A stretch of DNA of 64,000 nucleotides. Source: Globisporangium splendens. Lineage: Eukaryota; Oomycota; Peronosporomycetes; Pythiales; Pythiaceae. Position numbers and translations under genes: made by a program. Of the stretch, positions 1 through 64,000 are shown in pieces. The stretch spans positions 592,693 through 656,692 of the forward strand of contig VFIW01000007.1 in NCBI GenBank assembly GCA_006386115.1. The letters are read 5' to 3'. Below the pieces are notes generated by a model. It ran no database searches. It was not told the DNA's origin and worked only from the letters and a program-made list of their open reading frames with translations. Each line of letters starts with the position of its first letter. Positions within the stretch are counted from its first letter, which is position 1.

Positions 1-3000
1 TTACGAACTGTGCTCCCTTGGCTTATCCATCACATGCAAGCTGGTTTCGTTCCAGGGCGAGCAATCCCGACTACGATCGATGTGCTATTGGCTGCACAAC
101 AGCGGGCCACGAGCGACCCCGCCATGTCCAGAGCGATCGCGTTGCTCCTTGATTTTGCTAAAGCCTATGATTCAATCGATCGCAGCTTTCTGGCACAAGC
201 GCTCCAGCATCTTGGGTTCCCATTGAAGTTTGTACACTTAGTGAAGGGTTACACTCTCAAACCACTTACAAGTTCATTGTCAACGGTTTCCTGTCGAGAA
301 AGTACAACGTAACATCCGGGATTCGTCAAGGATGTCCGCTGGCCCCTCTTCTCTTCATCTTGGCGTTAGAGGTTCTTTATCGGAAAATCGAAGAGAGTGG
401 CGAAATACACGGCGTTGAACTCCAGGCAGCAGGATGCGCAACTGAGGTCAGACTTGGAGGATACGCAGACGACACGACCATTTATCTTAGCGATCCCAAT
501 GATATTAATGCCGTGTTTGCAATCCTGGACAAATATGGAGCAGCTTCTGGGCTTCGAGTCAATCGGCACAAATCTGCAGTATTACCGCTGAACAAGGAAT
601 ACAGCTCTACCGAAGTGTCAGTCAGTGACATTCATGTGCTACAACGTGAGGAACATTGCCGCTACCTCGGCATCCAAGTCGGACAAACGTCTTCGAATGC
701 AAGTAACTGGTCCAAGTGCATCCAAGCCTTACGTGTCAGACTTCGACTTGCGCGTCTCAAAACTCACTCTGTCGCCCAGCGCGCAGCAATTGCCAGTGCC
801 GCCATCATACCCAAAGTGCTTTACGTGGCCAGGCACTCCTGGCCCTCTACGGCTATTGTCAATCAGCTACACGACCTAGTGAAACAATTTGTCTGGGGCT
901 CACGGAATGGTAAGCCTGCGAAACCGTGGATGAAGGAAGAACAAGCTGAACTCAAAAAATGAATGGAGGCTTGTCAGTACCCAACATCAGAACTGAGCTG
1001 ATGACGATGAGTGCCGCAGCAGTCTCCAAATGGGCAATCACTACCTCTCACATCGATCAGGTCATCGGGGAAATCTTGCTGCACAACACAAGGGCTTCTT
1101 CGACGTACATCACGCCGCTCGATGCAATTCCAAGGCGGCCACTCCAGCTTCGTGATAACATGTGGACAACTGGCGCAGCATTATGTGCGTCGCTCCATTC
1201 TCGACCCTACGAGCCCAGAGAACGTGACAATGTACGTTGGTGTTACGAGCACTTCAAGTCGACAATTGTGCAGACTCAATGGGACGGCGATGTGTTCCAG
1301 ATCGACCTCAGCTCTAAAATGTCTGACAGGCTTCCAGGTATCATCGCTGAAGGACGAAAGCTACGTGGGACATTCTGTGCAGAATGGCTGCCATACATGA
1401 CCTCGACTGCAGATGGGTGGCTTCTTGATTCCAACGGCTCCCCTTACAAGCTTGCTCACACATCATTATCAGTTGGAACAGCACAACTGGGCGACATACT
1501 TCGATGGGAGTGGATAAGACCAGGAGTGCTCAACTTCATCCCAACATGTGGAATCTCCGGATTCTCCCGGCCGTCTATTCGAGCGCTCGAGCGGTTATGT
1601 GCTATGTTGGTATCCAACTTCCCACAGCTTCTGTATCGACCACAGCAAGCAAATGTGCTTCGGCTGTACAACGGGCAACGTCATTATAACCACGAATGGC
1701 ATCTGCACACCAGCGAAGCAACTCTGACCCACGTCGACACGACCCTAGTCAAAGCTACGCATACAGTTCACTCCGCAATGGACTGTGACATCATGGCAAC
1801 AAGAGACTTGAACGGGCAGAAGGTGTCGTTCCATGCACATCCGTTCACAAGAATCGTGCAACTATGGGGTGGCAACGGACGATACAATACGACCAGATCT
1901 TTCTATCGGCAACAAGTTGCAGCAACGAGTAAGATACTCGAGAACTGCAGCGAGACCAGATCTTTCTATCGGCAACAAGTTGCAGCGAGGACACAAATTG
2001 GCAAAGATACTCGAGATGCAGCAGTCAACAAAGCTGTCCATACAGCAGGATCTCTGTGGCCAGGGCTGCAATTAATCCAGTGGAGCGAATTACACAACAT
2101 CCCAGGGATTACAGTTTATACGGCTCAGACTCTTCTCCGGCTGAAAGCCAACCGACTCTCCATGTGGAACTATGAGAAAGCTGATCTGTCCTGCTCGAAT
2201 CCCGAATGCTCCCAAGTTGTCCAATCTTCTGTTCAACATCTATTCTGGGAGTGTCCGAAAGCCAAACTCGTGTGGAACTACTTTTATGCGCTATGGGCGA
2301 AGATCGGAATCACTCCTGGTCACGACCCCGCAATCTGGATCTTCAGTCTGGATCTACCAGATACTCCAAGGCATGCATGGACCACGATCAAGAGACACAT
2401 TATCGGACACAAGTTCTCCAATGAACATCTCCAAGATCACCTCTATCCGTCGCACACATGCTGTGGCGATATATGAGCGCGTCGCTCATACAAGCCATTT
2501 GGTGTGCGCATCTGCGACGCATGGATTCGGATCCAATCGAATCGACTGCTGAGATGGCGATCATGATGACCAGATTAGAGGCAGGAATGCGAAACCTCAC
2601 ACGACTCGCTGAAGCGCAAGCTGGAGACTCTGACGGTCACACGGTTGCAGCAGTTCTCAAGGCATATGTCGACTGCTTTCTCAGCCAAACCGACGCCATC
2701 CCCTTGACTCCAAATGATACTCGCGGCGTTTACCTGTTGTTTTTCGATGGTGGATCACGCGGCAATCCAGGACCTGGAGGGACTGGATCCATTATCGTGC
2801 GTGTCCATAAGGACTTCGCACACAGCCAGTTTAATTTGGGCCGCGAGCATGGCGTATAGCAGGAAGGACACGACCAACAACTTTGCCGAGTACTGGGGTC
2901 TCATACACGGACTCCGAGAAGCCCAACGCAGTCACTTCGAACCGTTGTACGTGATTGGAGACAGTGCACTCATTATCTCCCAACAGCGAATGCATCGGTC

Positions 3001-3464
3001 CCCTCGACAGCACCGATTGGCACGTTTATACCAGACAAGTCGACGACTCGCGGATTGCATCGACATCCGAGGATGGTACCATCACTACCGTGCCTTCAAC
3101 AAGATGGCGGACTCAGCCGCCAACCTAGCCATGGACACCAGAACCTCAACGCAGGTTCACTTCCCAACTCATCGAGCTGCTTTCAACAATCTCACCCAGG
3201 ATCTTGACAACGACGTCATGCATTGGCTTATGAGAAGTTCGGAAGACCCAAGGTCATTGGACAACACAAGGCAGCCTCACATAGGACCAAGAGAACATGC
3301 CATCCTGGTCAAAGATTATTTAGCATTCAGAAGTGATCTATTGCAATCCGCGCTATAGACACATTTACACTCCTAGATGAAATTCGTAATGAAGATTAGG
3401 TAGGAGAATGGATATTGTAGGTCACGACGATGAACCTAAATATACCTCACCTTATAAAATAAAG
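1..3464 (+). mobile_element. Non-LTR retrotransposon A, copy A0, 5' cut by window, degenerate
   Basis: This is the 3' part of ORF2 of family A (reverse transcriptase, linker with a cysteine motif, RNase H) plus the 3' end. The RT box YADD lies near 465-476 and the RNase H start FFDGGSRGNPGPGG near 2742-2785. Compared with the other copies in the window it is broken: a 1-base deletion near 247, six instead of seven A's before 960 (which makes a stop), three missing bases near 1846, a partial local duplication at about 1900-1990, a missing C near 2448 and an extra T near 2815. The coding end is at 3358, followed by the ~110 bp conserved 3' end and a tail near 3450-3464. It is a dead copy. The 5' part lies outside the window. 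Confidence 0.93.
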
Positions 3465-3526
3465 TGATAGTGCTCTGTAGAAAGCTTCCCTTGCAAATAC
3501 GGTAGAAGGAGCGTAGATGTTGAGAA
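3465..3526 (-). repeat. 62 bp antisense scrap of element A endonuclease region
   Basis: The stretch matches 9347-9408 (and 35531-35592) almost base for base, which is the endonuclease part of A ORF2 read backwards. It lies exactly between the 3' tail of A0 and the first base of the virus-like ORF at 3527. It looks like filler copied at the insertion junction. Confidence 0.85.
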
Positions 3527-4465
3527 ATGGACAACCTAATTGCTGGGCTCGACCCCACCAACGACAAGACCACTATTGAGCAGATCCAGTTATACCACGG
3601 TATAAAGAATGCGTGTGTGGAGAACATTTACGCGCTCCTGACAAAGGCGAAGCAAATTGACGCTCTGAACGGCGTAAAGGACACTATTGACATTGGTGTG
3701 ATCAACGCGAAGAGCCAGATCGCTGCGCTCGAAGGGGCGGTGTCTGTGTACCGCAACAAGTTCGTCGCCACGATTGTCCAGAGCAGCACGTTCGTCATGA
3801 ATGTCAAGATCGTGAAACTGAGCGCTGACGCCCAAAAGCGCATCACCGATTTTGAGAAGCTAACTAATATGAGCACACCAAAGGTTAAGAGCATCCAAGC
3901 CACGTACGACTGGCTGACGAACGAAATTGCCGCGTCCACTAACTTCGACAAGGCGATCGGTGATGTAAAGGGAGACCCGACCTCTGATTTAATCGTTCCG
4001 GCAATGGCGACCTTAGTGTCGCTCTCCCAGTCATCGTACGAGAAGCTGGTGGAGATGCTGGCGAACTTCGACATCGTAAGTGATGTATACAACAAGACGG
4101 CGGGACTCCCCGAGCCGTTCTCCAACAGCTTGCCGGGAACGCTCAATACGGATCAGATTTCTTCTTTGATCTCGGACGGTGATTACGAGACAGCGCTGCT
4201 GAAGGTCGCGCTGGAGCCGGAGATAGTGTCCAACCATAAAAAATTCGCCGCAGAACGCGCAACATTCAATAGCGGCGGTGGCGTTCCCTCCGTTCGCGAC
4301 GACGACAACGATATCGTGCCCTGGGTCGGCCTCTTCGGACGGCCAACGTACAAGAAGAGCGACGGCACGTCGGTCGAAGCAAGTAGCCAGCGGCTCAAGG
4401 CTATCCCGTCAGACAATCCGGAAGTTCTGATGCGCGTTCACAACACCCGGCTATCGTTCGCATAA
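3527..4465 (+). CDS. Unrecognised 312-residue protein, virus-like island
   Basis: The frame of 313 codons is intact and ends in TAA. Third positions are rich in G/C, and the opposite strand carries only fragments. The protein is mostly helical in appearance with no obvious signal peptide or membrane segment; a Gly/Asp-rich loop lies near residues 245-265. I recognise no family. The ATG is the first codon after a retroelement junction, so the true N-terminus may be lost and this Met may be internal. The next frame on the same strand starts 46 bp downstream (4512), as in compact viral genomes. Virus origin is inferred from the neighbours, not from this protein. Confidence 0.6.
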   Translation: MDNLIAGLDPTNDKTTIEQIQLYHGIKNACVENIYALLTKAKQIDALNGVKDTIDIGVINAKSQIAALEGAVSVYRNKFVATIVQSSTFVMNVKIVKLSADAQKRITDFEKLTNMSTPKVKSIQATYDWLTNEIAASTNFDKAIGDVKGDPTSDLIVPAMATLVSLSQSSYEKLVEMLANFDIVSDVYNKTAGLPEPFSNSLPGTLNTDQISSLISDGDYETALLKVALEPEIVSNHKKFAAERATFNSGGGVPSVRDDDNDIVPWVGLFGRPTYKKSDGTSVEASSQRLKAIPSDNPEVLMRVHNTRLSFA

Positions 4466-4511
4466 ATTATTTCTGAGCCGCGCTCGGTCTGTCACATTTA
4501 TATAGCGCCAA

Positions 4512-4559
4512 ATGTCAATCAAAGGAGGGATAGCCTCGACCGGCGACAGCGTTGAGCTT
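4512..4559 (+). pseudogene. 5' end of a gene split by A1 (continues at 24566)
   Basis: An ATG at 4512 opens a frame of 16 codons that runs into the A1 insertion. The last 15 bases (4545-4559) are repeated at 24566-24580, where the same reading frame continues for a further ~200 codons to 25171. Removing A1 and one copy of the duplication restores one open frame that starts 46 bp after the stop at 4465. The split comes from the insertion; it is not an intron. Confidence 0.75.
4545..4559. repeat. Target-site duplication of A1, left copy
   Basis: GACAGCGTTGAGCTT here and at 24566-24580. Bases on either side differ, so the duplication is 15 bp. It marks the outer limits of A1 together with everything nested in it. 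Confidence 0.9.
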
Positions 4560-4663
4560 TATCTTTATAAGGTGAGGTATATTTAGGTTCATCGTCGTGA
4601 CCTACAATATCCATTCTCCTACATAATCTCAATTACGAATTTCATCTAGGAGTGTAAATGTGT

Positions 4664-7006
4664 CTATAGCGCGGATTGCAATAGATCATTTCTAACTGCT
4701 AAATTATCTTTGACCAGGATGGCATGTTCTCTTGGTCCTATGTGAGGCTGCCTTGTGTTGTCCAATGACCTTGGGTCTTCCGAACTTCGCATAAGCCAAT
4801 GCATGACGTCGTTGTAAAGATCCTGGGTGAGATTGTTGAAAGCAGCTCTTTGAGTTGGGAAGTGAACCTGCGTTGAGGTTCTGGTATCCATGGCTAGGTT
4901 GGCAGCTGAGTCCGCCATCTTGTTGAAGGCACGGTAGTGATGGTACCATCCTCGGATGTCGATGCAATCCGCGAGTCGTCGACTTGTCTGGCATAAACGT
5001 GCCAATCGGTGCTGTCGAGGGGACCGATGCATTCACTGTTGGGAGATAATGAGTGCACTGTCTCCAATCACGTACAACGGTTCGAAGTGACTGCGTTGGG
5101 CTTCTCGGAGTCCGTGTATGAGACCCCAGTACTCGGCAAAGTTGTTGGTCGTGTCCTTCCTGCTATAGGACATGCTCGCGGCCCAAATTAAAATGGCTGT
5201 GTGCGAGTCCTTATGGACACGCACGATAATGGATCCAGTCCCTCCTGGTCCTGGATTGCCGCGTGATCCACCATCGAAAAACAGCAGGTAAACGCCGCGA
5301 GCATCATTTGGAGTCAAGGGGATGGCGTCGGTTTGGCTGAGAAAGCAGTCGACATATGCCTTGAGAACTGCTGCAACCGTGTGACCATCAGAGTCTCCAG
5401 CTTGCGCTTCAGCGAGTCGTGTGAGGTTTCGCATTCCTGCCTCTAATTTGGTCATCATGACCGCCATCTCAGCAGTCGATTCGATTGGATCCGAATCCAT
5501 GCGTCGCAGGTGTGCACACCAAATGGCTTGTATGAGCGACGCGCTCATATATCGCCACAGCATGTGTGCGACGGAATAGAGATGATCTTGGAGATGTTCA
5601 TTGGAGCACTTGTGTCCGATAATGTGTCTCTTGATCGAGGTCCATGCATGCCTTGGAGTATCTGGCAGATCCAGACTGAAGATCCAGATTGCGGGGTCGT
5701 GACCAGGAGTGATTCCGATCTTCGTCCATAGCGCATAAAAGTAGTTCCACACCAGTTTGGCTCTCGGACACTCCCAGAATAGATGTTGAACAGAAGATTG
5801 GACAACTTGGGAGCATTCGGGATTCGAGCAGGATAGGTCAGCTTTCTCGTAGTTCCACATGGAGAGTCGGTTGGCTTTCAGCCGGAGAAGAGTCTGAGCC
5901 GTATAAACTGTAATCCCTAGGATGTTGCGTAATTCGCTCCATTGGATTAATTGCAGTCCTGGCCACAGAGATCCTGCTGTATGAACAGCTTTGTTGACTG
6001 CTGCATCTCGAGTATCTTTGCCAATTTGTGTCCTCGTTGCTGCAACTTGTTGCCGATAGAAAGATCTGGTGTTATTGCATCGTCCGTTGCCACCCCATAG
6101 TTGCACGATTCTTGTGAAACGTGGATGTGCATGGAACGACACCTTCTGTCCGTTCAAGTCTCTTGTTGCCATGACGTCACAGTCCATTGCAGAGTGAACT
6201 GTATGCGTAGCTTTGACTAGGGTCGTGTCGACGTGGGTCAGAGTTGCTTCACTGGTGTGCAGATGCCATTCGTGGTTATAATGACGCTGCCCGTTGTACA
6301 GCCGAAGCACATTTGCTTGCTGTGGTCGATACAGAAGCTGTGGGAAGTTGGATACCAACGTAGCACATAACCGCTCGAGCGCTCGAATAGATGGCCGGGA
6401 GGATCCGGAGATTCCACATGTTGGGATGAAGTTAAGCACTCCTGGTCTTATCCACTCCCATCGAAGTATATCGCCCAGTTGTGCTGTTCCAACTGATAAT
6501 GATGTGCGAGCAAGCTTGTAAGGGGAGCCGTTGGAATCAAGAAGCCACCCATCTGCAGTCGAGGTCATGTATGGCAGCCATTCTGCACAGAATGTCCCAC
6601 GCAGCTTTCGTCCTTCAGCGATGATACCTGGAAGCCTGTCAGACATTTTAGAGCTGAGGTCGATCTGGAACACATCGCCGTCCCAATGAGTCTGCACAAT
6701 TGTCGACTTGAAGTGCTCGTAACACCAACGTACATTGTCACGTTCTCTGTGCTCATACGGTCGAGAATGGAGCGACGCGCACAATGCTGCGCCAGTTGTC
6801 CACATGTTATCACGAAGCTGGAGTGGCCGCCTTGGAATTGCATCGAGCGGCGTGATGTACGTCGAAGAAGCCCTTGTGTTGTGCAGCAAGATTTCCCCGA
6901 TGGCCTGATCGATGTGAGAGGTTGTGATTGTCCATTTGGAGACTGCTGTGGCACTCATCGTCATCAGCTCAGTTCTGATGTTGGGTACTGACAAGCCTCC
7001 ATTCAT
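4664..7006 (-). pseudogene. A1 ORF2, C-terminal part (linker and RNase H)
   Basis: The frame starts with ATG at 7006, overlaps the upstream RT frame by four bases (ATGA), and encodes the region after the RT, then a linker with a cysteine/histidine cluster and an RNase H domain (FFDGGSRGNPGPGG near residues 592-605). A TGA at 5033-5035 replaces an Arg codon seen in the other copies, after which the same frame continues to 4664. The split from the RT frame is due to a run of six A's where intact copies have seven. RNase H would remove template RNA during reverse transcription. Confidence 0.88.
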
Positions 7007-9426
7007 TTTTTGAGTTCAGCTTGTTCTTCCTTCATCCACGGTTTCGCAGGCTTACCATTCCTTGAGCCCCAGACAAATTGTTTCACTAGGCCGTGTAGCT
7101 GATTGACAATAGCCGTAGAGGGCCAGGAGTGCCTGGCCACGTAAAGCACTTTGGGTATGATGACGGCACTGGCAATTGCTGCGCGTTTGGCGACAGAGTG
7201 AGTTTTGAGACGCGCAAGTCGAAGTCTGACACGTAAGGCTTGGATGCACTTGGACCAGTTACTTGCATTCGAAGGCGTTTGTCCGACTTGGATGCCGAGG
7301 TAGCGGCAATGTTCTTCACGTTGTAGCACATGAATGTCACTGACTGACTCTTCGGTGGAGCTATATTCCTTGTTCAGCGGTAATACTGCAGATTTGTGCC
7401 GATTGACTCGAAGACCAGAAGCTGCTCCATATTTGTCCAGGATTGCAAACACGGCGTTAATATCCTTGGGATCGCTAAGATAGATGGTCGTGTCGTCTGC
7501 GTATCCTCCAATTCTGACTTCAGTTGCGCATCCTGCTGCCTGGAGTTCAACGCCGTGTATTTCGTCACTCGCTTCAATTTTCCGATAAAGAACCTCTAAC
7601 GCCAAGATGAAGAGAAGAGGGGCCAGCGGACATCCTTGACGAATTCCGGATGTTACATTGTACTTTCTCGACAGGAAACCGTTGACAATGAACTTGTAAG
7701 TGGTTTGAGAGTGTAACACCTTCACTAAGTGTACGAACTTCAATGGGAACCCAAGATGCTGGAGCGCTTGTGCCAGGAAGCTGCGATCGAGTGAATCATA
7801 GGCTTTAGCAAAATCAAGGAGCAACGCGATCGCTTTGGACATGGCGGGGTCGCTCGTGGCCCGCTGTTGTGCAGCCAATAACACATCGATCGTAGTCGGG
7901 ATCGCTCGCCCTGGAACGAAACCAGCTTGCATGTGATGGATAAGCCAAGGGAGCACAGTTCGTAATCTGGTTGCAAATATCCGTGTGAATATTTTGTAAT
8001 CAGAGTTGAGGAGTGCAATTGGTCTGTAGTCCAGCGGCGATGCAGCAGAGACGGACTTTTTTATGCAGTGAATATGTACTTCACTGAACGAACTTGGTAG
8101 AATGCATTCGGGTATCCACAAGTTGAAAAGTCGCTCGAATAGACCGGTAATTTCGTCACAGTGGTCTCTGTACCAGTCGTTGCCGAGTTCGTCAGGACCG
8201 TGAGCTTTGCCTCTCTTGCAATTCTTCACAGCCTGTTTAATTTCACTCGAATCGATCGGTTTGAGCAGGAAGCCTAATCTGTCCGACGGAGGAATAGCTG
8301 TTCCTGGATCAAGGATTTGATCGATGTCAGTTTGCAGAGTGGGCGCCTGTTGCATGATTGATTTCCATCCTTCTCCCATGTCGTCAGCAAGTTCTCGTGA
8401 ACGCATGGGTCCGTAAGTCGCTGTGCCACCGAGTGTGAAGATAGTGTTGTCAAGGAACTTGGTTGAGATACGCTTGTAGAAGGATTTGCTCGTTTTTCGT
8501 TCATGATGCATGTGCTCCCGAAAAATGCGGTCCCGTTTCGAAGCCTGCCACTTCGATTTGCATTCTGCAATGGCACGACGAATACTCGTGGCGGTGGTAA
8601 GAAACTCTTGCGACAACTCCACGTTATGATCACCCACCGCTCCACCAGAGTGATCGAGCATCTGCACTTCCGATTCTGAGAGGCGTCGTTGCAACCTCTG
8701 GATTTTCTTCTTGTATCCTTGATTCAATCTGGCGAAGTACGATTTTTTAGCTTCAAGGTACCCGATCCTGAGCGCGATCTTGGCTTCATCCCACCAATTT
8801 GCTGTGGCCAGAGCATAATCACGAGGCGAAGAGTAACGCCCACGTAATTCATCAAGTTGATCATGGGCTTTTTCGAAGAAATCTTTTCCAATACTCGCCG
8901 CATGCGCCGCTGCATTCTTCGGAAGTGGATAGACAACACGAGGTTTCTTGCTTTGGATCACCTTGTCAGGAGCAGCTACTCGGATCGTGACTCCATTGTG
9001 ATCGGAGAATGGACCAGCTACGCTTTGGTAGACGCTGCGAACCCAGTCGAGATGGTCATTGCTGCAGTACCATCGGTCGAGCCTACTGCTGGCACTGTCG
9101 CCTGAAGGCAGTGTATAGTAGTAGGTGTGATGCTGCCGATGGAATGCTTTGACGTCTCGTGTGTCCGTGGCGCGAAGAGCATCATCCTCGAGGGTATCAA
9201 CAAGATTCAATTTCTGGAGCAGTTTCTTCAATTCCCTGGAATCGTGCACTTGTTGTGGATGTTGTGAGACCTGTCTGCATCTGGTTGAGAGTGCAATTAA
9301 AGTCTCCACCGCACAGAATGGGTCCATCATGTGACGAGAGGAGACCTGATAGTGCTCTGTAGAAAGCTTCCATTGCAAATACGGTAGAAGGAGCGTAGAT
9401 GTTGAGAAGTAACACCGTTTCACCAC
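7003..9426 (-). pseudogene. A1 ORF2, end of endonuclease plus reverse transcriptase
   Basis: The frame holds the last endonuclease motif (SDHNGV) and then a LINE-type reverse transcriptase: fingers with [36 protein letters not shown] and the catalytic YADD box. It is joined out of frame to the endonuclease frame upstream (switch near 9250-9290) and to the RNase H frame downstream (A run near 7010). In an intact element these three frames would be one ORF. Confidence 0.9.
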
Positions 9427-10168
9427 GCAACGTCACCGTAGCTGCCATCCAGTGCGCATCCCACTGATCCTGCTTATATGGAGCCAGTGTAGGTATGCAC
9501 GAATAGGGATTCAACAAGATCGCCACTCCTCCTTTGCGCTCGGTGGAAGCTGACCAAAGAGGGAGTCTGGGATCCGACTCTTCTGATGGTTCCTGAAAAC
9601 CCCAACTTCGACGGAATCTGGATTGCATTGATGCCACTTCGGTCTCCAGGACGTGCGTTTCTTGGAGAAAGACAATGTCCAATGATCCCGAGTCATCAGT
9701 CTGTCGAAAATGTGAAAACCACGCGTTCGGATTGGCGTCGGATTTGGAGAACCCCATCACATTCTGTGTGTGGAATCCAACAGTTAGCTCATGGCGAGCA
9801 TTGACTGTCGCACTGCGCCTTCTGGGTAGGTGGTTGTCATCACGAGCTTGGGTTGTGGGTTGATATGGTCGCAACGGTAGTCCATCGCCGGAATACGTTG
9901 ATGTGCCTTGTATTCCACGCTGTACTTCCGCCGGAGAGACAGTTGAGCCATCTCCCCCTGCTCGCACTGAACTGCCACCAAGTGCAGTGCGAGTTGAGGC
10001 ACCATGGGTGCCTTTAGTTCTGATTGTGCCGCTGTTGGACCTCCAGCTCATGCTGGTGCGCCAATAGCGACCATGACGTCGTCGTGCCCACAATCGCATC
10101 AATTGCTGATTGTAGAGAAGACGAACGCCAATATTCTTCAGCTCGGGTTTCAGGCATAACGTGACCAA
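9197..10168 (-). pseudogene. A1 ORF2, APE-type endonuclease part
   Basis: Motifs of the exonuclease-endonuclease-phosphatase fold are visible: HTQNVMGF, FLQETHV and GGDFNCTL. The final SDH motif is in the next frame (7003-9426), so the domain itself is cut by indels around 9250-9290. This enzyme would nick the target DNA for target-primed reverse transcription. The first ~100 residues are basic and low complexity, and overlap the end of ORF1 by 155 bases in another frame. Confidence 0.85.
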
Positions 10169-13100
10169 CGGCTTCGTGCTTGGGGAACATGCTTGGTAGT
10201 AGAAGACTTGTCACATTGAGAATTGCCCATTTGTCTGGGTCAATGGGTCGCGAGACGGTCGCGGTCAATAGGCTATCATCTAGCTTTTCAAGTCTGTTCC
10301 ACTGCTTGATGTTGTCAGTCATGGACCAACGAGCGGAGCCTTGCGGACAGACGTCAACAGCCGATGCCCATTTCTTACAAAAGGCTCGCACTTGCGCGCT
10401 AACTGCATCGTCAGCTGAGTGATGCCGGATTAATGCGCGTTGAGCTTGACTGTTTATGCTGTGCCCAAAATCAAGAAGCTTTTTCACTGGGAACATGCGC
10501 AAGACCTCCAGTGGAAAAGGCAGTGCACAAATGAGCGCACTTAGAGCACCCACGTGACTGGGAATCCATCCAGTCAATTTGGAGACGTCGCTTGGATCAA
10601 CTGAAGGCAAGCTGAATCTTCGATTTTGTCGAGTCGCCGTGGTCCAGTCGCGCATGGCTTTGTCGTTTGCACGAAAGTGCTGTCTTCGAAGGGCTTGTTC
10701 AGCAGCCGTCAATTGTTCGAGCTCCTCTTTCGATCCAACCAATCGTCCAACCAGAGATGTGCGTGCTTGCCCATCGTCCTGGACAGAGTGAGACGGTGAG
10801 GAAGGAGGCGTCTCAAATTCGCCGCTTTCACTGTCGTTGGCAAAGGTTGACTCTTGACTGGCCTCGGATTGGCCTGGTGTCGTTGAAGCCGCTGCTTTTA
10901 AAACTGAGGACGCAAGTTCTGGGATCTTTCGTGCCCGTGGCCGATTTAACGTATGAGAGTGGGAATCTGGTTCTCGCTCCGGTTTCTGGAATCGATGTTC
11001 GTCATCCGTCGACCCTGTACCTAGTCCACTGCCCATCGCCGCATTGATTTCTGGCCCGGGACCAAAGACACCCGTTGGGTCTGCGTCTCGAGATTCAGCA
11101 GAGTCAATGTGTCCAAAATCTTGGTCAGCGCTACCTGGAGTTGGCTGGTTCATCGAGGGAGCACCGTTGCCTGCGTCCTCGGTACCATTTTGACTGCGCA
11201 TTTCCTGGTGAAAGGCTTTAGTCACCTCTGCTGGCAGAGGGAGAGTGGCTTGACCATTTGGCGGGGTCACAGCACCTCCCGTCAGATCTTGCAAGTGCAT
11301 CGTGGAATCCATCGACGTGGAATCCGCCAAGGACATCGTGACATCGAAGTGCGAGGGATCTTCAGAGTACCCAGAGGTGGTATCAGCTGATGGCTCCGAT
11401 GATGGTTGCTGGTTTGCCGATCCATCATCTCTAGACGCTGAGGGAAATGACTTCGAGCTGGGCTGGCTCGTTCTTGATTGCTCCTCGTCTTGAGTCTGCG
11501 CAGTAGGACTGTGCTCGTGGACGACATGAGCTTTGACAAACTCCCTGAGTTTCGTATAAGCAAGGTCTCGATCTCCTTGGCTTTCGGTATTCTCCGCGGG
11601 AGATGATCCTGAAGCAGCTGTCGTAGAAGCCTTGCTCCCAGCATGCTGATCGCCATCCTTGGGACCCAAATTCTTAGCTTTGGCTCGCTTTTTGAGTAAA
11701 TCAAGTTGCCTTTTCGCTCGATTTTTGGCGTTCTTGGCCTCCTGAAGGATCAGAGATGCAGCTGCTGCTTCTTTTGCTGTCACACGTTGCTGCAAATCAA
11801 GCAATTCAATCTGGCGTTGGAAATGTCCAGCTTCACGATTCGCAGATGAAGATTCCTCATCACGACCACTGGTGTCTGCCTCCTTGAGTTCGTCTCGATC
11901 GAGAGCAAAACTGTGCGCTTTGGCTGAAACGTCATGGAATTTGCGTTTTGCAGTCGCAGCCGCTGCAGCAGCTGCGGTGTGCGCGGAAGACGCTTTGGAC
12001 AGATGCTCCTTAGCAATGTCTAATGTTGCCTGAGCAGCGCTTAAGCGGGCGTCGATAGCAATCTTTTGCTTCGCTTGAGTGGAGTTTGCTTGTACCCCAT
12101 CAAGGACAGAATCAGCTGAAGAAAGCTTCCCAGCCAGAATGGCCTCAAGTTCAAGTTCGCGCTTCTTTCGAGCCTGGAGAGCCTTGCGGTTGCTCTGACC
12201 GTTAGAAGCCTTGATACTTGTCTCTGGAGACCCGGTCCCAAAGCTACCAGAGCTGGCTACTGATCCAGGAGATGTGCCGAAAACAGAAGTCAGCTTCGGA
12301 GCAGCCTTTAAGATTCCGCCTTTTGGCGCTCGTCTACCAGCTGATGCCGCGTCAGAAGCTGGATGGGGTTGCCCTTTCGACGCCGGTGAATTCTTCACTG
12401 GTGTGGTCGCTGAGGTTGAAATCGTGGATTTCATCGCCCCCTTCTGTTTCTTGATGTTGGCTGGATCGAACCATTCTGCCTCCGACGGCGTAACCGATTG
12501 AGCGTCTGTTGCAGAATTGGCCGCTGCTGCCACTGCTGCAGAGCCGGTGCTGCTACTCGAGTCAGCAGGCTGGAGCATCTCAGAGAGCAGCGCTTTCTCA
12601 GTTGCCTTGCTCTTCAGGTTGGCCATGACTTTGCCCAAACTATTGGAGAGATTACCAATGTACTTTTGTCGGACTTCAAGAGACATGTGCTGCAGCTCAA
12701 ATTTCGACATTTCCTTGGCTTGCTTGATTTCTGGTTCGAAGTCGCGATGAAATTGCATCTGACAATCTCCAGGAGCTCGAGTACACTTGCTTTTTGGGTG
12801 CGAGGGGTCGAAGCACTGAAAGCAAGGGATTCGGCTGTACCGCTGATGATGATGAACGAAGATCGAGAACCCTTTAGCAGAGATGTGGGTGACATCTTTG
12901 AGTTGAGGGGGACATTCCTCGGAATTGAAGATAACGACCCAGAAATTAGAGTCGTATGCGCCATCCCGTGCTCGCGGCGCGCGCGCAATGGACACGACTT
13001 CACATTCGGTGCTCAATGCTATCAGTTGGCCGACAATGTCATTGCCTAAGCCAGGAGCTACAACACGGACTTGATATTGTAGCACATCAGCTTGGTGGGG

Positions 13101-13613
13101 AATAACATTGTCAATGTCACATCGATCATCTTCTTCCTCGAGCTTGGCGGTGCTCAGGAGAACGAGTTTTTCATTACGAAGTTTGATTTCCCGTCGATGC
13201 CACTTCGTTGCGATGGACTGCTCCTTGACAATGAACGTCAGTCGCCGAGTCGCCGCAGTGTAGTACAAACGCTTGACATTCTGAATCCACTCGCACAGAT
13301 TCTTATAACCTGCTGAGCCGGCTGGCTCGGATGCAAGTAATTGCATAAGAATTGTCTTTTCCGCGATGTGTTCAGGCATCGAGATGCGCGGAGGGACCAC
13401 AGCAACGACTGTGCCTTCGAGGCAGTCTTCAAAGAATTTGACATAACCCATGCGTTGGAGGAAAGTGTGGGTACAAGCGAGGAATGCAGGAGGCGCGTCT
13501 AAGACGAGAGCACCCATTATCCAGGCATTCAACGCTTCTTCTTCGGCCGGCACCATCTTGCGTAGGTCATCATCGGGTTTGGTCTTCCATGGACGTGTAG
13601 CGATCTTGGTCAA
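10014..13613 (-). pseudogene. A1 ORF1 (gag-like, CCHC knuckle), main part
   Basis: This frame of about 1200 codons has a retroviral-type zinc knuckle CX2CX4HX4C (CFQCFDPSHPKSKC, near 12780-12830), a long alanine/lysine-rich helical stretch likely to form coiled coil, Ser/Thr/Gln-rich low-complexity stretches and a conserved C-terminal part. It should bind the element RNA. A TGA just upstream of the Met at 13613 and the insertion of B1-C-B2 at 13671 cut off the N-terminus, which lies at 24312-24442. A4 (36197-40000) shows the uninterrupted version. Confidence 0.88.
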
Positions 13614-13671
13614 TCACTGAACCCATGCACGATGACGCGCTTCACGCACCGCGGCATGAGTCCGAGTGTTC

Positions 13672-13686
13672 TTCTCTGGGTGAGCA
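13672..13686. repeat. 15-mer target site X, copy 1 (A1/B1 junction)
   Basis: TTCTCTGGGTGAGCA on the plus strand. It separates A1 ORF1 from the 3' tail of B1. Identical 15-mers lie at 14309, 23734 and 24297, and the unoccupied site is at 39855-39869 in A4. Confidence 0.92.
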
Positions 13687-14308
13687 AGATGAGATGATAA
13701 GAAATCTATTAAACGTAAAGTTTAAGATTTCCCGGGGAAGAGAATTGGTAGGTTCTCAGCTATCATATCCTGCCGTAACACAAGCGTTCTCACACTTGTG
13801 TCCGGGGTTTTCGTGATTTTCTAGTTTTTATGTCATTTATTTTCTTCGTGTGGGCGCATCGTCACTTGTGGGTTTCATTGCGAGTCTTCTTGGTGTGGTA
13901 TAGCCGGTTGGCTTTGTCACGGGTGTCTTGAGCTGCGCGGTGTGGTGGCCACCAACAGCGGGGGTCTTGTGCTGCGCGGTGTGGTGGCCGCAAACAGCGG
14001 GGGTCTTGAGCTGCGCGGTGTGGTGGCCGCAAACAGCGGGGGTCTTGAGCTGCGCGGTGTGGTGGCCGCAAACAGCGGGGGGTCTTGTGCTGCGTCGATT
14101 GTTAGCGACGTTGCCGGTTCGTTGTGCTGCGTGACGATTGGTCACATACAGCGGGTCAATAGTCGTGCTCAAATTGGTCGTGCATTCCATTCCTCACCAC
14201 ACCAGGGCCTCCAAGAAGGAGGGATTCTCTCCCTGGGATGGGCCGGCCCAAACTGGACCGCTGAGGCTGGAACTGGACCGCTTGTGCTTGACTTGGAATA
14301 TTGGAGAA
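13687..14308 (-). mobile_element. Short non-autonomous element B, copy B1
   Basis: The 622 bp element has no convincing coding sequence. Its orientation is set by a degenerate TCA-type tail at its minus-strand 3' end (13687-13697). Its other copy (B2, 23749-24296) is nearly identical outside a tandem block. It carries four 39 bp repeats. It is flanked on both sides by the same 15-mer. The last unique bases before the tail (GTTTAATAGATTT on the minus strand) resemble the 3' end of C (GTTAAATAGAATT). I infer a SINE-like or deleted element moved by the machinery of C. Confidence 0.75.
13927..14083. repeat. 39 bp tandem repeat, four units, inside B1
   Basis: Units begin CTTGAGCTGCGCGGTGTGG and end in a run of G. 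B2 has two units (23992-24073). The copy-number difference points to slippage or recombination since the two copies split. Confidence 0.88.
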
Positions 14309-14323
14309 TTCTCTGGGTGAGCA
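14309..14323. repeat. 15-mer target site X, copy 2 (B1/C junction)
   Basis: TTCTCTGGGTGAGCA, directly followed by the (GA)n that is the 3' tail of C on the minus strand. Confidence 0.92.
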
Positions 14324-14357
14324 AGAGAGAGAGAGAGAGAAGGTAATTCTATTTAAC

Positions 14358-17300
14358 TTATGATCTACATACAGTTGAAGAATTCCTGAGTCTCATTAAC
14401 ACTGCTGACAGTGAGGTGTTTCGAAGTTTTGACGGTGTGGCACCGATATCATTGTCGAGTAGAGCTGCGACTTGGGACAGAAGAATTTGATCGTTCCCCC
14501 GCGATTCGTCGGTGAGTATCTTCGCACTCTTGGAGTTCATTGCCATGTTGGCGAGAAGATCGGCCATTTTGTTTTGTTCTCGTTTTGTGTGATTCCAGGA
14601 GATCCACGCAAAGTTGGCGATGATTTGATTTACCCGAGCTGCTAGTGGCTGCAACTCGGTCTGGCGTATTGAGGAGAACCCGTTCTGGGATGCGATAATC
14701 ATTTGGCTGTCTCCGAAGACTTCCAACTTGACTTCATAGTGCTGTAGGTAGTGTGCACTGTATGCCAGGCCATCTTTCAGCGCGCTGTATTCGCACCGGT
14801 TGTTCGTGACTTGTGGTCCCATGTACGCATAGCCGCATGCTTTGAGTTCCCATCGATTGGTGCGTTCATTCAGGAAGATGAGTGCCCATCCGCTGCCTCC
14901 TGGACCTGGGTTGCCGCGTGCACCTCCATCGAAATACAAACGCGCTGTCGCCCACGCTTCAAGTTGCCGCGACAGGTCTTGTCTCTCCAGTACGCTGAGC
15001 AGTTGGCTCAGGCAAGTTGCATTGATCTTTTCTCCTTTGAGCGCTCTCATCCGATGAGCCACAGCTCGCACTTGCATCACACACGCAGTCCACACACGCT
15101 TGGTGCTTTCTTCGATAGCAACGTGTTGCCGTTCATGCACTATTTCCACTCTCGTTCTCCACAGCAATACTGGGATGCTTGATGTGACTATAAACCACAG
15201 TTTCTGTAGTGCTGTCGAGTGTTCCGGAGTAATGAACCCGAAGCTCTTTTCCAATTCCCGGAGCAAAGATCGTTGACCTGGCGGGGCTCTGCGGCTAGCA
15301 ATGTGAGGCAGGAAGAGATTGAGTGCTTGCTCCGTCAATGTTCGACCAATCCATCGCCCGAGGAAGGCCATCCACGCAGCTTGTGCTCGCTTGCAACTCC
15401 AGACTATGTGTGAGATAGTTTCTTTTGTTTCCCCACATCCGGCATTGCTTGGACACGCCGAAGACTCGATCCTTCCCGGATGGAACAGGTTGAGCTGCAT
15501 CGTAGAAATCCGGTATGTCGTCCACATCTGATACGGTGTAAGACATCCTCGTTGCTTCCATAGATCTGCTGGTAGCCGATACTGCACATGACTGTACCAC
15601 TGATCCGTTTTCGCGACTTCGTTGAGCTTGTCTACGAGTACTCCGAGACCTTGATACAACTTGCTGTGCAGCCTCCGTGTTCTTGCTCGGTCAATTGTCT
15701 TCTGGATGCTGTTTGGGGGAGTATGTTCATGCACCAGCCACGGACAGTGCGTCGTGAGCGGGTGAGGTTTGAATGTCCACCCTACAGTTTTTATTTCTTC
15801 TTCGATCATTGCAACGTCTTGTTGGCAAGTAGCATCCCCGGTCCAGTCTTTATCTTTATCTTTATAAGGTGAGGTATATTTAGGTTCATCTTCGTGACCT
15901 ACAATATCCATTCTCCTACCTAATCTTCATTGCGAATTTCATCTAGGAGTGTAAATGTGTATCCCCGGTCCAGTCGGTCACTGTCCAGAGAACTCCATTT
16001 GCTTGCCGTTGCATCTGAATGTAGTCCGTGTGGCTCCTCTCCGACCCTGGCATCGCGATGATGGTTCCCATGCCGTTGCTGATCCACTTGTACTCTCGTT
16101 TTGTGGGTTTCCTGCTCCACGGCTCCTGGTGACTGATTAGCTGGTTGCCTGCATCGATTTCCATCTCCGGTGAGCATAGAATGATGCTGGTTACGAGTTT
16201 TCGCAGGACGGCCCTTCGTTTGGACGTGAGAGTCGCCGTCATGGTTGGTAGCCGCACGGAGAACACTCGCTCTTCTTCCCTTTTCACGTTGAAGCTGGCC
16301 AAATTGCATTCCTTCAGGAAAGAAACCGTTTTGACCGTGTACTGCTCGCCTTGGCTGTCGATTATCCAGGGGTTGTCGTTCCACTGAAAGGATGGCCAGA
16401 ACGCTCGAGTCTCTTCCGATAGCTGATGTATCGTCTGCTCAGGTTTTCTCCCAAAATACACACCTACACGTCCGTCTGATCTCCACTCGAGGTCCACGGT
16501 CGGTAGCAAGGATTCCATTTGCCGCTTTAGATCGTCTTTCCACGCGGGATTGCGTCCCTCTGCAGCCACCAGGTCTTCACCGAGGTACTCCCACCCGAGT
16601 CTGTGGATATTGTTCGTCTGGTACAGCCTTGTCTGTGCGTGCTGGCTTCGCTCCTTGGGTGAGATCGCGCAGCATCCCCAGTGTTGACTTTTGTCCTGAT
16701 GAACCTGTTCATGCCAAGCTTCTGTATACCTGTCTCGCGCTCGCTGTAGCCACCGAGTTGTCCGCCGCATCGCTTGTCGCTTTATTGCCAGAGGTATTGA
16801 ATAGAGACCAATACCTCCTTCCTTGACCGGCAGGTAGAGCAGGGAAGGACTCACCTTGTGCCTCATGCCGTCTGTGCCGAGTGTCGATTTCCACAAAAAT
16901 TGCTTTTGTAGGTTCACTAGCTGGTCCACGACCTTCGCTGGGGGCTTGATGTAGCCGGCAGTGAATAGAATCGACGGCAGCAAGACCGAATTCAGTATAA
17001 GCACTCTCCCCACCACACTGTTGGAGACTTTGGTCGCGATAATCAATCTTGTTCGGAGCTTTTGCAGGCGGTCCTCCCAATTAGCCTGCGTGATGTTCCC
17101 GGTTCCTATTTGGATGCCAAGGTACCTCACCGTCTCTCCATGCTTCAGGATTGGAATGCCGCATCTTTGTTCTTGGACTACTGCTGTGTTGAGACTGATA
17201 TAGCTGCTTTTCGTTGGTTGCACGTGCAGCCCTGATTGCTGGCCAAACTCGGTCAGCAGCTGCATCAGCCGAGGCAGCTGTCTCCCTTGTTTCAAAAAGA

Positions 17301-19530
17301 CAGCAGAGTCGTCAACGAAGGTCGAAATAAGATGGGGTTCTGCTCCGGATTTGGTCACACGAATCCCTTCCAGATAGGGGTCTTGTTGTACTGCCAGTGC
17401 GAGAATCTCCGCAGCAACGATAAACAGCAGAGGGGCCAGGGGGCAACCTTGACGAATGCCCGACTTGACCTCCCATTCTCTCGACAGTTCACCGTTCACC
17501 AGGTACTGCGCCGTAGTGTCCGAGTGCATTCGACGTACTAAATCCACAAATTGTCGCCCAAAGCCGAACTTGCTCAGCACAAGGTACAGAAAGTCTCTGT
17601 CCAATGTGTCGTAAGCCTTCGTGAAGTCAAGCATCGCATTTCCCGGAGCGTCATCGAACCCTTCAGTGCTGCTGTGGTACGCTTTATCCAATGCGGCTTG
17701 CATGATGAGGATCGCGTTCTCCATCAGTCGGTCGCGTACGAAGCCTTGTTGTTCTTCTCCGATGATCCACAGAAGGACGTCTTGCAACCTTGTTGCTAGG
17801 ACTTTTGCAAACAACTTGTATGTGGTCGTAAGCAGAGTGATTGGTCTGTAATCGAGGGGATTTGGCGAATCTCCTTTCTTGCGCAACGGAATTACGATTC
17901 CTTGACCGAATGATCTTGGCATGGGTGCCCCGCGTTGGATGTTGTTGAATTCCCGCACCAAAACGTCGACCATCACGTCCTCGCAATCCTTGTAGAAGTC
18001 ATTGTTCAGACTGTCCACGCCACCTGCCTTATGCCGATGTAAAGCCGCGATTGCCTCTCGTACTTCTTTTTCAGTAATGGGTGCCATCAAGTCTTGGTTT
18101 TGCGCTTCCGTGACTTTCCGAGTTTCCGGAATGTACACCAGTGCATCGAATCGCAGTTCAGCCTTGTGCGGAGGGACCGTAGCATGGCTCTGGCCGGTGA
18201 TTTGGTGCCACTCAGCCCCCATGATGTCCGCTAGACTCGCGTTTGGTGGGTGGTACCTTCCGGGGGTCGGTTCCAATCGCGAAATTGTTTGATCCCGCTG
18301 CCAGTTGGCGATCCTCCGAAAGAAGTGACGAACATCCCCCTGCGTTGCTTGCATATACTTACCGAATTTAAACTCTGCTGCCTCTCTTGCCGCGTTTGCT
18401 TGTTCTTCGATCAGCTGACGCCTTGAGCGGTTTGCCGGTTGGTGCTGCTGATCCTCCAACTTTTGCTGGTATCTTCGCACTTGCCGCTTCTCTGCTCGAC
18501 TCACTCTCAGTATTGCTTGGATGATACGCTTCTCCAGATGGCTCCACTCGATTGGTCCTTCACTCTGCATCAGCTCCAGCTCGCGACTGATTGCCTGTTG
18601 CACTCCAGTCCGCACCAAATCAGGACGCGAAGTACGTATCGGGTACCTGCACTTGTTCACCTTCCTTGGTCTCTGCGGTTGGCTCGTCCATTTCATATGC
18701 AGCACCACTGCTTGGTGATCCGAGTAGCGCTTGGGTAGCTCTATGGCCTCCCATTGCACGGCGCTTCCCAGATTTCCTGCTATATAGAATCGGTCGAGTC
18801 GACTGGCTGAGTTTTTTCTCCAGTATGTGAAATGCTCCGTCGGTTCTCGCTGCACTGGCCACTCCGGATCCTCCACTAGCTCCCGTGCGTCGTGTATGTT
18901 CCACTCCGTCACTAATCTTCTCAGTTCTGCACTTTCGCATTGCATCGGTAGCAGAACTCCTCTTTGGTACCGGTCTCGTTGCTTGTCGAGCACACAATTG
19001 AAGTCACCTCCGAGCACTGCTGCTGCACGATGAGTCCCGAACTCCTCGTTTAGGCGTCGGAAGAAGTGTTCTCGCTCTGATTTCTTGTTGGGTGCGTACA
19101 CGTTAATCCACACCACTCCCTTGGACTTGATAGCGACTGTGCGATTTGTCCACTTGGATTCCTCGATCAGTTTTGTTTCGCTAATTGTCTTCGGATTTGT
19201 GAGTATTGCAACTCCGCCGGTCGCGTCTGGATGGATGGACCAAAAGGACGTTGCTTCGTCCAGGTTTGTAATCCCCCATATTCGGTTCCAGTATTGTCGG
19301 AGTCTGCGTTCTTCTTTGGCTGTGGTGATCCTCGTTTCCTGCAAATAAATGATATCATACTTTTCTGCGGTTAGTGCCCCCTTGAGATCCTCTAACCATT
19401 TTGTTCGTTCTTTCTTTTTGAATCCGCACACGTTCTGAGTTAATACCCGTAGCGTGTTAGGACATGATCTTTTTTCCTTTTTTTGGTTTTTGTAAAATGC
19501 ATTCTTGAGGGCATGTAGCGCGGCGTACAT
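14358..19530 (-). pseudogene. C ORF2: endonuclease, reverse transcriptase, RNase H; interrupted
   Basis: The N-terminal ~235 residues are an APE-type endonuclease ([29 protein letters not shown]). The RT follows with [36 protein letters not shown] and an FVDD catalytic box near 17310 in place of the usual YADD/FADD. After a linker with a cysteine cluster comes RNase H (YFDGGARGNPGPGG near 14890-14940). The frame is broken only by the A 3'-tail insertion at 15849-15960; on each side the frame matches and a 15 bp duplication (15834-15848, 15961-15975) flanks the insert. Without it the ORF would be about 1.67 kcodons. Confidence 0.92.
15849..15960 (-). mobile_element. 112 bp 3' tail of element A inserted in C ORF2
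   Basis: The sequence equals the last ~110 bp of A (same as 3355-3464 or 30741-30850) and ends in the AAAGAT-type tail. The 15 bp duplication ATCCCCGGTCCAGTC lies on both sides. It is an extremely 5'-truncated A insertion in the same orientation as C. It supplies an ATG at 15911 (minus strand) in frame with the rest of C ORF2. Confidence 0.93.
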
Positions 19531-19579
19531 TTCTGTACCTGGGCTACTGCCATCTTGGTTACCTGTTGGTGTCGTGCCT

Positions 19580-22500
19580 TTAGTACCTTGAGGGCTCGAC
19601 CGAGTCCACTTCCATGGTGACTTGAGCCATAATCACCGATAGAGCTGACCACTCGCTGAGCTCCTCTCCGCTCTTGAAGGCTGCTTTGAGCTCTCTGGTT
19701 TGCTTCAACATCGCACAGAAGTCTTCAATCGCCTCGTACAGGTTGTCTGGGTCTTCGGCGTCGCTAGACCTGAACGTCTGCAGCTCCTCCTCATACACCA
19801 CTGTGCAGATGATGTAGCGGCTGAGCTTCTCTTGCTGGGTCGGGTGACAAAGTCGCAAAACTTCGAGACCACCGTACTTCATTCTTCCTAGCATCGACCA
19901 GTCTTCCTTGGAGTTGAGTAGTGCCGCCCGTTGTTGCTTCGTGGTTGCCGTTGCAATCCTGTCAAACCAGCCTGTAATCCATACCTTGGTTTCTGCTTCA
20001 TCGGTGCGGTATAAAAGACGTTTGAGTCCTTCCTCAATCACCTGTTCACGCAGTACTTGTGTCAAGTCCACTAGCGTTGGCCCTCTGAGGTGGTTCAGCA
20101 CATGATGCGGTCCTGGCGACGTCTTCAACATCGCTAGAATTCGCTCCCATTCATTGAGAGCTGCCTGCGTCCATACATCATGATTGGACGAGAGCAGAGG
20201 AAAGGGGCATTTGGTTTCTTGTTTCCATTGCTCCTGGAACCCTTCCCAATGCTCCTGCAGCGTGCGCTCGAGGTCTCTGCGTTTCTGCATGGAGTCTCCT
20301 TCGATCGCCAAACGTCTCGAGAGCGTTCTGGTTTTCTTGAGGGGGACATTGGGGCTGTTCAGGTTCATCGCGTCGTCACCATCTCCGGCTGTGAGCATCA
20401 GGGTTTCGTCTCTATCTCGCTTCCTGGGTTGTGGAGGTAACTCGGTTGTGGGCGAGTGATACACCACAAGCTGATTCTCCTGAGATGCGAACGACCAACC
20501 GTGATGTCCGCTGAGCTGGTTTGGCTCGAACTTTTCTCGCTCCTCCAGCGATGGAGTCACCTCTAAATCTTCCAAACTGGAATTGTCGCTTTCCTCCATT
20601 GAATCCTCCGCAACTGGTTCGAAGTCGAATTGGCCGGATCGGTCAGTCTTGAACTCCGTCTTGCTCCTTTCGGATCCTTGGAGATGCTTCGCTAACGAGG
20701 AGCTCGTCATAGTCGCCAGTGGCGATGGTTCGTTTAGGGTTCTGAAATGCAGACTGTTGTAGTGTTCTTTTGCGAATTTCATCACGATTGGAAGTGGACT
20801 GCTCGTAGCCTCTGCTTCGATTCTGTCCTGACGAAGCTCGTCTTCCCATTGCTTCCCCGTGCACGCATGCTCTTTGGCTGACAGAAACTGGCCTCCTGCC
20901 TGGACTCTGGATTGTGGCTTGTAAATTGCAAACCCTTTTCGGTTTCCGTACGTTGTCTCGATGAGCACGAAGACTTTTCTCTGCAAAGCCTTGGCAGCCA
21001 TCCGCAAGGACTCCGGTCCACCCCACATGGACCCTGGTAGCGTCGACGATCGGCTGGAGGAGCTGCTTGCGATATCATTGAAATAGTCGAGAACATCTGC
21101 TTTCCTTTCTTTTGGGCTCATTTTTCGATCCCCTCTCCCCAATGCTTCGAGTATTCCCAGATGCGTTCCTTCAGGGAATTCAAGATCGAAGTTGAGACGT
21201 GCGGCCGCGTTCATACTTTGCTTGATTCTGCTCGCGGTTGCCTCGAGCAGCTTCTCATTTGCCATGTTGTCATGCGTGATTTGGAGCATCGCTTCCGCCA
21301 CTGCATAAAATTGGCAATTTCCGGTTGGTGGTGTTGTTGCTTCTGCAAGTCCGTTGGCTTCCATCACGTCTTGAAGCGTGTACTCCCCATCCCAGTCCAT
21401 GATGTCGTTACGATTCGGGTTGAGCTCGGCTTTTCTTTCCACGTGCACCTTCATCAGCTCGTCCATATCTCGTCGAAAGCGCATCAGTTCTTTTGCCCAT
21501 CGGATGTCCTCCTTGGAGATTTGTCTTGGTCCATTTTTCTGGCTTGCCTTTGACACGGGTCCTTTTGTATTCGCTACTCCGCCGTTTGGTTTCGCCTTCG
21601 CCTGTTCTTTAAGATTGCCGATTTGTTGTACTGGAATTCCTGTTCCCACTGTAAACGATGCATTTTTTGTTAGATTTCTTGGGTTGGAGTTCGGTTGTGG
21701 GTTGGTCTCGTCAGGCGTCACGGGATTCGTGTTCTCGCTCGGCTTGTTTTCCTCACTGGCTTGAGGACTCTCTGCTGCTGGTTGAAGGGGCTGTTTCTGT
21801 TTGTCGATGCTGTCTGAGACCGACTCTTTTATTTCCGCTGCACTTGTGAAAGTGGCTGGCTTTCTCGGAAGTTTACTCACGATCACATCACCTGCGTAAA
21901 TACAGTTGTTAGTTGTTAGTTCCTCTTCCGTTGCCTTACATGCTCGCGCGAAATGTCCCGCTGCCCCGCAGATTAAACAAGGAGCAATTCGATACTTGGA
22001 TGCGTGGTGAAGGGTGATCGTTCGCCCTCGCCAAATAATTCGTCTGACATCGATAAGCGCTTTTGGACACAATTCGTCTTCAAAGAGCACCTCCCACCAC
22101 TGCGATTGGTTGGATCTTGGGCCGTACTGATCAAGTGGGTAGGCGTAGAATCGCTTGCCTGTCGTCTGCTTCAAGTATTCTAAAAACAAGGCCATATTCA
22201 TTGAGCGAGCAGTGTTCAAAAGCTGAATTTTGTACCTGGATCTCGATTCTGCGTTTTGTAGCCCGTCCGCTCCCAATTGCCTGTTCCAAACGTTGTTTGC
22301 CTCCGGTCGCTCTCCGGTTGTCTCCGTCTGGTGTGCGGATATGAGCTGCACCAATTGGCGTCGGAAAGGGATCGTCATTTTGTTCCATTTCGCCGCTGTG
22401 CTCCTGTCAAAGAAATAGAAGTGGAGAGAATGAGTACTGTCATTATATTCCGCAGCTTTGAGGTCTTTCAGCATCGCCATTGTCTCTTCCATTTTGCCGT

Positions 22501-23698
22501 CATTTCGGTATCTCGCTGCTTGCAAGATGGCTTCCACGATTCGTCCGGTCGATTGGTGATCTTTGTAAACCTGCGTTGCATCCGATAATTTGCCGACCAG
22601 CTCTCCTTCCACCTGAGCTGCGATGGTGTTCTGGAAGCGGAAGAGGGTGTCCCCATCACACACTCGCCGTAGGAATTGAGGCAGGTGTCGAATCAGGAGT
22701 TCGCCTTCCACGATCGCTAGCATGATTTCCCATTCCATCGTTGTCGGCTGGCGCAGGGTTACTGAGTACTCGAACTTTTGCTTGCAGTGTCGGATCATGT
22801 TGCTTTGTTCCTCCTCCGAGTATTTGTCCGATTTGAAGGTGAAGGGTTGGGTACCTTGCTCTTTGGCTTTTGTTTGACTGTTGGTGCTGGTTTGCGAACC
22901 CCATGGCGAAGCCTTGGTTTCTTCTGCCAGCTTGTTCTGGTCAATTCTCTTTTGGATAAGCGCTACCACTGTCCACGATGACCGGTGCATATCCTTGCAT
23001 AAATCTTGGATCGTCCGCTTCCACTCCGGAAAGGATTTTCCCTTTTCAATTGCCAGTAGACGGAAAAGGTCTACCAGTGCGTCCGCTTCTTCTCCATTGA
23101 GTGTTGGGTAATTGTCGTTCGCCTTTTTTGGTTTCTCCAGAATCCGCATCCCGTTGTAAAGAGCCGTGAACATTAACCGCACTTCGTATTCAATCTCCAC
23201 TTTGTTGACCGCGTTTGGTGACACACGCAACTTTGCGGCGAGGGCTTCGTATCTCTCCACTGGTGTAGTCTCCGTCGACGCTTCTTTTCGAGAACCTTCC
23301 GCACGCGATGGTGTCGTGCCCTCTTCAATGGTCCTTATCTTGTCTTGTCCTCCTGCTTTTAATTGGGCCGTATCGTTCGTGTGCACAGAATCTAGGGCTC
23401 CCCCTTCTTCGTGCTGCGACGCTCGTATAGCCACATCTGCGTCGACTTGCGCACGCACACTCCGCAGCGCGGTGGCTGTCTTTGTGGAAACACCTTCTGG
23501 AGCTTCCTTCCACGCGGCCCCCTCCTTTGGTTGCTCCATATTCGTCATGGAGACCTCAGGAGAAAGCATTCGCTTATCGCTCTTTATAAAGGCTCGTATA
23601 CTCAGTTCAGTGTATTCGCCCCTTTCCAATGATCTTGGCAGTGGACTGTCGATTGTCGTCGTGGTACTTGTACTCCCGATACAAACAGCTGGTACCAA
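19580..23698 (-). CDS. C ORF1: gag-like protein with CCHC knuckle and OTU-like protease
   Basis: The frame of 1372 codons is intact. Near residue 570 is a zinc knuckle [14 protein letters not shown] (CX2CX4HX4C). Residues ~785-985 look like an OTU cysteine protease: [12 protein letters not shown] carries the catalytic Cys in the usual G-N-C-F context, and HYNSLHF at the end carries the usual His region. OTU enzymes cut ubiquitin chains or act as proteases; a similar module is known from the Dualen/RandI non-LTR elements. Long charged and Gln/Ser-rich linkers flank it. Whether it acts on ubiquitin or on the element's own protein cannot be read from the sequence. The stop at 19580 is 49 bases before ORF2. 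Confidence 0.88.
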
Positions 23699-23733
23699 GG
23701 CTGTCTGTCCTGTAGAAGGCTAGATCGAAAGTA

Positions 23734-23748
23734 TTCTCTGGGTGAGCA
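23734..23748. repeat. 15-mer target site X, copy 3 (C/B2 junction)
   Basis: TTCTCTGGGTGAGCA between the 5' end of C and the (TGA)n/(TCA)n tail of B2. Confidence 0.92.
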
Positions 23749-24296
23749 ATGATGATGATGATGATAAGAAATCTATTGAACGTAAAGTTTAAGATTTCCC
23801 GGGGAAGAGAATTGGTAGGTTCTCAGCTATCATATCCTGCCGTAACACAAGCGTTCTCACACTTCGTCCGGGGTTTTCGTGATTTTCTAGTTTTTATGTC
23901 ATTTATTTTCTTCGTATGGGCGCATCGTCACTTGTGGGTTTCATTGCGAGGGGTCTTGGTGCGGCAGAGCCGGTTGGCTTTGTCACGGGGGTCTTGAGCT
24001 GCGCGGTGTGGTGGCCGCAGACAGCGGGGGGTCTTGAGCTGCGCGGTGTGGTGGCCGCAAACAGCGGGGGGTCTTGTGCTGCGTCGCTTGTTAGCGACGT
24101 TGCCGGTTCGTTGTGCTGCGTGACGATTGGTCACATACAGCGGGTTAATAGTCGTGCTCATATGGTCGTGCATTCCATTCCTCACCACCCGAGGGCCTCC
24201 AAGAAGGAGGGATTCTCTCCCTGGGATGGGCCGGCCCAAACTGGACCGCTGAGGCTGGGACTAGACCGCTTGTGCTTGACTTGGAATATTGGAGAA
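23749..24296 (-). mobile_element. Short non-autonomous element B, copy B2
   Basis: The 548 bp copy matches B1 closely but has two 39 bp repeat units instead of four and a clean (TCA)n tail (23749-23764). The minus-strand 5' end starts TTCTCCAATATTCC directly after the 15-mer, as in B1. No protein is supported. Confidence 0.78.
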
Positions 24297-24311
24297 TTCT
24301 CTGGGTGAGCA
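24297..24311. repeat. 15-mer target site X, copy 4 (B2/A1 junction)
   Basis: TTCTCTGGGTGAGCA, followed by the remaining 5' part of A1 ORF1. This and copy 1 are the outer duplications of the nested block. Confidence 0.92.
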
Positions 24312-24442
24312 ACATCAGGCTGAGGCGGTGTCTGGCCCATCATACCTCTTTTTATTTCTTCAACACGATGGGGATCCCAACCAGAACATGCGGAATTTGT
24401 ACCGCCACCATCAGGAGGCTGTTCAGGAGGAGGCTCCGTCAT
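24312..24442 (-). pseudogene. A1 ORF1, N-terminal fragment
   Basis: The fragment starts MTEPPPEQPPDGGG at 24442 and matches the first ~45 residues of A4 ORF1. It is cut at the AHPEN codons by B2. The apparent longer frame that reads on into B2 is a chance fusion. Confidence 0.85.
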
Positions 24443-24565
24443 TGGTCGAAACTCCGAAAACAGCTGATTACTGAGGGATGTGACGCTGGCTCTTGATTGG
24501 TTCTTGCTTGAGTCTTGGGGCTTGGTATTGCGTAATCTGTGGGGTAGACCGCAAATTTCTCAATG

Positions 24566-24580
24566 GACAGCGTTGAGCTT
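24566..24580. repeat. Target-site duplication of A1, right copy
   Basis: GACAGCGTTGAGCTT, partner of 4545-4559. Confidence 0.9.
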
Positions 24581-25171
24581 ACTATCCCGATATCGGGAGG
24601 TAAAAGCTATAAGCGCGTCTACAACGATGTTGTCAAGATTGCAATCGACAAGTTCATACTGATCAGCTCAACAATCACTCAGTTGCTTCATGGGCATCGC
24701 CGTCGAGATGGCAAGGAGGATATTAAATTCTACATCGATCAAATGGAACTGTTGTTCCAGCGGGCTCACGTCGAGCTGATTCCAGGAGATTTGCCGTTCC
24801 ATCAAAAGTACAACACGTGGCTATTGGATGGGTACGTTCGAATGCTCCTCGAGACGACCGACATAAAACTCATCACGCAACTGCTAGACTTGGATGCGAT
24901 TCTTTATTCTCTCGAAGAAGCCGGCATGGAACAGGGAACTCACCTAACTGTTGATTTCGAATTGCCAAAGGGATTAAAGCCCAAGAATATCCAATCGATC
25001 GACCCCTCCGCAGAGATCGCAGTGCCGATGACAGATGATCTCAGCGCGTATCTGTATTCATTCAATACAAACCTAAAGCTGCTGTCAGTGCTAGTCGACA
25101 CCAACAACGATGTGCTCCTAGAGATCTATAAACACATTATTGAAGCAGCGTCCAAACGCCTTATGCAGTGA
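24566..25171 (+). pseudogene. Unrecognised virus-like gene, main part, 5' end displaced by A1
   Basis: The frame is open for about 202 codons (an ATG formed at the junction is at 24563) and ends in TGA at 25171. The first five codons after the junction repeat those at 4545-4559; the original start is probably the ATG at 4512, giving about 213 residues. The protein is acidic, apparently helical, with no signal peptide or membrane segment and no family I recognise. Another gene on the opposite strand ends 17 bp downstream (tail to tail). Body intact, start region removed by 20 kb of transposons. Confidence 0.65.
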
Positions 25172-25188
25172 ACTGGCGATCTGTTTTT

Positions 25189-25475
25189 TTAGATTCCATT
25201 TCTTCGCCTCCTTGGATTCATACTGAACACGCTGGACATCCAGTTGGGCACTCGTGGAGCAACCATGCCACGATCCCCTTCCACCTTAGAATTGTATTCG
25301 TTCACCATATCCCTTGGATCTAGCCCCGAAGGGTCGTATTCGTTCAGTACATTTCGTTGGTCTAGATTCGAAAGGCCGTATTCGTTCGGCATGGTATTCT
25401 GACTGGATGAAACTAACACTGGATGATTGATAGTTGGCCCTACGGAAGATTGCCCGGATCCAGTTATGACAAATT
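25189..25475 (-). pseudogene. 3' part of an unrecognised gene, cut by A2
   Basis: About 94 codons are open on the minus strand and end in TAA at 25189. The frame shows a degenerate repeat around the residues NEY (PNEYGL, LNEYDP, VNEYNS) spaced 15 residues apart, then a basic C-terminus rich in Arg. The 5' part is missing because element A2 starts at ~25476. It runs tail to tail with the 24566-25171 gene, 17 bp apart. Function unknown; coding status rests on the repeat pattern and the open frame, so confidence is modest. Confidence 0.45.
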
Positions 25476-27162
25476 TTATCTTTATCGTTATAAGGTGAGG
25501 TATATTTAGGTTCATCGTCATGACCTACAATATCCATTCTCCTAATCTTCATATGTTGTGTAATTTGCTCCACTGGATTAATTGCAGTCCTGGCCACAGA
25601 GATCCTGCTGTATGGACAGCTTTGTTGACTGCTGCATCTCGAGTATCTTTGCCAATTTGTGTCCTCGTTGCTGCAACTTGTTGCCGATAGAAAGATCTGG
25701 TCGTATTGTATCGTCCGTTGCCACCCCATAGTTGCACGATTCTTGTGAAACGTGGATGTGCATGGAACGACACCTTCTGCCCGTTCAAGTCTCTTGTTGC
25801 CATGATGTCACAGCCCATTGCGGAGTGAACTGTATGCGTAGCTTTGACTAGGGTCGTGTCGACGTGGGTCAGAGTTGCTTCGCTGGTGTGCAGATGCCAT
25901 TCGTGGTTATAATGACGTTGCCCGTTGTACAGCCGAAGCACATTTGCTTGCTGTGGTCGATACAGAAGCTGTGGGAAGTTGGATACCAACATAGCACATA
26001 ACCGCTCGAGCGCTCGAATAGACGGCCGGGAGAATCCGGAGATTCCACATGTTGGGATGAAGTTAAGCACTCCTGGTCTTATCCACTCCCATCGAAGTAT
26101 GTCACCCAGTTGTGCTGTTCCAACTGATAATGATGTGTGAGCAAGCTTGTAAGGGGAGCCGTTGGAATCAAGAAGCCACCCATCTGCAGTCGAGGTCATG
26201 TATGGCAGCCATTCTGCACAGAATGTCCCACGTAGCTTTCGTCCTTCAGCGATGATACCTGGAAGCCTGTCAGACATTTTAGAGCTGAGGTCGATCTGGA
26301 ACACATCGCCGTCCCATTGAGTCTGCACAATTGTCGACTTGAAGTGCTCGTAACACCAACGTACATTATCACGTTCTCTGGGCTCATAGGGTCGAGAATG
26401 GAGCGACGCACATAATGCTGCGCCAGTTGTCCACATGTTATCACGAAGCTGGAGTGGCCGCCTTGGAATTGCATCGAGCGGCGTGATGTACGTCGAAGAA
26501 GCCCTTGTGTTGTGCAGCAAGATTTCCCCGATGACCTGATCGATGTGAGAGGTAGTGATTGCCCATCTGGAGACTGCTGTGGCACTCATCGTCATCAGCT
26601 CAGTTCTGATGTTGGGTACTGACAAGCCTCCATTCATTTTTTTGAGCTCAGCTTGTTCTTCCTTCATCCACGGTTTCGCAGGCTTACCATTCCTTGAGCC
26701 CCAGACAAATTGTTTCACTAGGTCGTGTAGCTGATTGACAATAGCCGTAGAGGGCCAGGAGTGCCTGGCCACGTAAAGCACTTTGGGTATGATGACGGCA
26801 CTGGCAATTGCTGCGCGTTGGGCGACAGAGTGAGTTTTGAGACGCGCAAGTCGAAGTCTGACACGTAAGGCTTGGATGCACTTGGACCAGTTACTTGCAT
26901 TCGAAGGCGTTTGTCCGACTTGGATGCCGAGGTAGCGGCAATGTTCCTCACGTTGTAGCACATGAATGTCACTGACTGACTCTTCGGTGGAGCTATATTC
27001 CTTGTTCAGCGGTAATACTGCAGATTTGTGCCGATTGACTCGAAGCCCAGAAGCTGCTCCATATTTGTCCAGGATTGCAAACACGGCGTTAATATCCTTG
27101 GGATCGCTAAGATAGATGGTCGTGTCGTCTGCGTATCCTCCAATTCTGACCTCAGTTGCCCA
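25476..27162 (-). mobile_element. Element A, copy A2, internally deleted and 5' truncated
   Basis: The minus-strand 3' tail is at ~25476. The 3' UTR joins straight to ORF2 codons of the linker (…LHNI at 25549), so the RNase H region of ~1.3 kb is deleted. The copy ends near 27162 inside the RT (just before YADD), where it meets A3 head to head. Confidence 0.85.
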
Positions 27163-30100
27163 TACAGCAGGATCTCTGTGGCCAGGACTGCAATTAATCC
27201 AGTGGAGCGAATTACACAACATCCCAGGGATTACTGCTTGCTCCTTGATTTCGCTAAAGCCTATGACTCACTCGATCGCTGCTTTCTGGCACAAGCGCTC
27301 CAGCATCTTGGATTTCCATTGAAGTTCGTACGCTTAGTGAAGGTGTTACACTCTCAAACCACTTACAAGTTCATTGTCAACGGTTTCCTGTCGAGAAAGT
27401 ACAACGTAACATCCGGAATTCGTCAAGGATGTCCGCTGGCTCCTCTTCTCTTCATCTTGGCGTTAGAGGTTCTTTATCGGAAAATCGAAGCGAGTGACGA
27501 AATACACGGCGTTGAACTCCAGGCAGCAGGATGCGCAACTGAAGTCAGAATTGGAGGATACGCAGACGACACGACCATCTATCTTAGCGATCCCAAGGAT
27601 ATTAACGCCGTGTTTGCAATCCTGGACAAATATGGAGCAGCTTCTGGTCTTCGAGTCAATCGGCACAAATCTGCAGTATTACCGCTGAACAAGGAATATA
27701 GCTCCACCGAAGAGTCAGTCAGTGACATTCATGTGCTACAACGTGAGGAACATTGCCGCTACCTCGGCATCCAAGTCGGACAAACGCCTTCGAATGCAAG
27801 TAACTGGTCCAAGTGCATCCAAGCCTTACGTGTCAGACTTCGACTTGCGCGTCTCAAAACTCACTCTGTCGCCCAACGCGCAGCAATTGCCAGTGCCGTC
27901 ATCATACCCAAAGTGCTTTACGTGGCCAGGCACTCCTGGCCCTCTACGGCTATTGTCAATCAGCTACACGACCTAGTGAAACAATTTGTCTGGGGCTCAA
28001 GGAATGGCAAGCCTGCGAAACCGTGGATGAAGGAAGAACAAGCTGAACTCAAAAAAATGAATGGAGGCTTGTCAGTACCCAACATCAGAACTGAGCTGAT
28101 GACGATGAGTGCCACAGCAGTCTCCAAATGGGCAATCACTACCTCTCACATCGATCAGGTCATCGGGGAAATCTTGCTGCACAACACAAGGACTTCTTCG
28201 ACGTACATCACGCCGCTCGATGCAATTCCAAGGCGGCCACTCCAGCTTCGTGATAACATGTGGACAACTGGCGCAGCATTGTGCGCGTCGCTCCATTCTC
28301 GACCGTATGAGCACAGAGAACGTGACAATGTACGTTGGTGTTACGAGCACTTCAAGTCGACAATTGTGCAGACTCATTGGGACGGCGATGTGTTCCAGAT
28401 CGACCTCAGCTCTAAAATGTCTGACAGGCTTCCAGGTATCATCGCTGAAGGACGAAAGCTACGTGGGACATTCTGTGCAGAATGGCTGCCATACATGACC
28501 TCGACTGCAGATGGGTGGCTTCTTGATTCCAACGGCTCCCCTTACAAGCTTGCTCACACATCATTATCAGTTGGAACAGCACAACTGGGCGACATACTTC
28601 GATGGGAGTGGATAAGACCAGGAGTGCTTAACTTCATCCCAACATGTGGAATCTCCGGATTCTCCCGGCCGTCTATTCGAGCGCTCGAGCGGTTATGTGC
28701 TACGTTGGTATCCAACTTCCCACAGCTTCTGTATCGACCACAGCAAGCAAATGTGCTTCGGCTGTACAACGGGCAACGTCATTATAACCACGAATGGCAT
28801 CTGCACACCAGCGAAGCAACTCTGACCCACGTCGACACGACCCTAGTCAAAGCTACGCATACAGTTCACTCCGCAATGGACTGTGACATCATGGCAACAA
28901 GAGACTTGAACGGGCAGAAGGTGTCGTTCCATGCACATCCACGTTTCACAAGAATCGTGCAACTATGGGGTGGCAACGGACGATACAATACGACCAGATC
29001 TTTCTATCGGCAACAAGTTGCAGCAACGAGGACACAAATTGGCAAAGATACTCGAGATGCAGCAGTCAACAAAGCTGTCCATACAGCAGGATCTCTGTGG
29101 CCAGGACTGCAATTAATCCAGTGGAGCGAATTACACAACATCCCAGGGATTACAGTTTATACGGCTCAGACTCTTCTCCGGCTGAAAGCCAACCGACTCT
29201 CCATGTGGAACTACGAGAAAGCTGACCTATCCTGCTCGAATCCCGAATGTTCCCAAGTTGTCCAATCTTCTGTTCAACATCTATTCTGGGAGTGTCCGAA
29301 AGCCAAACTGGTGTGGAACTACTTTTATGCGCTATGGGCGAAGATCGGAATCACTCCTGGTCACGACCCCGCAATCTGGATCTTCAGTCTGGATCTACCA
29401 GATACTCCAAGGCATGCATGGACCACGATCAAGAGACACATTATCGGACACAAGTTCTCCAATGAACATCTCCAAGATCACCTCTATCCCGTCGCACACA
29501 TGCTGTGGCGATATATGAGCGCGTCGCTCATACAAGCCATTTGGTGTGCGCATCTGCGACGCATGGATTCGGATCCAATCGAATCGACTGCTGAGATGGC
29601 GATCATGATGACCAGATTAGAGGCAGGAATGCGAAACCTCACACGACTCGCTGAAGCGCAAGCTGGAGACTCTGACGGTCACACGGTTGCGGCAGTTCTC
29701 AAGGCATATGTCGACTGCTTTCTCAGCCAAACCGACGCCATCCCCTTGACTCCAAATGATACTCGCGGTGTTTACCTGTTGTTTTTCGATGGTGGATCAC
29801 GCGGCAATCCAGGACCAGGAGGGACTGGATCCATTATCGTGCGTGTCCATAAGGACTCGCACACAGCCAGTTTAATTTGGGCCGCCAGCATGGCCAATAG
29901 CAGGAAGGACACGACCAACAACTTTGCCGAGTACTGGGGTCTCATACACGGACTCCGAGAAGCCCAACGCAGTCACTTCGAACCGTTGTACGTGATTGGA
30001 GACAGTGCACTCATTATCTCCCAACAGCGAATGCATCGGTCCCCTCGACAGCACCGATTGGCACGTTTATACCAGACAAGTCGACGACTCGCGGATTGCA

Positions 30101-30506
30101 TCGACATCCGAGGATGGTACCATCACTACCGTGCCTTCAACAAGATGGCGGACTCAGCCGCCAACCTAGCCATGGACACCAGAACCTCAACGCAGGTTCA
30201 CTTCCCAACTCAAAGAGCTGCTTTCAACAATCTCACCCAGGATCTTGACAACGACGTCATGCATTGGCTTATGCGAAGTTCGGAAGACCCAAGGTCATTG
30301 GACAACACAAGGCAGCCTCACATAGGACCAAGAGAACATGCCATCCTGGTCAGAGATTATTTAACATTCAGAAGTGATCTATTGCAATCCGCGCTGTAGA
30401 CACATTTACACTCCTAGATGAAATTCGCAATGAAGATTAGTTAGGAGAATGGATATTGTAGGTCACGATGATGAACCTAAATATACCTCACCTTATAAAG
30501 ATAAAG
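27163..30506 (+). mobile_element. Element A, copy A3, 5' truncated, head to head with A2
   Basis: The first 75 bp (27163-27237) copy a later piece of ORF2 (29083-29156); the true element starts at ~27238 with [13 protein letters not shown] of the RT. The 3' end and tail finish near 30506. Such scrambled 5' ends are typical of template jumping in target-primed insertion. No clear duplication was found around the A2/A3 pair. Confidence 0.85.
27238..30399 (+). pseudogene. A3 ORF2: RT palm to RNase H, open frame
   Basis: The frame is open from the RT motif [10 protein letters not shown] through YADD (near 27559), the seven-A run before the MNGGL codons, the linker and RNase H to the stop at 30399. 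The part 5' of 27238 in the same open frame is antisense A2 DNA and not a real start. It serves as the best reference for the undamaged C-terminal two thirds of A ORF2. Confidence 0.85.
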
Positions 30507-30740
30507 ATGATGCCGCTCAAACGGCCGAGGTTATCGCTAGCTACTTGTATGCTGATGGGAGCGTTGAGCCCGACACCGCTGGTTACGACGATCTCGAGGA
30601 CAAGCATATTTAAGAGGAGTATGAGGACGACTACGAATACGACAGCGACGACGAGAGCTTTTGAAAGGCAGTCATCCAATATTGTATTTATGCATCTTGG
30701 CGTATTTTTTTGTAGAAATGAAGGCTTGGCCTGCAAATAT
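30507..30740 (+). pseudogene. 3' end of an unrecognised acidic protein gene, virus-like island
   Basis: The open frame from the A3 tail gives about 35 codons to a TAA at 30611-30613, then 16 more in-frame codons, almost all acidic or Tyr, to a TGA at 30662-30664. The acidic tail continuing past the first stop suggests the TAA is a later mutation. The 5' part is lost to A3. The remaining 76 bp up to 30740 is the leader of the ligase gene, whose body resumes at 40137 after element A4. Confidence 0.45.
30728..30740. repeat. Target-site duplication of A4, left copy
   Basis: GGCCTGCAAATAT here and at 40124-40136; flanking bases differ (T versus A before it). Confidence 0.9.
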
Positions 30741-30847
30741 CTTTATCTTTATAAGGTGAGGTATATTTAGGTTCATCTTCGTGACCTACAATATCCATTC
30801 TCCTACCTAATCTTCATTACGAATTTCATCTAGGAGTGTAAATGTGT

Positions 30848-33800
30848 CTATAGCGCGGATTGCACTAGATCACTTCTGAATGCTAAATAATCTTTGACCA
30901 GGATGGCATGTTCTCTTGGTCCTATGTGAGGCTGCCTTGTGTTGTCCAATGACCTTGGGTCTTCCGAACTTCGCATAAGCCAATGCATGACGTCGTTGTC
31001 AAGATCCTGGGTGAGATTGTTGAAAGCAGCTCTTTGAGTTGGGAAGTGAACCTGCGTTGAGGTTCTGGTGTCCATGGCTAGGTTGGCGGCTGAGTCCGCC
31101 ATCTTGTTGAAGGCACGGTAGTGATGGTACCATCCTCGGATGTCGATGCAATCCGCGAGTCGTCGACTTGTCTGGTATAAACGTGCCAATCGGTGCTGTC
31201 GAGGGGACCGATGCATTCGCTGTTGGGAGATAATGAGTGCACTGTCTCCAATCACGTACAACGGTTCGAAGTGACTGCGTTGGACTTCTCGGAGTCCATG
31301 TATGAGACCCCAGTACTCGGCAAAGTTGTTGGTCGTGTCCTTCCTGCTATACGCCATGCTCGCGACCCAAATTAAGCTGGCTGTGTGCGAGTCCTTATGG
31401 ACACGCACGATAATGGATCCAGTCCCTCCTGGTCCTGGATTGCCGCGTGATCCACCATCGAAAAACAACAGGTAAACGCCGCGAGTATCACTTGGAGTCA
31501 AGGGGATGGCGTCGGTTTGGCTGAGAAAGCAGTCGAGATATGCCTTGAGAACTGCTGCAACCGTGTGACCGTCCGAGTCTCCAGCTTGCGCTTCAGCGAG
31601 TCGTGTGAGGTTTCGCATTCCTGCCTCTAATCTGGTCATCATGATCGCCATCTCAGAGTCGATTCGATTGGATCCGAATTCATGCGTCGCAGATGCGCAC
31701 ACCAAATGGCATGTATGAGCGACGCGCTCATATATCGCCACAGCATGTGTGCGACGGGATAGAGATGACTTGGAGATGTTCATTGGAGCCTTGTGTCCGA
31801 TAATGTGTTTCTTGATCGTGGTCCATGCATGCCTTGGAGTATCTGGTAGATCCAGACTGAAGATCCAGATTGCGGGGTCGTGACCAGGAGTGATTCCGAT
31901 CTTCGCCCATAGCGCATAAAAGTAGTTCCACACCAGTTTGGCTTTCGGACACTCCCAGAATAGATGTTGAACAGAAGATTGGACAACTTGGGAGCATTCA
32001 GGATTCGAGCAGGATAGATCAGCTTTCTCATAGTTCCACATGGAGAGTCGGTTGGCTTTCAGCCGGAGAAGAGTCTGAGCCGTATAAACTGTAATCCCTG
32101 GGATGTTGTGTAATTCGCTCCATTGGATTAATTGCAGTCCTGGCCACAGAGATCCTGCTGTATGGACAGCTTTGTTGACTGCTGCATCTCGAGTATCTTT
32201 GCCAATTTGTGTCCTCGTTGCTGCAACTTGTTGCCGATAGAAAGATCTGGTCGTATTGTATCGTCCGTTGCCACCCCATAGTTGCACGATTCTTGTGAAG
32301 CGTGGATGTGCATGGAACGACACCTTCTGCCCGTTCAAGTCTCTTGTTGCCATGATGTCACAGTCCATTGCGGAGTGAACTGTATGCGTAGCTTTGACTA
32401 GGGTCGTGTCGACGTGGGTCAGAGTTGCTTCACTGGTGTGCAGATGCCATTCGTGGTTGTAATGACGTTGCCCGTTGTACAGCCGAAGCACATTTGTTTG
32501 CTGTGGTCGATACAGAAGCTGTGGGAAGTTGGATACCAACGTAGCACATAACCGCTCGAGCGCTCGAATAGACGGCCGGGAGAATCCGGAGATTCCACAT
32601 GTTGGGATGAAGTTAAGCACTCCTGGTCTTATCCACTCCCATCGAAGTATGTCACCCAGTTGTGCTGTTCCAACTGATAATGATGTGTGAGCAAGCTTGT
32701 AAGGGGAGCCGTTGGAATCAAGAAGCCACCCATCTGCAGTCGAGGTCATGTATGGCAGCCATTCTGCACAGAATGTCCCGCGTAGCTTTCGTCCTTCAGC
32801 GATGATACCTGGAAGCCTGTCAGACATTTTAGAGCTGAGGTCGATCTGGAACACATCGCCGTCCCATTGAGTCTGCACAATTGTCGACTTGAAGTGCTCG
32901 TAACACCAACGTACATTATCACGTTCTCTGGGCTCATAGGGTCGAGAATGGAGCGACGCACATAATGCTGCGCCAGTTGTCCACATGTTATCACGAAGCT
33001 GGGGTGACCGCCTTGGAATTGCATCGAGCGGCGTGATGTACGTCGAAGAAGCCCTTGTGTTGTGCAGCAAGATTTCCCCGATGACCTGATCGATGTGAGA
33101 GGTAGTGATTGCCCATTTGGAGACTGCTGTGGCACTCATCGTCATCAGCTCAGTTCTGATGTTGGGTACTGCCAAGCCTCCATTCATTTTTTTGAGTTCA
33201 GCTTGTTCTTCCTTCATCCACGGTTTCGCAGGCTTGCCATTCCTTGAGCCCCAGACAAATTGTTTCACTAGGTCGTGTAGCTGATTGACAATAGCCGTAG
33301 AGGGCCAGGAGTGCCTGGCCACGTAAAGCACTTTGGGTATGATGACGGCACTGGCAATTGCTGCGCGTTGGGCGACAGAGTGAGTTTTGAGACGCGCAAG
33401 TCGAAGTCTGACACGTAAGGCTTGGATGCACTTGGACCAGTTACTTGCATTCGAAGGCGTTTGTCCGACTTGGATGCCGAGGTAGCGGCAATGTTCCTCA
33501 CGTTGTAGCACATGAATGTCACTGACTGACTCTTCGGTGGGGCTATATTCCTTGTTCAGCGGTAATACTGCAGATTTGTGCCGATTGACTCGAAGCCCAG
33601 AAGCTGCTCCATATTTGTCCAGGATTGCAAACACGGTGTTAATATCCTTGGGATCGCTAAGATAAATGGTCGTGTCGTCTGCGTATCCTCCAAGTCTGAC
33701 TTCAGTTGCGCATCCTGCTGCCTGGAGTTCAACGCCGTGTATTTCGTCACTCGCTTCGATTTTCCGATAAAGAACCTCTAACGCCAAGATGAAGAGAAGA

Positions 33801-35479
33801 GGGGCCAGTGGACATCCTTGACGAATTCCGGATGTTACGTTGTACTTTCTCGACAGGAAACCGTTGACAATGAACTTGTAAGTGGTTTGAGAGTGTAACA
33901 CCTTCACTAAGCGTACGAACTTCAATGGGAACCCAAGATGCTGGAGCGCTTGTGCCAGAAAGCTGCGATCGAGTGAATCATAGGCTTTAGCAAAATCAAG
34001 GAGCAACGCGATCGCTCTGGACATGGCGGGGTCGCTCGTGGCCCGCTGTTGTGCAGCCAATAGCACATCGATCGTAGTCGGGATTGCTCGCCCTGGAACG
34101 AAACCAGCTTGCATGTGATGGATAAGCCAAGGGAGCACAGTTCGTAATCTGGTTGCAAATATCCGTGTGAATATTTTGTAATCAGAGTTGAGGAGTGCGA
34201 TTGGCCTGTAGTCCAGCGGCGATGCAGCAGAGACGGACTTTTTTATGCAGTGAATATGTGCTTCACTGAACGAACTTGGTAGAACGCATTCGGGTATCCA
34301 CAAGTTGAAAAGTCGCTCGAATAGACCGGTAATCTCGTCACAGTGGTCTCTGTACCAGTCGTTGCCGAGTTCGTCAGGACCGTGAGCTTTGCCTCTCTTG
34401 CATTTCTTCACAGCCTGTTTAATTTCACTCGAATCGATCGGTTTGAGCAGGAAGCCTAATCTGTCCGACGGAGGAATAGCTGTTCCTGGATCAAGGATTT
34501 GATCGATGTCAGTTTGCAGAGTGGGCGCCTGTTGCATGATTGATTTCCATCCTTCTCCCATGTCGTCAGCAAGTTCTCGTGAACGCATGGGTCCGTAAGT
34601 CGCTGTGCCACCGAGTGTGAAGATAGTGTTGTCAAGGAACTTGGTCGAGATGCGCTTGTAGAAGGATTTGCTCGTTTTTCGTTCATGATGCATGTGCTCC
34701 CGAAAAATGCGGTCCCGTTTCGAAGCCTGCCACTTCGATTTGCATTCTGCAATGGCACGACGGATACTCGTGGCGGTGGTAAGAAACTCTTGCGACAACT
34801 CCACGTTATGATCACCCACCGCTCCACCAGAGTGATCGAGCATCTGCGCTTCCGATTCTGAGAGGCGTCGTTGCAACCTCTGGATTTTCTTCTTGTATCC
34901 TTGATTCAATCTGGCGAAGTACGATTTTTTAGCTTCAAGGTACCCGATCCTGAGCGCGATCTTGGCTTCATCCCACCAATTTGCTGTGGCCAGAGCATAA
35001 TCACGAGGCGAAGAGTAACGTCCACGTAATTCATCAAGTTGATCATGAGCTTTTTCGAAGAAATCTTTTCCAATACTCGCCGAATGCGCCGCTGCATTCT
35101 TCGGAAGTGGATAGACAACTCGAGGTTTCTTGCTTTGGATCACCTTGTCAGGAGCAGCTACCCGGATCGTGACTCCATTGTGATCGGAGAACGGACCAGC
35201 TACGCTTTGGTAGACGCTGCGAACCCAGTCGAGATGGTCATTGCTGCAGTACCACCGGTCGAGCCTACTGCTGGCACTGTCACCTGAAGGCAGTGTATAG
35301 TAGTAGGTGTGATGCTGCCGATGGAATGCTTTGACGTCTCGTGTGTCCGTGGCGCGAAGAGCATCATCCTCGAGGGTGTCAACAAGATTCAATTTCTGGA
35401 GCAGTTTCTTCAATTCCCTGGAATCGTGCACTTTGTTGTGGTGTTGTGAGACCTGTCTGCCATCTGGTTGAGAGTGCAA
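30848..35479 (-). CDS. A4 ORF2, end of endonuclease, reverse transcriptase, RNase H
   Basis: The 1543-codon frame holds the last endonuclease motif SDHNGV, the RT ([40 protein letters not shown]), a linker with a CX4C-type cysteine cluster, and RNase H (FFDGGSRGNPGPGG). The Met at 35479 is not a true start: the frame should join the endonuclease frame 35410-36351, from which it differs by one lost base near 35440-35465. Seven A's keep RT and RNase H fused here. It would nick DNA, copy the RNA and degrade the template. Confidence 0.92.
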   Translation of the reverse strand: MHSQPDGRQVSQHHNKVHDSRELKKLLQKLNLVDTLEDDALRATDTRDVKAFHRQHHTYYYTLPSGDSASSRLDRWYCSNDHLDWVRSVYQSVAGPFSDHNGVTIRVAAPDKVIQSKKPRVVYPLPKNAAAHSASIGKDFFEKAHDQLDELRGRYSSPRDYALATANWWDEAKIALRIGYLEAKKSYFARLNQGYKKKIQRLQRRLSESEAQMLDHSGGAVGDHNVELSQEFLTTATSIRRAIAECKSKWQASKRDRIFREHMHHERKTSKSFYKRISTKFLDNTIFTLGGTATYGPMRSRELADDMGEGWKSIMQQAPTLQTDIDQILDPGTAIPPSDRLGFLLKPIDSSEIKQAVKKCKRGKAHGPDELGNDWYRDHCDEITGLFERLFNLWIPECVLPSSFSEAHIHCIKKSVSAASPLDYRPIALLNSDYKIFTRIFATRLRTVLPWLIHHMQAGFVPGRAIPTTIDVLLAAQQRATSDPAMSRAIALLLDFAKAYDSLDRSFLAQALQHLGFPLKFVRLVKVLHSQTTYKFIVNGFLSRKYNVTSGIRQGCPLAPLLFILALEVLYRKIEASDEIHGVELQAAGCATEVRLGGYADDTTIYLSDPKDINTVFAILDKYGAASGLRVNRHKSAVLPLNKEYSPTEESVSDIHVLQREEHCRYLGIQVGQTPSNASNWSKCIQALRVRLRLARLKTHSVAQRAAIASAVIIPKVLYVARHSWPSTAIVNQLHDLVKQFVWGSRNGKPAKPWMKEEQAELKKMNGGLAVPNIRTELMTMSATAVSKWAITTSHIDQVIGEILLHNTRASSTYITPLDAIPRRSPQLRDNMWTTGAALCASLHSRPYEPRERDNVRWCYEHFKSTIVQTQWDGDVFQIDLSSKMSDRLPGIIAEGRKLRGTFCAEWLPYMTSTADGWLLDSNGSPYKLAHTSLSVGTAQLGDILRWEWIRPGVLNFIPTCGISGFSRPSIRALERLCATLVSNFPQLLYRPQQTNVLRLYNGQRHYNHEWHLHTSEATLTHVDTTLVKATHTVHSAMDCDIMATRDLNGQKVSFHAHPRFTRIVQLWGGNGRYNTTRSFYRQQVAATRTQIGKDTRDAAVNKAVHTAGSLWPGLQLIQWSELHNIPGITVYTAQTLLRLKANRLSMWNYEKADLSCSNPECSQVVQSSVQHLFWECPKAKLVWNYFYALWAKIGITPGHDPAIWIFSLDLPDTPRHAWTTIKKHIIGHKAPMNISKSSLSRRTHAVAIYERVAHTCHLVCASATHEFGSNRIDSEMAIMMTRLEAGMRNLTRLAEAQAGDSDGHTVAAVLKAYLDCFLSQTDAIPLTPSDTRGVYLLFFDGGSRGNPGPGGTGSIIVRVHKDSHTASLIWVASMAYSRKDTTNNFAEYWGLIHGLREVQRSHFEPLYVIGDSALIISQQRMHRSPRQHRLARLYQTSRRLADCIDIRGWYHHYRAFNKMADSAANLAMDTRTSTQVHFPTQRAAFNNLTQDLDNDVMHWLMRSSEDPRSLDNTRQPHIGPREHAILVKDYLAFRSDLVQSAL

Positions 35480-36351
35480 TTAAAGTCTCCACCGCACAGA
35501 ATGGGTCCATCATGTGACGAGAGGAGACCTGATAGTGCTCTGTAGAAAGCTTCCCTTGCAAATACAGTAGAAGGAGCGTAGATGTTGAGAAGTAACACCG
35601 TTTCACCACGCAACGTCACCGTAGCTGCCATCCAGTGCGCATTCCACTGATCCTGCTTATATGGAGCCAGTGTAGGTATGCACGAATAGGGATTCAACAA
35701 GATCGCCACTCCTCCTTTGCGCTCGGTGGAAGCTGACCAGAGAGAGAGTCTGGGATCCGACTCTTCTGATGGTTCCTGAAAACCCCAACTTCGACGAAAT
35801 CTGGATTGCATTGATGCCACTTCGGTCTCCAGGACGTGCGTTTCTTGGAGAAAGACAATGTCCAATGATCCCGAGTCATCAGTCTGTCGAAAATGTGAAA
35901 ACCACGCGTTCAGATTGGCGTCGGATTTGGAGAACCCCATCACATTCTGTGTGTGGAATCCAACAGTTAGCTCATGGCGAGCATTGACTGTCGCACTGCG
36001 CCTTCTGGGTCGGCGGTTGTCACGACGAGCTTGGGTTGTGGGTTGATATGGTCGCGACGGTAGTCCATCGCCGGAATACGTTGATGTGCCTTGTATTCCA
36101 CGCTGTACTTCCGCCGGAGAGACAGTTGAGCCATCTCCCCCTGCTCGCACTGAACTGCCACCAAGTGCAGTGCGAGTTGAGGCACCATGGGTGCCTTTAG
36201 TTCTGATTGTGCCGCTGTTGGACCTCCAGCTCATGCTGGTGCGCCAATAGCGACCATGACGTCGTCGTGCCCACAATCGCATCAATTGCTGATTGTAGAG
36301 AAGACGAACGCCAATATTCTTCAGCTCGGGTTTCAGGCATAACGTGACCAA
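35410..36351 (-). CDS. A4 ORF2, APE-type endonuclease part
   Basis: The motifs HTQNVMGF, FLQETHV and GGDFNCTL are present; the fourth (SDH) is in the next frame because of a one-base loss. The frame overlaps the end of ORF1 by 155 bases in a different phase, exactly as in A1. That suggests ORF2 is reached by frameshifting or re-initiation, though the start is not certain. Confidence 0.85.
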   Translation of the reverse strand: MVTLCLKPELKNIGVRLLYNQQLMRLWARRRHGRYWRTSMSWRSNSGTIRTKGTHGASTRTALGGSSVRAGGDGSTVSPAEVQRGIQGTSTYSGDGLPSRPYQPTTQARRDNRRPRRRSATVNARHELTVGFHTQNVMGFSKSDANLNAWFSHFRQTDDSGSLDIVFLQETHVLETEVASMQSRFRRSWGFQEPSEESDPRLSLWSASTERKGGVAILLNPYSCIPTLAPYKQDQWNAHWMAATVTLRGETVLLLNIYAPSTVFAREAFYRALSGLLSSHDGPILCGGDFNCTLNQMADRSHNTTTKCTIPGN

Positions 36352-39300
36352 CGGCTTCGTGCTTGGGGAACATGCTTGGTAGTAGAAGACTTGTCACATT
36401 GAGAATTGCCCATTTGTCTGGGTCAATGGGTCGCGAGACGGTCGCGGTCAATAGGCTATCATCTAGCTTTTCAAGTCTGTTCCATTGCTTGATGTTGTCA
36501 GTCATGGACCAACGAGCGGAGCCTTGCGGACAGGCGTCAACAGCCGATGCCCATTTCTTACAAAAGGCTCGCACTTGCGCGCTAACTGCATCGTCAGCTG
36601 AGTGATGCCGGATTAATGCGCGTTGAGCTTGACTGTTTATGCTGTGCCCAAAATCAAGAAGCTTTTTCACTGGGAACATGCGCAAGACCTCCAGTGGAAA
36701 AGGCAGTGCACAAATGAGCGCACTTAGAGCATCCACGTGACTGGGAATCCATCCAGTCAATTTGGAGACGTCGCTTGGATCAACTGAAGGCAAGCTGAAT
36801 CTTCGATTTTGTCGAGTCGCCGTGGTCCAGTCGTGCATGGCTTTGTTGTTTGCACGAAAATGCTGTCTTCGAAGGGCTTGTTCAGCAGCCGTCAATTGTT
36901 CGAGCTCCTCTTTCGATCCAACCAATCGTTCAACCAGAGACTTGCGTGCTTGCCCATCGTCCTGGACAGAGTGAGACGGTGAGGAAGGAGGCGTCTCAAA
37001 TTCGCCGCTTTCACTGTCGTTGGAAAAGGTTGACTCTTGACTGGCCTCGGATTGACCTGGTGTCGTTGAAGCCGCTGCTTTTAAAACTGAGGACGCAAGT
37101 TCTGGGATCTTTCGTGCCCGTGGCCGATTTAACGTATGAGAGTGGGAATCTGGTTCTCGCTCCGGTTCCTGGAATCGATGTTCATCATCCGTCGACCCTG
37201 TAACTAGTCCACTACCCATCGCCGCATTGATTTCTGGCCCGGGACCAAAGACACTCGTTGGGTCTGCATCTCGAGATTCAGCAGAGTCAATGTGTCCAAA
37301 ATCTTGGTCAGCGCTGCCTGGAGTTGGCTGGTTCATCGAGAGAGAACCATTGCCTGCATCCTCGGTACCATTTTGACTGCGCATTTCCTGGTGAAAGGCT
37401 TTAGTCACCTCTGCTGGCAGAGGGAGAGTGGCTTGACCATTTGGCGGGGTCACAGCACCTCCCGTCAGATCTTGCAAGTGCATCGTGGAATCCATCGACG
37501 TGGAATCCGCCAAGGACATCGTGACATCGAAGTGCGAGGGATCTTCAGAGTACCCAGAGGTGGTATCAGCTGATGGCTCCGATGATGGTTGCTGGTTTGC
37601 CGATCCATTATCTCTAGACGCTGAGGGAAAAGACTTCGAGCCGGGCTGGCTCGTTCTTGATTGCTCCTCGTCTTGAGTCTGCGCAGTGGGACTGTGCTCG
37701 CGGACGACATGAGCTTTGACAAACTCCCTGAGTTTCGTATAAGCAAGGTCTTGATCTCCTTGGCTTTCGGTATTCTCAGCGGGAGATGATCCTGAAGCAG
37801 CTGTCGTAGAAGCCTTGTTCCCAGCATGCTGATCGCCATCCTTGGGACCCAAATTCTTAGCTTTGGCTCGCTTCTTGAGTAAATCAAGTTGCCTTTTCGC
37901 TCGATTTTTGGCGTTCTTGGCCTCCTGGAGGATCAGAGATGCGGCTGCTGCTTCTTTTGCTGTCACACGTTGCTGTAAATCAAGCAATTCAATCTGGCGT
38001 TGGAACTGTCCAGCTTCACGATTCGCAGATGAAGATTCCTCATCACGACCACTGGTGTCTGCCTCCTTGTGTTCGTCTCGATCGAGAGCCAAACTGTGCG
38101 CTTTGGCTGAAACGTCATGGAATTTGCGTTTTGCAGTCGCAGCCGCTGCAGCAGCTGCGGTGTGCGCGGAAAACGCTTTGGACAGATGCTCCTTGGCAAT
38201 GTCTAATGTTGCCTGAGCAGCGCTTAAGCGGGCGTCGATAGCAATCTTTTGCTTCGCTTGAGTGGAGTTTGCTTGTACCCCATCAAGCACAGAATCAGCT
38301 GAAGAAAGCTTCCCAGCCAGAATGGCCTCAAGTTCAAGTTCGCGCTTCTTTCGAGCCTGGAGAGCCTTGCGGTTGCTCTGACCGTTAGAAGCCTTGACAC
38401 TTGTCTCTGGAGACCCGGTACCAATGCTGCCAGAGCTGGCTACTGTTCCAGGAGATGTGCCAACAACAGAAGTCAGCTTCGGAGCAGCCTTTAAGATTCC
38501 GCCTTTTGGCGCTCGTCTACCAGCTGATGCCGCGTCAGAAGCTGGATGGGGTTGCCCTTTCGACGCCGGTGAACTCTTCACTGGTGTGGTCGCTGAGGTT
38601 GAAATCATGGATTTCATCGCCCCCTTCTGTTTCTTGAGATTGGCTGGATCGAACCATTCTGCCTCCGACGGCGTAACCGATTGAGCGTCTGTTGCAGAAT
38701 TGGCCGCTGCTGCCACTGCTGCAGAGCCGGTGCTGCTACTCGAGTCAGCAGGCTGGAGCATCTCAGAGAGCAGCGCTTTCTCAGTTGCCTTGGTCTTCAG
38801 GTTGGCCATGACTTTGCCCAAACTATTGGAGAGATTGCCAATGTACTTTTGTCGGACTTCAAGAGACATGTGCTGCAGCTCAAATTTCGACATTTCCTTT
38901 GCTTGCTTGATTTCTGGTTCGAAGTCGCGATGAAATTGCATCTGACAATCTCCAGGAGCTCGAGTACACTTGCTTTTTGGGTGCGAGGGGTCGAAGCACT
39001 GAAAGCAAGGGATTCGGCTGTACCGCTGATGATGATGAACGAAGATCGAGAACCCTTTAGCAGAGATGTGGGTGACATCTTTGAGCTGAGGGGGACATTC
39101 CTCGGAATTGAAGATAACGACCCAGAAATTAGAGTCGTATGCGCCATCACGTGCTCGCGGCGCGCGCGCAATGGACACGACTTCACATTCGGTGCTCAAT
39201 GCTATCAGTTGGCCGACAACGTCATTGCCTAAGCCGGGAGCTACAACACGGACTTGATATTGTAGTGCATCCGCTTGGTGGGGAATAGTATTGTCGATAT

Positions 39301-40000
39301 CGCATCGATCATCTTCTTCCTCGAGCTTGGCGGTGCTCAGGAGAACGAGTTTTTCGTTGCGAAATTTAATCTCTCGTCGATGCCACTTCGTTGCAGTGGA
39401 CTGGTCCTTGACAATGAAGGTTAAACGCCGAGTCGCCGCAGTGTAGTACAAACGCTTGACATTCTGAATCCACTCGCACAGATTCTTATAACCTGCAGAG
39501 CCGGCTGGCTCGGATGCAAGTAATTGCATAAGAATTGTCTTTTCCGCGATGTGTTCAGGCATCAAGATGCGCGGAGGGACCACAGCAACGACTGTGCCTT
39601 CGAGGCAGTCTTCAAAGAATTTGACATAGGCCATGCGTTGGAGGAAAGTGTGGGTACAAGCGAGGAATGCAGGAGGCGCGTCTAAGACGAGAGCACCCAT
39701 TATCCAGGCATTCAACGCTTCTTCTTCGGCCGGCACCATCTTCCGTAGGTCATCATCGGGTTTAGTCTTCCATGGACGTGTAGCGATCTTGGTCAATCGC
39801 TGAACCCATGCACGATGACGCGCTTCACGCACCGCGGCATCAGTCCGAGTGTTGTTCTCTGGGTGAGCAGCATCAGGCTGAGGCGGTGTCTGGCCCATCA
39901 TGCCTCTTTTTATTTCTTCAACGCGATGGGGATCCCAACCAGAACATGCGGAATTCGTACCGCCACCATCAGGAGGCTGTTCAGGAGGAGGCTCCGTCAT
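36197..40000 (-). CDS. A4 ORF1, gag-like protein with CCHC knuckle
   Basis: The 1267-residue frame starts at the first Met inside the element (MTEPPPEQPP at 40000); the frame is open further upstream only because it runs into flanking DNA. The N-terminal region contains the AHPEN codons that form the insertion site X. A zinc knuckle CFQCFDPSHPKSKC lies near residue 330. A helical Ala/Lys/Glu-rich part around 480-650 and long Ser/Gln/Thr-rich stretches follow. Likely RNA-binding chaperone of the retrotransposon particle. Codon use resembles ORF2. Confidence 0.88.
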   Translation of the reverse strand: MTEPPPEQPPDGGGTNSACSGWDPHRVEEIKRGMMGQTPPQPDAAHPENNTRTDAAVREARHRAWVQRLTKIATRPWKTKPDDDLRKMVPAEEEALNAWIMGALVLDAPPAFLACTHTFLQRMAYVKFFEDCLEGTVVAVVPPRILMPEHIAEKTILMQLLASEPAGSAGYKNLCEWIQNVKRLYYTAATRRLTFIVKDQSTATKWHRREIKFRNEKLVLLSTAKLEEEDDRCDIDNTIPHQADALQYQVRVVAPGLGNDVVGQLIALSTECEVVSIARAPRARDGAYDSNFWVVIFNSEECPPQLKDVTHISAKGFSIFVHHHQRYSRIPCFQCFDPSHPKSKCTRAPGDCQMQFHRDFEPEIKQAKEMSKFELQHMSLEVRQKYIGNLSNSLGKVMANLKTKATEKALLSEMLQPADSSSSTGSAAVAAAANSATDAQSVTPSEAEWFDPANLKKQKGAMKSMISTSATTPVKSSPASKGQPHPASDAASAGRRAPKGGILKAAPKLTSVVGTSPGTVASSGSIGTGSPETSVKASNGQSNRKALQARKKRELELEAILAGKLSSADSVLDGVQANSTQAKQKIAIDARLSAAQATLDIAKEHLSKAFSAHTAAAAAAATAKRKFHDVSAKAHSLALDRDEHKEADTSGRDEESSSANREAGQFQRQIELLDLQQRVTAKEAAAASLILQEAKNAKNRAKRQLDLLKKRAKAKNLGPKDGDQHAGNKASTTAASGSSPAENTESQGDQDLAYTKLREFVKAHVVREHSPTAQTQDEEQSRTSQPGSKSFPSASRDNGSANQQPSSEPSADTTSGYSEDPSHFDVTMSLADSTSMDSTMHLQDLTGGAVTPPNGQATLPLPAEVTKAFHQEMRSQNGTEDAGNGSLSMNQPTPGSADQDFGHIDSAESRDADPTSVFGPGPEINAAMGSGLVTGSTDDEHRFQEPEREPDSHSHTLNRPRARKIPELASSVLKAAASTTPGQSEASQESTFSNDSESGEFETPPSSPSHSVQDDGQARKSLVERLVGSKEELEQLTAAEQALRRQHFRANNKAMHDWTTATRQNRRFSLPSVDPSDVSKLTGWIPSHVDALSALICALPFPLEVLRMFPVKKLLDFGHSINSQAQRALIRHHSADDAVSAQVRAFCKKWASAVDACPQGSARWSMTDNIKQWNRLEKLDDSLLTATVSRPIDPDKWAILNVTSLLLPSMFPKHEAVGHVMPETRAEEYWRSSSLQSAIDAIVGTTTSWSLLAHQHELEVQQRHNQN
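39855..39869. repeat. Empty target site X in A4 ORF1
   Basis: TTCTCTGGGTGAGCA occurs once here with no insertion. It shows that the 15-mer belongs to element A and was duplicated by B and C in A1. Confidence 0.9.
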
Positions 40001-40123
40001 TGGTCGAAACTCCGAAAACAGCTGGTTACTGAAGGATGGGACGCTGGCTCTTGATTGGTTCTTGCTTGAGTCTTGGGGCTTGGTATTGCGTAATCTGTGG
40101 GGTAGACCGCAAATTTCACAATA

Positions 40124-40136
40124 GGCCTGCAAATAT
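40124..40136. repeat. Target-site duplication of A4, right copy
   Basis: GGCCTGCAAATAT, partner of 30728-30740. Confidence 0.9.
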
Positions 40137-40144
40137 ACCCTGTC

Positions 40145-41379
40145 ATGCCGCAAACTCTCGGCCCTCTGTTCAATCGCCAGAATGGCAAAGTCCGCGAGTG
40201 GAGCATATCAGTCGCGCTCTTCACAGAAGCAGGCCACGAAATCCCCCTCAGCCAAGTCGAATGCGCCAAGATCAAAAAAAGGTACTACACATCGTATACA
40301 ACCTGTTCGGGCTGCTCGGGTATGAAGATGACTACCTCTGCGCCTACAGTCGTGCGGATGGGAAAGAATCTCGGACGCAAGGACGAGACTAACGTTCTCA
40401 CGCAGGCCAACAAGGAAAGTCAAAGCAGACACGCGGCCAAGATTATGGCCGGATACGTTCTGCGCGCTGCCGGTACTAGTGAATCCGGCACCCGACAGGC
40501 TAACGCAATGCCGTTTCCAATGGCTTTGAAAAGCTGGAAAGGCCACAAGGCAAAACTGGAGTATCCTCTCTATATCCAACCAAAGCTCGATGGGGTGCGG
40601 ATGCTGGCCAAGTATGAGGACGGTGAGGTTGCTCTCTACACGCGGCGCCTCCATGCGATCACTGGCTTCACGCGGGTGAGGCAGGATCTCAAGCACATGT
40701 TCCAGGCAGTTGGGTTCGGCTCCTTTATCATAGACGGCGAACTGTACTCTCATGGAACCGACTTACAGACGATCAGCGGCATCGTTCGCAACGAGTCGAT
40801 CCCCGAGACGGAGAAGGAGAAGCTGCTGTACCACGTGTTTGATTTCTTTGACCCCGCGAATGCCACGATTGGTTTCAAAAACCGATTCACCATCCTTCGC
40901 AACTTCGTCAAATCCACTAAGAGCGAGCTGGTCGTACTGAACGACACGTTCCACGTGGAAAACTCTAAGGAAGCGGATCGCTATTTCAAGAAAACTACGG
41001 CGGCTGGATACGAAGGTCTGATCTTCAAGTCTGCTGATCACCCGTATGAGTTCGACTTCAACAAGGAGAAGCGATCGTCGTGGTACCTCAAGCGTAAGAA
41101 GCAGGAGGATTGTGAGTTTCCGATCGTTGGCTTCACGAACGGGAGGGGAAAAGACGTTGACTGCATTGTGTTCGTTCTCGAGGCTAATGGCAAGCGGTTC
41201 AACTGCGTTCCCAACGGGACGTACGAGTATCGCAAGCAGCTATATGAGGCTGCGCGTATTCTTTCGACACCGAGTTTAACGGTAAGCTTGCTAAGGTTCT
41301 CTTCGATGATACCAGCAAAGACGGTGTGCCGCTTCGAGGCCAGATTACCCAAATCGGTCGCGATTTATCCTTTGATTAG
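40145..41379 (+). pseudogene. Virus-type ATP-dependent DNA ligase, frameshifted near the 3' end
   Basis: The nucleotidyltransferase motifs are in order: KLDGVR (motif I with the AMP-accepting Lys) near residue 148, IDGELY (motif III), EGLIFKS (motif IV) and SWYLKRKK (motif V), then an OB-fold-like end. An N-terminal part with REWSI and a GKNLGRKDET stretch resembles the small ligases of phages and large DNA viruses, which seal nicks during viral replication or repair. The frame runs on to 41614, but the ligase-like C-terminus continues in another frame from ~41265 and ends at TAG 41377-41379. One base change therefore breaks the gene. The region between REWSI and GKNLGR may also be altered. 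Its leader lies at 30665-30740, moved away by A4. Confidence 0.82.
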
Positions 41380-41434
41380 GAGCATATCTCTTTTTTATCG
41401 TACATTGTTGGAGGCGCCCGAACCAATTCAAAAC

Positions 41435-42946
41435 CTACACGCTTGCAGCGATGGCTGCCAAGCTTTTAGCCTTCTCTGCTTCGTTTTCCTCGTTGTAGCC
41501 CACAAGAACCGAGTGGATCTTCTGCGCGACCTTCTTCATAAACGCATACGTTGGAACGCAATCCGCGTCTTCCTCCATACGAACAATGTCGCGTCGAATA
41601 CACTGATCTTCTGACTTGATGAAGTGCCACACCTCGTAGTTGGTCACGATGCTGTACACCACGTTCAAGTCGTAAACGTCGGCGACAGCTTCGCAGCCCG
41701 TCAGACTTTGAGCTGTCCCCTTGTCAAACAGCTCCTTCTTGACCTCGACGATGCAGATCTTCTTCTTTCCCCGAGCGATCACGAATTCAAAGTGGCCAGT
41801 TGCGTTCACACGGTTCCCGACTACATCCTCCTCTGCGTGAAGAGTCGCTTTCGTTTTGGGCGTGTCCTCGCTTTCGTCAGAATTGAGGAGGGAACAAACG
41901 CAGACGAGGAACGGAGCGATGAAGTGCACGCGCTTGGCCTCCCTTCCATTCATGTAATCCCCGAATGCAGCGTTCGTTTCGCAGAGGTACTTGTGGAAAC
42001 GCTCCATGCGGTCGTCCGGAATAGCCAGCTCCGCTTGAGTATACTTCTGGACAGTGTCGAAGATTGACTCAACTTGGGACAACTTCACATCAGAGTAAGC
42101 AGTCAGCGGCTCATCGTCATCGCTTTTGACTTTGAACTTGACGCGTTTGTTCTGGGAAAAGCGTTCATTGAGCTTGCGCCAGCGCTTCAGACGGATGGAA
42201 TGGTGAATCTTACTCTTGGGGATGTTCAGCGTGTACACGATCACCTGAATGGTTTTCTGCGCAGACGACTCTTGCGTGAACACGTCTTCGACGAGGCTGG
42301 ATGAATCAAGCTCGTCTTGAAGAAGCAGGTCTTCAAACACGTCGCTGTTGCCTAGGAGAGTATCTGGCGTCGCAGAGATCCACTCGCCGTTGCGCTTCGC
42401 GAGAAAGAGCTTGAGCTTGTCTGCAGAGAATCCCTTGAGATCAGATTCTGCAGTCGCCTTGATCCTCCTTCTTAGCTGAAAGATCGGATCGGTCTGGGGC
42501 AGTTTCACGGAGAAGATGCTCTTCTTGCCGACGATGACGCAGTTCAACGTTCGCGTTGGCGCTGCGGGCTTCTTAGGTGTCTTCGCGGTTGTCTTCGTGG
42601 GTACGGTCACCAGCAGATGAATCGTCCGCTTCGGTAGAGGGAACGAAATCACGTCCTCGAGTTGTTCAGTTGGATCTAGCTCATCTTGAAGCAAGTCCCG
42701 CACAGTTGAGCTGTTGCCTGCTTTCAACGCAGCCATGTCGTCCGATTTACTCGCTAGCCATTGCTCCGAGCCGTCCTCCGTACGTCGAGCAAGAAAGAGC
42801 TGCAACTGGTGTGCATCCACACGGGCCAAAACATGCTGGTTCTCCTTCTTGATTGCCTTCTTCACATCGTCAACCGTCGCTGTTGGCGCCACATCAAGAG
42901 AAAACACGTCCCCCACGACGCCCACGATCACACAGAAGAGCTTCAT
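41435..42946 (-). CDS. Crinkler (CRN)-like protein with doubled N-terminal module and nuclease-like C-terminus
   Basis: The 503-residue frame starts at a Met giving MKLFCVIVGVVGDVFSLDV, the usual opening of oomycete CRN proteins. Two ubiquitin-like header modules follow one another, with LQLFLAR (~residue 50) and LKLFLAK (~residue 155), the LxLFLAK signature. A basic linker leads to a C-terminal region (residues ~330-480) with FEFVIARGKKKICIVEVKKE, which fits the core of a PD-(D/E)xK nuclease. CRN proteins are modular proteins thought to act inside other cells or in conflicts, often in the nucleus. There is no classical signal peptide. The open frame extends upstream to 43408, but those residues lack CRN character. 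It sits between virus-like genes; host or virus origin is open. Confidence 0.85.
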   Translation of the reverse strand: MKLFCVIVGVVGDVFSLDVAPTATVDDVKKAIKKENQHVLARVDAHQLQLFLARRTEDGSEQWLASKSDDMAALKAGNSSTVRDLLQDELDPTEQLEDVISFPLPKRTIHLLVTVPTKTTAKTPKKPAAPTRTLNCVIVGKKSIFSVKLPQTDPIFQLRRRIKATAESDLKGFSADKLKLFLAKRNGEWISATPDTLLGNSDVFEDLLLQDELDSSSLVEDVFTQESSAQKTIQVIVYTLNIPKSKIHHSIRLKRWRKLNERFSQNKRVKFKVKSDDDEPLTAYSDVKLSQVESIFDTVQKYTQAELAIPDDRMERFHKYLCETNAAFGDYMNGREAKRVHFIAPFLVCVCSLLNSDESEDTPKTKATLHAEEDVVGNRVNATGHFEFVIARGKKKICIVEVKKELFDKGTAQSLTGCEAVADVYDLNVVYSIVTNYEVWHFIKSEDQCIRRDIVRMEEDADCVPTYAFMKKVAQKIHSVLVGYNEENEAEKAKSLAAIAASV

Positions 42947-43402
42947 TGCTGTCCTTGGCGTGAAGAAAAAACAGAATGGCGCTATTTTAGGCGGTTCACC
43001 AAATATTTGTGGACCACATTTGCCTGAGACGACATGGACTGAGCGAAGCGTCGCGAAGGATCGCCAAGGTTGAAATATAAAACCTCGATGTCGTTGAGAA
43101 ACCGCTTGGTAAAACCTAAATAACCTTGCCTGGCGCGCCTGCTCGAGTTTCTCTTCACTTCGAGATTTCGAGCGGGACGAGCATGTGGCGTTGTGCGGTC
43201 GCTTCTGCTGGATAGCAGGGGCTTTCCACTGTCCACGTCGTGTAATCCCGTGCGGCGTGTCGATCAGAGCGAAGCTGCCGTCGTCGCCTTCACTGGATTG
43301 TGAAAGCTTTCGATTGGTTGTCTGAGCCTTGGTCGTGCGAATCATGACCGCGGAGGAGCGGAAGGAGGTGTACACTGCTGGTGAGCAGGTGCCTCGATTT
43401 GA
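42947..43402. promoter_or_regulatory. Intergenic region between CRN-like gene and 43.4 kb ORF
   Basis: The two neighbours are divergent, so this 456 bp stretch probably holds both promoters. No specific motif is convincing. It also carries the fortuitous open extension upstream of the CRN start. Confidence 0.35.
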
Positions 43403-43707
43403 TTGCATACTGCGTTTCGACTCTTTAACATTGTTCGTGTAGAGAGCACTGGGCGCAACGACGACGACGACAATGAGACTGTGTCAAGCTCGCCAGCTCT
43501 ATCCACGACCGACCTCCAGTCAAAAGCGTCTGCGAAGCCGAACCCGAAGTCGAGAGCGCACCCGAACGCGAAGCCGAACGTGAATCCGCCTGGGGCAGAA
43601 TCAACGGTGGCTGTCGACTCCGGTAATGCGCCTCCTGGAGTGCGACGACTTGTGTTTTCGACGGCTACTCGTACGATCACGGAAACGGCACACCCATTCC
43701 CGAGTAT

Positions 43708-44406
43708 TTGCGTCAAGTCTTTCAAGATAAGACAGCGCAGAAGCTACATCGCCTCCCGTGGATGACCGAGTTCAGTCGAGACTACGTCAAAATCGTCGCG
43801 CCGACTGAGAAGAATCCAGTTCGGTTGTTCGACTGCTCCAGTATCACCACGAGTTTCTTCAATGAAGACCATGACACTTGCCTCATCGATCTTTACTTCT
43901 ACGATCGCTTCGTGAAGTCTGGTGGTGTCGAAGATCAGCGTTGGTCTCCTGAAAGGCATCTCGCTGCGTGGAATCGGTTTGTCGAGAAGTTCAATTGCAA
44001 TCCGCAGACCTGGTTATACCATCATCGCCTGGATGAAGAAACTTTCTTCAAGTCCAACGGACAAGTCGCAGTCATGGTCAAGATTCATTGCATCTGCGTG
44101 AACATGGAGTGGCCGTGCGCTGTCGTCGAGAAGTACAAATGCCCAATGTGCTACGCTGGTGCCGAAACTGTGTCTCTCTCCAAGGTGGGAGGCGGGCCAC
44201 CCTTCCAGGAACGTCTGCTGGAGTTGACGACGCTGTTGGACCGTATCATGGACGTGGACATTGCGCGTCTCTCGGCTCAGATCTCGGAGATTCACCAAAA
44301 CAATCGAAAGCGCGACCGCCGTATTGATCAGCTCGAGCATTCGATGGAGCCTTCGTATTCGTCGTCTGACTCGCCTTCGCCGTCGCGAAAGCACAAGAGC
44401 TCGTAG
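43708..44406 (+). CDS. Unrecognised protein with CxxC and coiled-coil end; 5' end uncertain
   Basis: The open frame of 232 codons from ATG 43708 to TAG 44406 has coding-like composition. A CPMC motif near residue 144 may bind metal; residues ~165-212 look like coiled coil, followed by a Ser-rich, basic tail. The same frame is protein-like upstream to ~43655, while a different frame (43403-43765) carries a Pro/Lys/Asn-rich stretch. That suggests one gene with a frameshift at a T run near 43657, or simply a later start. I do not recognise the family. Confidence 0.5.
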   Translation: MRQVFQDKTAQKLHRLPWMTEFSRDYVKIVAPTEKNPVRLFDCSSITTSFFNEDHDTCLIDLYFYDRFVKSGGVEDQRWSPERHLAAWNRFVEKFNCNPQTWLYHHRLDEETFFKSNGQVAVMVKIHCICVNMEWPCAVVEKYKCPMCYAGAETVSLSKVGGGPPFQERLLELTTLLDRIMDVDIARLSAQISEIHQNNRKRDRRIDQLEHSMEPSYSSSDSPSPSRKHKSS

Positions 44407-44438
44407 TTTGATGTGTTGCGTTGATTAATTTATTGAAA

Positions 44439-44867
44439 TCAGACGATGAACGATTCGATTGCGTTTGCGACGTTGTCTGGAAATCCAAATGCCATAACAC
44501 CATGGCCGATCCGCAGTCGTTGCTTCAATGTCGCAGTTGGCTGGAGTTGCTCTCGAAAATAGAGAATCGTTTTGCGTGTTAGAGATTGATTGATTGCTAG
44601 GTGGAGCCATTCGATCCGATTCGCAAATTGGATCAGTAGCGGCAACGAAAGAACCTCCCTGCTGCAGATTCCATCCCATCGCAATTCATTCGCGAAGTCG
44701 CAGATGAATCGCTCGGACAGCACGTGGAAGAAGCTGATGGTTCTCAAATTGATTCTGTCTTTGAACTCGCGGAGGAATTCCTCCGATAGATTCTGGTATG
44801 CACTGATATGATCCCAGTCGACCAACTCGACGTTGGCTCTGGCATAGAGCTCAATACTAAATGACAT
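44439..44867 (-). CDS. LSEEF/REF-repeat protein, giant-virus style
   Basis: The intact 142-residue frame contains WDHISAYQNLSEEFLREFKDRI followed by a degenerate second unit (ISFFHVLSERFICDF), then weaker units (LLIQFANRIEWLHLAI). Repeats of the W-x2-IS-x2-Q-x-LSE-x-FI-x-EF kind are, to my knowledge, common in proteins of giant viruses such as mimiviruses and marseilleviruses and rare elsewhere; their function is unknown. The gene is convergent with the 43708 ORF (33 bp gap) and 45 bp after the next minus-strand frame, a compact viral-like spacing. Confidence 0.65.
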   Translation of the reverse strand: MSFSIELYARANVELVDWDHISAYQNLSEEFLREFKDRINLRTISFFHVLSERFICDFANELRWDGICSREVLSLPLLIQFANRIEWLHLAINQSLTRKTILYFREQLQPTATLKQRLRIGHGVMAFGFPDNVANAIESFIV

Positions 44868-44912
44868 CCTCGTTCGTGTATATTGATTCCGACTTTTTGT
44901 CGAGGCGGCCTT

Positions 44913-45230
44913 CTAGTCGCTGTAGTACACGACCTTGTCCCAACTACTGACAATCATGTCGAGGATGAACTTGCGGATGAGAACCGCTTGGTCGTGATTG
45001 TTCACGTGGTCGAGATTGATGCGTCCGGATCGGAACAGCTTGACAGTAGTTACCTTATTACGGAAGCGCTTGGCCGACTTGTTGTTGAGATACCAGATGT
45101 TCTGCATCATGCGAACGACGCGCATCATCTTACGATGCGTGTAGCAATCGCCCGCGCACTTGTCGTCACACTGGCACGTCGATGGGGTATACTCTTCCGC
45201 CTTGTTCTTGCCAGAAGCGGGTATGCTTCG
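44913..45230 (-). pseudogene. Unrecognised protein fragment at the virus/host junction
   Basis: The last ~100 codons of this frame (ending TAG at 44913) look coding: a Cys-rich CQCDDKCAGDC, then a basic helical part with HRKMMRVVRMMQNIWYL. Toward its 5' end the frame overlaps the end of the EML-like pseudogene in another phase, so its own N-terminus appears to be lost at the junction near 45.2 kb. The apparent Met at 45284 lies within EML-derived DNA. No family recognised. Confidence 0.5.
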
Positions 45231-48200
45231 CTCCACACGTGATCCATTCGCCGGTGGTGCTATGGAAGCACATACTGAGGACATTGTTGCGTTCTCCTTT
45301 CGCGCTCGACGTCAAAATCCCGTTCTCCCAAGAATAAATTGCGATCGAATGGTCATCGTCGCCTCCGACACTCCCCAGTTTCTTCCCGTCGCTCGAGAAG
45401 CAAATCGCAGACACGAACCGCTGGTGAAAACCCTCCAGGCACGACAAAGTTGCTCCAGTGCTGGAGTTCCAGGTGTAGATTTTCGGATTCTTTCCCATCT
45501 GCGCCGTCGCGAAAATAGATCCATTTGGATGCGCGTATAACCCGATAATGTCGTCATCGTGGCTCTTGAAAAACGACTGACGCTCTGTGCTCTTGTCGTA
45601 TATAATTCCCAGCGCCGCACCGTGGCAGATGATTCTCCCATTACTGTCATACCGAGCATTGTTAGCCGCGTTTTGAGCTTGGTATCCGTGAACCCGTTCC
45701 AGTTCCAGATATGCATCGGGAGATGTGCTTTTCAAGTTCGTTGCACTCGCATTCGACGGAGCAACTACAGCGCCGAGCCACGGCTTCACAGCCATAAATT
45801 CATCACCCACATTATCAATCGCAGATGCCATTTCAAGAGGATCGCTATCGCGCCTTGTCCGAGCATCTTGGTTACTGTCAACGGCATGCTGTGGCGTAAA
45901 ATCGTCATCTTCGTATGAATCAATTTCAACAGCCTTGTTGCCTGGTTTCTCGTGTTTCCACGCAAACACACAACGGTCGTTGCCTCCCACTGAAACGATG
46001 TAGAGATCATGCGGCGACCACCTCACATTGGTCACGTGGGAGGCATGCCCACGAAGCTCGACGGAAGACGCCTTTTCAAGAGCACATGGATACCGGAACA
46101 CTTTGACCTTGCCGAAATCGTCTCCTGTCGCTAGAAGATTCCCATCCTTTGATCGGTCAACCGAATTCACGTCTGTATCGTCACTTTCTTCTTCCCATAT
46201 GCCTTGAACAGACCACCCCAGCGTTGAAGTCATAGTGTGCCATCGTTCATCCCGAAAGGTGGATGCGCCAGTGATGTGCCGTGCCGTTTTCACCTCGCTG
46301 AACAGCAGCTCGTACGCATCGCACGTGCTTTGCATGTAATTTCCATCCGACGAAAAATCGATATGCGTCACGTAGCTCGAATGTTTCTTAAACACTTGCT
46401 TCTTCGTGAATCCTTTCAGCACATCGTAAAAGTAGATTTTTGTGTCATGGCTTGCCACCGCGAGTACGCGATTATCAGGCGAGAATTTCACGTCGCTCAC
46501 CCATTTCCTTGGTTCGTAGCACGGCTCTTTCATTTTCGTGAGGTCATTTTCGCTGTACACAACGAACCCGCCCCCGGCTTTCACCCAGTTTTTCGCCGAC
46601 GACCCTTGTTTGGAACCTTTCGTGTCGACTCCCGACGTACCTATTCCGTCAGTACCGAGCCCCACTGCAACAAGTTTCCCATCGCTCGAGTACGCGCACG
46701 CTCGACCCGGGCCGTCCAAACGCACGCTTCGGAGTTCCTTCTTTGTGTCGAGACCCCAAATTCGCAGCATCTGATCGTCGCCAACTGTGCAGCATTGCTG
46801 CTTGTGCGGATGGATATCTAATCCCCACAGCTCACCATGGAAATGCCCTCGCACTAACGCATCCGATCGAATGTTCTGGCCATTTGTCGCATCAATCTCA
46901 TAAATCTCCGATGCTTGAGTTCCGAGGAGGATCGCTTTTCGATTTGGAGAAAAGCAGCAGCTTCACACGGAGACGAATTGCCGCGCTGGTGGAAACCTTG
47001 TAAAATGCACTTGGATTCAGTCGATACAAGATTCCACACAATCAGCTTCGGTTGCCTTCCTACTTCCCCACTCGCTGCAAGTGGAAGCTTTGGATGCAAA
47101 CAAATGCACTACACGTCATCTGTATGCGCAAGGTGATGACGCTGCTTCATCGCTTTCGTGTTCAGCACGATGCAGGCAGCTGCCGCGGGATACACAACCT
47201 CTTCTGGCTGATTGTTCATGTTGTTGATACCATGTGTGAGAATGTAGCGCAGATTAGTTTTCCCTTCCTGAGCGCTGTAGCCGAAGATCCAATCCAGTTT
47301 GATCGATACAAGCGGCGCAGCTTTTGACAAAGCCGGTGGAATCTTACTTGGCGGACAATTGCATCTTTCCATGGCTTGACTGCCAAAAATTCGTTGCCAT
47401 GGTCTTCTGCACCAATGTCAACGGTTGGTGTTGGAGCCTCGTTTGGCACGCGTGCCTTTGCGAGTGCACTGCGGACTAACCTCGCTTCTTCGTTCATTCC
47501 TGAAAACAGCGCGTTGTCGTTCTCTTCGTCGTCTTCGCCCAGCGAGCTTGCATCGGCAAGGTCGAAAAACTCAAACAGGTTCTTTGCAGTCTTGTTGCGC
47601 GTGCAGTACTCTCGAAATTGCTCACACGTGATGGAGATCTGGTTCACATCGCTTGAGGACGGCGGGACGTTCGCGATTTCACGGAAAATCCGGTCAGCCA
47701 GGAGATCAACTTCCTGCTCATCAATAATACCGGAGACTGCGTCAAAGTGATGCTTCGTCGCCGTGGACGACGAAGTCGGCTTGAAGATCTTGCTGAGACC
47801 AGAGAGTGTCGACTTGAGCGAGATCGTGAATTCGTCAAGGTCGAGCGCGCCGTCTTCTGACATATCCCACGAGTCAGAGATCGGATCGATCTTCTCGTCC
47901 ATGGAGCTCGCACTCACGAGTGCGATTGCTGAGAAGAATTCGAGTGCATCGATGACAAACTGGTGCTACTGTGGCTGTAGTTGCTGTTGTTGGTATCGTT
48001 GAGATTGTTGCTGTTGCTGCTGGTGAGACTGTCACCATTGCGGGTCCAGGAAGAGCTCAAACGCTTAGTCAGCATGGTTCAACGCGCGCTGCGCCAACGC
48101 ATTGGGATCCAAGAAGCATGCAGTGCGGCAGCAAATCTGGTGGAGCTACGCTTTCGTGAGCGCAAACGACGTCGCGACGTCGTAGAAGCTGCGCCAGTAC

Positions 48201-48301
48201 GCTTCGATCGCATTCGCGTGCAGGTTGCCGTACGACAGAATCGCGTCGACAAGCGCGAAGACGTCGTGGTCTTTCAGCGCTGCCTGCAGCGTGTTCCCCA
48301 T
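45200..48301 (-). pseudogene. EF-hand plus EML-type WD40 protein gene, truncated and broken
   Basis: The order is an N-terminal EF-hand-like part (DMSEDGALDLDEFTISL near 47850), then EML-type repeats: two HELP-like units (EFLAVKPW near 47390; EFMAVKPW near 45800) each followed by WD40 blades. EML proteins bind microtubules. Lesions are a TAG at 48146-48148 and a TAA at 48065-48067 (both where Glu would fit), a frameshift near 47355, a TAG at 47109-47111, a frameshift near 46985 and a TGA at 46962-46964. The 562 codons 45166-46854 remain open, but the last blade stops at CGAKHTRFW and unrelated DNA follows. A small intron around 47970-48020 is likely. Dead host gene. Confidence 0.8.
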
Positions 48302-49010
48302 TCTGATCTTTCTTCTTTGCCAAGCGCGTTTAGATACGTGGGGTCAATCTCTAAAAGGCACGAGCCGTTGACGACGAATCGCAGCGAAACGAGGCATCAT
48401 TTCGCGCATCCTGACGAGTCACCACACCGAGACATAGGCTAAGTAAGTCCTCGTGCATTTACAACTGCAAATGAAGAAAGTAACACCGAGTGCAGTGAGG
48501 TGGCTTTGTGCGCGTCGCCTCCATCTTCCCTCGACGGCGCGCATGGCATGTTCCCGTTTACAACCATTGGCGACGCTCAAAGCGTCATTCAATGCAAGTA
48601 AGAGCCACAAATGTGTGCTCAATGTGGCCCACACACGCTAAATAAACGGCATTTCTGCTGATACGAGCATGCACGTCTTCGTCGTCGAAAGAGCGCGCCA
48701 CAATTGCATGAAGCCATGATCCATCTTCATGAAGGTGGCTTGCCCATCCTGATGCAATTGCCGCTTCAATACTCTCGTTTTCATCCAATGAGATGGATAC
48801 AGTGCTCTCTTCTAGCCAATCATGCTCTCGAAAATTCGATGGGAGAGGTCAATCTCAGCGCGTTGCAATACGAGAGTACCAATGTTGGAAGCCACCAATG
48901 AAGGGTGAACAACCTTGCGAAGTTGCGCAATGAGAGGGTCGAGTGAGTCGTTCCCCCTGCCTAGACCGACACCAGTTAAACTTTCCTGAGCGAAAAAGCA
49001 CATTGAGAAA
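48302..49010. other. Intergenic, no recognised gene
   Basis: Only short, unrelated frames occur on both strands. The 3' part should hold the eIF1 promoter and leader. A minus-strand stretch at 48585-48788 has coding-like composition, but nothing is recognisable in it. Confidence 0.4.
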
Positions 49011-49464
49011 ATGGCCGATATCCAGAACTTCACGACCTTCGGTGCGTGCGAATGCAGCGAATACGAGCGCTCTGTGTGTGTATGCGTAGATGGGCTGTGC
49101 GGCTCTTTTTGACCATTGTGCTGCCTTTTTCTGCGTGTCGTGATGTTGCTTTTGAACGAGAACAGACGCGTTCGCCGATGCCAAGGACGACTCGGGCATT
49201 GGCGGCGGCAAGGTGCACATCCGTGTGCAGCAGCGCAACGGCCGCAAGTGTTTGACGACCGTGCAGGGTCTCGCCGACGACCTCGACATCAAGCGCATCC
49301 TGAAGGCGTTCAAGAAGAACTTCAGCTGCAACGGCGCGTTGGTAAAGGACGAAGAGTTGGGCGAGATCATCCAGTTGTCGGGCGATCAGCGAACGAACAT
49401 CCGTGAGTTCCTGATCGACCAGGAGATCTGCTCGGACTCGCAGCTCGTGTTGCACGGTTTCTAA
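49011..49464 (+). CDS. EIF1: Translation initiation factor eIF1 (SUI1)
   Basis: Two exons, 49011-49041 and 49166-49464, are joined by a 124 bp GT-AG intron in phase 1 and give 109 residues, close to the 113 of human eIF1. The protein starts MADIQNFTTFDAFADA, carries IRVQQRNGRKCLTTVQG and KKNFSCNGALV, and ends VLHGF, all conserved in the family. eIF1 binds the small ribosomal subunit and guards start-codon choice. The start codon sits in an A-rich context (GAGAAAATGG). It is convergent with mL43. Confidence 0.95.
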
Positions 49465-49879
49465 GTCATTTGGTGCTCTTTTGGCGTGGTGGCTGCAGTC
49501 GTGGGCAAGCATTGACGCTGATGCCGGATTTCTCTTTTTCTCTCTGCGGCTTCCTTTCGCGTTCGCACAATGATGAAGAGAATAGTTTTAAAGGAGAGTT
49601 TTTTTTTTTTACCGTAACTAGATCCGGAAAGAAAGTGTAGAATGCAGCAAAAGCGTCGGGCACGCTCTTCTTTCTCTGATGGATGAATATATTGATATTA
49701 CTTGTGTCTTGTCGCCAATCCTTTGCATGGACAATGAAATGGGAGGAACTCACATGGCCACAGCGATACAAAACAAGAGTGTAGTTGATCTAATGTCTGA
49801 AAAGAATCCAGAATCTCTCTTTTCTTATCATGGAAACAACGTGGCATGTGCAACAGCACCGCCATCCCTGCTTCAGTAT
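49465..49879. other. Intergenic between convergent eIF1 and mL43
   Basis: The stretch contains a pure T run near 49601-49612 and the two 3' ends. The plus-strand frame from 49679 overlaps mL43 exon 4 and the following intron and is judged a shadow. Confidence 0.4.
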
Positions 49880-50623
49880 TTAACTACGGTGCTCGATTTT
49901 GAAGTCTGGGAACTCAAGGTCTGGCTGCCAGATGCCTTGGATCGTTGGTCGCTTCGAGATCACAGGCTTCTTCATCGCAGTCATCTTTCGGCCGCTCGAG
50001 TTTCTCATACGCTCCAGCTACAAATAGCAGCGCATATAAAATCGTTAGCATCGCGTGCATGCATTTTCACAGTGCAATAATTGACGTACCTGCTTCATGA
50101 CGAAGTCAATGTCCTGGTTCTTCACATCGCAGACCTTGCGGTCGTTGGTGACTGCAAATAACAGATACAGCGACAATATTAGTGATCAGTGGCGCCGAAC
50201 GCGGTGATCAACAGCTATTAAGGATCAAGCCAAACATGACCAAGCACTCACTGTAATCGCCGATCAGGACTGGGTGGCGAGCCCCCTTCAGTTCGGTCTG
50301 GAACTTCACTTGAGGGTTCTCCTTGACGAAGTTCAGGAAACGATCATCACCGAGCATTTGTCTACACCAATATATACATCGTTTATAAGCATTCGATTAT
50401 GCATGTTGCTCGACACTATGTGTATAATAAACGCGTGGCTGGCGCAGTCGATCGACACCACGCAAGACATAATTCGCACGCGCACAACGCACCGCGTGCA
50501 ACAACAACAACAACAACACACACACACATCACCAACAACGCACCTAATGTAGCGGCTGCTTCCGCCATGTTGGCAGTAACGGATCGTCACCTCCTTCAGC
50601 TGCCACACTCCCTTCGTCGCCAT
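49880..50623 (-). CDS. MRPL43: Mitochondrial large-subunit ribosomal protein mL43 (L51/S25/CI-B8 fold)
   Basis: Four exons on the minus strand (50544-50623, 50252-50361, 50090-50151, 49880-50017) give 129 residues with GT-AG introns of 182, 100 and 72 bp. The start MATKGVWQL is followed by the family's RYCQHGGSSR, then FLNFVKENPQV, ARHPVLIGDY and the C-terminal IQGIWQP typical of mL43/yeast Mrpl51. It is a thioredoxin-like-fold protein of the mitochondrial ribosome. An in-frame upstream Met exists (50743), but the family alignment supports 50623. The first intron holds CAA/CA repeats. It shares a 329 bp divergent promoter with ATR. Confidence 0.92.
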
Positions 50624-50952
50624 CTTTGCTGCGGACTCTGCTGCGTCTTGCTGATGCTGCGATGTGGAGGCAGGCGCTCTACGCCATCCTTTGAAAAGGC
50701 TGCATTGCATCACCGCTTTCTTCCGACTAGGTACGTCATTCAAAGTACGAGCTGTCAGCTCAATGTGAGTGTTGTCAAAGTGCGCAAATGTAAAGTTCGT
50801 AATTTTACCCTACCAGATCGACAAAGTTCGTGTGATCTAAAGTTCGCAGTGCAATTTGCCGAGCATCGGAGTGATGGTCTGTGGTGGTGAGGCAACCCTG
50901 CATCTGTCACTCTGGTAGTCAAAACGCAATTTGCGCAAGAGAAGGCAAGCAG
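50624..50952. promoter_or_regulatory. Divergent mL43/ATR promoter with a short uORF
   Basis: The 329 bp separate two start codons pointing away from each other. On the ATR side an ATG at 50874 opens a 14-codon uORF ending at TAG 50916-50918, 34 bp before the ATR start. If it is in the transcript it could dampen ATR translation. No core promoter motif was convincing. Confidence 0.4.
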
Positions 50953-53900
50953 ATGCCGAGTGCGCGCGCGGAGAGCGCTTCGGTGCGCCGGTCGGCAGCG
51001 AACAGCGCGGTCTCCGCGACACCGAGCGGCGCGGGTGATGGAGACGCCGACCCGAAGAACGATATCGCGAACTTGCTTGCTGTTGTACGCGCTCACCAGC
51101 GGCAGCACGCCGATGTGCAGTACGACCCGACTGCCCCCGCAGCCATTCAGCGGTGCAAGACCATGCTCTCCAAGCTGAAGAAGCTGCTCCCAAAGCTCAT
51201 GCGGCCGATCCCGAGTGTCTCTGTAGACGTGGGAGTCCCGATGCTGCGAGACTTGTGTGAAATCGTCGAATTGCTCTTGCGTGGATCGATGTGTCCCCAC
51301 TCGATGATGCTGTTCATGGAGGTAAGTGGCAGACCTGCCACGAGCTCACTGCATGAGAAGCAAGAGCGCGGATCTGCGAATGGAGTGTCGACAGCGTCGT
51401 CGTATCCTACTTTCGCGACGATGCTGTTTTACATGGTGTCGTTTTTCTCGAACGAAAGTCTTCGCGATGCCCAAGACAGCGTATTGAGTGTGATCCTTCA
51501 AATGGCGCTGTTTCTTGAACAAAACGACGTGTATGGCTTTGTACACTTCTTCCGTGATACCGTCGAAGTGCTGCAAGATTGCTTCTTGTTAGAAGAATCG
51601 TTGAAGAATCGCGAAGACGATCCTAGTTTCACGGACGCGAGTATTGCTTCGTATCTCGATACAGCCATCCACCTCTACCAAGACGCAGATGGTCCGCTGG
51701 GTTCGAAAAGCGCAGCAATGCTTTGCGGCTGTGAGTGTATCGCTGATGAAGCCAAGATATACGAACGAAAGCAACAACTGAAGAAAATGCTTCCACCCAT
51801 TCACGTCCACTCGTACAGCAACTCGATCGCACTGCGAAGGTCTATGCTAACTTTAGTCAAGCGACTCATTCTGGAAGGCAGTGCGGTAGTTGCAAACGAT
51901 ACCGGGTTCAACAAAGTGCTTCAGTTGACAAGACTCTTTATGGAGAAAGATAGCGCGCTGCTGAAGGATTCTCGTGGCGTAGCCGGCGAAACTCGTGTGT
52001 CAAAGCAGGAGAGCTTGGAAGTAGCTCAAGCTACGCATGATCTGCTTCGAGCCATGCTTCACGTCACATCGTCAACAGAGAGAAAGTTCGTCCGATTGGT
52101 CTTGACGTTTTATGAAGTCGGTTCATTTGATCCTACGGAAGCTGATTTGATCGAACCTATTGCTTCAGTGCTGAAGGGAATTCGAAACGGCCAGCATCAC
52201 ATCTCCAAGTTTGCCGCTGAGACGCTATGGCCAGCATTGAGTGGCTGGGTTTTTCGAAATATGTTTCGCATGGAGGACTCGGACCGAATTCCGGTTGATT
52301 TTGGCAGCCGTGAACATCACAAGATTTGGAGCCTTGTTCTGGAAATTGTCTCGTTTTACCTGCGCCACTCGACAACTTCGCCCCCAGTGTCCCTGTTCGT
52401 GGATCTCCTCGGATGTGTTGACGCCACTACGCTCGAAAGACCCATGCAGTCAGCTGTAGTTGCGTACGTGCACTATACCCTTTCTTCAAGACCCCTACTT
52501 TCTCAGTTTTCGCACTTCCTGGCAAAATCTCTTGTGACGAATAGCTTCGAGCTGAATGCGGATGGAAGTGTTGCCAGCAAAAGCCGAAAGCGGATGCGAA
52601 GGGGGTCGTTTGTTGGCTCATCTCGACAGCACCCTTCACCAGCGTATGCGTCACATGGAGATCATCGTTCAGCAGAACTAGGAGTTTGCGAGAACATGAG
52701 CCGATGGGTTCGGGATCTTCTCTTTTACGGCTCTGAGAGCGTCGCGAACGAGGTCACAGCCTTGTCGCTTGCGATGCGGATCATATTCCCATTTCGAGAT
52801 TTGATTACGGGTATGGCGCGAGCTGAGAGCTACTCAATTTTCCGCGTGCTGCTTCAAAGAGTCGATTCGGTGATGAACAGCTTCACGTCATCTACTGCAG
52901 TTGTTCCCGAAGAATGCGTGGATTTTCTGATCACAATGCTTCAACACCTTGAGGACTTCGACATCGGGAAGTACGGGCTAGCATTCAAGAGTGTTCTTTC
53001 GACGATTGAGTCCAAGCGGTATTTTGCTGAAGATGATACGGTGAGTGAAGAGACGCCGTGGAACAGAGAATCGTGGAGGCAACTGATCTCAATGGTGCTT
53101 CACCACTGCAAGCCAAGAGTCCAAGATTTTAACAGCGATGCGTCCCAAGATGGTGTATTCGCTGTTATCCACAAGATGGATCTGGTGTCTACTATATTTC
53201 ACCAAAGAAACCTGTATCTACGTGCAGTGTTCTTGGTGCACTTTGTGTGGTCAAGATCGAAAGCGCTGAAAATGACTCAAGAACCATCGTGGCAAGACAC
53301 CGCACTGTGGCAGATCATTTCTCGCTCAATACTAGATGAGCGAAATCCGCAGAGCGTCGCATGTGCGTCAGTTGCCATGACCCCTCTTCTTGCAGCTCTC
53401 CTGAGTAGGGATTGTGAATCGCCAGACAAAGTTGTCACGAGTTTGCTGGAACTGTTCGTGTCAAAAATCCAAGCTGGTGCATCGGATTTTCTGCTTTGTT
53501 TTGTGTTGGAGGCGGTCGGCTCCATACTTTGTGTCGCTTCAACTCCTTGTGGCGACGTGGAGGGTGATTCGATAAACAAGGAACAGATGATGGCGCAAAC
53601 TTTTGGATCGCCATCTCCGGTCTCAAGCGCCGCAAAAAGCAACTGCTGTCAAGGTCTGGAGCATGGTGCTAAGACCAAAACGGTCGCTATTCCAGCTCCC
53701 ATTGAATCAGTGGTGCCGGAGGATCTGATCACCCGCTCTGAAACGATTCGTTTGAAGTCTGCATCATGCGTAGCATCTGTCTTGTGGCATTGTGATCTAC
53801 GCCCCAGCCACTACAAGTTGTTGTCTCGTTTTAGCGAGATTGCAACGAGCACCTTGGCCAATGGAGATTCGTCAAGTCGTCAGACAATTTCAGAGCTATT

Positions 53901-56900
53901 TGGAAATTTAACGGGCCGCCCGGTGTTCTTTCAGATGCTCATCTTCCCAGTAAAATCAGACGGCAATGTTGATTTTATCGAGAAGATGGACCTTTTGCTC
54001 GCAGATGCCGAAGAAAACTTGACTGTCCGAGTGCTGCTTTCCGCTATTCCACTGCTTGGAGCTGTGGGGTTTACGTGTGATACTGGCAGTACTGAGCAAG
54101 TGGAAGTACTCATTTGGGTGATGCTTCGGTTGGTTTCCATTTGGAGCAAGACGCATGTTAAGAAGCTGAGTCTGTGTGCGGCATCTGCACACGATCAAAT
54201 TGCTCGAATCACTGCCCATCATCAAGTTTCATGGCGAAGGCTATGCGTCGAGTACCCTGAGCTGTGCTACTACCCCCTTGTTGACGAGCTGATGGCGTCT
54301 GGCACCATTCAGTTGTTCCTTCTAACATTCATGGGTTCAGCAGTGGATGCAACGGCATTTTTACTTGCCAGTGCTAGGTATGTCTTACCGACATACGTCG
54401 TTGATCAGAATGAGACAATGCTCCAGAAGTTCATCACGGAAGTTAACGGAACAGGCGACGAAAGATCTGCATACGAAGATGGGTCTGAAGGTGACGATTT
54501 CAGAAACACAACGATCGCAGACATATTGCTCAACCACATTGAGTACGTGCTGAAGGAAATGATCATTCATCAAGTTCAAGTGGACAACAACGAGAATCGT
54601 CTTGCCGAGTGGGACTTCCTGTTCAAGTTTTTGCCAGAGAATATGACTATCGGTGACATCATATCCCATTCTCCGCTGCGTCTACTGAACTTATTGTCGT
54701 GGGAGCTGGGCGGCCCGCGATTCGAGTTGGCAAAGAAGGCATTTCGCGAGATCTCGCAGTACCTCAATCGAGACAAAGGAAATGACGCAAATAGCAGTTT
54801 GGGATCTGGCGGTTTGTTGATGCCACGTCAGTATTTTCTGGCAATTATGACAGATTTGGGTAATAAAATCAGTGGCACAAGCTCGAGTTCTACTGCAAGC
54901 AAGATTCAAGCGATCAAAAGCATCAAGCGTTTGTTCAGTCTGTTCAAGTCTTCTGCTGTCGTCGATTCGGAAAGTGCGAGCACCAATGGAATTGTCGACC
55001 CGTTTGTTCCTAAGGTCATGGCAACTTTGAAGATCGGGCTTGTAGAGGGCGAACTACAAGAGCATGCGATGAATGCTTGGGCAACCTTTTTACGGATGCT
55101 TTCAGTTAAAGCATTGGAGGCAAATTTCTGCTCGATCGTCGTAAGCCTGCTCCCCTGCATAGGGTACGATCCAGCCATGATTTTACAAGAGAGCGTGCGA
55201 GTTCGCACAGGGCACCGCTGGAATGTCGACGTATTGCAGAAAATGCTGTCATCCGAAGCAGATACAGCAATGTCCAGTCCAGAAGAGACAAAGCATGAAG
55301 CGAGTAAAAGTACCGGCTCCGCAATGTCCACCGCGCTGGACATTCTGAAGTATCTATTTATTGAGAAGCGCAACGAGCTCAAACAAGCATTCCCACGAAT
55401 CCCGTTGCTTCCCTCCATTCCCGAGCTTGACGAGATCTATATTGTGCTAGAAGCGGATGTCGGAGACCCTGAACACAAGCCACTGGGCGATTATTTGACG
55501 GACTTGGCGTCATATGTAAACCACTGGGATATGGCAGTTCGTGAGATGGCGCTGACGCAACTCTTCCGATGCTTGGTTGTTCGAGGACGAGAACTCCAAG
55601 CACTCCTGGAAAATGAAGGCGATCTTTTCGTGGACAAAGCTATCGTGGATATCATTCTGTCTATTTTGCAGCTTGCAAGAACAGAAAGCCAAGAAATCGT
55701 GAAGCTGCTGTGTGCGAGATGCTTGGGTGCCCTTGGTGCGATTGATTCGGCCCGTATGCCCCTGAGTATGTTCTACGAGTCTGGTTCAAATCAAGATGGA
55801 ATAGTGGCGAAAGATAAATCTGAGCAGCGTGTTGAATACTCCACCAAAGACTTGGCGTGTGTGTTGATCGAGACGTGGCTAGTGAAAGAACTGCGAGCTG
55901 CTCCCGAGAATACGGATTCCGTTGCCTTCGCCATTCAAGAGCTCTTGAAATTCTTAGCGGAATTGACTGCAGATCCTCAGCACAGCGGCCAGAGTTTGCC
56001 ATCCAGTGACGTTACGATCTATCAGAAGCCCACATCAAGTGATATCCCGGTCATGCCTGAGTGGATGAAACGTAGGTTTGAGAGAAAAGATGTGCTTCAG
56101 TTTGTGGAGCCGTATTGGTTGACACATTACTCGGTGTCGAGCGATTCTTCGAAGGGTTACAATGGTGTCAGCGGACAATCTGGGGATGGAGCGGGCGATC
56201 TACATCCAGCCCTCGATGATATAACTTATTACGAGAAGCACGGGACATCGTACGAAGACTGGCTATTGGCGTGGTGCAGACGGTTGATCGATCTATCTCA
56301 ACCACCGGAGCGGAAGATTTTCTTGGCTTGCCGAACTGCACTACCTACGTGCCCACAAATTGCAAGATTTTTGCTTCCGTATCTAATTCAGAATGTGCTG
56401 CGCTCCGGAAAACCAGAGTTGTATGGAGAACTGAAGCGGGAGGTCATGGCTGTCTTGAATGATCGAGATCGAGGGATTATGGCAGACGAGTATATGATTC
56501 CATCCGAAGGAATCCACCCGGTGGGATCAACATCGTCTGGGAAAGGATCGAGCGGCCATGTAGAAGAGAAGTCATTTGGTGAAGAATCCAGCCGACATCA
56601 TCAATGCTCACAAACCATTTTCTCGACCATTGAAGAGTTAAATGAATGGGTGTGGAGCAGCGAAAAGAAGAGGTTGGCGTTGAGTGGAAGTGCAAGTCGT
56701 CAAACAGCAGGGTCAGCACGGTCCGTCGACATTCCCTCCGAGTTAGACGATCAAGAAAAAGAAAATCTTGAAGAATTTCTGAAAGATATCCCGAGTGAGT
56801 CGCTGTCAAATGCAGCGTATGGAATCGAGGCGTATGCACGCGCAATTCAATACTTTGAGGTTCACTTGCGTCAGCAAGACTACAAGCCTGCAAATGGGAG

Positions 56901-59900
56901 GGAATCCAGCAGCAGCAGCTACTCGATGTGGCCAATTCATCTTGCTCTGGTGTCGAAGAATGCTTTCTATCTCCAACAGCTGTATAAAAGTGTGGATGAG
57001 CCCGATGCTCTCATCGGTCTTGCCACTTTGCGCAGACTCTACGAAGCACAGAGACACAATGAAGGTGACAGCGGGGACCCTCGGCTAGGAGATCGAGAGG
57101 ACGGACTTAATTTGACCGAATTGATGCATCAAGTTGTAGATCATGAGCAATTAGCGCAGTGGGAGGATGCGTTGGCATGCTATGAACAAGCTATCCAGGA
57201 GATACAAACCGCGCTGTCATCAAGAGCGTTCTTCTCGACGGGATCTCAGATCAGCAAGCGCGGAAGTCAACTCCCACGCGGTCTTATTGCAGATCCTCAC
57301 GCAGATCCGGAGCTGGTAAAACCTGAATTGTACTCTGGTATGATCGGCTGCCTGATCCAGTTAGGTCGCCTCGAAAGCGCTTTGCAGCACATCAACGGTA
57401 TCGTCACGCAAGAACCGGAGTTTATGGGCACACTCTTCCCATACGCGTTGGAGTGCACGTGGCGTCTGTCTCGTTGGGAGCTGTTGGCTGATTTGTTGTC
57501 GTCAGAAAAGAAGAACGCGCTGCTCATGTCATCAAACGGAGGCATCATGGCTAGCGGGCGTGGTGGTGTTGGGACACGACTACGCGGTATTGATGTCTCT
57601 CAGCTCAAAATGATTCGTGTGCTTCACAGCTTGCACAATGGTGAGCTTGAGTCGTTCCAGCGCAATCTCAAAGACGCTAGACTTGAGGTTATGGGACCAC
57701 TCGCTGCTGCATCGGTTGAATCGTATCAGCGCGCATATCCACTTCTCCACAAGCTTCATTTTTTGCATGAAGCTGAGCAAGGCTTTATTTACCTGCAAAC
57801 AACGAAGGAAATACATGACAACGACGAGAAAACGTCGATTTGGAAGAAGCAATCCCCGTGGGAAATGCGCTACGATTCCATGCCAACATCGCTCAAATAC
57901 CGTGACCCGATTCTAGCGCTGCGTCGTGTGCTGCTACAGGAAGCAAATCTGCGGAACGAAGTTTCACATTATTGGCTTCTACAAGCGAAGCTTGCTCGGA
58001 AAGAAGGATACGCTCGTACGGCGTCGAGCGCAGTGATGCACGCAGAAGCACTAGATAACCAGTACGCTCTTCTTGAGAAGGCAAAGCTGATGGTGAGCCA
58101 AGATCGGATGTACGAAGCACTTCAACTTCTCGAACCAGTTGATATCGACGCGTCCAAGCTAGACTTTGATGTGGAAGATCCGCATTTTTGCGCGAAAAAT
58201 CTTCTCCTAGCTACAAACTGGATGCAAGAATCTGGCCAGCGGCAAGGGAAAAAAGTTATCGAGCGGTACCAAGCTGTGATCCAGTTTGATCCGAAGTGGG
58301 AAAAAGGCTACTTCTTCTTGGCAAAGTACTACGAGTACCTGCTCAGCGTCAGTCACCCGGAGGCAACCGCATCAATGGGGGAGGAAGGAGGCTCAATCTT
58401 ACTGGATTCCGTATTTCATTCTCATCTGATCAACTTGATGAAGAACTATGTTCTCGCGTTGCGGCATGGGACGAAATTTGTATTTCAGTCGCTGCCTCGA
58501 CTGCTCACTTTGTGGTTTGAATACGGCGAACTCCTGTATGCAAGCAATTCAGGGGCGAAGGCGAACAAGGCGAACAAGACTCTTCGACATATCGAAATTG
58601 GGCTCAGCCAGTCAAGCACAGAGCAGCAGATTCTGACTGATATCACACAAGTTATCCATGATGCAGCAGATACACTGCCTGCGTACGAGTGGCTGGTTTG
58701 TTTTCCCCAAGTGACGTCTCGAATTTGCCACCCGAATCCTGTGGTTGTGGACGGTGTCAAGAAGATCATGGTGAAGGTTTTGGGGGCGTATCCGACTCAA
58801 GCGATGTGGCCAGTCCTCGGTCTTTCCCGCTCTATCAACAACCAACGTCGCACTCGAGCCCGCGATATCATCTCAAACATCCAGCGTCAGTTCGTGTCAA
58901 TTGGCCAGCAAGAGATTGCGAATAGCTTCTCGGAGGGAATGCGGTTGGTAGAAGAGCTCATCAGTCTCGCCGGTCATGACCCAGCAAATCAGCGGAAGAT
59001 TCACATTCGTTTGAGTCGGATTCGAAGTAAAATTCTTGTTCCTGTGCAAGCTGCGCTCACGACGGTTCTGCCTGCTTCAGGTTTAGCCCCACGCGACGAC
59101 CAGCATAGTGCGTTTTCTCCTCAAGCCCAGATCCATATCAAAGCATTCAGCGACAAGGCGGACGTGATGATGACAAAGGAAAAGCCCAAGCGGATTGAGG
59201 TTCTTGGAAGTGACGGCCGCTTGTATCCGTTCCTTTGCAAACGCGAAAAGACCGGTGATTTGCGCAAGGACGCGCGGATGATGGAATTCAATACGATGAT
59301 CAACAAGCTTTTACAGAAAGACGGCGAGGGACGTAAGCGAAAACTGCGATTGCGCACATATGCAGTGGTGTGCTTGAACGAAGAAAGTGGGCTTATGGAG
59401 TGGGTGCGCAATACAAAAGCGATGCGTCAACTAATCGGCCAGATTCACAAGACGGAGCGTGGGTTTATTCAACCAGTGCGCTTGACGCACGAAATCAAAG
59501 AACGCTTCTTGATGATGCAGAAAAAATACGCCGACAATGTGCCCAAAATGGCGGCGTATTATCGACGCAACGTCTTGTCGTTGGCTGTGTTTACACCAAG
59601 ATTCCACCAGTGGTTTTACAACAATTTCGCGGACCCGACAGCATGGTTTGAGTCTCGCCTGACGTTTTCTCGCTCAGCCGCGGTGTGGTCAATGGTTGGT
59701 CACATCATTGGGCTCGGTGATCGTCATGGTGAGAACATCCTCATTGATTGCACGAATGGCGAGTGTGTCCACGTGGATTTCGACTGCTTGTTTGACAAAG
59801 GCTTGAAACTCGCGAAACCTGAGATTGTTCCGTTCCGACTCACCCCCAACATGATTGATGCGTTTGGAATCACGGGGTACGAAGGCGTGTTCCGTCGCGT

Positions 59901-60303
59901 TTGTGAAGTCACGATGCACCTGTTACGTGAAAACAAGGAAACACTGCGAAGCGTGCTCGAGTCGTTCATTCACGATCCGCTGGTCGAGTGGGGACGCAAG
60001 GGCAAGGCGACTCAAAGTGCCGCTGGCGCGCCGTCTGCTACTCGGAGCATTGCAGATATCTCGAACGACCGCAGCAAGGAAGAGACGCGGATTATCTTGA
60101 AGACCATCGACGATCGTCTGCGCGGGATCTACAACTTGGGCGACGCGATTCGACCGCACGTCTCGTCGTCGCATCGCAGCATTTTGCCCGAGAACGAGAC
60201 GCTGCCGCTGTCTGTCCAGGGCCAAGTCGACAAACTGATTCACGAAGCAACGTCCCACGAAAACCTCGCGCAGATGTACATTGGGTGGATGCCATTTTTG
60301 TAG
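50953..60303 (+). CDS. ATR: ATR checkpoint kinase (PI3K-related)
   Basis: The protein has 3116 residues in one uninterrupted exon, longer than human ATR (2644). A HEAT-like helical N-terminal two thirds includes a UME-type segment near residues 1315-1400. FAT repeats cover about 2000-2560. The kinase domain starts near 2745 (CKREKTGDLRKDARMMEF), with catalytic loop GDRHGENI near 2921 and VDFDCLF in place of DFG near 2941. The insert RLTPNMIDAFGITGYEGVFRR is ATR-like, and the FATC end reads NLAQMYIGWMPFL. ATR senses replication stress with its partner ATRIP. The ATG at 50953 was chosen because the open frame further 5' has only GTG codons. A convergent gene follows 289 bp downstream. Confidence 0.97.
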   Translation: MPSARAESASVRRSAANSAVSATPSGAGDGDADPKNDIANLLAVVRAHQRQHADVQYDPTAPAAIQRCKTMLSKLKKLLPKLMRPIPSVSVDVGVPMLRDLCEIVELLLRGSMCPHSMMLFMEVSGRPATSSLHEKQERGSANGVSTASSYPTFATMLFYMVSFFSNESLRDAQDSVLSVILQMALFLEQNDVYGFVHFFRDTVEVLQDCFLLEESLKNREDDPSFTDASIASYLDTAIHLYQDADGPLGSKSAAMLCGCECIADEAKIYERKQQLKKMLPPIHVHSYSNSIALRRSMLTLVKRLILEGSAVVANDTGFNKVLQLTRLFMEKDSALLKDSRGVAGETRVSKQESLEVAQATHDLLRAMLHVTSSTERKFVRLVLTFYEVGSFDPTEADLIEPIASVLKGIRNGQHHISKFAAETLWPALSGWVFRNMFRMEDSDRIPVDFGSREHHKIWSLVLEIVSFYLRHSTTSPPVSLFVDLLGCVDATTLERPMQSAVVAYVHYTLSSRPLLSQFSHFLAKSLVTNSFELNADGSVASKSRKRMRRGSFVGSSRQHPSPAYASHGDHRSAELGVCENMSRWVRDLLFYGSESVANEVTALSLAMRIIFPFRDLITGMARAESYSIFRVLLQRVDSVMNSFTSSTAVVPEECVDFLITMLQHLEDFDIGKYGLAFKSVLSTIESKRYFAEDDTVSEETPWNRESWRQLISMVLHHCKPRVQDFNSDASQDGVFAVIHKMDLVSTIFHQRNLYLRAVFLVHFVWSRSKALKMTQEPSWQDTALWQIISRSILDERNPQSVACASVAMTPLLAALLSRDCESPDKVVTSLLELFVSKIQAGASDFLLCFVLEAVGSILCVASTPCGDVEGDSINKEQMMAQTFGSPSPVSSAAKSNCCQGLEHGAKTKTVAIPAPIESVVPEDLITRSETIRLKSASCVASVLWHCDLRPSHYKLLSRFSEIATSTLANGDSSSRQTISELFGNLTGRPVFFQMLIFPVKSDGNVDFIEKMDLLLADAEENLTVRVLLSAIPLLGAVGFTCDTGSTEQVEVLIWVMLRLVSIWSKTHVKKLSLCAASAHDQIARITAHHQVSWRRLCVEYPELCYYPLVDELMASGTIQLFLLTFMGSAVDATAFLLASARYVLPTYVVDQNETMLQKFITEVNGTGDERSAYEDGSEGDDFRNTTIADILLNHIEYVLKEMIIHQVQVDNNENRLAEWDFLFKFLPENMTIGDIISHSPLRLLNLLSWELGGPRFELAKKAFREISQYLNRDKGNDANSSLGSGGLLMPRQYFLAIMTDLGNKISGTSSSSTASKIQAIKSIKRLFSLFKSSAVVDSESASTNGIVDPFVPKVMATLKIGLVEGELQEHAMNAWATFLRMLSVKALEANFCSIVVSLLPCIGYDPAMILQESVRVRTGHRWNVDVLQKMLSSEADTAMSSPEETKHEASKSTGSAMSTALDILKYLFIEKRNELKQAFPRIPLLPSIPELDEIYIVLEADVGDPEHKPLGDYLTDLASYVNHWDMAVREMALTQLFRCLVVRGRELQALLENEGDLFVDKAIVDIILSILQLARTESQEIVKLLCARCLGALGAIDSARMPLSMFYESGSNQDGIVAKDKSEQRVEYSTKDLACVLIETWLVKELRAAPENTDSVAFAIQELLKFLAELTADPQHSGQSLPSSDVTIYQKPTSSDIPVMPEWMKRRFERKDVLQFVEPYWLTHYSVSSDSSKGYNGVSGQSGDGAGDLHPALDDITYYEKHGTSYEDWLLAWCRRLIDLSQPPERKIFLACRTALPTCPQIARFLLPYLIQNVLRSGKPELYGELKREVMAVLNDRDRGIMADEYMIPSEGIHPVGSTSSGKGSSGHVEEKSFGEESSRHHQCSQTIFSTIEELNEWVWSSEKKRLALSGSASRQTAGSARSVDIPSELDDQEKENLEEFLKDIPSESLSNAAYGIEAYARAIQYFEVHLRQQDYKPANGRESSSSSYSMWPIHLALVSKNAFYLQQLYKSVDEPDALIGLATLRRLYEAQRHNEGDSGDPRLGDREDGLNLTELMHQVVDHEQLAQWEDALACYEQAIQEIQTALSSRAFFSTGSQISKRGSQLPRGLIADPHADPELVKPELYSGMIGCLIQLGRLESALQHINGIVTQEPEFMGTLFPYALECTWRLSRWELLADLLSSEKKNALLMSSNGGIMASGRGGVGTRLRGIDVSQLKMIRVLHSLHNGELESFQRNLKDARLEVMGPLAAASVESYQRAYPLLHKLHFLHEAEQGFIYLQTTKEIHDNDEKTSIWKKQSPWEMRYDSMPTSLKYRDPILALRRVLLQEANLRNEVSHYWLLQAKLARKEGYARTASSAVMHAEALDNQYALLEKAKLMVSQDRMYEALQLLEPVDIDASKLDFDVEDPHFCAKNLLLATNWMQESGQRQGKKVIERYQAVIQFDPKWEKGYFFLAKYYEYLLSVSHPEATASMGEEGGSILLDSVFHSHLINLMKNYVLALRHGTKFVFQSLPRLLTLWFEYGELLYASNSGAKANKANKTLRHIEIGLSQSSTEQQILTDITQVIHDAADTLPAYEWLVCFPQVTSRICHPNPVVVDGVKKIMVKVLGAYPTQAMWPVLGLSRSINNQRRTRARDIISNIQRQFVSIGQQEIANSFSEGMRLVEELISLAGHDPANQRKIHIRLSRIRSKILVPVQAALTTVLPASGLAPRDDQHSAFSPQAQIHIKAFSDKADVMMTKEKPKRIEVLGSDGRLYPFLCKREKTGDLRKDARMMEFNTMINKLLQKDGEGRKRKLRLRTYAVVCLNEESGLMEWVRNTKAMRQLIGQIHKTERGFIQPVRLTHEIKERFLMMQKKYADNVPKMAAYYRRNVLSLAVFTPRFHQWFYNNFADPTAWFESRLTFSRSAAVWSMVGHIIGLGDRHGENILIDCTNGECVHVDFDCLFDKGLKLAKPEIVPFRLTPNMIDAFGITGYEGVFRRVCEVTMHLLRENKETLRSVLESFIHDPLVEWGRKGKATQSAAGAPSATRSIADISNDRSKEETRIILKTIDDRLRGIYNLGDAIRPHVSSSHRSILPENETLPLSVQGQVDKLIHEATSHENLAQMYIGWMPFL

Positions 60304-60592
60304 GCATTGGCATCACGCACGCATGCTTTCTTCGAATGCCTTGATACGACGTATCCAGATTTGTTGATTGCAAGTGCATCGTAGAGCTGCAGGCAAATGG
60401 AAACGATTCCAAGGTAACTGGCTGATTAACTCTACGCTCTGTTTGTCTGTATTGATGCCATTAATTGCTGCTTCCTCCAGAACCCTCTCCACAAAACTCA
60501 ACCAAGACAAGGAGCTTTCCAAGCAATGACGGCCAATATACACATGCAGTTTTGGTCGCAGCCTCGCGGCGCTACCCATCTAGTCGTCCTTC

Positions 60593-61198
60593 TTATTGCT
60601 CAACCTCAGCAGGCTTATCCTTGGAGAATATGCGCTTCACGGTTGGGATCGTCGCCAAGGCAATTGGGAAGCGAATCGGCTCGATGCACTCGTTCAGCAC
60701 CACAGCGAGCGCCATGTTGCCGTACTTCGGGTCCAGATTCTGCGGATCAATGAACTTGTCGAGTCCCATCGACATGATGAAATCAATCGCATCGGAGCCG
60801 GCGATCAGTCCGGTGTCGAACGCGACGTAGAGACCAACGCCCGTGCCGATGTACAGCGTCGTCCACCACACCACGAACGGCAAACCGAACTGCGAGATGA
60901 CTGCCATGAACTTGCCCGGTTTGTTCTTCACCTTCTCCTTCAGATCTGCGACCTCCTTGCGCAGCTCTTCGTTCTCCTTGAGCAGCTCTTCGAACGTCTT
61001 TGCTGGCGACGCAGCTTCCTTGTCCTCGTCCTTGGTCGGCACCGACGCGAACGCGTGGACCTGCATGGACTTGAGGAACGGCGACTTGGCGCCCGACGCG
61101 AACACCACGCGCATCACTGGGAGCGGCGACTTGGTGGCTGTCATGCGCTTGGCGGCCTGGGTGGCGAACACGCCGCGGGAGACAGCGCTGCGTAGCAT
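60593..61198 (-). CDS. FAM210/DUF1279 mitochondrial inner-membrane protein
   Basis: The 201 residues start at MLRSAVSRGVFATQAAKRM, a basic amphipathic presequence fitting mitochondrial import. A coiled-coil stretch follows (LLKENEELRKEVADLKEKV), then the DUF1279 core: FGLPFVVWWTTLYIGTGVGLY (membrane segment), LDPKYGNMALAVVLNECIEPIRFPI and IPTVKRIF. Animal FAM210A/B act in mitochondrial translation and protein homeostasis. The frame is open up to 61345, but the presequence supports 61198. It is divergent from METTL22. Confidence 0.9.
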   Translation of the reverse strand: MLRSAVSRGVFATQAAKRMTATKSPLPVMRVVFASGAKSPFLKSMQVHAFASVPTKDEDKEAASPAKTFEELLKENEELRKEVADLKEKVKNKPGKFMAVISQFGLPFVVWWTTLYIGTGVGLYVAFDTGLIAGSDAIDFIMSMGLDKFIDPQNLDPKYGNMALAVVLNECIEPIRFPIALATIPTVKRIFSKDKPAEVEQ

Positions 61199-61443
61199 CG
61201 TGAACACGTGGGGATCTGCTCGTGGGGCAACGAATGCCAGAATGGACATCGATCGCTCTGGCGAACAAATGACCGGGTAGCAATCATTCCTGCTGCGAGA
61301 CGTATGAGTGGCGAAAAACGGACTATTTTTGCCAATCATTGTCAACTAGACAGAACATACAGCGAATCAAATGCGCGTATTTTCACCGTAAACAAAAGCT
61401 TGGGTTTTAGCCAATCACAGAGGCTCTCTGACTAATCATTTGC
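61199..61443. promoter_or_regulatory. Divergent FAM210/METTL22 promoter
   Basis: The 245 bp contain two CCAAT boxes on the plus strand (61332-61336 and 61410-61414), each in GCCAATCA context. Spacing fits a bidirectional housekeeping promoter. Confidence 0.4.
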
Positions 61444-63037
61444 ATGGACGGACCTTGTGCAAGTGGATCGACAATGGGCAGCGATCATGCACATCGTGTG
61501 CTCTCTGAGGTGGAACTTGAGCTGGCGGGGCATGCTGCGACTGGGCCAACACCAGGAACCGATCCCAGCGGCGCCGTAGATCTACCTGGTGGTGATGTAC
61601 GCTCGCGCAGTTCTTTTGTTTTTGCCTTCGTCGCTGTACCGTTCAAGCCAACTAATCGTGCGTCAATCGTTCCGTTCATGCAGCAACGTGAATATGTGAT
61701 CTACACACTGCGAATGACGTCGCCAGAGCCCCGAAAGGGCGAAACAAAGTCAGCAGAACTAACGGCGACTGCAACTACATGCGAAGACAGCGATGGCGAT
61801 CTCGATGTCCCAAGACGGACAACGAAGCGGAGACGAGTCTCACGAGAAGAGGAGGGAGACGATGAAGCCAACCGCACGTTTCGCATTGAAGTGCGACGAG
61901 CGGCGACGTCGTGGGATACTGCAGGGCGTCAAATCTGGCGTGCCGCGTTCCTTCTTGCAGAGTACATCTACACCATACCGGTGAGTATCAAGCGTTTACA
62001 TAGTGCTGCTGTCTCGTTTTTTGCTGTGCTCGTAACCTGTATTCTGTGTGCTAAATAGCACCGTTTTGCTGGGAACACGATCATTGAACTCGGCTGTGGC
62101 ATCGGTACGACGATTGCCATCTCGAATGGTCCGTGCTGACTGCGTTTCCCAATAGCTCACGGTGTGTTTGCAACTTCGTAGGGTTTGCTGCGATTGCTGC
62201 TTCGCGATTTGCGCGCTTGGTGTACGCAACCGATGCGGATGTCGCGGCCCTGGAGTTGACCCAACGAAACGTCGATCGCAACTGTCATGTACGAAATAGC
62301 GGATCTGCGGTAGCTCCATAAACTGTGTGCGTTGCTGTGGAGCTTTCTCATCTTTGCTTGCACCTGGGGTCAGGGCAACCTTCGGCTCCGATACTTTGAC
62401 TGGGCATCCAAATTCATGAGCGCACCAGAGGGCACTCCAAGTATCTATCAGTGGGCACATGGTGATTATGAAGAAGTCTCCAGAACCGATACTATCATCG
62501 CCAGGTAAGTCGCGCCGTTCTTTCGACACAGTTGAGCTTTGACCGATGAGCTAATCACTTTTGAATGTGGCGTACTCTGATTGCAGCGATGTGTTTTACG
62601 ATGACGAGACAACGGAGGCGTTCCTAGCAGCTCTGTATGAGTTGATGCTTCAAAACTCGCGTTTGACTGCGATCGTGACACTGGAGAAGCGTGTCGTGTT
62701 CTCAGCGTACACGATGTCTACGATTTCGCTGGGCTACGACACTTTCCAGGAGCATCTGTGTCACCACGATCGCACACACCACACTCCCGTGAATGCTACG
62801 ACACCTAATCGAGTGATTTGCCAAATGTGCGCTGCTAGCGAAGCCAAAGACCAGACACGAGGGGGAAGCAGTAGTTCCGTTTCGGACCGGCGAACTTCTT
62901 CAAACACGTTGTTTGTAGCGCGTCCAATTCTGGTCACTGACATTCCTCATGCATTTCAGTACGAGCGAATCTCCACGCTGATGCTGTGGGAGATTACTGC
63001 AACTGTAAACCCAGCATCGACAGGAAACCAGTCATGA
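61444..63037 (+). CDS. METTL22: METTL22-type lysine methyltransferase
   Basis: Five exons (61444-61980, 62059-62104, 62182-62309, 62374-62504, 62587-63037) with GT-AG introns of 64-82 bp give about 430 residues. A low-complexity N-terminal half with RRTTKRRR (possible nuclear signal) is followed by the methyltransferase fold: GRQIWRAAFLLAEYI, the SAM motif IIELGCGIGFAAIAA, ATDADVAALELTQRNV, LRYFDWA and SDVFYDDE, then the family's TLEKRVVF and YERISTLMLWEI. Human METTL22 methylates a Lys of Kin17. Exon junctions were chosen to keep these motifs in frame. Its 3' end faces the next gene 102 bp away. Confidence 0.88.
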
Positions 63038-63139
63038 GGAAGTAAGCTGCATGCAGTTCCCAGGGGATAACTGAACACCAATAAAGGTAAATCTTCCATC
63101 TTATTGCACAAACAAACATCATCAATGGAGTGGAGTCGT

Positions 63140-64000
63140 TTATTCTCCTTTGTAGCTCGGCTTGCGCTTCTCTCGGAACGCCTGCAGACCTTCCAGACGA
63201 TCCTTCGTTGGGATCACTTGCGCGTAGCACGCGCGCTCGATCGCCATACCCGTGGACTGGTCGACCTCAAAACCCTTGGTGATCGCTTCCTTCGCCATCC
63301 GCACGCCGATCGGCCCGTTCGGCAGAATCTCACGCGCAAGCTCGAGCGCTCTGTCCAGCGCCTTGCTTTCATCCACCGCGTAGTCGACAAGACCGATCTT
63401 CTCGGCAGCGTCAGCACCAATGCGGCGGCTTGTGTAAATCAGTTCTTTCGCCTTGGAGAGACCTAAAACCAACACAAACAAACAGAAAAGCACTAGCAAT
63501 GTCAGTGGCGAGGCAATGCATGTGTATAAAGTCATTCAGTAATTGCTTCGTACCAATCAAACGTGGGAGACGCTGGGTTCCACCTGCGCCGGGGATAATT
63601 GCCAGTGAGGTCTCTGGGCACCCAAGAAGCGCTTTCGCTCCAGCGATGCGGAAGTCGCACGAAAGAGCCATTTCCAGACCTCCGCCCAAAGCAGCACCTT
63701 CAATAGCAGCGATCGTAGGCATAGGGAGCTGCTCCAGCTCAGTGAAACCACTTCGAAGACCAAAGACAGTTGCTGCAGCCTGACAATGACGAACATGGGT
63801 ACACACACTCAGGCAAGTCAGAATCAAATGCAGCCACTGCTTGCTGGCTATAACAATCGACTATACTTTTACAGCCCCCGCACCTCTTCTGGAGTCATCT
63901 TAATGCGCTCCTTCAAGTCAGCACCCGCGCAAAACACTGAAGCAAAGCACACACATGCCTCTGTCAGTCGGTCATTATTCTCGCAATTGTCCCATTGCTC
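63140..64000 (-). CDS. AUH: Enoyl-CoA hydratase, AUH type (methylglutaconyl-CoA hydratase-like), 3' part
   Basis: Visible exons on the minus strand are 63884-63936, 63554-63779 and 63140-63462; earlier exons lie beyond the window end. The crotonase motifs are present: [10 protein letters not shown] (oxyanion hole), [43 protein letters not shown] with the catalytic Glu pair, and a C-terminus ([19 protein letters not shown], then PSYKGE) that matches AUH more than ECHS1. AUH hydrates 3-methylglutaconyl-CoA in mitochondrial leucine breakdown. The donor after MTPEE is a GTGCGG in phase 0, picked over a nearby GTAAAA because only it keeps the frame. The 64 bp right of 63936 are intron and possibly earlier exon. 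Confidence 0.9.

Follow-up and report, generated by a model that had tools for sequence, protein, structure and literature searches.

Boundaries of the insert and the host gene

The window, a stretch of 64,000 nucleotides of Globisporangium splendens DNA, alternates repeat stacks with short non-repetitive pieces, and the question that it raises is whether these pieces come from a giant virus or from the oomycete itself. A preliminary description had read them as a decayed giant-virus-like insertion in four pieces. The four are real, computed here at 3527–4556, 24566–25474, 30512–30733 and from 40123 onward, with the right end of the last moved from 45230 to 45210, where the host gene starts. 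They are remnants of one viral insert, which is very probably a genome fragment of an asfarvirus-like giant virus captured in a host EML-type gene and kept as an endogenous viral relic.

Several linked viral genes lie in the host chromosome with host gene sequence on both flanks. Host sequence ends at window position 45211 and restarts at C173:567464 (contig coordinates), 70.4 kb apart, and the insert reaches about 25 kb past the left edge of the window; about 14.2 kb of it lies outside repeat stacks. The upstream half of the host EML/HELP/WD40 gene occupies 45211–46854 on the minus strand (PF23414, E 5e-106, and junction alignment), and the downstream half runs from C173:567464. Once joined, the two halves can be aligned to paralogous EML repeats straight across the junction, the alignment having gaps of 1–2 residues, and the loss of host coding sequence at the insertion site is little or none (within 1–2 codons). 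The 4-bp CTGG is found at both host junctions, and the insert boundary severs ORF 44913–45284, the viral portion of which is 44913–45210 (minus strand). The CTGG at both junctions, the little or no host loss and the ends of the viral fragment, which appear to fall within viral genes, together suggest that linear viral DNA could have been captured by end joining into a break in the EML coding sequence. The insertion split the host EML gene.

Repeat stacks within the insert

The repeat stacks, the retrotransposons of the preliminary description, are LINEs where tested, with RVT_1 in three of the four repeat ORFs tested and Exo_endo_phos in one of the four. The first to reach into the window is a nested stack of about 21.4 kb, mostly left of it, with its right end at 1–3526. 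It splits the ORF-3527 gene, the N-terminal part of which was located by tblastn and a whole-genome search at C173:574408–574839, 21 kb off; the stack parting the gene halves is flanked by a 15-bp duplication, and this 15-mer occurs only at C173:574825 and window position 3527 in the 144 kb examined. A LINE stack (4560–24565, minus strand; RVT_1 and Exo_endo_phos in ORF 15943–19530) parts pieces 1 and 2, with one copy of a 15-mer on each side, at 4545 and 24566. The LINE that parts pieces 3 and 4 (30741–40123, minus strand; RVT_1 in ORF 30848–35479) is flanked by a 13-mer at 30728 and 40124. Both target duplications had been noted before, and each occurs nowhere else in the 144 kb. An inverted LINE pair (25477–30508; RVT_1 in ORF 27028–30399) lies between pieces 2 and 3, where a target duplication was sought and not found; the link between those pieces had been conceded as an inference from the start. 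Three of the five internal joints of the insert thus carry duplications of 13–15 bp, and two do not, across which we infer colinearity.

The insert grew from about 14 kb to 70 kb through five or more subsequent landings of repeats, LINEs where tested, which also broke viral genes. LINE insertion is the main damage to the insert, and the viral frames are mostly open, so that "decayed" was too strong a word.

Viral genes of the insert

The virus-type ATP-dependent DNA ligase reported earlier is real (40145–41376, plus strand; PF01068, E 3.5e-21; PDB 6imj, E 3.1e-27) and is, judged by its sequence, asfarvirus-type. Its family is colinear with PDB 6imj, the African swine fever virus DNA ligase, over the full length, the N-terminal domain included: the family profile aligned at positions 5–401 with chain positions 16–409 (E 7.6e-62), and the second-best enzyme matched at positions 189–349 only (E 4.7e-18). 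Unlike 6imj, it switches frame near the C-terminus, at about residue 370, with the last 39 residues in another frame, and the C-terminal domain is thus not in one frame. The KLDG motif, presumably that of the catalytic lysine, is invariant across 18 aligned rows. The asfar-type copy is single in the 53.3-Mb genome, where the sole other ligase-like match, on contig C129, is distant (28% identity, E 3.3e-6) and presumably the host's own enzyme. Environmental relatives share about 60% identity with the window ligase and are far nearer to it than 6imj, and in a free tree of 78 of the 120 listed proteins (long branches and fragments excluded) it falls within a mostly environmental set of 46 rows (support 91, not starred). 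The closest ligase found in IMG/VR (53%) lies on a contig that also has capping-enzyme, N7-methyltransferase and KilA-N domains.

ORF 3527 (3527–4465, plus strand), one of the ORFs listed before, covers no more than the C-terminal part of a gene, and its 312 aa belong to a conserved viral protein with no assigned function. It gave 62 matches including itself, so that 61 other members were found (best E 3.2e-70) of a family that is known from metagenomes and occurs once in the 53.3-Mb host genome. This metagenomic family and the colinearity of the ligase both support the giant-virus-like insertion first proposed. Because three contig sizes with the same source (105006, 184505 and 34171) are common to the ORF-3527 and ligase match lists, the two families probably share viral contigs. 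A further size, 2238, is common to both lists from differing sources and looks like chance. Scans by short exact patterns gave no relative of ORF 3527 in IMG/VR (protein and alignment) or in prokaryote genome contigs, and its predicted model (mean pLDDT 74.5) matched no viral fold at E <= 0.001. A single PDB sequence match, to a galectin-1 chain (E 0.0012), was taken as chance.

The second viral gene begins on the plus strand at ATG 4512 and is cut by the LINE after its first codons (4512–4559, ending in the target duplication at 4545–4559); the remainder (ORF 24563; 24566–25171, plus strand) starts with the other copy of this duplication. ORF 24563 found only itself in the host genome, had no PDB match and gave sub-threshold Pfam matches only, of which a likeness to adenylate kinase (E 0.012) is not believed. 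Piece 3 (30509–30740, plus strand), read by eye, looks like a short remnant of coding sequence for an acidic stretch, interrupted by an in-frame stop, and it ends in the 13-bp duplication at 30728–30740. Piece 4 also holds a 214-aa ORF (43762–44406, plus strand), for which Pfam and NCBIfam gave nothing within the limits applied, and the LSEEF/REF-repeat protein of the preliminary description (44439–44867, minus strand). Repeats of the REF kind are a common feature of giant viruses. This ORF is real and matches nothing but itself in the host genome; a weak match (34% over 50 aa, E 0.003) lies on the same IMG/VR contig as the closest ligase found there. The short gene gaps described earlier stand as well, while two of the listed ORFs outrun the viral sequence, 25189–25521 into a repeat and 44913–45284 into the host.

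Left of the window, the insert encodes an RPB5 domain (E 4.7e-8) and an RNase H (E 1.8e-16). The RPB5 protein had no relative in IMG/VR by short exact patterns, a type of scan that distant relatives can escape. For several ORFs of the left part, the searches made gave no relative, and PDB searches with the two leftmost gave nothing useful; a likeness of the leftmost to TATA-binding protein was considered but is backed by no search result. Searches of the host genome for capsid (PF04451, PF16903) and VLTF3 (PF04947) gave no match, with control searches equally silent, as did D5_N, for which the control was positive in 3 of 14 genomes. Compared with the insert, the ORFs of 12 viral loci showed no convincing similarity beyond the ligase and the weak REF match.

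Origin of the Crinkler genes

Two Crinkler (CRN) genes lie within the insert boundaries, one in the window and one in the left part (PF20147, E 5.8e-37 and 1.9e-23). The window gene (41435–42946, minus strand; 503 aa, two Crinkler N-domains) had been overlooked, as had the bounding host gene and the insert portion outside the window. By eye, its C-terminal region looks PD-(D/E)XK nuclease-like; the left CRN gave an MmeI_N match below the cut-off (E 0.0077). Crinkler genes are known as plant-pathogen effectors.

The chances appear even that both are host genes that entered the viral DNA once it was endogenous. CRNs are numerous in the host, with at least 52 domain matches, of which 3 fall in the insert. 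In the CRN tree, the two insert genes are placed beside two environmental CRNs and not with those of the host, at moderate support (93/86, not starred). Short pieces of a related C-terminus occur elsewhere in the genome (best on contig C188, E 8e-10 over 60 aa), whereas for the C-terminal half of the window gene, the 30 of 52 CRN matches compared yield one relative, the other insert CRN. IMG/VR gave no relative in short exact pattern scans with two CRN alignments and one metagenomic CRN, and codon usage, with several host-CRN rows excluded, fails to separate viral, host and CRN genes. An oomycete origin is also what the authors of PMC8204020 hold probable for the CRNs of the Phytophthora parasitica viral contig. 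A later move into the insert has to contend with the surroundings of the genes: a search around the left CRN gave no repeats, and those around the window CRN are short and imperfect (12–27 nt), none an evident flanking duplication.

Tentatively, the asfar-like virus itself may have carried the Crinkler genes. If so, giant viruses would be vehicles that bring Crinkler genes from one oomycete to another, and the genes may act in virus–host or virus–virus conflict; with two CRN genes inside its boundaries, the insert makes giant-virus transport of effector genes testable.

Age and number of insertions

It is doubtful that the insert descends from a single ancient asfar-like insertion in the Phytophthora–Pythium ancestor, about 80 million years ago, as proposed in PMC8204020. 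Asfar-like sequences are present in related species, and AU tests on a quick 63-row tree, cut down likewise, fail to reject a single clade for the ligases of G. splendens, P. ramorum and P. cactorum (p 0.33) or for the pairs that include the G. splendens ligase (p 0.53 and 0.72), but the free tree does not unite the three oomycete ligases, and the ligase trees leave one versus several insertions unsettled. The absence of stop codons in 1,452 viral codons argues against a neutral relic of 80 million years, since neutral divergence above about 2% would give at least one stop at 95% probability (kappa 2), an estimate that assumes no selection and uses frames found partly because they are open. 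With its resolved junctions and largely open frames, the insert makes the age and number of oomycete asfar-like insertions testable. That the pieces are ordinary oomycete genes broken by retrotransposons is extremely improbable, given an asfarvirus-type ligase family, a metagenomic ORF-3527 family, ligase, ORF-3527 and REF genes that are each single in the genome, and an interrupted host gene, even if the G+C of the viral segments (0.46–0.53) is near that of the host (0.51–0.53).

Comparison with known systems

The captured asfarvirus-like fragment places a relative of African swine fever virus in the chromosome of a soil-borne plant pathogen. Endogenous asfar-like elements in oomycetes are a kind already known: PMC8204020 describes an asfar-like giant virus endogenized in P. 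parasitica and endogenous asfar-like viruses in Phytophthora and Globisporangium, the carriers including Globisporangium irregulare, ultimum and iwayamae. The appeal of the preliminary description to Phytophthora has a published basis, but the host here is G. splendens; neither "splendens" nor "ligase" occurs in the main text of that paper. Like the P. parasitica element as described there, the G. splendens insert has asfarvirus-like genes in an oomycete chromosome amid transposable elements, with CRNs on the same contig. Unlike it, the insert has both host-gene junctions resolved, largely open frames and CRNs inside the insert boundaries.

The two CRN genes inside the insert are the less expected part. 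They share with Crinkler effectors the PF20147 N-terminal domain and an LFLAR/LFLAK-like motif. They differ from the usual Crinkler effectors in sitting within a viral insert, and in their C-terminus, which the two have in common and which otherwise recurs mainly in a P. cactorum protein and a metagenomic protein, one of each.

Boundaries of the insertion

The asfarvirus-like insert is bounded by the two halves of one host gene in Globisporangium splendens, an oomycete of the Pythiaceae. An EML/HELP/WD40 gene flanks it on both sides on the same strand, the right half stopping at window position 45211 and the left half picking up at C173:567464 (the window being C173:592693-656692 in a 53.3-Mb genome). 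Once joined, the host residues can be aligned across the junction with EML repeats from this gene and from a paralogue on C125, with gaps of 1-2 residues; both junctions carry CTGG, and the downstream half contains at least one in-frame stop, counted without an intron model. The insert spans 70,438 bp, with 14,157 bp in six segments outside repeat stacks. Left of it, two glycosyl hydrolase family 53 genes adjoin each other (L075:4944-5975 and L075:7102-7977).

The preliminary description had divided the non-repetitive viral DNA of the window into four separate pieces, and a unique-interval computation bore out both the pieces and their coordinates (3527-4556, 24566-25474, 30512-30733 and 40123-45210); the target duplications proposed to join pieces 1 and 2, and 3 and 4, are both present in the sequence. 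Repeated DNA lies between the pieces. Among the ORFs tested in it, the domains detected are those of reverse transcriptase, endonuclease or RNase H, and some ORFs (10014-13613, 36197-40153) had no family match. Repeat copies are 95.8-98.9% identical (median 97.6%; 23 matches >800 bp in a 144-kb stretch). A repeat-associated ORF (19580-23698) had an OTU-protease match below the cut-off (E 0.004), and an ATR-type PI3/PI4-kinase occupies a single open frame of 3,140 aa at 50881-60303.

Viral gene content

The family profile of the ligase (40145-41376, forward strand, with one frame change) matched PDB 6imj, which we take to be the African swine fever virus ligase, over its full length (E 7.6e-62). 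The 41 other distinct solved sequences listed, a near-copy of 6imj aside, did no better than E 4.7e-18, and their matches lie mostly in the catalytic domain. Among the best 120 of 353 homologues, most lack an organism name; apart from G. splendens, the names given are Phytophthora ramorum for two and P. cactorum for one. G. splendens FI667_g2582 in the protein database is 99% identical across 78% of the ORF. The host genome has a distant ligase-like match on C129 (28%). The suggestion of a virus-type ligase was followed up with a 78-row tree, in which the gene falls inside a set of 46 rows with a support of 91 (not starred), P. ramorum being among its mostly environmental members. In IMG/VR, the ligase nearest to it (53%) lies on a contig also coding for capping-enzyme, N7-methyltransferase and KilA-N domains.

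For ORF 3527 (3527-4465, forward strand), the C-terminal part of a split gene, 61 relatives were retrieved apart from the ORF itself, most of them at 34-44% identity. Their alignment contains a hydrophobic N-terminal stretch, a motif rich in Cys and a C-terminal stretch that hardly varies; the ORF-3527 protein had no match in Pfam and no convincing one in PDB and fold searches. Three contig sizes with the same source are common to its hit list and that of the ligase, and we infer that these are the same contigs; for a fourth common size (2238) the sources differ. The missing N-terminal part was located by tblastn, with family members as queries, at C173:574408-574839, directly preceding a 21-kb repeat stack, and a 15-mer found on both sides of this stack is absent elsewhere in 144 kb.

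Left of this N-terminal part lie an RNase H (E 1.8e-16), an RPB5-domain gene (E 4.7e-8), a Crinkler (CRN) gene (E 1.9e-23) and an AlkB-like fragment below the cut-off (E 6.1e-7; 30.3 bits against 31.2), together with further ORFs that had no family match. Solved subunits from archaea and eukaryotes are also among the matches of RPB5, as is chain 8q3b_E, presumably of African swine fever virus; homology supports the RPB5 gene over its last 65 residues only.

Crinkler genes

Two Crinkler genes, this left CRN and the window CRN (41435-42946, reverse strand), lie inside the host boundaries and hold three of at least 52 PF20147 matches in the genome; with the 49 matches outside the insert spread over 53.3 Mb, about 0.01 would be expected in 14 kb, a rough guide given that CRNs cluster. 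Elsewhere, seven Crinkler matches with two groups of identical N-domains lie within ~16 kb (C136:12729-28339), an apparent tandem array. When 30 of the 52 PF20147 matches were compared, the window CRN matched, in its C-terminal half, the other insert CRN only. A whole-genome search gave eight matches: one is the window CRN itself, another is the second insert CRN (E 1.8e-21), and the remaining six score lower, with the best on C188 (E 8e-10, 60 aa). Three others match in the protein database, where scoring covered the 7,994 candidates that had the most words in common with the query.

In a 28-row tree with 24 host rows (3 too-short loci and 22 of 52 matches left out), one group unites the insert CRNs and the two metagenomic CRNs (93/86, not starred), and one pair within it is starred (96/88); two alternative groupings were not rejected (p 0.13 each). 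No CRN relative was found in IMG/VR, and any carriage of Crinkler genes by the virus is hypothetical. A below-cut-off MmeI_N match of the left CRN (E 0.0077), with motifs picked out by eye, hints at a putative nuclease-type C-terminus.

Decay and age

The RNase H, RPB5, ORF-3527 parts, ligase parts and REF-repeat gene (44439-44867, reverse strand; homology support weak) contain zero stops in 1,452 codons, an outcome with only a 5% chance at a neutral change of 0.021 per site (kappa 2). Piece 3 has an in-frame stop, and repeats break ORF 3527 and a second viral gene, ORF 24563. If unselected, the insert would probably be much younger than 80 million years, the age proposed for a Phytophthora-Pythium insertion in PMC8204020; this stop-based argument could lose force if there was selection, or through the choice of frames that are open.

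Comparison with known endogenous viruses

In the open-licence literature, we found no paper on this locus and none on giant viruses carrying CRNs. A marine survey gives six Megaviridae-oomycete gene transfers (PMC3749498). PMC8204020 describes endogenous asfar-like viruses in both Phytophthora and Globisporangium, and finds transposons and four CRNs sharing a contig with one such virus. A survey that preceded PMC8204020 had recorded Asfar-type sequences from Pythium irregulare, oligandrum and ultimum (PMC5294986).
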